NCBI GenBank assembly: GCA_017428565.1
Contig: JAFRQP010000032.1
Span: 1 to 33,994, forward strand
DNA: 33,994 nucleotides
Reading direction: 5' to 3'
Origin: Oscillospiraceae bacterium
GTDB taxonomy: Bacteria; Bacillota; Clostridia; Oscillospirales; Oscillospiraceae
The notes under the pieces: generated by a model
The model's database searches: none
What the model was told of the DNA's origin: nothing
Seen by the model: only the letters and a program-made list of their open reading frames with translations
Program-made: the position numbers and the translations under genes
Part shown: positions 1 to 33,994 of the stretch, one piece after another
Layout: every line of letters begins with the position of its first letter
Numbering within the stretch: the stretch's first letter is position 1

Positions 1-43
1 GCTATCAGCCGCCCGCGTACCGATATGGCGGGCGGCTGATAGC
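1..43. repeat. GC-rich hairpin downstream of the mgsA-like gene
   Basis: Bases 1-16 pair perfectly with 28-43 around an 11-base loop. The right arm can also pair with the following GCCGCCC (to about 48), so alternative folds exist. It begins 18 bases after the stop of the minus-strand gene at 61. No T-run follows on the minus strand inside the window, so it is not a clear intrinsic terminator. It resembles the interspersed palindromic intergenic elements seen elsewhere in this window. Confidence 0.6.
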
Positions 44-60
44 CGCCCCTCCGGGCAGAT

Positions 61-465
61 TTATCGTTTCTGGGGATTGACGATGTTGCGCCAGTCCAGG
101 TCGCCCCGGCGCAGCCCCTGCACCAGCACCTCCGCCGTGGCGGCGTTGGTGGCGAAGGGGATCTGATACTGGTCACAGAGGCGCTCCACCTTGTTGATAT
201 CCTCAAAGCCCTTGGGATTGGCCGGATCGCAGAAGAAGAGCACCAGGTCGATCTCGTTGAAGGAGATCCGGGCTCCGATCTGCTGGGCTCCGCCCTGATC
301 CGCGTGGAGATACAGCGTGATGGGCAGCCCCGTGGCCTCGGACACCAGCTTCCCCGTCACGTGGGTGGCGCAGAGATTGTGCTCGGCCAGGATGCCGCAG
401 TAGGCGATGCAGAACTGCACCATCAGTTCCTTTTTTCTGTCATGTGCCATGAGTGCGATGTTCAT
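61..465 (-). CDS. Methylglyoxal-synthase-like protein, active-site residues altered
   Basis: 134 aa, MGS-like fold. The family converts dihydroxyacetone phosphate to methylglyoxal and phosphate in the cytoplasm. Family signatures seen are the N-terminal ALMAHDRKK, the GGxQQIGARIS segment, FFCDPANP and the PFATNAATAE strand. Odd points: the family motif GGDQQ reads GGAQQ (the catalytic Asp, E. coli Asp71, is Ala). The DPLxxxPHDPD segment is rewritten as DPANPKGFEDI, so the catalytic His (E. coli His98) is not recognisable. The phosphate-binding GTTG reads HVTG. The fold is recognisable, but ordinary MGS activity is doubtful. The start is the ATG at 465, preceded by AGAGGAG. It lies directly downstream of the PBP2 gene but has its own promoter. 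The name mgsA would be defensible only by homology. Confidence 0.8.
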   Translation of the reverse strand: MNIALMAHDRKKELMVQFCIAYCGILAEHNLCATHVTGKLVSEATGLPITLYLHADQGGAQQIGARISFNEIDLVLFFCDPANPKGFEDINKVERLCDQYQIPFATNAATAEVLVQGLRRGDLDWRNIVNPQKR

Positions 466-498
466 CTATCTCAACTCCTCTGAGATTGAAATCGAATT

Positions 499-527
499 AT
501 TATATCCCTATTTTCCCGCGTATGCAA
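499..527 (-). promoter_or_regulatory. Promoter of the MGS-like gene
   Basis: On the minus strand TTGCAT (522-527) is followed after 17 bp by TATAAT (499-504). This lies inside the 69-bp gap between the PBP2 stop and the MGS-like start, about 35 bp upstream of the ATG. It implies that the MGS-like gene can be transcribed independently of the mre/mrd unit. Confidence 0.7.
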
Positions 528-534
528 GGGCAAG

Positions 535-2667
535 TCAGCGCAGAAGCGTCATTTCTTCCTCGGAAGTGTCCTTGTAGCTCTTGATGTTGATGTAGGCGTC
601 CATGATCTGGCGGGCCATGAACTGGGTATTGGCGCCGCTGCCGCCCCGCTCCACCACGATGACGATGGCCACCTCCGGGTCGTCAAAGGGAGCGTAGCAC
701 ATAAAGATACCGTCGTTGGTGATCTTCTCGCCCTTCTGGGCGGTCCCGGTCTTGCCGGCCACCTTCCAGGCGCAGCTCTCCCAGACCTCGGCGTTGGGCG
801 AGTTGTAGGCCCAGTCGTGCAGCACCAGGTACATGCCCTGATGCACCGCGGCCCAGTTGTATTCAGGCGACTCCACGCGGCTCAGCACCACGGGTTCCCG
901 CTCGTAGATCTTCTCGCTGTAGTCGTAGTTGCGGACAGCCTTCAAAATGGAGGCGGAATAGCGGGTGCCGGAGTTGGCCACAGTGGCGCAGTACTCCGCC
1001 AGCTGCAGGGGAGAGAAAATACTGTCGGACTGGCCGATGGCGGCCTGCATGGTATCGCCGATGTGCCAGTCGTCGTCCACGAAATAGCGGTGGGTGGCTT
1101 CGGAGGACATGTTGCCCACCGTTTCCACCAGCTCGATGCCGGTGGGAACGCCCAGGCCGAAGAGGTTGGCGTACTTGCCCATGACGGTGACGCCCAGATC
1201 GTGGCCCACGGAGTAGAAGAAGAAATTGCAGGAGTCGCGGATGGCCTCGGTCACGTTGTCGTTGCCGTGGGTGTAGTGCTCCGGCGCCATGGCGTTCCAG
1301 ATCCAGCACTCAGGCGCGTAGCCCTCGGCCGCGTACTTGGTGAACACGCCCTCGCACTTGATGCGGGTCTCTGTGTTGAACTCGATGCTGGTGTCCGTCA
1401 GCGCCGCCATGGCCACACAGGGCTTGAAGGTGGAGCCGGGGGCGTAGGCGCCCATGAGGGCGCGGTTGAACAGGGGGGCGTTGGGCGTCTCCATGAGGAC
1501 GGAGTAGTTCTCGATGATGCTGGACACGTCGTAGGTGGGCCAGCTGGCGATGGCCAGCGGCTCGCCGGTGCGCACATCCACCACCACCGCGGCGGCGCCG
1601 GTGATCTCGTCCTTCATATCCGGGTCATAGTCGCCGCGGGCGATGCCCTCTGCGCGGGCCTGGCGCCGGTCCTTGATGAGCACGTTCTCCACGCCGTTGG
1701 CCAGGATGCGCTCCACCTGCTCCTGCAGGGCGATGTCGATGGTCAGATACACATGGTTGCCGGGCACAGGCTCCTTGACGTACACCGTGCTCAGCACCGT
1801 GCCGGAGGGGTTGCGGGTCTCAATGACCTCCCCGTCCTGGCCGTGGAGGTATTCCTCAAAGGCGTACTCCACGCCGTCCTTTCCCACATAGGCGTTGGTG
1901 GCGTAGTTCAGGAGCGAGTAGCGCTCGTACTCCTCCTGGGTCATGAGGCCGGTGTAGCCCAACAGGTGGGCGGCGTACTCCGTGCCGTACTCCCGGACAT
2001 AGGCGCGCTCGATCTCGATGCCGGGGAGCTTGTTCTCCATGATGGAGGCGATCAGCGGCATGCTGGCGTCCTCCACGAACATGTAGTCTGCGGTGTTGAT
2101 GGCGAAGCGGACGTTGATGGAATAGCGCACGCCCGCGATGATGCGCATCTCCTCGGCGGAGTAGCTGTTGTCGATCCCGTAGCGGGTGCGCATAAAGCTC
2201 AAAATCTCCACCGCGCTGGGATTCTCCGGCAATGAACTGCGTCCGGGGTCGGCCAGGTAGGCCTCCAGCATGGTGCGCTGGATATCCGTCATATCCGGCT
2301 TGAATTCAAAGGGCGGCGTCATGGTGATGGGCAGGTCGTCGGTATACTTGTCGCCGTAGCTCTCCACCATGCGCACCAGCTCCAGAATGACGGCGTTGGG
2401 GTCGTCGTTGGCGAAGAGCTTCGTGGTATCGATCCTCAGGTTATAGCATTCCTTGTTGCTCACCAGGACGCGGCCGTAGCGGTCCAGGATATTGCCGCGG
2501 GCGGCGGTGATGGTCCGCCTGGTGTTGGTGATCTCCTTGCTCTGGTTGTAGTACTTCTCCCCTTCCACGATCTGCAGGTTGTAGAGGAAGGCCAGATAGA
2601 TCACCATGATCAGCGCGAAAAAGATCGCCATGGCAGCCACGCGGCCGGGTTTGATGATTTTGTTCAT
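535..2667 (-). CDS. mrdA: Penicillin-binding protein 2 (class B transpeptidase)
   Basis: 710 aa. PBP2 is a D,D-transpeptidase that cross-links lateral-wall peptidoglycan in the elongasome, anchored in the membrane with the catalytic domain outside. Seen: a short cytoplasmic N-terminus, one membrane segment (about 11-31), the dimerisation-domain motif RGNILDRYGRVL (57-68), and the transpeptidase motifs STFK (Ser412, Lys415), SCN (479-481) and KTG (639-641), all intact. The length fits the longer clostridial PBP2 proteins. The start ATG at 2667 follows AAGGAAGG by 11 bp. It is the last gene of U32-maf-mreC-mreD-mrdA, separated from mreD by a 272-bp repeat-filled gap. mreB and rodA are not in the window. 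The assignment as PBP2 rather than a division PBP rests on the mreCD neighbourhood. Confidence 0.95.
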   Translation of the reverse strand: MNKIIKPGRVAAMAIFFALIMVIYLAFLYNLQIVEGEKYYNQSKEITNTRRTITAARGNILDRYGRVLVSNKECYNLRIDTTKLFANDDPNAVILELVRMVESYGDKYTDDLPITMTPPFEFKPDMTDIQRTMLEAYLADPGRSSLPENPSAVEILSFMRTRYGIDNSYSAEEMRIIAGVRYSINVRFAINTADYMFVEDASMPLIASIMENKLPGIEIERAYVREYGTEYAAHLLGYTGLMTQEEYERYSLLNYATNAYVGKDGVEYAFEEYLHGQDGEVIETRNPSGTVLSTVYVKEPVPGNHVYLTIDIALQEQVERILANGVENVLIKDRRQARAEGIARGDYDPDMKDEITGAAAVVVDVRTGEPLAIASWPTYDVSSIIENYSVLMETPNAPLFNRALMGAYAPGSTFKPCVAMAALTDTSIEFNTETRIKCEGVFTKYAAEGYAPECWIWNAMAPEHYTHGNDNVTEAIRDSCNFFFYSVGHDLGVTVMGKYANLFGLGVPTGIELVETVGNMSSEATHRYFVDDDWHIGDTMQAAIGQSDSIFSPLQLAEYCATVANSGTRYSASILKAVRNYDYSEKIYEREPVVLSRVESPEYNWAAVHQGMYLVLHDWAYNSPNAEVWESCAWKVAGKTGTAQKGEKITNDGIFMCYAPFDDPEVAIVIVVERGGSGANTQFMARQIMDAYINIKSYKDTSEEEMTLLR

Positions 2668-2689
2668 TCCAATGTATTCCTTCCTTGTA

Positions 2690-2735
2690 GGCTCCCCCTT
2701 CGGGGGAGCTGGCGCGTCAGCGCCTGAGGGGGTTC
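2690..2735 (-). repeat. GC-rich palindromic repeat, copy 1
   Basis: The unit reads, on the plus strand, GGCTCCCCCTTCGGGGGAGC, then a small GGCGCGTCAGCGCC hairpin, then TGAGGGGGTTC. The same architecture recurs at 2757-2915 (interrupted) and at 13851-13904 (opposite orientation). It lies only 22 bp upstream of the mrdA start, so it is in the 5' leader of mrdA if the operon transcript reads through. Confidence 0.6.
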
Positions 2736-2756
2736 GCGGTTACCGGAAATCTTACA

Positions 2757-2915
2757 GGCTCCCCCTTCGGGGGAATTGCGGCTTCGCGCTGCCGGTGGCA
2801 GAGGAAGCGAAGCCGGAATTTCCGCAGCGGTCGAAAAACGCGAGGAAAGCGTAAGCCCGATGCGTTTTTCGGTCACCGCAAGGCGGAGGCTGTCCGCGAA
2901 GCGGACTGAGGGGGT
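2757..2915 (-). repeat. GC-rich palindromic repeat, copy 2, split by a ~112-bp insert
   Basis: The left end (2757-2774, GGCTCCCCCTTCGGGGGA) and the right end (2888-2915, GGCTGTCCGCGAAGCGGACT then GAGGGGGTG) together make one copy of the repeat seen at 2690-2735. They are separated by about 112 bp that contains its own inverted repeats: CGGCTTCGC/GCGAAGCCG and CGAAAAACGC/GCGTTTTTCG. This looks like one element nested in another. Together with copy 1 it fills the whole mreD-mrdA gap, and no gene is seen there. Confidence 0.55.
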
Positions 2916-2939
2916 GTGGGTCTTTTGTATCTCCCCGTC

Positions 2940-3488
2940 TTATCCCTTGCTTTCGCCCTTGGAGGCGGGGGTGAAGTCGCTCCATCTGGCAGGATGGATA
3001 TAGGTCAGGGCGGCCAGGGGCAGAGACCACAGGGTCTGCAGGATCACACTGCGGACCATGACCGTGGAGAAGCCGTCCATGGCGGAGGTGTGCAGCAGCT
3101 GCCCGAAGGCAGTGAGCAGCAGCCCCACCGCCGCCGCTCCCATGAAGGCGAAAAAGCGGCGGTTGATAAAAAACTGGGAAACGAAGCCCGCGGCAAAGGC
3201 CAGCATGGGGAACATCACCGTGAAAAGCACCGTGTTTTCCACAAAGGCCATGTCCGCAAAGTAGCCCAGCAGCAGCCCGTACAGGACGCCGGCCACCGGG
3301 CCCTCAAACATGCCCACCGCCACCGCTGCCGCCGGCAGCGCATAGGGGCAGATGCCCGCGATGCGGGTGCGGGAGAGCAGCATGGTCTGCACGATCAGGC
3401 AGAGGAACAGGTACACCAGATAGCGCAGCACCCGTTTCCACTCCACCTTGGGCATCATGTATCGGATAAAGAATTCTCGAAAAGTCAT
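2940..3488 (-). CDS. mreD: Rod-shape-determining membrane protein MreD
   Basis: 182 aa, strongly hydrophobic. MreD is an integral membrane part of the elongasome that works with MreC and PBP2 in lateral wall synthesis. Several membrane segments are visible, for example around residues 22-40, 50-75, 84-105, 117-138 and 150-165, with short polar loops, as expected for this family of about 160-180 aa. Identification rests on this topology plus its position between mreC (17-bp gap, 3489-3506) and mrdA, since MreD sequences are poorly conserved. The start ATG at 3488 is preceded by GAAGGGAT on the minus strand. Confidence 0.85.
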   Translation of the reverse strand: MTFREFFIRYMMPKVEWKRVLRYLVYLFLCLIVQTMLLSRTRIAGICPYALPAAAVAVGMFEGPVAGVLYGLLLGYFADMAFVENTVLFTVMFPMLAFAAGFVSQFFINRRFFAFMGAAAVGLLLTAFGQLLHTSAMDGFSTVMVRSVILQTLWSLPLAALTYIHPARWSDFTPASKGESKG

Positions 3489-3506
3489 GCTATCCCTTCA
3501 AAACCC

Positions 3507-4346
3507 TTATTCAACCACTTCAAAGTCCTTGATGATGAACACCTGCACCAGACTGTCCAGCTCGCACTGGGGCACCACGATGCCGTACTCGATCTGGCCG
3601 CCGGCCTCGGTCTGCACGTTGGTGATGGTGCCGATGACCAGGCCCGCCGGGAACGCGCCGCCGGAGCCGGAGGTCAGCACCTCGTCGCCCACGAAGATCT
3701 GGGCGCCGTCCGCCAGGAAGGTGAGCTTTGCGGTCTTGTCCATCATCAGCGCGTACTCGCCCACCACCATGCCGGAGGAGCCGGAGGAGCCCACATAGGC
3801 GCCCACGCTCATGTCCACGTCGATGAGGGTGCTGACGGTGGCCCAGTTCTCGCCCAGCTCCGTCACCTGTCCCACCAGGGCGCCGTACTCGGTGATCACC
3901 GGGTCGCCCAGCTCGATGCCGCTGCTGCGGCCCTTGCTGATGGTGAAGGAGGAGGACCAGTTGGAGGAGGACCAGAGCACCACCTTGGCGGACTCCAGCA
4001 CGTAGTCCCTGTGGGCCTGCCGCAGCTCCAGGGCCTCCCGCAGACGGACGTTTTCCTCCGAGGCCTCGATGCCCTCGCGGGCGGACTGCTGCGCCTCGGC
4101 CAGCTGCATGCGCAGCGATTCGTTCTCCGCCATCAAGGCGTCGTAGTCGTAGAGATAGCCGTAGATGCTGTTGAACCAGTTGACCGTAGAGCTCAGCACC
4201 TTCTGCATGGGCGCGGCCACGATGCCGGTCAGATTCTGCACCAGGCCGATGCCGTTGCGGGCGGCGGCTCCCACCAGGATCAGGAAGGCCGAGGCGGCCA
4301 CCACGATCCCCATGCGCACGCCGTATTTCTTCAGATATTCTTTCAA
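3507..4346 (-). CDS. mreC: Rod-shape-determining protein MreC
   Basis: 279 aa. MreC is a membrane-anchored extracytoplasmic scaffold that links the wall synthases of the elongasome. Seen: a short cytoplasmic stretch, one membrane helix (about 13-32 of this start), a predicted coiled coil rich in Glu, Ala and Gln (about residues 65-100, YDALMAENESLRMQLAEAQ), then the beta-rich domain with VITEYGALVGQVTELG and GMVVGEY. Start choice: a TTG codon at 4346-4344 overlaps the maf stop TGA (4345-4343) and has CAGGGAG 10 bp upstream, so translation is probably coupled to maf. An upstream in-frame ATG at 4391 would extend the protein 15 residues into maf and lacks this support. Confidence 0.9.
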   Translation of the reverse strand: MKEYLKKYGVRMGIVVAASAFLILVGAAARNGIGLVQNLTGIVAAPMQKVLSSTVNWFNSIYGYLYDYDALMAENESLRMQLAEAQQSAREGIEASEENVRLREALELRQAHRDYVLESAKVVLWSSSNWSSSFTISKGRSSGIELGDPVITEYGALVGQVTELGENWATVSTLIDVDMSVGAYVGSSGSSGMVVGEYALMMDKTAKLTFLADGAQIFVGDEVLTSGSGGAFPAGLVIGTITNVQTEAGGQIEYGIVVPQCELDSLVQVFIIKDFEVVE

Positions 4347-4915
4347 AGGATGTTCACTCCCTGCTCTTTCAGCATGATACCGAGCCTGCACAGGGGCAGG
4401 CCCATAACGTTGAAGAAGTCGCCCTCGATGCGCTCCACAAAGAGCGCCCCGCGGCCCTGGGCCCCGTAGGCCCCGGCCTTGTCCATGGGCTCGCCGGTTT
4501 CGATATAGCGGGCGATCTCGCCCTCGTCCAGTTCACGGAAGCGCACCCGGCTCCGCTCCGCCTCGCTCCGCTCCCGACCGCCGCGGATCACGGTGACGCC
4601 GGTGTAGACCTCGTGCCAGTCCCCGGAGAGGCGGCGCAGCATGGCGGCGGCCTCCTCCTCGCTGTGGGGCTTGCCGAAGGGGCGCCCGTCCACCCAGACG
4701 ATGGTGTCCGCCCCGATGACCAGATCCTCCGGCGCGCAGCGGCCGGCCACTTCCCTGGCCTTGGCCGCCGACAGGGCCTTCACCAGCTCCGCCGGCGAGG
4801 CGTGCTCCGGCGGGACCTCCTCCCCTTTCGCGGGGATGATCCGCAAATTCGGAACCTGCAGCATCTCCATCAGCTCCCTCCGCCGGGGAGACGAGGAGGC
4901 AAGTATGATATGCAT
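4343..4915 (-). CDS. maf: Maf-family nucleoside triphosphate pyrophosphatase
   Basis: 190 aa, normal family length. Maf proteins hydrolyse non-canonical or specific NTPs (dTTP/UTP in the YhdE branch) to the monophosphate and pyrophosphate, and are linked to septum and shape gene clusters. Seen: the N-terminal signature ASSSPRRRELM (6-16), the acidic GADTIVW motif, YTGVTVI and the C-terminal EGDFFNVMGLPL. The start ATG at 4915 has CAGGAG 8 bp upstream. It is 35 bp downstream of the U32 gene, and its stop overlaps the TTG start of mreC. The maf-mreC-mreD order is a conserved Firmicutes arrangement, though mreB, normally between maf and mreC, is absent here. Confidence 0.95.
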   Translation of the reverse strand: MHIILASSSPRRRELMEMLQVPNLRIIPAKGEEVPPEHASPAELVKALSAAKAREVAGRCAPEDLVIGADTIVWVDGRPFGKPHSEEEAAAMLRRLSGDWHEVYTGVTVIRGGRERSEAERSRVRFRELDEGEIARYIETGEPMDKAGAYGAQGRGALFVERIEGDFFNVMGLPLCRLGIMLKEQGVNIL

Positions 4916-4925
4916 AAGCTTTCTC

Positions 4926-4949
4926 CTGAAAACTCAAAACTCAAAACTG
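4926..4949. repeat. 7-bp tandem array A (CTCAAAA unit)
   Basis: CTGAAAA, CTCAAAA, CTCAAAA, CTG on the plus strand, a little over three units of exactly 7 bp. It starts two bases after the U32 stop codon and ends at the maf ribosome binding site, filling the 35-bp spacer. The same unit occurs at 13101-13130 and a sister unit at 10289-10325. Confidence 0.85.
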
Positions 4950-4950
4950 T

Positions 4951-7020
4951 TTATTCTACCCCTCGATAGTACAGCCCTCTTGTCAGCACGTTGGGCCGGT
5001 AGTCCGAGAGGCCCAGGTGGCCCTTGGCCACCTCCACGCACTCCCGTCCGCTCTCGTTGGAAAAGAGCAGGCGCAGGCCCCATGCGCCGGTGGCGTAGAG
5101 ATCTTCCTTCTTGTCCGCCAGGTACAGCTTGTGGGCGTTGTAGATCACGGTGCGGTCCCCGAAGTCCCGGGCCACCGGGAACACAGAGCCCATCCGGTCG
5201 GAGAGCTGGGCGGTGTCCTGCACGGTGGTCTTCACCAGACTCTGATCCGAGATCATCAGCGGCAGACGGCCGTAAATGATGATCTCCGTGTCCAGGGGCT
5301 TGAGCATGTCCCGGATCTGGCTGAGCCGCAGTTCAAAGGAGGCCGTGGCAGACAGGAAGCCCGCCTCCCGCAGCTTCTCCAGGGTCAGAGAGTTGAAGGC
5401 ATTGAGACCGAAGTCCGCCCTGACGTGCATGCCGGCCTTCTTGGCCAGGAACACATGGCCCAGATTCCCCACCAGGGCCTCCCGCACGCCCGCGTCAAAA
5501 AGCTGCTCCAGGGCGGCGAAGACCTCCGGGCTCTGCTCGTCGGTGATCACACGGGGCAGCACCGCGACGGGCGTGACCCCCTGCTCCGCAAAGGGCAGCA
5601 CCAGCTCCGGCTTCTGCGCCATCAGCAGGGCGGGGGCATAGAGATAATCGGGCTTCAGCGCGGCCAGCTCGGTTGTCATCTGATCGGCGGAGCGGACCTG
5701 GAAGATGATCTTGGGATCGGCCACGGGGCCCAGGTTCCGGGGCGCCGCGGGGAGCCTGCCCACCCGGCGGGTGGGAGGCACGGCACGCCGCTCGGACAGC
5801 TCGGAGATGAGCTTGCGGCGCAGTTCGTTGATTTCGGAGGCGGGCAGATAGAGCCCCGGCTCCGCCTTGGCGCGGTTTTCCACGCAGCTGTAGGGGGTGC
5901 CGCCGGTCTTAAACATCTGCTCGGTGAGATAGCTCTCGGTGAGACCCTGGCGCTTGGCCCGCTCCGGCACCGGCCCGAAGGCCACGGCCCGGTTGCCCTC
6001 GTCGTCAAAGGCGATGGCCTTGGCGGGCTCGCCCTTTTCCACCACGGTGTAGAAGTGCACCGGCACCCGTCTCAGTTCCCCGTCGGCATATGCCTTCCGG
6101 GCAGTGGTGAAGATGGCCTCGTCGCTCTTCTCCGTCTCTTGGCGGACGCCGAACATGTCCTTCTTGTCGCCGTTGAAGTAGCCCTGGGTGAAGCCCTGGC
6201 GGGAGAAGGCCTGCTCCAGCAGCTCCATCTCCTCGGCGGTGGGCTTGCGGTGCTCCTTGAGGGCCTTGCTGTAGATCCCGGTGACGATGGCGGTGTATTC
6301 CGGCCGCTTCATGCGCCCCTCGATCTTCAGGCAGGCCACCCCCGCCTCCTCCAGCTCCTGCAGCCGGTCGGCCAGGCAGCTGTCCTTCAGGCTCAGGGGA
6401 TATTCGTTCATGGTGCCGGTGAGAGAGTACTGCATTCGGCAGGGTTGGGCGCACATGCCCCGGTTGCCGCTGCGCCGCCCGATGAGAGCGGACATGTAGC
6501 ACTGGCCCGAGTGGCAGAAGCACAGAGCGCCGTGGCAGAAGACCTCCGTCTCGATGCTGGCGTGCTTCGTGATAAACTTGATCTGTTCCAGGCTCAGCTC
6601 CCGGGCCAGCACCGCCCGGGTCAGGCCCATCTCCGCCGCCGCCTGCACGCCGGCCAGATTATGTAAACTCATCTGCGTGCTGGCGTGAAGGGGAATGTCC
6701 GGCAGGGCGGAGCGGATGGCCTTGATGAGGCCCAGATCCTGAATGATGATGCCGTCCGCCCCCAGGTCGGAGGCCAGCTTGGCCGCGGTGACCGCCGGCT
6801 CCAGCTCCCGGTCGTTCACCAGAGTGTTCAGCGTCACATAGACCTTGCAGCCACGGATGCGGCAATAGCGCACGGCCTTTTCAAATTCCTCGTCGGTAAA
6901 ATTCCGGGCGCCGCGGCGGGCGTTGAAATTCCCCATTCCCAGATACACGGCGTCCGCCCCGTTTTGGACGGCGGCGATCACCGATTCCGGCGAACCCGCC
7001 GGCGCGAGAAGCTCGATCAT
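4951..7020 (-). CDS. U32-family peptidase / RlhA-like protein
   Basis: 689 aa. The U32 family includes collagenase-like proteins and RNA-modifying enzymes such as E. coli RlhA, which hydroxylates 23S rRNA C2501. Seen: the N-terminal TIM-barrel opening ELLAPAGSPESVIAAVQNGA (3-22), the family signature around 160-198 with CHGALCFCHSGQCYMSALIG and GNRGMCAQPCR, and further Cys residues near 215 and 230. The Cys set (162, 167, 169, 174, 190, 194) is compatible with the iron-sulfur site proposed for RlhA. A second barrel-like domain makes up the C-terminal 280 residues, as in the long (about 650 aa) members. The start ATG at 7020 has GAGGG 8 bp upstream. It heads the minus-strand unit with maf and mreCD. 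RNA hydroxylation rather than proteolysis is the more likely role, but this is inference. Confidence 0.88.
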   Translation of the reverse strand: MIELLAPAGSPESVIAAVQNGADAVYLGMGNFNARRGARNFTDEEFEKAVRYCRIRGCKVYVTLNTLVNDRELEPAVTAAKLASDLGADGIIIQDLGLIKAIRSALPDIPLHASTQMSLHNLAGVQAAAEMGLTRAVLARELSLEQIKFITKHASIETEVFCHGALCFCHSGQCYMSALIGRRSGNRGMCAQPCRMQYSLTGTMNEYPLSLKDSCLADRLQELEEAGVACLKIEGRMKRPEYTAIVTGIYSKALKEHRKPTAEEMELLEQAFSRQGFTQGYFNGDKKDMFGVRQETEKSDEAIFTTARKAYADGELRRVPVHFYTVVEKGEPAKAIAFDDEGNRAVAFGPVPERAKRQGLTESYLTEQMFKTGGTPYSCVENRAKAEPGLYLPASEINELRRKLISELSERRAVPPTRRVGRLPAAPRNLGPVADPKIIFQVRSADQMTTELAALKPDYLYAPALLMAQKPELVLPFAEQGVTPVAVLPRVITDEQSPEVFAALEQLFDAGVREALVGNLGHVFLAKKAGMHVRADFGLNAFNSLTLEKLREAGFLSATASFELRLSQIRDMLKPLDTEIIIYGRLPLMISDQSLVKTTVQDTAQLSDRMGSVFPVARDFGDRTVIYNAHKLYLADKKEDLYATGAWGLRLLFSNESGRECVEVAKGHLGLSDYRPNVLTRGLYYRGVE

Positions 7021-7073
7021 ATCTCTATCCCTCGTAAATGCCCCATGGGCATAGTTTCGCTATAATACATGGT

Positions 7074-7103
7074 ATTATAACACAGACACCCCCCTTGCGA
7101 CAA
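7074..7103 (-). promoter_or_regulatory. Promoter of the U32-maf-mreC-mreD-mrdA unit
   Basis: On the minus strand TTGTCG (7098-7103), an 18-bp spacer and TATAAT (7074-7079) lie about 54 bp upstream of the U32 ATG. The -35 box overlaps the -35 box of the oppositely directed dnaD promoter, so the two polymerases would compete for the same DNA. Confidence 0.6.
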
Positions 7104-7123
7104 GATGATTTTGATGTTATAAT
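7095..7123 (+). promoter_or_regulatory. Promoter of dnaD-dnaI with a long leader
   Basis: TTGCGA (7095-7100), 17 bp, TATAAT (7118-7123) on the plus strand. Transcription would start near 7130, giving a leader of about 260 nt before the dnaD ATG at 7389. The leader contains a 10-bp perfect hairpin (7158-7167 with 7173-7182) and an 8-bp inverted repeat (7264-7271 with 7289-7296). No known riboswitch consensus was recognised, and no separate gene is seen in 7021-7388. Confidence 0.65.
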
Positions 7124-7388
7124 GTTGCTCCCGAAGAAATATTCTGTAAATTTTTTTCCATGCGAAAACTTGTTTCGCATGGAGGAACTCGCGCTTATCG
7201 CACTCGGCTTGCGGGGGACGCCTCGTTTGGTCGGCGCGAGGGCTCGCAAAGCTCGCCTCAGGGCGTTTTTGTCGAAGCAAAGCTCCGCCAAAAACGATTT
7301 GTTCTTCCTTCGGGGCGGTAGACGGGCCTTGTTTGCGATTCTCTTGATCGCATCAGGTACTTTTTGTGTAAGAGACAGAGGAGCGGCT

Positions 7389-8315
7389 ATGGCGGAGCAG
7401 ACGGCGAACAATTCCATATCGCCCCAGGCGCTGGACAAGCTGATCGCCGCCCACGACGGGGACATGGCCCTGCTGTGGCTCTATCGGCTGCGGAAGGGGG
7501 CCCTGGACCCGGAACGGGCCGCGGGCGAGCTCTGCCGCACCCTGGAGCAGATCCGGGCAGCGGAGGAAAAGCTGCGCAGGCTGGGTCTGCTGGAAGGCGC
7601 GGCCCCTGCGCAGCCCCCGGCTTCCGGGGCGGAGCCGGGGCCGGAGGAGCAGCTGCCCGAGTACAGCGCGGAGGAGATCTCCCGCCGCGCCTCCGGAGAC
7701 GCCACCCTGCAGGACGTATTTGCCGAGGCGGCCCAGGTGCTGGGGCACACGCTCAGCGCCGGGGAGCTGCGGGTGGTCTTCGGGATCTACGACCACCTGG
7801 GCATGCCGCCGGAGGTGATCGTGGAGCTGCTGCACTACTGCGCGGAGCTGAACAAGTGGAAGCATCACGGAGACAGGCGGCTCACCCCCCGCTTTCTGGA
7901 GCAGGAGGCCTACGCCTGGGCCAACAAGGAGATCCTGACCCTGGATCTGGCGGAGGAATACATCCGCGCCCAGCGGGAGCGGCACAGCGAGCTGGGCCGG
8001 CTCCGGACGGCGCTGCAGCTGCCCGCCCTCTCCCCCACCCAGCAGCGGGATCTGCTGCTCTGGCTGGAGCAGGGCTTCGGCGAGGAGGCCATTGCCATCG
8101 CCGCCGACCGCACGCTCACCAACACCGGGGCGCTGAAGTGGGGCTATCTGCGGAAGATCCTGCAGAGCTGGCACGAAAACGGCCTGCACAGCCCGGCGGA
8201 GATCCGGGAGAAGGACCCGGCCCGCGCCGCCCGTCCCGCCCCCGCCCCGGAGGGCTCCTACCGGCAAAAGCCCCTGAGCAAGGACGAGTGGGATTCCATT
8301 CTCAACAAGATTTGA
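7389..8315 (+). CDS. dnaD: DnaD-domain replication initiation protein
   Basis: 308 aa. DnaD-family proteins help remodel DNA and load the replicative helicase at the origin and at restart sites together with DnaB/DnaI. Seen: an N-terminal winged-helix-like part (about 1-75), an acidic/Pro linker (about 76-100), and two DnaB/DnaD C-terminal-type helical domains. The first is roughly 105-180 (LSAGELRVVFGIYDHLGMPPEVI, then WANKEILTLDLAEEYI) and the second roughly 205-275 (ALKWGYLRKILQSWHENGL, the YxxxILxxW signature). Start: the ATG at 7389 has AGAGGAG 5 bp upstream. The frame stays open further upstream to 7038, but that would lie across the promoter and reads like non-protein sequence. dnaI follows after 10 bp. 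Confidence 0.9.
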   Translation: MAEQTANNSISPQALDKLIAAHDGDMALLWLYRLRKGALDPERAAGELCRTLEQIRAAEEKLRRLGLLEGAAPAQPPASGAEPGPEEQLPEYSAEEISRRASGDATLQDVFAEAAQVLGHTLSAGELRVVFGIYDHLGMPPEVIVELLHYCAELNKWKHHGDRRLTPRFLEQEAYAWANKEILTLDLAEEYIRAQRERHSELGRLRTALQLPALSPTQQRDLLLWLEQGFGEEAIAIAADRTLTNTGALKWGYLRKILQSWHENGLHSPAEIREKDPARAARPAPAPEGSYRQKPLSKDEWDSILNKI

Positions 8316-8325
8316 GGTTTTGACC

Positions 8326-9327
8326 ATGCCATACGACGGAAAACTCCTGGCCCGCGCCAGGGAACAGCTGGATGTGCGCCGGGCCGCCAACCAGGCCGAG
8401 CAGCAGCGCCGGCTCGCCGCGGCCTATGCCCGGGTGCCGGAGATCCAGCGGATCGACTATGAAATGCGCGCCCAGATGACGGAGCTGGTGCGGCTGACGC
8501 TGAGCCGCCGCCCCGATCTGGCGGAGCGCATCGAGGAGCTGAAAAAGGCCAATCTGGATCTGCAGGTCCGCCGGGCGGAGCTGCTGGTGGAGCAGGGCTG
8601 GCCCATGGATTTTCTGGACGAGATCTGCTCCTGCCCCAAATGCCGGGACACCGGGATCCTGAACGGCGCCCCCTGCGAGTGTCTGCACAAGCTCTACAAC
8701 CAGGAGCTGACAAAGGAGCTGAGCGTACTGCTGCGCAGCGGGGACGAGCGCTTTGAGCGCTTTGACCTGACGCTCTACAGCGACCAGGCGGACGAGAGCG
8801 GCCTCTCCCCCCGGGAGAACATGCGCCGGGTGCTCAGCGCCTGCCGCCGCTTTGCCGCGAACTTCCCCCAGGTCTCCGCAAACCTGCTGCTGCAGGGGGA
8901 CACGGGTCTGGGCAAGACCTTTCTCTCCGCCTGCATGGCCCGGGAGATCGCCGAAAAGGGCTACTCCGTGTGCTACGACAGCGCCGCGGCGGCTCTGGAC
9001 GCCTTTGAGCGGCAGAAGTTCGCCCGGGACCCGGAGGAGGCGGAGAACGCCGCGCGCAGGGTGCGGCGGATGCTGAGCTGCGATCTGATGATCCTGGACG
9101 ATCTGGGCACCGAGATGCTGACCTCCTTCTCTATCAGCGCCCTGTATACGCTGCTGAACACCCGGCTGGTAAACGGGAAGCGGACCATCATCTCCACCAA
9201 CTGTCCCGCCGACGAGCTGCAGCGCCGCTACGGCGCCCAGATCTGCTCCAGGCTGGACGGCGAGTTCCTTCGCCTGCCCTTTACCGGGACCGATATCCGC
9301 CGGCTGCAGCGCGCGAAAAAAAGCTGA
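8326..9327 (+). CDS. dnaI: Helicase loader, DnaI/DnaC-type AAA+ ATPase
   Basis: 333 aa. DnaI/DnaC ATPases load the replicative helicase (DnaC in Gram-positives) onto DNA, in partnership with DnaD. Seen: an N-terminal helical part (1-95), a Cys cluster CSCPKC (101-106) plus CEC (117-119) that resembles the zinc-binding N-domain of DnaI-like loaders, Walker A GDTGLGKT (191-198), Walker B LMILDDLG (254-261), a sensor-like STNC (290-293) and an arginine-rich C-terminus. ATG 8326 is chosen over a TTG two codons upstream because TTGAGG is spaced 8 bp before it. It is co-transcribed with dnaD (10-bp gap). IstB-type transposon ATPases share this fold, but the zinc cluster and the dnaD neighbour argue for a loader. 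Confidence 0.9.
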   Translation: MPYDGKLLARAREQLDVRRAANQAEQQRRLAAAYARVPEIQRIDYEMRAQMTELVRLTLSRRPDLAERIEELKKANLDLQVRRAELLVEQGWPMDFLDEICSCPKCRDTGILNGAPCECLHKLYNQELTKELSVLLRSGDERFERFDLTLYSDQADESGLSPRENMRRVLSACRRFAANFPQVSANLLLQGDTGLGKTFLSACMAREIAEKGYSVCYDSAAAALDAFERQKFARDPEEAENAARRVRRMLSCDLMILDDLGTEMLTSFSISALYTLLNTRLVNGKRTIISTNCPADELQRRYGAQICSRLDGEFLRLPFTGTDIRRLQRAKKS

Positions 9328-9336
9328 TTTTGGCGC

Positions 9337-9365
9337 TTGTATTCTCCCGGGCTTCGCGCTATAAT
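9337..9365 (+). promoter_or_regulatory. Promoter of the E2-like gene
   Basis: TTGTAT (9337-9342), 17 bp, TATAAT (9360-9365), ending 38 bp before the ATG at 9404 and starting 9 bp after the dnaI stop. It indicates that the E2-like gene is not simply part of the dnaD operon. Confidence 0.65.
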
Positions 9366-9403
9366 CGGTTTTGCATTTTTGAAATTCAATCTGGAGGTCT
9401 TTC

Positions 9404-10285
9404 ATGGCTACGAAATACAGACGCCGTTTCGGCGACCGCAAGGAAGGGCGCCTGCTCCGCTCCCTGCCTGCCTTCAATAAATTCATCCCCTTCATCATGC
9501 CCCAGCGCAACGACCGCTATGTCCACTATGAGGAGGCCATGGAGATCAGCGCCGTGGAGCGCCGTCTGCGCGCCATGCGGGTGGAGGGCTACAAGGGCAT
9601 GGGCCTGCTGCACTTCTTCATCGCCTGCCACATCCGCGCCATCTCCATGCTGCCGGGCATCAACCGTTTCGTGGTGGGCCGCCGGATCTACGCCCGCAAC
9701 AACATCGAGGTCGTCATGACCGTGAAGCGCCAGCTCTCCATCGACGCCACCGAGACCACCATCAAGGTCGTCTTCGAGCCCACCGACACCATTTTCGACG
9801 TGTACCGCAAGCTCAACGAGAAGATCGAGGAGATCAAGACCTCCGACGAGAACAACGGCACCGAGAACTTTGCCGAGACCGTGTCCCATCTCCCCCGCTT
9901 CGTCCTCCGCGCCGCCATCGGCGTGCTGCGCATCATGGACTACTTCGGCTGGATCCCCCAGTCTCTGCTGGACGTGAGCCCCTTCCACGGCTCCATGATC
10001 ATCACCGATCTGGGCTCTCTCCGGCTGGGCCCGGTGTACCACCACATCTACAACTTCGGCACCCTGCCGGTGTTCATCGCCTTCGGCCCCAAGCGCCACG
10101 CTTACGAGCTGAACCGCCGGGGAGAGGTGGAAGATCACAAGTATGTGGACGCCAAGGCCGTTGTGGACGAGGGCATCGTGGACGGGCACTATTATGCCCA
10201 GTTCTTCCAGGCCTATCAGTACATGTTCGCCCATCCGGAGATCTTGGAGGCGCCTCCCACCAAGGTGGTGGAGGATATCTTCTGA
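9404..10285 (+). CDS. Stand-alone 2-oxoacid dehydrogenase E2 / CAT-fold protein, catalytic His missing
   Basis: 293 aa. The sequence resembles the catalytic (acyltransferase) domain of dihydrolipoyl acyltransferases, which share the chloramphenicol acetyltransferase fold. Seen: strand and helix pattern with SMLPGINRFVVGRRIY (81-96), GSMIITDLGSLRLG (196-209), PVFIAFGP (222-229) and the C-terminal VVDEGIVDGHYYAQFFQ (253-269), which corresponds to the active-site DHRxxDG. In that motif Asp260-Gly261 are kept but the catalytic His position is Glu256. No lipoyl or subunit-binding domain is present and no E1/E3 genes are nearby. Start: ATG 9404 with CTGGAGG 7 bp upstream. Ordinary E2 activity is unlikely. 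Such free-standing domains occur in Clostridia, with unknown function. Confidence 0.8.
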   Translation: MATKYRRRFGDRKEGRLLRSLPAFNKFIPFIMPQRNDRYVHYEEAMEISAVERRLRAMRVEGYKGMGLLHFFIACHIRAISMLPGINRFVVGRRIYARNNIEVVMTVKRQLSIDATETTIKVVFEPTDTIFDVYRKLNEKIEEIKTSDENNGTENFAETVSHLPRFVLRAAIGVLRIMDYFGWIPQSLLDVSPFHGSMIITDLGSLRLGPVYHHIYNFGTLPVFIAFGPKRHAYELNRRGEVEDHKYVDAKAVVDEGIVDGHYYAQFFQAYQYMFAHPEILEAPPTKVVEDIF

Positions 10286-10288
10286 GAT

Positions 10289-10325
10289 AGTTTTCAGTTT
10301 CCAGTTTCCAGTTTCCAGTTTTGAG
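10289..10325. repeat. 7-bp tandem array B (AGTTTCC unit)
   Basis: AGTTTTC, AGTTTCC three times, AGTTTTG, AG: five units of exactly 7 bp, beginning three bases after the stop codon of the E2-like gene. The flanking units are those of arrays A and C, and only the middle units differ. Confidence 0.85.
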
Positions 10326-10343
10326 AGGACGGGGAATCGGGTA

Positions 10344-10361
10344 AATTCGGAATTCGGAATT
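10344..10361. repeat. 7-bp tandem array (AATTCGG unit)
   Basis: AATTCGG, AATTCGG, AATT: about 2.6 units of 7 bp, 19 bp after array B. The period is the same as in the other arrays, but the unit sequence is different. Confidence 0.7.
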
Positions 10362-10384
10362 AAGCAGAACGGACGCGTTCCCGT

Positions 10385-10417
10385 AGAGGCGGCAACCTTT
10401 GGCCGCCTCTCTTTTTA
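10385..10417 (+). terminator. Intrinsic terminator of the E2-like gene
   Basis: A nine-bp stem AGAGGCGGC / GCCGCCTCT (10385-10393 with 10402-10410), 8-base loop, then CTTTTTAT. It lies 100 bp downstream of the stop codon. Confidence 0.8.
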
Positions 10418-10532
10418 TATACGGGAGAACTTGTTTCGCGCCCGTAGGGGCGGCGGCATAGCGACGCGCGAGCAACGCGCGACGATCCAAGCTCTGCTGC
10501 CCCGCCCGGCGGGACGGCAATATAACAGAATG
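10418..10532. other. Gene-free GC-rich repeat DNA
   Basis: This is part of a 414-bp stretch without a gene (10286-10699). It contains CGTAGGGGCGGCGGC with short inverted repeats (GCGCG/CGCGC around 10462-10480), of the type of interspersed palindromic elements. A related hairpin, GGGAGGGGC/GCCCCTCCC, lies at 10605-10624. No coding potential with a ribosome binding site was seen. Confidence 0.5.
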
Positions 10533-10580
10533 AAAAGTTCGGCGAATTCGTACAATCTGCGAATTCACCGAACTTTTTTT
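10533..10580. terminator. Probable bidirectional terminator
   Basis: An 18-bp stem with one mismatch (10533-10550 with 10560-10577) and a 9-base loop, followed by seven T's in the plus direction and by TTTT in the minus direction. It lies between convergent units: the E2-like gene (plus) and the three-gene AT-rich group (minus, ending at 10700). Confidence 0.75.
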
Positions 10581-10699
10581 GCTGATTTGTCTCTTGATAC
10601 TGCCGGGAGGGGCAAGCCCCTCCCCTACGGGTTCTGCCAGCATTTGTGAAAAGCTTTTTCATTCTGCGGCAGGCTCTTTCGTTTGTGTTCCCGGTGCTT

Positions 10700-11212
10700 C
10701 TAATCCACGCGCGTTCGTTTATAGACCCCTGCCCTTTCATTTGAAAAGTCAACGTGTACGCCGCCGGGGACATCCATGAACATAAAAACGCTTCGCAGGG
10801 TCTGCTGGTCAACGAAAATATCTCCGTCTCTCGCCTCACAATAGAAAAAAGATTCGCCCGGAGTCGGGATAATCAGGTTTTGCTGACAGGAGTCTTCTTT
10901 CTCCGTTATCGAAGCGCAAGCCAAATCCACGACATAGCTCTTGCCGTCCACATCTACTTCCGCCATGCTCTCATCCGTGTATGTGACCGAATAGCCCAGC
11001 CCTTTGAGAATCGCAAGGATCGGCAGCTCCGCATAGTCTTCACGGAATACCAGTTTGCACGGTATTTCCACGTCATTCACATAAAGCCCCGCTTCGGTTC
11101 CCGTACCGTCGGCTCTCCCCTCTGCCGGATCTTTCCCATTTCCGTTCACAATCACGATAGCTGCAAGAACAGCTGCGATGGCAACACCCAAAAGCAAGAC
11201 AAACCTTCTCAT
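10700..11212 (-). CDS. Membrane-anchored protein with a copper-amine-oxidase-N-like domain
   Basis: 170 aa, function unknown. Seen: MRR followed by one hydrophobic segment (about 5-22), then an extracytoplasmic beta-rich region. Two halves each follow the copper amine oxidase N-terminal (stalk-domain) pattern: YVNDVEIP, LPILAILKGLGYSVTYTDE, then a VDVDGKSYVVDL strand and FVDQQTLRSVFMF. This domain is commonly a wall- or surface-associated module and does not itself imply copper. It is homologous in layout to the product of 11897-12898. Start: the ATG at 11212 follows GGGGG about 6 bp upstream and precedes the membrane segment. An in-frame extension to 11401 overlaps the neighbour and lacks support. 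DNA here is more AT-rich than in the flanks. Confidence 0.75.
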   Translation of the reverse strand: MRRFVLLLGVAIAAVLAAIVIVNGNGKDPAEGRADGTGTEAGLYVNDVEIPCKLVFREDYAELPILAILKGLGYSVTYTDESMAEVDVDGKSYVVDLACASITEKEDSCQQNLIIPTPGESFFYCEARDGDIFVDQQTLRSVFMFMDVPGGVHVDFSNERAGVYKRTRVD

Positions 11213-11369
11213 GCGTTTCCCCCTTTTCTCTGCACAATCCACCAGGCGCACACAAGGGCCATCCCCTTGGTTTCTGTGTTCTGTGCTTATGCGTGTATCT
11301 CGCCGTTTGCATCCAAAAACAGATCTGTCCAGACGGATTTTCCTTCTGTATCGCAGATTCTTCGACCGC

Positions 11370-11879
11370 CTACGATTTTTGTGTGTCCCGGTACAATTCA
11401 TCTTCTCCGGCTTCGCGGACGCCCGAGAATTTCAACCCCAGGTCACGAAGATCGTTTATTACACCCGGATCGTCGGTGTACAGGATTGCGTACTCCTCGT
11501 GAGCACTGGAAATGAACCATGCAAGCCCTGACTTGAAGAAGCACAGATCCATCGGGTAACATGGATAATCCCATTGCCATAGTGAATCAAGCTCCTCCAA
11601 AACAGAAACGACCTCAGCGCTGGCACGATAAACCGTCAACTCATAAATGTGTGAATTATAGTTGAGCGTCTCCATACTCGGAAGATGTGTCGTTTCCTTT
11701 GCGTACAGCTTATACGGCTCAAGTTTCTCCTTGATGCGCTTTGCCGTTCTTTTCAGCCGCTCTATTCTGTTATGGCGAAAATACGTCAGAGAAAACGAAT
11801 CGCTGTATGCGATCATGTATCGGATCAGCTTTTGGTACAGCTCCTTGCTGTCACAGCCTTCGACAAAGTAACTTTTCAT
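11370..11879 (-). CDS. Hypothetical soluble protein in the AT-rich group
   Basis: 169 aa, not recognised. No signal peptide or membrane segment. The N-terminal half is helical and basic (HNRIERLKRTAKRIKEKLEP, about residues 37-56). The C-terminal half is mixed and acidic with aromatic residues (SLWQWDYPCYP near 101-111; AWFISSAHEEYAILYTDD near 120-137). Start: ATG 11879 has AAAGGAG 5 bp upstream. An ATG seven codons earlier overlaps the upstream gene's stop and has no such site. It begins 17 bp after the stop of the 11897-12898 gene, so the two are co-transcribed. A cytoplasmic partner of the two membrane proteins is possible, but nothing in the sequence proves it. Confidence 0.75.
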   Translation of the reverse strand: MKSYFVEGCDSKELYQKLIRYMIAYSDSFSLTYFRHNRIERLKRTAKRIKEKLEPYKLYAKETTHLPSMETLNYNSHIYELTVYRASAEVVSVLEELDSLWQWDYPCYPMDLCFFKSGLAWFISSAHEEYAILYTDDPGVINDLRDLGLKFSGVREAGEDELYRDTQKS

Positions 11880-11896
11880 TTTTGCTCCTTTTCCGC

Positions 11897-12898
11897 TCAT
11901 TCCACCGGGAAATAATATAACGTAAAAGATTCCGGATAGACGCTATGGGCAAACTGAATCAGCTCGTAATATTCTTTCGGGAGAGAATCCGCAAGGGAGT
12001 CGCCGTGGCAATATAAATAGAACGCCTCCTCTGAATCATCCACGGAAAAATAGACGAACAATCCTTCCGGAATATATACCCCTTCTCGCTCCTCAATCGG
12101 CAGCATTTGCCCATCCGTGTACACGGAGGACACAATCCTCAGCAGTTCCTCCAGCTCCTCCTTAGGAAGCGTGCCCGTCTTACCCTCTTCAACCGGACAC
12201 CTTCCCTCGTTGAAGGCTTCCAGGCTGCAGATGTGAGGAGTATAGGAAACGCTGTAGCTCCCGTCAGAACAGAACACGAAAAACTCCGTTCCGTACAGGT
12301 AGTTGATCGTTCTCACGGTACATTTTTCCCAGTCGGGCTTTTCCCTTCCGATTACCGCAACAGTATTATCCTCATAATTCACATCAATGGAGACATCCAT
12401 GCCCAAAGAATTCAGCGTGGCGACGATTGTATGGTTGTCCAAATACAGTTCACTTGTGTCGGGGCTATAGCGGGAATGAATCACAAATCCATCGGCGGTA
12501 ACAATCAGGTTTTCGCTTTCTCCCGGTCTGGACAAAATCGCATTGGGAAGGGACAGCTCGTAGCGCTGTCCCCGGATCGTCAGAATCGCGCTCCCTTCTC
12601 CGCACCACGCAACAGGGCAGCCCAGTTCCCGAACAATTACGGTGAAGGGCAGGCATGCATAACGGGAAACCTCGTCTCCGCGATCGATCATGTACATGTG
12701 CGCATCCTCTATTGTGCGTTCCTGTGAGAAATCCCCGACCTCCACCTGCTTTCCGTTGATGAACAAATCCGGGTAAGTGGGATATGGTTCGTTGAACGGA
12801 TCGTATATATGATACATATACCATCTGTACGCGATGCCGCCGAGCAGAAGCAAAAGCACCGCAAGAATGATCCATCGAATCGAACGACGTTTTTTCAT
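11897..12898 (-). CDS. Membrane-anchored protein with copper-amine-oxidase-N-like domain and unknown C-terminal domain
   Basis: 333 aa, function unknown. Seen: MKKRRSIRW then one membrane segment (about 10-26), an outer region with the stalk-domain pattern (DLFINGKQVEV, about 43-53; LPFTVIVRELGCPVAW; ILTIRGQRYELSLP; ELYLDNHTIVATLNSLGMDVSIDV and NTVAVI, ending near 196), then a C-terminal domain of about 130 residues with acidic and aromatic character and no motif I know. Start: ATG 12898 has GGGAGGA 6 bp upstream. An in-frame ATG 13 codons earlier lacks support. It heads the AT-rich group, and its upstream region contains nested inverted repeats. It shares its outer domain with the 10700-11212 product, suggesting duplication within the cluster. 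Confidence 0.8.
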   Translation of the reverse strand: MKKRRSIRWIILAVLLLLLGGIAYRWYMYHIYDPFNEPYPTYPDLFINGKQVEVGDFSQERTIEDAHMYMIDRGDEVSRYACLPFTVIVRELGCPVAWCGEGSAILTIRGQRYELSLPNAILSRPGESENLIVTADGFVIHSRYSPDTSELYLDNHTIVATLNSLGMDVSIDVNYEDNTVAVIGREKPDWEKCTVRTINYLYGTEFFVFCSDGSYSVSYTPHICSLEAFNEGRCPVEEGKTGTLPKEELEELLRIVSSVYTDGQMLPIEEREGVYIPEGLFVYFSVDDSEEAFYLYCHGDSLADSLPKEYYELIQFAHSVYPESFTLYYFPVE

Positions 12899-12929
12899 GA
12901 CGATTCCTCCCTGAACCCGTTGGACGGCA

Positions 12930-13064
12930 CCGTGCACTCTTTTTCCGGAACTGTGCGCCCAAGCCCGGCCAAATCAGGTTGAACTTCGATTTCCTTACCT
13001 GTATAACGTCCGGGCGCACAAAAAGGTTTCAGCCATTTCAAAAAAATTTTTCCTTTGTGCACGG
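12930..13064. repeat. Nested inverted repeats upstream of the AT-rich group
   Basis: CCGTGCAC at 12930-12937 is inverted as GTGCACGG at 13057-13064. Inside it, TGTGCGCCC at 12952-12960 is inverted as GGGCGCACA at 13012-13020. The 135-bp block contains no gene and spans the probable promoter region of the group. It could be a small mobile-type element or a regulatory structure. No convincing -35/-10 pair was found within it. Confidence 0.5.
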
Positions 13065-13096
13065 AGGAGCATTTGGCAGTCCCGAATGCTCCTCCG
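13062..13096 (-). other. Hairpin downstream of the XRE gene
   Basis: A perfect 12-bp stem (13062-13073 with 13085-13096) with an 11-base loop, 32 bp after the XRE stop. On the minus strand a T-run appears only about 20 bases later, so it is a poor intrinsic terminator, but it may still stabilise or end the transcript. Confidence 0.5.
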
Positions 13097-13100
13097 TCTC

Positions 13101-13130
13101 CTCAAAACTCAAAACTCAAAACTGAGAACT
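13101..13130. repeat. 7-bp tandem array C (CTCAAAA unit)
   Basis: CTCAAAA three times, CTGAGAA, CT, ending within the XRE stop codon. The unit is the same, and the orientation relative to the upstream gene is the same, as in array A behind the U32 gene. Confidence 0.85.
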
Positions 13131-13665
13131 ATTTCTTCCCCAGACCCAGCAGATCCATGGCGCCGTCCAGCAGACCGCCGCCTCCGCCGCCGCCCAGCAG
13201 GGACGAGAGCAGGCCGCCGTCGATCTTCTCCCCCTTCAGCACCTTCATGGCCGCGTCCCTGGTGTCCTTGTCGGCCGCGCGGTAGAGCTCCAGCAGCTTT
13301 TTCTCCGTGGCGGTGAGCTTCAGCTCCTCTTCCTTCTTGGCGGTCGTCGCCGGTTTCTTCGCCGTTGTCGCCGGTTTCTTTGCGGAGCTGGCCGCCGGCT
13401 TTTTTGCCGTTGTCGCGGGCTTCTTCGCCGTAGTGGCAGGCTTCTTGGCCGTGCTCTCCTTGGCCGCGTTCAGCAGAGACGCCTGGGTCACGCCCGTAGC
13501 CTTGGCGATGGCCCGGAGCTGGGCCTGGGTCAGCTCCTTCTCGCCCCGCTCCGCCTTGCTGATGTCAGAAGCGGTGACGCCGTCCACCTGCTTTGCCAGC
13601 TGCTCCTGGGTAAGGCCCGCGCCGGTGCGGGCTTCCTTGATCAAGGGTCCGACTTTATTTGCCAT
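13129..13665 (-). CDS. XRE-family HTH protein with histone-H1-like Lys/Ala/Pro tail
   Basis: 178 aa. Seen: an N-terminal helix-turn-helix of the Cro/CI type (about 4-65; EARTGAGLTQEQLAKQ, SDISKAERGEKELTQAQLRAIAKATG), a low-complexity tail of AKKPATT heptads (about 73-111, six AKKP-type units, one variant AASS), a short helical segment (TATEKKLLELYRAADKDTRDAAMKVLKG, 118-145), and a Gly/Leu-rich end (LLSSLLGGGGGGGLLDGAMDLLGLGKK). The tail resembles the DNA-binding tails of histone H1 and of some bacterial nucleoid proteins. It probably binds DNA both specifically (HTH) and non-specifically (tail), which is inference. Start: ATG 13665 with AGGAGG 8 bp upstream. It is monocistronic, with its own promoter. 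Confidence 0.85.
   Translation of the reverse strand: MANKVGPLIKEARTGAGLTQEQLAKQVDGVTASDISKAERGEKELTQAQLRAIAKATGVTQASLLNAAKESTAKKPATTAKKPATTAKKPAASSAKKPATTAKKPATTAKKEEELKLTATEKKLLELYRAADKDTRDAAMKVLKGEKIDGGLLSSLLGGGGGGGLLDGAMDLLGLGKK
13338..13455 (-). repeat. In-gene repeats encoding the AKKPATT tail
   Basis: Short near-identical 18-21-bp units encode six AKKP-type heptads of the XRE protein. Third-codon-position differences between units (for example GCC/GCG, GTT/GTC) show they are not all recent copies. Slippage-prone, so the copy number may vary between strains. Confidence 0.7.
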
Positions 13666-13699
13666 GGCTGTGGCCTCCTGTTTATAGATTTCTGCTCTC

Positions 13700-13728
13700 A
13701 TGATATCATCCGCCGCGCAGATTTGCAA
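13700..13728 (-). promoter_or_regulatory. Promoter of the XRE gene
   Basis: On the minus strand TTGCAA (13723-13728), 17 bp, TATCAT (13700-13705), about 35 bp upstream of the ATG. The -10 region sits in the palindrome ATGATATCAT (13700-13709), which could serve as an operator, possibly for autoregulation. Confidence 0.65.
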
Positions 13729-13767
13729 GAAAAACCGCGAATTTCGGTAGGCAAAGCGAGCTCGGCG

Positions 13768-13776
13768 TGCTATACT
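13768..13776 (+). promoter_or_regulatory. Extended -10 promoter of the GH2 gene
   Basis: TGCTATACT matches an extended -10 (TGnTATAAT-like). No good -35 is seen at 17 bp. It would give a leader of about 275 nt carrying the repeats at 13839-13904 and 13940-13992. No gene is seen in 13666-14056. Confidence 0.45.
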
Positions 13777-13850
13777 GGGGTTGAAAGCACCGGGACGCAG
13801 CACGGACGCAGGTCTGCAAACGACCAATGGTCGTCTCCACGGAGGGGATA

Positions 13851-13904
13851 GACCCCTCCGTCACCGCCGCAAGCGGCATTGACAGCTCCCCTTGCAGGGG
13901 AGCG
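13851..13904 (+). repeat. GC-rich palindromic repeat, copy 3 (inverted relative to 2690)
   Basis: Read on the minus strand it gives GCTCCCCTGCAAGGGGAGCTG, then a GCCGCTTGCGGC hairpin, then TGACGGAGGGGTC, the same three-part plan as at 2690-2735. The right end also forms a longer palindrome with its left flank (13839-13861). It lies in the GH2 leader. Confidence 0.55.
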
Positions 13905-13939
13905 CAAATCGCTTCGTCTCCCCCGTCCCTCTCGTCTCC

Positions 13940-13992
13940 TACGCACTAAGCACTACGCACTCTCTTCACTGTTCGCTGTTCACTATTCACTC
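13940..13992. repeat. Two adjacent 7-bp tandem arrays (TACGCAC and GTTCACT-type units)
   Basis: TACGCAC, TAAGCAC, TACGCAC (13940-13960) followed by TTCACTGTTCGCTGTTCACT and ATTCACTC (13965-13992). On the minus strand the units are GTGCGTA and GAACAGT. Both have a 7-bp period, and both are in the leader of the GH2 gene. Confidence 0.7.
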
Positions 13993-14056
13993 TCTCGGGC
14001 CGCCGAGGAGCCCGTGGCCGGCCCCCTACAAGCTCACTCTCCAAGGAGGCGTTTCC

Positions 14057-15733
14057 ATGCAAAAGCTCTATACCAAAGCCGGAAAGGAACTGGTCGGCGT
14101 GCCCTGGCTGCGCTATCCCCGGCCCCAGATGGTCCGGAAGGACTGGCTCTGTCTCAACGGGGACTGGGAGCTGGTTTTCGACGGCACGACCCAGAAGATC
14201 CGGGTCCCCTTCTGCCCGGAGAGCCTGCTGTCCGGCGTGGAAGCGCCGCCGGAGATCGGCACGGGCCGCGAGATGGTCTATCGCCGTTCGTTTGCCGTGC
14301 CCCCCGAGTGGGCGGGCCGCCGGGTGCTGCTGCACTTCGGCGCGGTGATGAGTACGGCCGCGGTGCAGGTCAACGGCGAAGAGCTCTGCCGCCACGAAAA
14401 CGGCTACCTCCCCTTCACGGTGGATATCTCCAAGGCCCTGCGGGAGGGGAAAAACGAGCTGACGGTGGCCGTCACCAACGACCTGGATCACAAGCTCCCC
14501 TGGGGCAAGCAGCGCGTGGACCGGGGCGGCATGTGGTACACCCCCTGCTCCGGCATCTGGCAGACGGTGTGGCTGGAGCCGGTGCCGGAGCAGTACGTCC
14601 GCCGGCTCAGCATCCGCACCGGCGCGGACTGGGCGGAGATCGCCGCGGAGGGCGTGCAGGAGGGCGAGGTGCATTTCGACGGGCGGGCCTACCCGCTGGC
14701 AAACGGCGCCGTCCGCGTGAGCGTGGAAAACCCCCAGCTCTGGAGCCCGGAGAGCCCCAGGCTCTACAATTTCACGCTCCAGTCCGGAGAAGACAAAGTG
14801 GACTCCTACTTTGCCCTGCGCACCCTCTCTGTCGAGACAGTGAAGGGGCTCCCCCGCCTCTGTCTGAACGGCAGACCCTACTTCTTCCACGGGCTGCTGG
14901 ACCAGGGCTACTGGAGCGACGGGCTCTACACCCCCGCCGCGCCCCTGGCCTACGTGCGGGACATCACCGCCATGAAACGGCTGGGCTTCAACACCCTGCG
15001 CAAGCATATCAAGCTCGAGCCGGAGCAGTTTTACTACGACTGCGACCGGCTTGGCATGATCGTCTTCCAGGACCTGGTGAACAACGGGGACTACGGCTTC
15101 GTCCACGACACGGGCCTGCCCACCCTGGGTCTCACGCGGCTGCCCGACGGGAAGCGGAACCGGGACCCGGAGACCCGGGAGAACTTCTACCGGGCCATGG
15201 ACGAGACGGTGCGGCTGCTGGGCAATCACCCCTGCATCTGCCTCTGGACCATCTTCAACGAGGGCTGGGGCCAGTTCAACGCCGACGCCGCCTATTACCG
15301 GCTGCGCAGCCTGGATCAGAGCCGCTTCATCGACGCCACCTCCGGCTGGTTCCACCAGCGCTACAGCGACGTGGACAGCATGCACATCTACTTCCGCAGG
15401 CTGAAGCTTGGGAAAGAGAAGAAGCCCCAGCTCCTGTCGGAGTTCGGGGGCTACAGCTATAAGATCCCGGAGCACAGCTTCAACCTGGAGAAAACCTACG
15501 GCTATCGCAAGTGTCCGGATCGAGAGAGCTTTGTGCGCGACCTGCGCAAGCTCTACGAGCAGCAGCTTCTGCCCCTGGTTTCTCAGGGGCTCTGCGGCGC
15601 GATCTACACCCAGGTCTCCGACGTGGAGGACGAGACCAACGGGCTTTTGACCTTCGACCGGGCGGTGGAGAAGCTTCGGCCGGAGGACTTCGCCGATCTC
15701 TCGGAGCGGCTGCAGGCCGCGCTGGAGAACTGA
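14057..15733 (+). CDS. Glycoside hydrolase family 2 enzyme (beta-galactosidase/glucuronidase type)
   Basis: 558 aa, no signal peptide, so probably cytoplasmic. GH2 enzymes are retaining exo-beta-glycosidases. Seen: an N-terminal jelly-roll sugar-binding domain (about 25-175; LNGDWELVF, VYRRSFAVPPEWAGRRVLLHFGAV), a short Ig-like domain (about 180-255), then the TIM barrel from about 260. The acid/base is Glu402 in TIFNEGWGQFN and the nucleophile is probably Glu462 in LLSEFGGYSY. It is shorter than LacZ-type enzymes and similar in length to beta-glucuronidase-like members, and the exact sugar cannot be read from the sequence. Start: ATG 14057 with AAGGAGG 7 bp upstream. The frame is open upstream, but that part is tandem-repeat DNA. 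A terminator follows. There is no transporter or regulator gene next to it except the divergent XRE gene. Confidence 0.92.
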   Translation: MQKLYTKAGKELVGVPWLRYPRPQMVRKDWLCLNGDWELVFDGTTQKIRVPFCPESLLSGVEAPPEIGTGREMVYRRSFAVPPEWAGRRVLLHFGAVMSTAAVQVNGEELCRHENGYLPFTVDISKALREGKNELTVAVTNDLDHKLPWGKQRVDRGGMWYTPCSGIWQTVWLEPVPEQYVRRLSIRTGADWAEIAAEGVQEGEVHFDGRAYPLANGAVRVSVENPQLWSPESPRLYNFTLQSGEDKVDSYFALRTLSVETVKGLPRLCLNGRPYFFHGLLDQGYWSDGLYTPAAPLAYVRDITAMKRLGFNTLRKHIKLEPEQFYYDCDRLGMIVFQDLVNNGDYGFVHDTGLPTLGLTRLPDGKRNRDPETRENFYRAMDETVRLLGNHPCICLWTIFNEGWGQFNADAAYYRLRSLDQSRFIDATSGWFHQRYSDVDSMHIYFRRLKLGKEKKPQLLSEFGGYSYKIPEHSFNLEKTYGYRKCPDRESFVRDLRKLYEQQLLPLVSQGLCGAIYTQVSDVEDETNGLLTFDRAVEKLRPEDFADLSERLQAALEN

Positions 15734-15767
15734 ATGCAGGGCAGCTCATGATCCCGACCGCCCGACG

Positions 15768-15816
15768 AAAAAGCACAGTCCCGTCTCAATTGAGACGGGA
15801 CTGCTTTTTTGTTTTT
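15768..15816. terminator. Bidirectional intrinsic terminator
   Basis: A perfect 26-bp palindrome (15777-15802, arms AGTCCCGTCTCAA / TTGAGACGGGACT) flanked by A-rich DNA on the left and TTTTTT on the right, so it can end transcripts from both directions. It serves the GH2 gene (plus) and the dockerin protease gene (minus, stop at 15933). Confidence 0.85.
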
Positions 15817-15932
15817 GCTTCGTTTCAAAAGCGGATGGAGAGGCTTTCTGTCGCCGGGGAGGAACCCAGGTCGGTCAGAATCCTCTTTTCAGATCCCCGG
15901 TCCCCTTTCTTGCGAAGCTGATCCGGCAGAGC

Positions 15933-18900
15933 TCAGTGGATCACCACGCCCTGGCCGCCGGCCTTGACAAAGGTGGCAAGCAAGGTCACGTCCGTGCCGT
16001 CCACCTTGTCGTCGCCGCTCACGTCGCCGGAGTAGGGCACGATCCGCACGTTCAGGCCGCCGGCCTTCACGTAGGTGGCCAGCAGCGTCACGTCCGTGCC
16101 GTCCACATTGCCGTCGCCGTTCACGTCGCCGGGCAGGCGCCAGTGGGCGTAGACCATGGTGTTCTCGGTGAAGGTGGTCGCAGCCGTCACTTCGGTGGCC
16201 TGGCAGATGTGGAAGGCGTCTGCGGCAGGAGCCATATACCAGCCCAGGAACACCCAGCCGCCCTCACGGGTGGGCTCAGGCAGCTCGCCGATGGCGGCGC
16301 CGGCGTTGATTTCCATCGTTGCCGGATCCACCGTGCCCGCGCCGGCGTTGAAGGTCACCGTGACGGGGATGGGAACGCGCTTGACGTCCGTGTAGGTCTC
16401 GCCGTCCAGCTCAACCGTGGCAGTGATGACTCTCTCGTAGCCGTCGACCTCGGAAGTGATGGTCGCCTCCAGCGTCCGGGTGTGGCTCGCATCGTTGGCG
16501 CAGACGAAAGCGGCGGTGGCGCTGCTGTAATCCTCGGCCCAGGTCCAGGTGGGCTCGCCCCAGTCGTGGCCGGTGCCGGACACGTCAAACAGGTCGCCTT
16601 CGTCCAGGGCAAGCTCGTCGTTGCGCTCCAGGGTCATGATCTCACACGCGGCGTCCTCGCAGCCGACGGTGAAGTGGATGGTGACGATGGGTGCGCTCTG
16701 GTCGATGTAGTCATCCCCCTCGTCGGTGCTGCCGCGCACTTGGAAGACAGGAGGTTCATTGTTGCCCTTATTGGCGTAGCCGATGGTGATGACGCCCTTC
16801 TCCTCGTCCACGTGGACAGAGGTGAGCGTGATATCCTCGTTGGCCTCATAGCTGGCGTAGACCAGCGCATCGGGGTCATAGGCCAGGGCGATCAGGCCGT
16901 TGTGGCTCTCCTGATCCTCGTAGACCTCAAGGATCAGATCGCTGGGCTCGTCGCCCTCATCGGGTTCGACAACAGCAGTCTCGGGATCCGCCACGGGCAC
17001 TACGACGGGCGCATAGCTGCCGCGGAAGACCATCAGGCTGCCAGTGTAGGCGTCGCCCTCGTCGCCTTCGGCGGGCGCGGGCTCCTCAATGGGCTCCTCG
17101 GTAGGCGCGGGCTCCTCGGTGGGCGCGGGCTCCTCGATGGGTGCAGGTTCCTCGATGGGTTCCTCAGCGGGCGCGGGCTCCTCGATGGGCTCCTCGTCCT
17201 CAAGGTACTCGGCCTCCTCGCCGTTCTGAAGCCAATAGAACTGGAAGCCAAGGGCGGTCAACCGCTCGATGATATCCTCGGTCAGCAGCTGCTCGCGGGT
17301 GGCAACAGGACGGAGGTTCAGGGGCTCGATCTCGACCTCGCCCTCGGTCTCGTCGCCCACGTTGTTGGCGCCGGTGGTGCCGGGAGCGGCAATGCCGTCG
17401 ACGTAGACGCCGGCCACGGGCCAAATGTCCTCGCCGAAGTTGCCGGCGTTGTAGAGCTTGCCGGTGCTGGGCACGTAGATGATCAGCTGGCAATCCTCAT
17501 CGGTGGTGTGCGTCCAGTAGATACGGGTTCCGTCATAGTAGATGGACTGGTACAGGATGCTGGTGCCGATGCCGGTGTCGACCACCAGGCTTGGCGTGCT
17601 AAAGCTAAAGCCGGCGGAATTGCTGTAGCTTGCGGTGGTCTCCCAGATCTTGCCGGTCTCATCCAGGAAGTAGTAGCTGGCGGACTGGGTGCCAACCGCT
17701 TTGGCGCAGACAGCAGCCACATAGGCATCGCCCACATCGGTTGTGGTCAGATCCAGCAGAGCGTAAGGCAGTCCGGAGTACAGTGCGCTGGTGTTATCGT
17801 CGGGATCTTCGTGATCAGGAGTCAGGTTGCCCATGATCAGGTACTTGGCAAAGCCGTAGACTATGAAGTCCAAACCATAGTTCGCAGAGAAGCCGGTCAT
17901 GCCTCTTGCCATACCGAAAGCAGGCACGTAGTTGGTTCCGAACTCCGTCAGGGCATAGGTGCTGCGGTTGACGGTGTAGAGCACAGAGGTGTCGCTGGTG
18001 TCGCAGGTGCTGGCATACAGGGTGCTGGCGTCGAACATAAAGGCGTTGGTCAGGTAGGTGCCGACTTCGTTGTTGGTGGATTTTGTCCAGGTGGGCAGGT
18101 TGTTGGCGTTGAAGCTGGAAGCCCAGACCTTGCCCTCCTCGTCCCAAACAAAGGCGTTGAGCGTCTTGTTGACGACGACGACGGTCACGGGGCACTCGGC
18201 GTACTTGGTGGGATCGCCGTTGGCGGTGGCGCGGATGCTGGTCGTGCCGGCGCCCACGGCGGTGACGTGGCCGTACTCGTCCACGGTGGCGATGCTGGTG
18301 TTGGCGCTGGACCAGGTGACCGTGCGGTCAGAGGCGGTCAGCGGGAGCACCTTGGCGCTCAGATCCGCAGTGTTGCCCTTGTACAGATCCAGGCTCTCGG
18401 GCGTCAAGGTCACTTCGGACACGCCGTAGGGATCGATATCGAAGTTCTGCTCAACCTTCTGGAAAAGGTATACGCTGTTGGTGGCGGTATTGAGGCTGAA
18501 GGTGTTGCTGTAGTAGCGCAGATAGTAGACGGTGGTGCTGGTCCAACTGCTGACCGACATAGTGAGGTAGTTGTTGGCGCCATTCCAGGTCCAGTCTCTG
18601 CGGCTGGTGTCGGTTGTGATGGTCAGGTTATTATTGTTGCTGCGGCGCAGGTAGTAACCGCCGTTATTGAAGGTCCAGGTGCCGCTGGTGCTGCCGTTGC
18701 CGACTGTCCAGACGGAGGTGCTGGCCACATCTTCGGTGGCAATATAGGGCTTGCCCTTGGTGCCGCTGTCGCCGGCCTTCACCGTGACGGCATTGGTCAG
18801 CGTCGTGGTGGTGCGGTGACCCAACACATAGGCAGAGCCGGTGGCCATGGTGTTTGCAATCACATACTCCTCGCCGGGAGTCAGGGTATTGGTCTGGATG

Positions 18901-21900
18901 TAAATGGTACGCTCAACGTGGTTGTTGTCGTTGACCTTGATGGCCATGGCGGCCTCGTTGCCCGCGTAGTCGCCGGCAAAGACGGCCACATAGCCCATGG
19001 CGTTGGCAATGGCATCGGTGGCGTCGATGGTGGTGCTGTACTCCGCCTCGCCGGGGGCGAACTCGCTGTACACAACGCTGCCGTCCAGGGACAGGATGGC
19101 CACATAGGCCAGGGCCCGGTCGTCGACGGCGGTAACGGTCAGGTCGCTGCCGCTCAGCTCGGCGCTGACGATCTGAGGATCGGTGTTGTCCACCACGAAG
19201 TCATAGCCCACATAGGCGCCCTGCCCCAGCACGTTGCTCTTGAGCAGGGTATCGAAGCCGGTCTTGTCCAGCATGCCGCCGCTGGCGCTGGTGTAGTCGT
19301 CGTTCACCAGCATGGCGTTGTACTCGGGGATGGCGTAGAAGCCCACGCGGAAGCGGTCGCCCTCCGCCAGGCCGTAGGCGCTGGGTGCCTTGTTGATGCT
19401 GTAGAATTTCTGGGTCAGGCCGTTCCAGGTGCCCGTGCTGGGCTGGTACCAGATGCCGCCGACCTCGTTGCCGGTGACGGTGGAGCTGAGGATCTCGGTG
19501 ACCTGGTGGTCGCTGTCCAGCCTGGAGACGGCGAAGCCGGTGGTGCCGGCGGCGCGGACCAGGTTATAGGCGATGCGCACCATGTTGGTGTTGCTGTTGA
19601 TGGCCAGACGGTCGGCGGGGAACTCGTTCTCCACCATGTAGGGGTTGCCGCTGAACATCACGTTGGCGCCGTTCATCTGAACGGTCAGATAGTTGGTATT
19701 GTTGTTGCGGGTGTAGTTCACCTGCTGGCTGCCGTAGAGCTTCTCGGTGTAGGGAGCGGTATCGAACATGGTGGCGTCCGTCCAGGAGCCGTAGAAGCCC
19801 AGGATGGGGATGGAGTGCTCGTCCGCATACACCGCGCCCTCTTCGGTGGTGGTGTCGCAGGTGACATAGGTGAAGCCTTCCAGATAGGCGCCGCCCTCAA
19901 AGTAAAGGTCCAGATCTTCCTTCTCGTCGGCGGGCAGGGTGATGCGCACCACGCAGTTTCGCTTGCCGTGGGCGGGCACCACGCCGGCGCCGTAGCCCTC
20001 GCTCTCCTCAGACTCCCAGCCCAGGAGCAGATAGGCGTCATAGGACGTGATCTCGCCGTCCTCGTCCAGGTCGGCGACGGTCAGATCGACCTCGCTCTCT
20101 TCCTTCTCGCCGGTCAGGTAGTCCAGGATGGCCTGGGCGTCGTCCTGATCGGTGTCGCCGTCCCGGTCCACATCGTGGCCGTCCTCAACGGGGGCGCTGC
20201 CCTCGATGGGCTCCCACCAGCAGGTGCCGCTGGCGTTCAGGCTAATGGTGCCGCGGGACATGAGCAGCTCGCCGCTGGCATCTTGCCCGATGCCTTGGGT
20301 AAACATGTCGGTCTCCACGTTGAAGTGCAGATCGTCGTCGCTTAGGTTGTAGACGGTGAAGCCGAAGCTGTAGTCGCCCGTTCTGCCGGGGTCGTCGCCC
20401 AGCTCGACCTTGACCTTACCGTCGGCAGCGGCGCCGGTCTTGCCGGTGAGGCCGCTGTTGGTGGGAGCCATCATGATGACGGAGTTGGAGGTGACTGCCC
20501 TGCTCACGTCCGCAAGGCCTGCGCCCTGCTGAAGGATGGGCAGATACTCGCCGCCGGGGGCCATGGGCGTGGCGGTGGACATCATCAGGCTCTGGGCGAT
20601 GGCGCGGGCGCTGAAGCCGGACAGGGCCGGGCACTTGGAGGCCAGGTTGTTCTCGCGCTGATACTCAGCCAGCACGGCGGTGAGGCCCGCGATGTGGGGA
20701 GCCGCCATGGAGGTGCCGCTGAAGCTGACATACTGGGTGGAGCCGCCCTCGGTGCCGCCGGAGGGCTTGTTGGCCGTGCCGTAAACCGACCAGATATCGC
20801 CGCCGGGGGCGGTGATCTCGGGCTTCATCAGCAGGGAGCCGGGGACGCCCCAGGAGCTGAAGTCGGTGATGGTGGCCTCGCTGCGCTCGATCACCACCTC
20901 GGTCTCCACATTGGTGACCTGCACGCTGCCGGTGTAATAGGTGATGCCGTTGACCGTGTGGGCGGTGCTGGCGGCCTTGATCTTATTGGCGTCCTTCAGC
21001 GAGATGGACACCATGGGGAAGGTGCCGGTGTAGTCCGACAGATTCATATAAATGGCGCCGTCCGCGCTGTTGGCGACGATAACGGCTTTGGGGCTGTAGC
21101 TCTTGGCGTTGTTGCCCTTTTCGGAGAAGGACAGGTCGCCGCGATTGACGATCACAACCTTGCCGGACAGGCTCAGCGCACCGTTGACCGCGCTGTAATC
21201 CTCCGGCGTGCCGGTGGCGTCAATGTACACATAGCTGTAGCTGCCTGCTATGGTCTTGAGCTCGGGATTGGTGTAGGTGGTACCATCTTCCTCGTTGCCG
21301 GTGGACTCATAGTAGTACACGTCCTGATTGCCGTTGAAGTTCATGGGCGTGCCCTTCTGCAGGGTGTTCTGGGCAGCGGCCACGCAGAGGCTGTTGATGT
21401 AGGTACCGGGGCTGCCGCCGGTGTGCATGGAGACGTCCTCCAGGTACAGGTAGCGGTTGTCGGTATTGAAGGCCAGGTCGTAAGCGTTGCCGGCGGAGAT
21501 GGACAGCACCATCTTGGTGTTGTGCTCCCCGTTGGCCCAGCCCAGGATCAGATCCTGATAGCTGTTGTCGAAGGTCCAGCCCTGCGCGCCGGAGCCCAAA
21601 GACAGGTTGGCCACATCCGCGCCCAGGACGATGGCGTCCTCGATGGCGACCATGTAGTCGGAGTCGTAGGCGCCGCCGCCGGAGCCGAAGACCTTCATGA
21701 TCAGCAGCTGCGCGTCGGGCGCCATGCCCACGGCGCTGACGGTGGAGGCGGCGTCGTTATGGGCCGTGCCGATGTAGCGGTTGGCCGCGGCGATGCCGGC
21801 CACGTGGGAGCCGTGATCACCCTCGGTGTCATGCACGTGGTCGATGGTGGTATTGTGGTCAACGTAGTTGTAGCCGTATGGGATTTTGGCGCTGACATAG

Positions 21901-22751
21901 TTGCCGCTCTTGCTGTTGAGCTGGCTGGCCAGGGCCTGAACCTGCGCTCTGGTCATCAGCTCGTCGGTAGCGCCGGCCAGACCCACGGAGTAGGTAAAGG
22001 GCTCCTCCGCGAAGGACTGGTGGCTGGTGTCGATGCCGGTATCGATGATGGCAATGCGGCTGCCCGCGCCGGTGTAGCCGGCGGCCCAGGCGGCGGTGGC
22101 GCCCACCATGTTCTCGCTGGTGTTGGCAGTCTCGGGATCAGCGGTCTCGCCCTCCATGGGCAGATACTGATTCTCCCGCTGGACGCTCTTGACGCCGGGG
22201 ATGGCCGCGATCTTCTCCATCTCGCCCAGGGTCACGTTGGCGGAAATGGCGTTGACCGCCAGGGTCAGGTTCCACTTCACGTCCAGCTGGTGACCGATGA
22301 CGCTCTCGATCTGAGCGGTCATCACGTCCTGCTGGGACCGCAGCCCGTCGCGATAGGCGATGGCGGCGGAGTTGGTGCCGATCCCGTCGGCGGAGAAGCC
22401 GGCCCCCAGAGTAGAGGGAGCCTCCAGGAAAATGGAGACGCGGACCACCTGGTCCAGGTCTACCTCATCCTCGTTGGTGAGGCCCTCGGGAAGCTCTTCT
22501 TCGTTTTCGGGTTCCTCGATACCCAGCTTCCGGATGTTCAGCTTATCCGGGCTGATCTCGATGATTTCCAGATCTCCGTCTTCGGGTTCCGGCTCTTCCG
22601 CGGGCTCTTCCGGCTCCAGGATCTCATCCTCTTCCGGCGCTTCCGCGGCAGCCTCCCCCTCGCCGTCGTCCGCGAAGCCTGTCACACCAAGCGACAGCAT
22701 CATCACGACCGCCAGCAGCAGAGACAGCAGGCGTTTCCATGTTTTGCTCAT
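15933..22751 (-). CDS. Giant secreted subtilisin-like (S8) protease with C-terminal dockerin
   Basis: 2272 aa. Seen in order: signal peptide (1-27); acidic EEP-rich linker (30-100); propeptide/inhibitor-I9-like region (about 100-195); S8 catalytic domain with Asp237 (IAIIDTGID), His313 (DHGSHVAG), oxyanion Asn421 (SAGN) and Ser680 (FSGTSMAAPH), and a PA-type insert (about 500-610); an Fn3-like region interrupted by a dockerin-like EF-hand pair (about 855-915, DRDGDTDQDD and DLDEDGEITSYD); a Big_2 Ig-like domain (about 1448-1521); a beta-propeller-like or unknown region; Pro/Glu repeats (about 1851-1898); an InlB-B-like GW domain (about 2133-2204); and a type I dockerin (about 2205-2271, GDVNGDGNVDGTD and GDVSGDDKVDGTD). 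It is lactocepin-like in plan. There is no LPxTG or SLH anchor, so retention is probably through dockerin-cohesin binding. Start: ATG 22751 with GGGAGG upstream. Confidence 0.93.
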   Translation of the reverse strand: MSKTWKRLLSLLLAVVMMLSLGVTGFADDGEGEAAAEAPEEDEILEPEEPAEEPEPEDGDLEIIEISPDKLNIRKLGIEEPENEEELPEGLTNEDEVDLDQVVRVSIFLEAPSTLGAGFSADGIGTNSAAIAYRDGLRSQQDVMTAQIESVIGHQLDVKWNLTLAVNAISANVTLGEMEKIAAIPGVKSVQRENQYLPMEGETADPETANTSENMVGATAAWAAGYTGAGSRIAIIDTGIDTSHQSFAEEPFTYSVGLAGATDELMTRAQVQALASQLNSKSGNYVSAKIPYGYNYVDHNTTIDHVHDTEGDHGSHVAGIAAANRYIGTAHNDAASTVSAVGMAPDAQLLIMKVFGSGGGAYDSDYMVAIEDAIVLGADVANLSLGSGAQGWTFDNSYQDLILGWANGEHNTKMVLSISAGNAYDLAFNTDNRYLYLEDVSMHTGGSPGTYINSLCVAAAQNTLQKGTPMNFNGNQDVYYYESTGNEEDGTTYTNPELKTIAGSYSYVYIDATGTPEDYSAVNGALSLSGKVVIVNRGDLSFSEKGNNAKSYSPKAVIVANSADGAIYMNLSDYTGTFPMVSISLKDANKIKAASTAHTVNGITYYTGSVQVTNVETEVVIERSEATITDFSSWGVPGSLLMKPEITAPGGDIWSVYGTANKPSGGTEGGSTQYVSFSGTSMAAPHIAGLTAVLAEYQRENNLASKCPALSGFSARAIAQSLMMSTATPMAPGGEYLPILQQGAGLADVSRAVTSNSVIMMAPTNSGLTGKTGAAADGKVKVELGDDPGRTGDYSFGFTVYNLSDDDLHFNVETDMFTQGIGQDASGELLMSRGTISLNASGTCWWEPIEGSAPVEDGHDVDRDGDTDQDDAQAILDYLTGEKEESEVDLTVADLDEDGEITSYDAYLLLGWESEESEGYGAGVVPAHGKRNCVVRITLPADEKEDLDLYFEGGAYLEGFTYVTCDTTTEEGAVYADEHSIPILGFYGSWTDATMFDTAPYTEKLYGSQQVNYTRNNNTNYLTVQMNGANVMFSGNPYMVENEFPADRLAINSNTNMVRIAYNLVRAAGTTGFAVSRLDSDHQVTEILSSTVTGNEVGGIWYQPSTGTWNGLTQKFYSINKAPSAYGLAEGDRFRVGFYAIPEYNAMLVNDDYTSASGGMLDKTGFDTLLKSNVLGQGAYVGYDFVVDNTDPQIVSAELSGSDLTVTAVDDRALAYVAILSLDGSVVYSEFAPGEAEYSTTIDATDAIANAMGYVAVFAGDYAGNEAAMAIKVNDNNHVERTIYIQTNTLTPGEEYVIANTMATGSAYVLGHRTTTTLTNAVTVKAGDSGTKGKPYIATEDVASTSVWTVGNGSTSGTWTFNNGGYYLRRSNNNNLTITTDTSRRDWTWNGANNYLTMSVSSWTSTTVYYLRYYSNTFSLNTATNSVYLFQKVEQNFDIDPYGVSEVTLTPESLDLYKGNTADLSAKVLPLTASDRTVTWSSANTSIATVDEYGHVTAVGAGTTSIRATANGDPTKYAECPVTVVVVNKTLNAFVWDEEGKVWASSFNANNLPTWTKSTNNEVGTYLTNAFMFDASTLYASTCDTSDTSVLYTVNRSTYALTEFGTNYVPAFGMARGMTGFSANYGLDFIVYGFAKYLIMGNLTPDHEDPDDNTSALYSGLPYALLDLTTTDVGDAYVAAVCAKAVGTQSASYYFLDETGKIWETTASYSNSAGFSFSTPSLVVDTGIGTSILYQSIYYDGTRIYWTHTTDEDCQLIIYVPSTGKLYNAGNFGEDIWPVAGVYVDGIAAPGTTGANNVGDETEGEVEIEPLNLRPVATREQLLTEDIIERLTALGFQFYWLQNGEEAEYLEDEEPIEEPAPAEEPIEEPAPIEEPAPTEEPAPTEEPIEEPAPAEGDEGDAYTGSLMVFRGSYAPVVVPVADPETAVVEPDEGDEPSDLILEVYEDQESHNGLIALAYDPDALVYASYEANEDITLTSVHVDEEKGVITIGYANKGNNEPPVFQVRGSTDEGDDYIDQSAPIVTIHFTVGCEDAACEIMTLERNDELALDEGDLFDVSGTGHDWGEPTWTWAEDYSSATAAFVCANDASHTRTLEATITSEVDGYERVITATVELDGETYTDVKRVPIPVTVTFNAGAGTVDPATMEINAGAAIGELPEPTREGGWVFLGWYMAPAADAFHICQATEVTAATTFTENTMVYAHWRLPGDVNGDGNVDGTDVTLLATYVKAGGLNVRIVPYSGDVSGDDKVDGTDVTLLATFVKAGGQGVVIH

Positions 22752-22767
22752 AGTGTTCCTCCCTTGC

Positions 22768-22790
22768 AGAGCCGGGCTTTTCCCGGCTCT
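22768..22790 (-). promoter_or_regulatory. Hairpin just upstream of the protease ribosome binding site
   Basis: A nine-bp stem AGAGCCGGG / CCCGGCTCT (22768-22776 with 22782-22790), in the 5' leader of the protease mRNA and about 5 bases from its GGGAGG. There is no T-run after it on the minus strand, so it is not a terminator. It could influence translation or mRNA stability. Confidence 0.55.
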
Positions 22791-22868
22791 CGTGTATAGG
22801 CCGACCGGACTTGATTACTTTACATTCATAAAGTTTCCCATTGATCCCATCGCGTCCCTTAAAATGAG

Positions 22869-22897
22869 ATTATATACGAGTCCGCTTTATTTCGCAA
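22869..22897 (-). promoter_or_regulatory. Promoter of the dockerin protease
   Basis: On the minus strand TTGCGA (22892-22897), 17 bp, TATAAT (22869-22874), giving a leader of about 110 nt. The rest of the 339-bp gap (22752-23090) holds the promoter of the divergent MoaE-like gene and no gene. Confidence 0.7.
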
Positions 22898-23053
22898 GAG
22901 TTTTTTCCTCGCAAAAAGGGGAAAAAGCGCCCGTTCCGGGCTCCGTTTTCCGTCAAAACAGACAGTTTTTCCGGGCTTTGGGCAATCCTCCCAAATCATG
23001 TAAAAAACTTCCGGCAAAAACGGCAAAGGGGGGCTGTTTTCCCGCCAGAGCTG

Positions 23054-23062
23054 TGGTATAAT
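23054..23062 (+). promoter_or_regulatory. Extended -10 promoter of the MoaE-like/hydrolase pair
   Basis: TGGTATAAT is a perfect extended -10 motif, 29 bp before the ATG at 23091. The expected -35 position shows no match to TTGACA, as is usual for extended -10 promoters. Confidence 0.6.
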
Positions 23063-23090
23063 GGAAAAAATAAAGGAAAGGTTGATGTTC

Positions 23091-23486
23091 ATGAGCAAAG
23101 CCGTCCCCTCCGTCGACGCCTGGCTGCGGGAGGCAAAGGCGGATCCCTCCGCCGCAGGCTGCGGCATGTACCTGGTTCACAACGGCACCGTCCGCCAGAC
23201 CGCCCGGGCCCGGGTACGTCAGGGAGATGAGAACGCCGCCCCCGTGCGGGGGATGCTCTTTTCCTACGACCGGGAGAAGCTGGAGGCCGCCGTGGCGGAG
23301 GCCCGGAGTCTGCCCGGGATCTTCTATGTGCGGGCCTGGCTCAACGAGGGCGAGCTGGGCCTGGGGGACGACATCATGCTGGTGCTCCTGGGCGGCGACA
23401 TCCGCCCCCATGTGGTGGACGCGCTGCAGCAGCTGGTGGGCCGGATCAAAAACGAGTGCGTGCTGGAGCAGGAGCTGAGCGTATGA
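23091..23486 (+). CDS. MoaE-like protein (molybdopterin synthase large-subunit family)
   Basis: 131 aa. MoaE with MoaD converts precursor Z to molybdopterin. Seen: the family-like GMYLVHNGTVRQTAR (about 25-39), LGLGDDIMLVLLGGDIRPHVVDALQQLVGRIKNEC (about 89-123). The Lys in RIKNEC matches E. coli Lys119, but the second catalytic Lys (Lys126, in PFWKKE) is Gln here. No moaD, moaA, moaC, mogA or molybdoenzyme gene is in the window, so cofactor synthesis is uncertain. Such proteins are often annotated MoaE in anaerobes. Start: ATG 23091 with AAAGGAAAGG 9 bp upstream, preferred over upstream in-frame ATGs at 23061 and 23085. Its stop overlaps the next gene's start (ATGA). Confidence 0.7.
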   Translation: MSKAVPSVDAWLREAKADPSAAGCGMYLVHNGTVRQTARARVRQGDENAAPVRGMLFSYDREKLEAAVAEARSLPGIFYVRAWLNEGELGLGDDIMLVLLGGDIRPHVVDALQQLVGRIKNECVLEQELSV

Positions 23487-24319
23487 AGCTGCACATCCTG
23501 CGCTGCGGGAGCATGAAGGTCTCCCCCGCGGTGCCCTACGGCAATCAGATCAGTCTGGGCGGCAGCCTGCGGGAGCTGCTGGAGCCGGAGCAGAACCGGG
23601 TGGAGCTGCCGGTGCTCTGTTTTCTCATCGAGCACCCCCGGGGGCCCATCCTGGTGGACACGGGCTGGTGCCGGGAGATCTCCCCTGCCGGCGTCTATGA
23701 TCCGAAGGCCGCGGCGGCGGTACTGCCCAGGCATCTGGCCGCCTTTTACCGGCCCAGTCTCCCCGCCGGAGAGGCAATCCACGAGCAGCTGGCCGCTCTG
23801 GGTCTCCGGCCGGAGGATCTGGCGGCGGTGCTGTTGACCCACCTGGACCCGGACCATGTGGCGGGGCTGCGGCATCTGCGGGGCGCAAAGCGGATCGTGC
23901 TGCCGGAGGACGAGTATTTCTGGTCCTGCCGCACGGTTTACAAGGCGCGGCAGCCCCAGAGCCTGTGGATCGACACCCCCATGGAGCGGCCTTATTACCG
24001 GGGCTCCCCCCTGGGGCCCAACCACTGGGCCATCGACCTCTTCGGGGACGAAAGTCTGCTGCTGCTCAACGCGCCCGGCCACACCGACGGCCAGGCGGCG
24101 ATCCGGATCCCATGCGGCGGGCGCTATGTCCTGCTGGCGGCGGACGCGGCCTTCTCCCCCCGGAACTGGCGGGAGGATCTGACCCCCGGCTTCGGCTTCG
24201 ATGAGGCGCGGCAGCGGGCCTGCCTGCGCTGGCTGCGGGAGGCGGAGGCGGACCCCGCCTGCGCCGCCATTCTCTGCAGCCACGACCCCGCCCTGCAGCC
24301 CGGCGAGCTGCGCTTTTAG
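23483..24319 (+). CDS. Metallo-beta-lactamase-fold hydrolase (lactonase-like)
   Basis: 278 aa, soluble. MBL-fold hydrolases use one or two metal ions to cleave lactones, thioesters or phosphodiesters. Seen: VDTGW (58-62), the metal motif THLDPDHVAG (His120, Asp122, Asp124, His125), GH at 199-200 in APGHTDGQ, Asp221 in LLAADAAF and His267 in CSHD. The spacing and overall plan resemble N-acyl-homoserine-lactonase-type proteins, but the usual HxHxDH is HxDxDH here. The substrate is unknown. Start: ATG 23483 overlaps the stop of the MoaE-like gene, with GGAG upstream, so the two are translationally coupled and probably functionally linked. The C-terminus ends at the stop of 24319 without extension domains. 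Confidence 0.88.
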   Translation: MKLHILRCGSMKVSPAVPYGNQISLGGSLRELLEPEQNRVELPVLCFLIEHPRGPILVDTGWCREISPAGVYDPKAAAAVLPRHLAAFYRPSLPAGEAIHEQLAALGLRPEDLAAVLLTHLDPDHVAGLRHLRGAKRIVLPEDEYFWSCRTVYKARQPQSLWIDTPMERPYYRGSPLGPNHWAIDLFGDESLLLLNAPGHTDGQAAIRIPCGGRYVLLAADAAFSPRNWREDLTPGFGFDEARQRACLRWLREAEADPACAAILCSHDPALQPGELRF

Positions 24320-24383
24320 CCTTTCAAAGCGATAGTCGCTGTGTTATGTTAACCTAAATCTGTTGTCGGAAGGATGCTTCTTC

Positions 24384-24818
24384 ATGAAAAAGCCGCTTTT
24401 GCTCTCTCTTGTCCTGCTGTGCCTCCTGCTCTGCGCCTGTGGAGGGGAGACGGAAGATCCAGGCTATCCCATCGACTACGGCTCCTCCCGGCTCTACAGC
24501 AGGGCAGAACTGGACGGGGCGATCCGTCTGATCCAGCGGGAGTTCGCTCACTGGGAGGGCTGCGAGATGCACGCCATCCGCTACGGCGGAGACGGGCTCT
24601 GCAACGAGACAAACCTGGCCTGGCTCAACGAGCTGGCCGAGGCGCGGGGGCTGGAGCCCTTTTCCGCCTGCATCTGTTTTTTCAGCGATTTTCACTCTCC
24701 GAAGGAGGTGCCCGTCACCGAGGCCTGGGATCCGGATGAAGAGTACACCGACTGGAGCTGGTGGCTGGGGCGGAGCGCAGGCGGCGACTGGGTGCTGGTC
24801 GACTGGGGATATGGCTGA
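24384..24818 (+). CDS. Small putative lipoprotein
   Basis: 144 aa, function not recognised. Seen: MKKP, a hydrophobic stretch of Leu (5-16), and a lipobox-like LCAC with Cys19 as the likely lipidated residue, followed by GGETEDP. The mature part is acidic, rich in Trp and Tyr at the end (TDWSWWLG, DWVLVDWGYG), with three Cys residues (61-120 region) that could form a disulfide. Start: ATG 24384 with GGAAGGA 9 bp upstream. An in-frame TTG seven codons earlier is less likely. A bidirectional terminator follows at once, and it is convergent with the discoidin-type gene. Confidence 0.75.
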   Translation: MKKPLLLSLVLLCLLLCACGGETEDPGYPIDYGSSRLYSRAELDGAIRLIQREFAHWEGCEMHAIRYGGDGLCNETNLAWLNELAEARGLEPFSACICFFSDFHSPKEVPVTEAWDPDEEYTDWSWWLGRSAGGDWVLVDWGYG

Positions 24819-24837
24819 CCCCGATCTTCCACCGCGC

Positions 24838-24876
24838 AAAAAAGACCTTGGAGCTTGTTCTCCAAGGTCTTTTTTG
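24838..24876. terminator. Bidirectional intrinsic terminator
   Basis: A stem of 13 bp (24841-24853 with 24860-24872), six-base loop CTTGTT, A-run before and TTTTTT after. It serves the lipoprotein gene (plus) and the discoidin-type gene (minus, stop at 24909). Confidence 0.9.
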
Positions 24877-24908
24877 TCGGTATTTCGTTGTTGTTCCCGC
24901 TTCTCCCC

Positions 24909-25754
24909 TCAGCCGAAGGCGATGACCTCGCTGATGGCAGTGTCCTTCCACCGCGACTCCGAATCGTAGGCGGAGAGGATCGTGATCTTCACATAGCTGG
25001 TCGTGACGGCGCGGGAGAGGGCAAGGTCCTTCCCGCCGAAGCTGTCCGCCAGGACAATCGTGCAGCTCTCGCCCGTCGAAAACGCAAAGCGAAGCTCGCA
25101 GGGTCTGCCGTTCAATCGGTATGCCGCCTCATCCATGGTATACCCGGGAAAGATCCGGAGCACGGAAACCGATGTGGGCCCATCGAACCAGAGCGTGATG
25201 CTCTCCCCTTCCCCCAGGCCCTCCACGCCCTCCTGCCAGGAGGTGTCCGTCCTGCCGTCGATGGCATACGAGGGGGGAAAGTCCCCGTATTGCTTATCCG
25301 ACAGGTAAGAGGTGGCGGCAGCGCTGGTGAAGCTCCGCTGCGTCAGCTGTCCGGTGCCGCCGGAGAAAAACCACATCGACAGCGGTTCCGGCGTCGGCGC
25401 GGGAGTGGGGGTGGCGGGGTCCACAGGGGTAGTCGTAACGGCAGCTTGCGCCGGCGAGGGCGATGGCTCCCCCGCGACCTCCGCGGCGGGCTCTTCCGCG
25501 GAAGGCTCCTCCGCGGCGGGCTCCGGGGGCACGGATGTCTCGGGGATCGATATCGGCGTGGGGAGGCCACCCTCCGTCTTTCCCGCGTCCGCTGTGCCGC
25601 GGCCGCCGAGGAAGTGGATGGCCACCACCAGAACGATCAGGCAGAGCACTCCCATCGCCGCCAGCAGAAAAGGCATGACGCCGGAACGCCTGGGCCCGCG
25701 GTCCTCCCCGCGGCTCTCCTCCTGCCAGTCTTCGTATCGGTTGTTGTTCGACAT
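24909..25754 (-). CDS. Membrane-anchored discoidin / NADase-type glycan-binding domain protein
   Basis: 281 aa. Seen: a polar cytoplasmic N-terminus (1-26), one membrane segment (27-49), a long outer linker rich in Pro, Glu, Ala and Thr (about 60-125, EEPSAEEPAAE, TPTPAPTPEP), and a C-terminal beta-sandwich (about 145-281) with YAIDGRTDTSWQEGVEGLGE, ITLWFDG, VLRIFPGY and NGRPCELRFAF. This pattern matches the F5/8-type (discoidin) modules annotated as NADase-type glycan-binding domains. Known modules of this kind bind carbohydrates. The ligand here is unknown, and no enzyme domain is attached. Start: ATG 25754 with AGGAGG 8 bp upstream. It is transcribed divergently from the giant LRR gene across a 300-bp gap and may act at the same surface. 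Confidence 0.82.
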   Translation of the reverse strand: MSNNNRYEDWQEESRGEDRGPRRSGVMPFLLAAMGVLCLIVLVVAIHFLGGRGTADAGKTEGGLPTPISIPETSVPPEPAAEEPSAEEPAAEVAGEPSPSPAQAAVTTTPVDPATPTPAPTPEPLSMWFFSGGTGQLTQRSFTSAAATSYLSDKQYGDFPPSYAIDGRTDTSWQEGVEGLGEGESITLWFDGPTSVSVLRIFPGYTMDEAAYRLNGRPCELRFAFSTGESCTIVLADSFGGKDLALSRAVTTSYVKITILSAYDSESRWKDTAISEVIAFG

Positions 25755-25826
25755 GGCGCTGTCCTCCTGCGGTGGAAATCGGGTTTTGCCCCGGAGCATC
25801 TTCCCGGGGGATCCCTTAACGGTAAA

Positions 25827-25855
25827 ACTATAACAGAAGCCCGGCAAAAAAACAA
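25827..25855 (-). promoter_or_regulatory. Promoter of the discoidin-type gene
   Basis: On the minus strand TTGTTT (25850-25855), 17 bp, TATAGT (25827-25832), with TGT directly before the -10 (extended -10 form). The remainder of the gap 25856-25984 has a long-range inverted repeat, GCGTTTCGGCGG near 25856 with CCGTCGAAACGC near 25910, and no gene. Confidence 0.6.
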
Positions 25856-25984
25856 GCGTTTCGGCGGCAGGCGCCGTTTCTCATCCGGCGGAGACCTCTG
25901 TGGGCAGGCCGTCGAAACGCCCCCCCAGACCGGGGAAGCCTGCAAAAGATGCTTTGAATCAGGGCTGGACAAGAATGGAAAAAC

Positions 25985-26013
25985 ATGATACATTTAGAGT
26001 GGTAATGTATAAA
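25985..26013 (+). promoter_or_regulatory. Promoter of the giant LRR gene, with palindrome over the -10
   Basis: ATGATA (25985-25990), 17 bp, TATAAA (26008-26013). The -10 is the left half of a perfect 14-bp palindrome, TATAAATATTTATA (26008-26021), in an unusually AT-rich patch. A protein binding that palindrome would block the start site. The AGGAGG ribosome binding site is at 26041. Confidence 0.5.
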
Positions 26014-26054
26014 TATTTATAGGTAGTTTTGTATAACGCAAGGAGGATGCGAGC

Positions 26055-29000
26055 ATGAAGAGCACCAAACGCATTTTCAGTCTGCTGCTGGCGCTGCTGA
26101 TGATGGTGAGTCTGCTGCCGACGCCTGCCCTGGCGGAGGCTGCCCCGGCCTTCACCCTGCAGCCGGAGAGCGGCAGCCACGCTCCCGGTGAGCGCTATCT
26201 TCTCACCTGGGAGCTGAACCGGACCCCGGATCGGCTGGAGCTGACGCGGGAGGAAAACCCGCGGGTCGCCGAGGGCGTCGACCCCTACGAGGAGGACGAA
26301 GCGATTCTCGTCCCCTTGCAGGAGCTGGACCCCGCGGCCGACGAGCTGGAGCTGAGCGCTCCGGCGGAGGAGACGGTTTTCCGTCTGCGCGCCTGGTACG
26401 GCGAGGAGGCGCTGGTCAGCGAGGGCTTTACGGTTTCCATCGATCCCGCAGGGGCCGACGCCCTAGGCGGCCAGCCCGCGGACGGGGAGGAAGGGCTGTC
26501 GAGGACGCCAGCCCCGGCGGAGGAGCCGGAGGAGCCTGTCATCCTGAGCGAAGCGAAGGATCCCGACGGAGATTCTTCGTCGGCGGAGCCGCCTCAGAAT
26601 GACGCAGCTGAACTCGATGTCCCAGACGGTGCGGGGGACGAGCCTGCGGCAGAGCCGCGGCCCGACGAGCCGCAGGACGCCTATGCCTTTGTCACCCAGC
26701 CCCAGAGCGGCTCTTTTGACCCGGACACCCAGAACTATATGGTTTCGTGGAGGACAAGCTTTACTCCGGTCCAGGTGCTTGTTCAGCTGCAAGCTTCCTC
26801 CGATCATTGGCAAACCTACAGCACCCTGACCATGGGCCTTCAGCAGAGTCTGAGCACGACCATCAGCAACGCGGGGTGGTCACAGGCGCGGGTCTTTCGC
26901 ATTCTGGCCTATTACGGCTCCGGAGAGGAAGAATACGTTCCCAGCGTCGAGTTCACCGTCAGCCCCGCCAACGCGTATCGCTTCACCACCCAGCCACAGG
27001 ACGGCACCGTGGCGCCGGGCGGGAGCCTGACCTTCACCTGGGAGACGAATTTCAACCCGGTCAAGGTGGAGATCGTCAGAGACGACCTTACTACCTATTT
27101 CGGTGGCGAATCGCACGATTATATTGTCCTTGCCTCATTGGCCGGATCGAAAACCTCACACACGTTGAGCTATGACGAGCTGTCTATCTTAGGCTCGGAG
27201 GATACGATCCTTGTGCGCGCCTACTACGGCAGCGGAGAGCAGGACTATGCGGAGAGCCGCGCAGTAAAAGTCACCGTTGTGGCGCGCGCATTTACCGTCC
27301 AGCCTACCGGCGGCACCGTGGCGCCGCGCGGGAGCCTGACCTTCACCTGGGCGACGAATTTCAACCCGGTCAAGGTGGAGATCGTCAGAGACGACGTTAC
27401 TCATTATTTCGGTGGCGTAGATCATGAGTATACTGTCCTTGCCACATTGGCCGGATCGAAAACCTCACACACGATGAGTTATGACGAGCTGTCTATCTTA
27501 GGCTCGGAGGATACGATCCTTGTGCGCGCCTACTACGACAGTGATTCCTTTGTTAGAAGCGACCCGGCAGATATCACGCTCGTATCGCGCGCCTTCATCG
27601 TCCAGCCCATCGGCGGTCACGTGGAGCCGGGCGGGACCCTGACCTTCACCTGGGAGACGAATTTCGACCGGGTCAAAGTGGAGATCGTAAGAGACGACGT
27701 TACTCATTATCTCGGTGGCGTAGATCATGAGTATATTGTCCTTGCCACATTGGCTGGATCGAAAACCTCACACACGATGAGCTATGACGAGCTGTATGCG
27801 TTAGACTCGGAGGATATGATCCTTGTGCGCGCCTACTACGACAGCGATTCCTTTGTTCGAAGCAGCCAGATAGATGTCACGCTCACTTCGCGCGCCTTCA
27901 CCCTCCAGCCCACCGGCGGCGAAGTGCCCGTGGGTGCCAGTCTGACGACCACCTGGGCGACAAATTTTGCGCCTGCCAAGGTGGAGATCGTAAGAGAGTC
28001 CGTATGGTTTGATCTCGTGAATGAGTACCATGATTACACCGTGCTGGCCACAGTAGACGGGGCGGAGACCTCATATCCCCTGCCCTTTGTCCTGCTGGAC
28101 TCCTTAGGCCCCTTGGAATCGATCCATGTACGGGCCTACTACGGGACCGCAGAGAATCGCTACATCAAGAGCGACCCAATCTCCTTCACCCTTGGAGCGG
28201 AAAATGTCTCCGGCTACTGCGGCTATACGCATCCGGAGGACGCGAGCTGGGTCTTTGCCGATGGTGTCCTGACCATCAGCGGTGAGGGATATATGGCGGA
28301 CTACAACTCCGACGCCGAGGTTCCCTGGCGGTACCTGTCCGAAAATATCCACACGGTGGTGGTGGAGGAGGGGATACTCGGCGTGGGCGACTACGCTTTC
28401 AGCAACTGTTCCGCCCTTGCCACGGTCTATCTGCCCTCCACCCTGATCGTGATCGAAGACTATGCCTTTGACGGCTGCCCGGCGCTGGCCGACGCGAACA
28501 TCAACATGAGCCAGCAGGAATTCAGCACCAATGTCACCTGGGACAAGACGAAAAACACCGGCCTGCGAGACGCGGAGAAGCACTTTACCTTCATCGCCGA
28601 GGGCCAGGCGGGGCCGAACCTCACCTGGAAGCTCACGAACGACGGCATACTCAGCTTCTCCGGCTCCGGCGCCATGTTTAACTGGACCAGCTCCGAGCCC
28701 GCCCCCTGGTACCCCTACCGCAGCAGCGTCACCCAGGTGCGGCTGGCGAAGGTCACCACCGTCGGCGACTATGCCTTCCGGGGCTGCACCAAGCTCAGCT
28801 CCGCCAGCTTCCCCTCGGATCTGACGTATCTTGGCGTTCGCGCCTTCGCCGGCTGCAGCTCTCTGGCCGCCGTATACTGGGCCGCCCCCAGCTACACCAA
28901 CCTGACGGAGATCCCCGCCGCCTGTTTCTCCGGCTGCACTGCCCTGCAGAGCTTTACCGTTCCCAAGAAATGCACCGTGATCGGGCAAGGCGCTTTCTCC

Positions 29001-32000
29001 GGCTGCGATGCGCTGACCACGGTGAGCTTCCCCGAAGGCAGCGCCCTGACCACCGTGGGCAAGAGGGCCTTCTACAGCTGCGATAATCTCAAGAACATCA
29101 GCCTGCCGGAAGGCGTGACCAGCCTGGGCGACGAGGCCTTCTATAACTGCAAGAGCCTGACAAGCTTCCCCCTGCCCTCCACGCTGACCAGCCTGGGCGA
29201 ATACTGCTTCTCCGGATGCAGCGCCGTCACCGGCGTGGTCACCATCCCCGCCGGAGTCGCAGAGATCCCGAATCGCTGCTTCCTGGGCTGCAGCGGCTTC
29301 TATGAGCTGGCGCTGAGCCCCGGCACCAACCAGATCGGACCCTACGCCTTCTACGGCTGCAGCAAGCTGACCCAAGTGGACTACGACGGCTTCCGCGTCC
29401 AGTGGGAGCAGGAGACCACCCTGGACAGCAGCGGAAACGCGGCGCTGATCAACGCCCACTTCTCCTGGCTCTTCCGGACCGGAACGCTGTCCGGCGACGG
29501 CGTGCACTGGTCCCTCTACGGCGGCCCCGGCAAGCTGGAGATCTGGGGCAGCGGGGCGACGCCCAACTGGCCCGGCACCCCCGAGGCAGCGCCCTGGTAT
29601 GCCTACCGGGATTACATTCAGATCATCGATGTGCATGCCGGCGTCACCAAGATCGGCACCTATGCCTTCTCCAACTGCGCCTCCCTCACCACGGTCTATC
29701 TCCCGGACAGCCTTACGCTGGTCGGCGGCGCCGCCTTTCTCAATGATCTCGAGCTGGCGGACGTCTGGTACAGCGGTTCTCTGGTCGAACGCCAGGCGAA
29801 GCTGAGCATCGATACCCCCAACTACCCGCTGGAATCCGCCCAGTGGCACTATACCGAGATCGGCGGCAGCGTTTACGGCGACGACGGCGGCACGGATCTG
29901 AGCTGGCTCCTGGATGAAGACGGCACCCTCCGTATTTACTGGGATGAGGACAGCATGGATCAGGGCGAGATGGCCATCCCCGACTACAACGACTACCGCG
30001 ACACGCCCTGGTATCAGTACGGCACCGGCAACGGCCTGATCTTCCCCATGATCACCTCCATCCAGGTGGACGAGCTGGTGACGGGCATCGGCGACTATGC
30101 CTTTGCCGGGCTGGATGAACTGACAGACGTGCAGATCGCTTCCTCGGTCACCAGCATCGGAGAGGGGGCCTTTATGGGCTGCGGCAGTCTGGTGAGCGTC
30201 ACCATTCCCGACACGGTGGAGACCCTGGGGGACAACATCTTCTGGGGCTGCGGCAACTTGGAGACCGCGACCCTGCCCGCCGGGATCACGGAGATCCCCT
30301 CCGGGACTTTCTACGGCTGCGAGGAGCTGACCACGGTCTACCTTCCCGGGACCCTTGAGAGCATCGGAACCAATGCCTTCAGCGGCTGCACCAGCCTGAC
30401 AGACATCTATTTCAACGGGACCTCCGCCCAGTGGGCCGCCATCGAGCTCAATCCGGGCAACGATCCGGTGAACAGCGCCACGATCCACTTCATGCCGCCG
30501 GAGATCGCCGTGGACGCCGTGAACTTCCCCGACCCGGCCTTCCGCGCCTATGTGGCCCAGTACATCGACCGGGACGGCAGCGGCTACCTGGACGATTATG
30601 AGCTGCAGGAGGCCAATGTCATCTACGCTTCCAATCTGGGCATCCAGTCCCTGCAGGGCATCGCCTTCTTCTACAATCTGACCCATCTGGACGTCAGCGG
30701 CAACCCCCTCGGCGGAAGCCTGGATCTCACAACCAACCCCCTGCTGCAGAACGTGAACGTCAGCAACTGCGAGCTGAACGGGCTGGAGCTCACGGGTCTC
30801 ACGCACCTGAACACGCTCCTCCTCTCGGACAACGATACCGGCATGAGCGCGCCGGATCTGAGCACCAATCTGGCCCTGGAGATCCTGGACTGCCATAACT
30901 GCGACGGCATGGAGGGGCTGGATCTCAGTGCCAACGTCAATCTGACCGATTTGGACTGCAGCTGGAACCAGCTGGAGAGCCTGGATCTGAGTGCCAATAC
31001 CGAGCTGCAGCAGCTCAACTGCAGCCACAACAGCCTGACCACGCTGGATCTGAGCGCCAACACCGAGCTGCGGCAGGTGTTCTGCAACAACAATGTCCTC
31101 ACCGATCTGGAGCTGGGACAGCGGCACTACTCCTTCATCACCCTCAGCTGTTACGGCAACGATCTTTCCTTCCTGGATCTTACCGGCTGCCCCCGTCTGC
31201 GGGACGCGGTGCTGGAGGGCACCGTCAGCGTCACCGATCAGTACGTGGAGCACCGCATTGGCGCGGACTATGTCCAGTCCGACCCGGACACCGTTCTGAA
31301 AGCCGCCTCGGAGGGCATCCCCGTTGACGCCGAGCACTTCCCCGACCCGGCCTTCCGCGCCTATGTGGCAAACGAGCTGGACCCCAACGGCGACCTGTGG
31401 CTGACGCCCCAGGAGCTGGCGGCGGTGGAGGACATCGACTGCAGCGACAGGGGCATCGAGGATCTTACCGGCGTGGCGTGGTTCAGCCGGCTGCAGACTC
31501 TGGACTGCAGCGCCAACAACCTCACCGCCCTTTCCTTCAGCGGCACCCCCCTGCTGAAGGAGCTGGACTGCAGTCTGAACGAAGAGCTGTCCGCGCTGGA
31601 TCCGAGCTCCCTCAGCCGGCTGGAGGTGCTGAACTGCTACGGCTGCCCGCAGCTGACGCAGCTGAACGTGAGCGCCAATATGAGCCTGCATGAGCTGGAC
31701 TGCCGCGAGTGCGCGCTGACCGGCCTGACGCTGGGCCTGCAGGAGGATCTGTGGTATCTGGACTGCAGCGACAACGCTTTGACCGTTCTGGATCTCAGCG
31801 GCTGCTCGGCTGCCCTGCAGAATCTGATGTGCAACGGCAACGCCCTGACCGCGCTGGACCTCAGCGCCTGCCCGGGGCTGAGGACCCTGGACTGCTGGGA
31901 TAACGAGCTGACCGGCCTGGATCTGAGCCAGAATCAGTTCCTGATCATGGCGGACTGCCACGACAACGCCCTGACCGTGCTCTTCCTGGGGCATCAGCCC

Positions 32001-33994
32001 TATATGAAGAGGCTCTACTGCCAGCACAACAGCCTGACCAGTCTGGATGTCATGGATTGTCCCTATCTGCTGGATCTGGTGCAGACCACGGAGCCCATCG
32101 GCTATGAGGACTATGTGTACTATCTCAAGGACGACTGCGAATTCGATCTGGATCCCGATGTGACGCTGATCCAGGACCACGAGGGTATCCCCATCGACGC
32201 CGAGCACTTCCCGGATCCGGCCTTCCGCGCCTACGTGGCCGCCGAGCTGGATCTGAGCCACAACGGCTGGCTGACCGAGGACGAGATCGCGGAGGCGACG
32301 GATATCGTCTGCGACGGGCTGGGTATCGTCTCCCTGCAGGGCATCCACTACTTCACCGCCCTCAGCTATCTGGACTGCTCGAACAACCAGATCGCAGCGA
32401 TGGATCTGAGCCAGAACCCGGCGCTGAGCTATCTGGACTGTAGCGGGAACCCGCTGACCGCCCTGAACGTGAGCGGCAACGCCGCGCTGAGCTATCTTAC
32501 CTGCAGCAGCTGCGCCCTGACCAGCCTGGATCTCAGCCAGAACTGGGCGCTGACCTCGGTGTTCTGCGATTACAACGCGGAGCTGACGGAGCTGCTCCTG
32601 CCCCCCGTGGAAACGCTGAGCTGGCTGTACTGCAACAACTGCGCCCTGACGAGTCTGGACCTCTCCCGCTGCACCGGTCTCACCACCGTGCACTGCGACA
32701 ACAACGCCCTGACCGAGCTGATCCTGGGCGAGCAGCTGCTGCTCAATCATCTGTACTGCCAGCATAACAGCCTGGCCCGCCTGGACATCTTCAACTGCCC
32801 GCTGCTGATGGAGCTGGCGACCAACGGCACCGTCAGCACGGCCGACGGGGTGACCACCTACACCGGCAACGTGGTGCTCTGCGTGGACGAGATCACCGTG
32901 CTTGTCGAGGACCACGACGGCATCCCCGTGGACGAGGAGCACTTCCCCGACCCGGCCTTCCGGGCCTATGTGGCCGATCATTGCGACACCAGCGGCAACG
33001 GCTGGCTCAACGAGGCGGAGATCAACGCGGTGAGTTCTATCAACGTGAGCAACAAGGGCGTCGAGACCCTGCAGGGCATCCAGTACTTCACCTTGCTGGA
33101 AGAGCTGGTCTGCTACAACAACAGTCTCACGGAGCTGGATCTGGAGGGGCTGAACCTGCTGCATTATCTGGACGCCAGCCGCAACCCCTTCACGACCCTG
33201 GATCTCAGCGCCTACGGCTCGCTGGGCATGGTGGAGCTGCAGGGCACGCCCAGCCTGACCAGCCTCAACGTCTCCGGTCTGAGCCAGCTTGGCTACCTGG
33301 ACGTGAGCGCCTGCGGTCTAACCGCGCTGGACGTGAGCAGCTGCCGTAGCCTGTACTTCCTGGACTGCTGCAGCTGTCCGGCGCTGGACAGCTTGACTCT
33401 GGGCTGGAACGAGGAGCTGAACTGCTTCTACGCCTACAACACCGAGAATCTGAGCGAGCTGGACTTCACCGGCTGCCCGGCCCTGGCCGCCGCCTGGCTG
33501 GACGGCCCGGACAAGGTGGAAAACGGCGTCGCATGGTACTACGGCACTCAGGAGCTGCCCTGCGAGATGGCCCTTGACCCGGACCAGGCGGTGCTTGCGA
33601 CGAAGACGATCACCGTCACCGTCCGCTCCGCGGCGGAGTCCCCGGACGGCGAGAGCGTGGTGGAGATCCCCGGCAGCGGCCAGTACCAGAGCGGCCAGAC
33701 GCTCACGCTGAGCGCCCCCGCTGTGGCGGGCTACAGCTTCCAGGGCTGGTACTGCGGCGGCGAGCTCTATTCCCAGGCGGAGGAGATCAGCTACGCCGTC
33801 ACCCTGTACAGCCCCGATGAGGTGGAGCTGGTGGCCCTCTACGCCAGCAATCCCTACATCCCCGGCGACATCAACGGGGACTGCAATGTGGACGGCACGG
33901 ACGTGGTGCTGCTGGCCACCTATGTGAAGGCCAGCGGCAGCGGCGTGACCATCGTGCCCGGCTCCGGCGATGTGAACGGCGACGGCAGGGTGGA
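26055..33994 (+). CDS. Giant secreted Ig-like / BspA-LRR / EF-hand-LRR protein with dockerin (cut by the window end)
   Basis: At least 2646 codons, open in one frame to the window end. Seen in order: signal peptide (1-27, ALA cleavage); a divergent Ig-like unit (about 32-140); an acidic linker with an in-frame palindromic insertion (162-183); another divergent unit (about 213-305); four close Ig-like repeats of about 101-103 residues (about 308-714); BspA-type LRRs (about 716-1476; IGDYAFAGL, IGTYAFSNC type); four modules (from about 1479, 1756, 2046, 2289), each opening with HFPDPAFRAYV plus an EF-hand-like loop (canonical in the first, DRDGSGYLDDYE) and followed by LRRs of LDLSxNxxLxxLDC type; an InlB-B-like domain (about 2514-2596); and the start of a type I dockerin (GDINGDCNVDGTD, then GDVNGDGRV at the edge). 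Probable surface adhesin or binding protein. Start: ATG 26055 with AGGAGG 8 bp upstream. Confidence 0.9.
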   Translation, partial: MKSTKRIFSLLLALLMMVSLLPTPALAEAAPAFTLQPESGSHAPGERYLLTWELNRTPDRLELTREENPRVAEGVDPYEEDEAILVPLQELDPAADELELSAPAEETVFRLRAWYGEEALVSEGFTVSIDPAGADALGGQPADGEEGLSRTPAPAEEPEEPVILSEAKDPDGDSSSAEPPQNDAAELDVPDGAGDEPAAEPRPDEPQDAYAFVTQPQSGSFDPDTQNYMVSWRTSFTPVQVLVQLQASSDHWQTYSTLTMGLQQSLSTTISNAGWSQARVFRILAYYGSGEEEYVPSVEFTVSPANAYRFTTQPQDGTVAPGGSLTFTWETNFNPVKVEIVRDDLTTYFGGESHDYIVLASLAGSKTSHTLSYDELSILGSEDTILVRAYYGSGEQDYAESRAVKVTVVARAFTVQPTGGTVAPRGSLTFTWATNFNPVKVEIVRDDVTHYFGGVDHEYTVLATLAGSKTSHTMSYDELSILGSEDTILVRAYYDSDSFVRSDPADITLVSRAFIVQPIGGHVEPGGTLTFTWETNFDRVKVEIVRDDVTHYLGGVDHEYIVLATLAGSKTSHTMSYDELYALDSEDMILVRAYYDSDSFVRSSQIDVTLTSRAFTLQPTGGEVPVGASLTTTWATNFAPAKVEIVRESVWFDLVNEYHDYTVLATVDGAETSYPLPFVLLDSLGPLESIHVRAYYGTAENRYIKSDPISFTLGAENVSGYCGYTHPEDASWVFADGVLTISGEGYMADYNSDAEVPWRYLSENIHTVVVEEGILGVGDYAFSNCSALATVYLPSTLIVIEDYAFDGCPALADANINMSQQEFSTNVTWDKTKNTGLRDAEKHFTFIAEGQAGPNLTWKLTNDGILSFSGSGAMFNWTSSEPAPWYPYRSSVTQVRLAKVTTVGDYAFRGCTKLSSASFPSDLTYLGVRAFAGCSSLAAVYWAAPSYTNLTEIPAACFSGCTALQSFTVPKKCTVIGQGAFSGCDALTTVSFPEGSALTTVGKRAFYSCDNLKNISLPEGVTSLGDEAFYNCKSLTSFPLPSTLTSLGEYCFSGCSAVTGVVTIPAGVAEIPNRCFLGCSGFYELALSPGTNQIGPYAFYGCSKLTQVDYDGFRVQWEQETTLDSSGNAALINAHFSWLFRTGTLSGDGVHWSLYGGPGKLEIWGSGATPNWPGTPEAAPWYAYRDYIQIIDVHAGVTKIGTYAFSNCASLTTVYLPDSLTLVGGAAFLNDLELADVWYSGSLVERQAKLSIDTPNYPLESAQWHYTEIGGSVYGDDGGTDLSWLLDEDGTLRIYWDEDSMDQGEMAIPDYNDYRDTPWYQYGTGNGLIFPMITSIQVDELVTGIGDYAFAGLDELTDVQIASSVTSIGEGAFMGCGSLVSVTIPDTVETLGDNIFWGCGNLETATLPAGITEIPSGTFYGCEELTTVYLPGTLESIGTNAFSGCTSLTDIYFNGTSAQWAAIELNPGNDPVNSATIHFMPPEIAVDAVNFPDPAFRAYVAQYIDRDGSGYLDDYELQEANVIYASNLGIQSLQGIAFFYNLTHLDVSGNPLGGSLDLTTNPLLQNVNVSNCELNGLELTGLTHLNTLLLSDNDTGMSAPDLSTNLALEILDCHNCDGMEGLDLSANVNLTDLDCSWNQLESLDLSANTELQQLNCSHNSLTTLDLSANTELRQVFCNNNVLTDLELGQRHYSFITLSCYGNDLSFLDLTGCPRLRDAVLEGTVSVTDQYVEHRIGADYVQSDPDTVLKAASEGIPVDAEHFPDPAFRAYVANELDPNGDLWLTPQELAAVEDIDCSDRGIEDLTGVAWFSRLQTLDCSANNLTALSFSGTPLLKELDCSLNEELSALDPSSLSRLEVLNCYGCPQLTQLNVSANMSLHELDCRECALTGLTLGLQEDLWYLDCSDNALTVLDLSGCSAALQNLMCNGNALTALDLSACPGLRTLDCWDNELTGLDLSQNQFLIMADCHDNALTVLFLGHQPYMKRLYCQHNSLTSLDVMDCPYLLDLVQTTEPIGYEDYVYYLKDDCEFDLDPDVTLIQDHEGIPIDAEHFPDPAFRAYVAAELDLSHNGWLTEDEIAEATDIVCDGLGIVSLQGIHYFTALSYLDCSNNQIAAMDLSQNPALSYLDCSGNPLTALNVSGNAALSYLTCSSCALTSLDLSQNWALTSVFCDYNAELTELLLPPVETLSWLYCNNCALTSLDLSRCTGLTTVHCDNNALTELILGEQLLLNHLYCQHNSLARLDIFNCPLLMELATNGTVSTADGVTTYTGNVVLCVDEITVLVEDHDGIPVDEEHFPDPAFRAYVADHCDTSGNGWLNEAEINAVSSINVSNKGVETLQGIQYFTLLEELVCYNNSLTELDLEGLNLLHYLDASRNPFTTLDLSAYGSLGMVELQGTPSLTSLNVSGLSQLGYLDVSACGLTALDVSSCRSLYFLDCCSCPALDSLTLGWNEELNCFYAYNTENLSELDFTGCPALAAAWLDGPDKVENGVAWYYGTQELPCEMALDPDQAVLATKTITVTVRSAAESPDGESVVEIPGSGQYQSGQTLTLSAPAVAGYSFQGWYCGGELYSQAEEISYAVTLYSPDEVELVALYASNPYIPGDINGDCNVDGTDVVLLATYVKASGSGVTIVPGSGDVNGDGRV
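26538..26603. repeat. Palindromic repeat element inserted in frame in the giant gene
   Basis: The ends are GTCATCCTGAG and its near-inverse CTCAGAATGAC. The inner parts CGAAGGATC and GATTCTTCG are also inverse. The pattern GTCATYCTGAGCGAAGCGAAGRATC is a familiar genome-wide interspersed palindrome in many bacteria (reverse translation ILRFAQDD). Here it is 66 bp, a multiple of three, and adds about 22 residues (VILSEAKDPDGD...) to the acidic linker without breaking the frame. Confidence 0.75.
26976..28196 (+). repeat. Four tandem ~303-309-bp repeats encoding Ig-like units
   Basis: Marker segments for TNFNPVKVEIVRDD-type sequence begin near 27051, 27360, 27663 and 27966 (periods 309, 303, 303). 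Units 1-3 share long identical DNA stretches (for example around 27126-27225, 27435-27530 and 27737-27790), while unit 4 is clearly more diverged. This indicates recent intragenic duplication or conversion among the first three. Confidence 0.85.

Follow-up and report, generated by a model that had tools for sequence, protein, structure and literature searches.

Two large dockerin-bearing proteins in the window

The window (the whole 33,994-nucleotide stretch that was analysed) is contig C18 of a 2.69-Mb MAG (105 contigs, 83.66% complete) from a gut bacterium that is kin to rumen species. It carries two genes for very large proteins that end in dockerins. The first gene, on the minus strand (15933 to 22751), encodes an S8 protease of 2,272 amino acids with Pfam matches to Peptidase_S8 (141.7 bits), PA, Big_2, and Dockerin_1; its N terminus, read by eye, resembles a signal peptide, and its catalytic domain occupies residues 228 to 729 (20565 to 22070, minus strand; PF00082, E = 3.9e-41). 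In the tail of the protease, a Flg_new (Listeria-Bacteroides) repeat (16143 to 16361, minus strand; Pfam, 34.7 bits) immediately precedes the terminal type I dockerin (15975 to 16133, minus strand; Pfam, 44.4 bits). The second gene, on the plus strand (26055 to 33994), encodes a leucine-rich-repeat (LRR) protein of at least 2,646 amino acids (LRR_5, E = 1.8e-106) and runs off the contig end within its own terminal type I dockerin (33861 to 33992, plus strand; Pfam, 38.5 bits), of which the window holds model positions 1 to 44 of 57. The window ends at GDVNGDGRV because the contig breaks inside an exact 141-bp dockerin repeat (33854 to 33994, plus strand), which recurs without a change at both ends of contig C100 and at the 5' end of C47. 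The second LRR dockerin repeat is not readable within the window; both candidate continuations lead to the same DGTDVTLLATYVKAGGQGVVIH end, and the C terminus obtained from them carries no anchor.

Both dockerins score well above the Pfam cut-off (Dockerin_1, PF00404, 22.9 bits), show the two calcium-loop repeats of type I dockerins, the LRR copy being partial, and fit the pattern GDxNGDxxVDGTDVxLLATYVKA that a first-pass annotation of this DNA had ascribed to them. That annotation also described the two as near-identical; the likeness is real, but the wording overstated it: identity is 73.3% over the 45 residues visible in the window and, whichever continuation is used, 80.6% over 67. The S8 terminal dockerin is closer to those of three proteins encoded on contig C93 (91 to 94%) than to the LRR dockerin, and the LRR dockerin is closer to other LRR dockerins (95 to 100%) than to that of the protease. 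At the recognition positions, which we take to be 10-11 (Gly-Thr) and 17-18 (Ala-Thr), the residues of the two dockerins agree in all readable repeats; Gly-Thr in both repeats, as first noted, holds, with the second LRR repeat supplied by the continuations outside the window. A profile of nine dockerins (nine rows: the terminal and internal dockerins of this genome and one from RUG502) ranked cellulosomal dockerins first among solved structures, and its match to the CelS dockerin (E = 6.7e-15) excludes a chance likeness to dockerins. Misassembly as the cause of the dockerin likeness was ruled out as well, the C93 dockerins being complete and inside one contig. No LPxTG or SLH was seen in either window protein, in agreement with the earlier reading.

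Dockerin proteins of the genome and its genus

The dockerin is common to unrelated secreted proteins of this genome. Eight long dockerin frames were listed, comprising two S8 proteases, three LRR proteins, and three beta-helix-like proteins; two lie in the window, four on C93 (ending at 36911, 45866, 54493, and 59164), and one each on C100 (an LRR protein) and C36 (an S8 protease with an internal dockerin only). Their Pfam content is limited to protease, LRR, beta-helix, and Listeria-Bacteroides-type repeats, with no glycoside hydrolase family in any of the eight (for the frame ending at 54493, the scan began at residue 280). The same holds across the genus: among 83 dockerin frames from 16 same-genus genomes, seven of which are at least 90% complete, no glycoside hydrolase family was found at E ≤ 1e-5. 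To choose these frames, the dockerin profile was applied around cohesins and at Pfam dockerin sites (88 places), with contig-end frames under 100 amino acids and frames with unknown residues excluded; 8 of the 83 have no Pfam dockerin match at 1e-5. LRR_5 is the most frequent family in them (29 frames), followed by Peptidase_S8 (10), CHAP (4), transglutaminase cores (3), and single lectins; a cohesin was found in 10 same-genus dockerin frames (31-frame set only).

These counts bear on whether the locus is part of a conventional cellulosome, amylosome, or mucinolysome, with the scaffoldin and the dockerin-bearing CAZymes absent from the MAG. An assembly of 105 contigs at 83.66% completeness leaves room for such a loss, systems of this kind exist in gut Clostridia (PMC12997984), and the gene beside the window protease is a GH2 gene, though it lies on the other strand and has no dockerin. 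Loss of the CAZymes through incompleteness was nevertheless rejected on the finding of none in 83 same-genus dockerin frames, and Pfam finds one to four cohesins in each same-genus genome, in most cases a single one in a given protein. We consider this explanation very improbable.

A single canonical cohesin

The first-pass annotation had named the lack of any cohesin gene as one result that would overturn a cohesin-dockerin complex. Such a gene is present: one canonical cohesin was found in the genome, at positions 37049 to 37387 of C93, scoring 41.8 bits in the genome search and 37.4 bits on the protein, above the Pfam cut-off (Cohesin, PF00963, 24.1 bits). It was also found by a profile of 13 same-genus cohesins (E = 1.5e-36), whose best match in the PDB is the scaffoldin cohesin 3kcp (E = 8.6e-10). 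The frame begins 42 bases past the end of a dockerin-protein frame and encodes 586 amino acids: the start resembles a signal peptide and is followed by a single cohesin module, a middle region, and, at the C terminus, a domain of about 292 amino acids. The protein shows no LPxTG, SLH, or sortase signal. The next profile match, a 14.4-bit fragment inside an LRR protein (E = 0.06), was not accepted as a second canonical cohesin, and the 84%-complete genome showed no scaffold with several cohesins. The earlier proposal that one scaffold holds the protease and the adhesin together finds no support here, as a single-module receptor would hold one protein, not protease and adhesin side by side. At least six terminal dockerins would have to compete for this one receptor.

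Gene order in relatives links the two module types. A dockerin gene lies directly upstream, on the same strand, of 10 of the 17 single-cohesin genes in the genus loci (counting two fragments in G034 once), and G030 has a dockerin-ended S8 gene directly downstream of another. Three of the single-cohesin proteins (G021, G066, and G043) end in a transmembrane helix and a basic tail, and that of G061 has a sortase-type end; wall- or membrane-anchored cohesin proteins were thus found in relatives and not in this incomplete genome. In RUG502 (L118), the closest relative, whose protease is 76% identical to that of the window in the best segment, a cohesin gene (Pfam, 54.4 bits) stands directly behind the dockerin-ended S8 protease, and its product, cut by the contig end, also has the ~292-amino-acid domain.

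Nine dockerin-ended S8 genes could be viewed with their flanks. Four (L118, L140, G023, and G030) adjoin a cohesin by profile, three (L129, L137, and L191) have downstream a cohesin-like secreted protein with no Pfam cohesin call, and two, the window protease and that of L176, have no adjoining cohesin gene. The cohesin-like protein of L137 has a stalk and a sortase signal (the motif NPTTGD, a transmembrane helix, and a basic tail); the L137, L140, and L129 sequences together with two G023 cohesins matched canonical cohesins at 93.9%, a score that the G023 rows raise. As a control, the cohesin profile was applied to all frames of at least 100 amino acids in the S8 loci: a separate cohesin gene was near two of seven dockerin-ended S8 frames (L118 and L140) versus none of 49 other closed S8 frames, a comparison that covers cohesins recognised by this profile.

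Cohesins and dockerins also occur and vary together. Among 119 relatives, cohesins were found in 39 genomes, dockerins in 45, and both in 37, so that dockerins were present in 37 of the 39 cohesin genomes versus 8 of the 80 others (Fisher, 1.5e-20, uncorrected for kinship). Terminal dockerins have a mean identity of 0.63 within a genome (302 pairs) and 0.37 between genomes (3,614 pairs), with 0.88 over 15 pairs in the genome studied here; those of RUG502 and the window are only 46% identical despite the 76% identity of the protease segment. In Mantel tests on 13 of the 17 dockerin-bearing same-genus genomes, dockerin and cohesin distances were correlated (r = 0.72 to 0.81; partial on RecA, 0.73 to 0.81), with p at the floor of 5,000 permutations, and the correlation of dockerin with RecA distances was 0.12. 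Left out were G019 and G046 (no Pfam cohesin; the same genomes as L137 and L140, with identical dockerins), G034 (fragments only), and G043 (no RecA match); RecA is a single marker, and that of G030 is split over two frames. With cohesin-unlinked dockerins only (nine genomes), the partial correlation was 0.61 to 0.63 (p = 0.002 to 0.003); without G039 and G066 (seven genomes), it was 0.34 to 0.44 and not significant (p = 0.14 and 0.08).

The dockerin occupies an anchor slot

Comparison within the S8 family suggests what the terminal dockerin may do. The region behind the cohesin-family module of the protease (described below) varies among relatives. In 56 C-terminal tails (the window protease and 55 relatives with closed frames), Pfam recognised SLH in 16, a dockerin in 7, CWB2 in 5, and Gram_pos_anchor in 2; a transmembrane-like helix with a basic tail ends 15 of the 55 relatives' tails, 14 of these with a sortase-like motif, and the ~292-amino-acid domain occurs in 8 of the 55. 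These tail classes rest partly on motif reading, Pfam having given family totals and not member names. In NCBIfam, the window protease comes nearest to a family of LPXTG-anchored serine peptidases, with 154 bits where the cut-off is 1,400; the MAG has two sortases and no SLH domain. Because the same slot in relatives holds SLH, CWB2, or sortase signals, the terminal dockerin of the protease most likely takes the place of a surface anchor.

The same reasoning applies to the cohesin protein. Besides the cohesin protein, three other proteins of the MAG end in the ~292-amino-acid domain, namely the C36 protease, a Cna_B protein, and a 5'-nucleotidase. At the thresholds used, neither Pfam nor NCBIfam offered a family for the domain, and it has no credible relative among solved structures in the PDB. 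Since it takes up the same anchor slot on other proteins, it is probably the surface-attachment part of the C93 receptor.

An alternative that needs no receptor is that the dockerins are partnerless caps, stabilised by calcium, that close the C terminus and have spread through duplication and gene conversion. The high uniformity within a genome (0.88 here) could be obtained from gene conversion alone, and the exact 141-bp repeat speaks for very recent sharing. Against it, cohesin genes adjoin dockerin genes, the two module types co-occur and co-vary, and the dockerin takes the anchor slot of a protease family; we regard this alternative as unlikely.

An internal dockerin and a cohesin-family module in the protease

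Two features of the protease had escaped the first reading. An internal dockerin (20025 to 20177, minus strand; PF00404, 35.6 bits) differs from the terminal one in its recognition residues, and an EF-loop match was found in all 83 S8 frames of relatives (77 loci, gut and rumen MAGs). The other feature is a divergent cohesin-family module (16596 to 17045, minus strand), matched with E = 3.7e-33 by a profile of 69 homologous modules of which it is itself one row. By itself it scores 18.9 bits against Pfam Cohesin, below the cut-off of 24.1, and a custom cohesin profile did not list it at E ≤ 0.01; Pfam Cohesin matches 47 of the 69 modules at E ≤ 0.01, with a best value of 1.8e-10. Against canonical cohesins, the 69-row profile reached a probability of 93.6% (E = 2e-7), whereas a four-row profile was weak (probability 5.8%, E = 0.0065); in the PDB, the 69-row profile matched the anchoring-scaffoldin cohesin 4ums (E = 9.6e-5), the other nine matches having E values of 0.07 to 0.9. 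On these profile comparisons, the module is of the cohesin family and divergent. It was found in 72 of 87 S8 frames (83 from relatives plus the window protein and those of C36, G051, and G023), and of the frames without it 14 are open and one is short and closed. G051 and L149 have the cohesin-like segment in common.

With a peptidase, two dockerins, and a cohesin-family module that falls below the cut-off, the protease invites comparison with ScaO and ScaP of A. cellulolyticus and C. alkalicellulosi, described as uniting a peptidase, a cohesin, and a dockerin in a single secreted polypeptide (PMC6780208), and with the S8-peptidase protein of A. mesophilus that has a Coh1-Doc1 end (PMC11557425). 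The protease might likewise be a scaffold part whose own module binds other dockerins, giving a head-to-tail chain with the adhesins and the receptor. Besides these precedents, the presence of the module in 72 of the 87 S8 frames and the many same-genus proteins with cohesin and dockerin in one chain would fit such a role. The module is, however, equally present in relatives ending in SLH, CWB2, or sortase signals and is thus not tied to a terminal dockerin, and the window copy is divergent, as its Pfam score and the four-member profile indicate. The precedents differ as well: their hosts, as described, are cellulosome producers with many scaffoldins, and no cellulosome was found here (PMC6780208, PMC11557425), while the window protease, likened to ScaO by description, differs from ScaO/ScaP in its divergent module and its conserved extra internal dockerin (PMC6780208). 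A chain-forming role seems doubtful to us.

Proposed display system and its relation to known complexes

Taken together, our results favor, with reasonable though not high confidence, a small cohesin-dockerin display system without carbohydrate enzymes, in which dockerin proteins would plug into a single-cohesin surface protein. The S8 protease of the window, the LRR proteins, and the beta-helix-like proteins appear to be secreted, ending in one genome-specific dockerin, the dockerin itself being evident in the sequence. The terminal dockerin would then bind a single-cohesin protein at the cell surface and, judging from the shared slot, do the job that SLH, CWB2, or a sortase signal does elsewhere in the protease family. 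The receptor in this genome may be the C93 protein, held at the surface via its ~292-amino-acid domain; against the display model stands the lack of a recognised anchor on it. We speculate that the internal dockerin and the cohesin-family module form a second, separate pair, which might act within a protease or between protease copies. The substrates could be proteins or surface ligands in the gut.

More tentatively, and as a possibility that we would not yet favor, the system could be one instance of a non-covalent surface-anchoring code, used by a whole genus of gut Clostridia, for giant proteases, BspA-type LRR adhesins, and lectins, again without carbohydrate enzymes. Plug and socket would be private to a species, co-evolve, and be swapped as a set; the dockerin would be interchangeable with SLH, CWB2, and sortase signals, the ~292-amino-acid domain would be a further module for surface attachment and carry the socket, and the protease would add its built-in pair.

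Cohesin-dockerin complexes without cellulases are already in print (PMC12997984, PMC11557425), and the first-pass description of an undescribed system was too strong. The mucinolysome of Limousia, from gut Clostridia, lacks cellulases and includes dockerin peptidases, and its LPxTG-anchored cohesin protein cSca5 is modelled as a wall attachment (PMC12997984). It is described as having multi-cohesin scaffoldins and 21 dockerin CAZymes (strain designation ET540), whereas single cohesins and no dockerin CAZyme were found here; the mucin-glycan CAZymes and scaffoldins that define a mucinolysome are lacking, and only the dockerin peptidases are shared (PMC12997984). Nor does the genome resemble a cellulosome producer, having one canonical cohesin and no dockerin-bearing glycoside hydrolase. 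A further parallel is the non-cellulolytic Lachnoclostridium sp. MSJ-17, reported to have single cohesins with C-terminal transmembrane helices and, despite its many dockerin proteins, hardly any lignocellulose enzymes; it differs in also having a two-cohesin protein with a dockerin (PMC11557425). For the dockerin proteins of R. flavefaciens FD-1, Table 2 of PMC2930009 counts 28 leucine-rich-repeat modules and 16 peptidase modules, but these belong to a complete cellulosome that comprises 222 dockerin proteins (PMC2930009). The complexes of C. perfringens have, as here, a single cohesin per protein and no classical scaffoldin, but all five of the cohesin proteins described carry glycoside hydrolase domains (PMC12997984). 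In a literature covered mostly at the level of titles and abstracts, with few subscription journals, we recognised no description of a CAZyme-free, LRR-dominated, single-cohesin system, and the CAZyme-free, adhesin-rich, single-socket form appears to be new relative to the published non-cellulosic dockerin systems.

If the display model is correct, the cohesin-dockerin pair would serve as a general display code for proteases and adhesins, beyond the gathering of carbohydrate enzymes, and one that can be exchanged with SLH and sortase anchors inside a single protease family. Dockerins on non-enzymatic proteins, such as the LRR proteins of R. flavefaciens (PMC2930009), would gain a function that can be tested, new orthogonal plug-socket pairs would become available, and the ~292-amino-acid C-terminal domain would be a new candidate for surface attachment. 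The model would also counsel caution against calling every genome with cohesins and dockerins cellulolytic; 4,333 human-gut MAGs are reported to have both (PMC12997984).

S8 proteases of the same family as the window protease end in SLH domains at the gut or rumen MAG loci L155-L158, L161, L162, L164, L167, L170, and L172, and further at L175, L179, L186, and L189; together with sortase-, CWB2-, and dockerin-ended relatives, they form a natural anchor-swap series. In G000, the MAG that contains the window, four large secreted proteins, among them a Cna_B protein and a 5'-nucleotidase, are closed by an unnamed C-terminal domain of ~292 aa (contigs C93:37820-38722, C36:13888-14757, C19:19957-20814, and C91:23037-23906). 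This domain, which frequently has YNQAANAYF as its last residues and matched no Pfam or NCBIfam family, is a candidate surface-attachment domain.

The window breaks off within an exact 141-bp dockerin repeat (33854-33994), which contigs C100 and C47 share at their termini. The window contig (C18), C100, and C47 may be consecutive and may carry two LRR-dockerin genes in tandem.

At L191, where the protease has a dockerin-like end, the gene that follows it encodes a secreted protein (8339-10177); read by eye, this secreted protein has two cohesin-like beta domains, neither of which was recognized by Pfam.

In the window, a GH2-family gene (13892-15733, +) is convergent with the protease gene, and no dockerin was seen on its product. 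In the protein encoded at 24909-25847 (-), a Pro/Glu-rich stretch is followed by a domain of family PF25302 (NADase-translocation F5/8 type C; E 1.2e-19).
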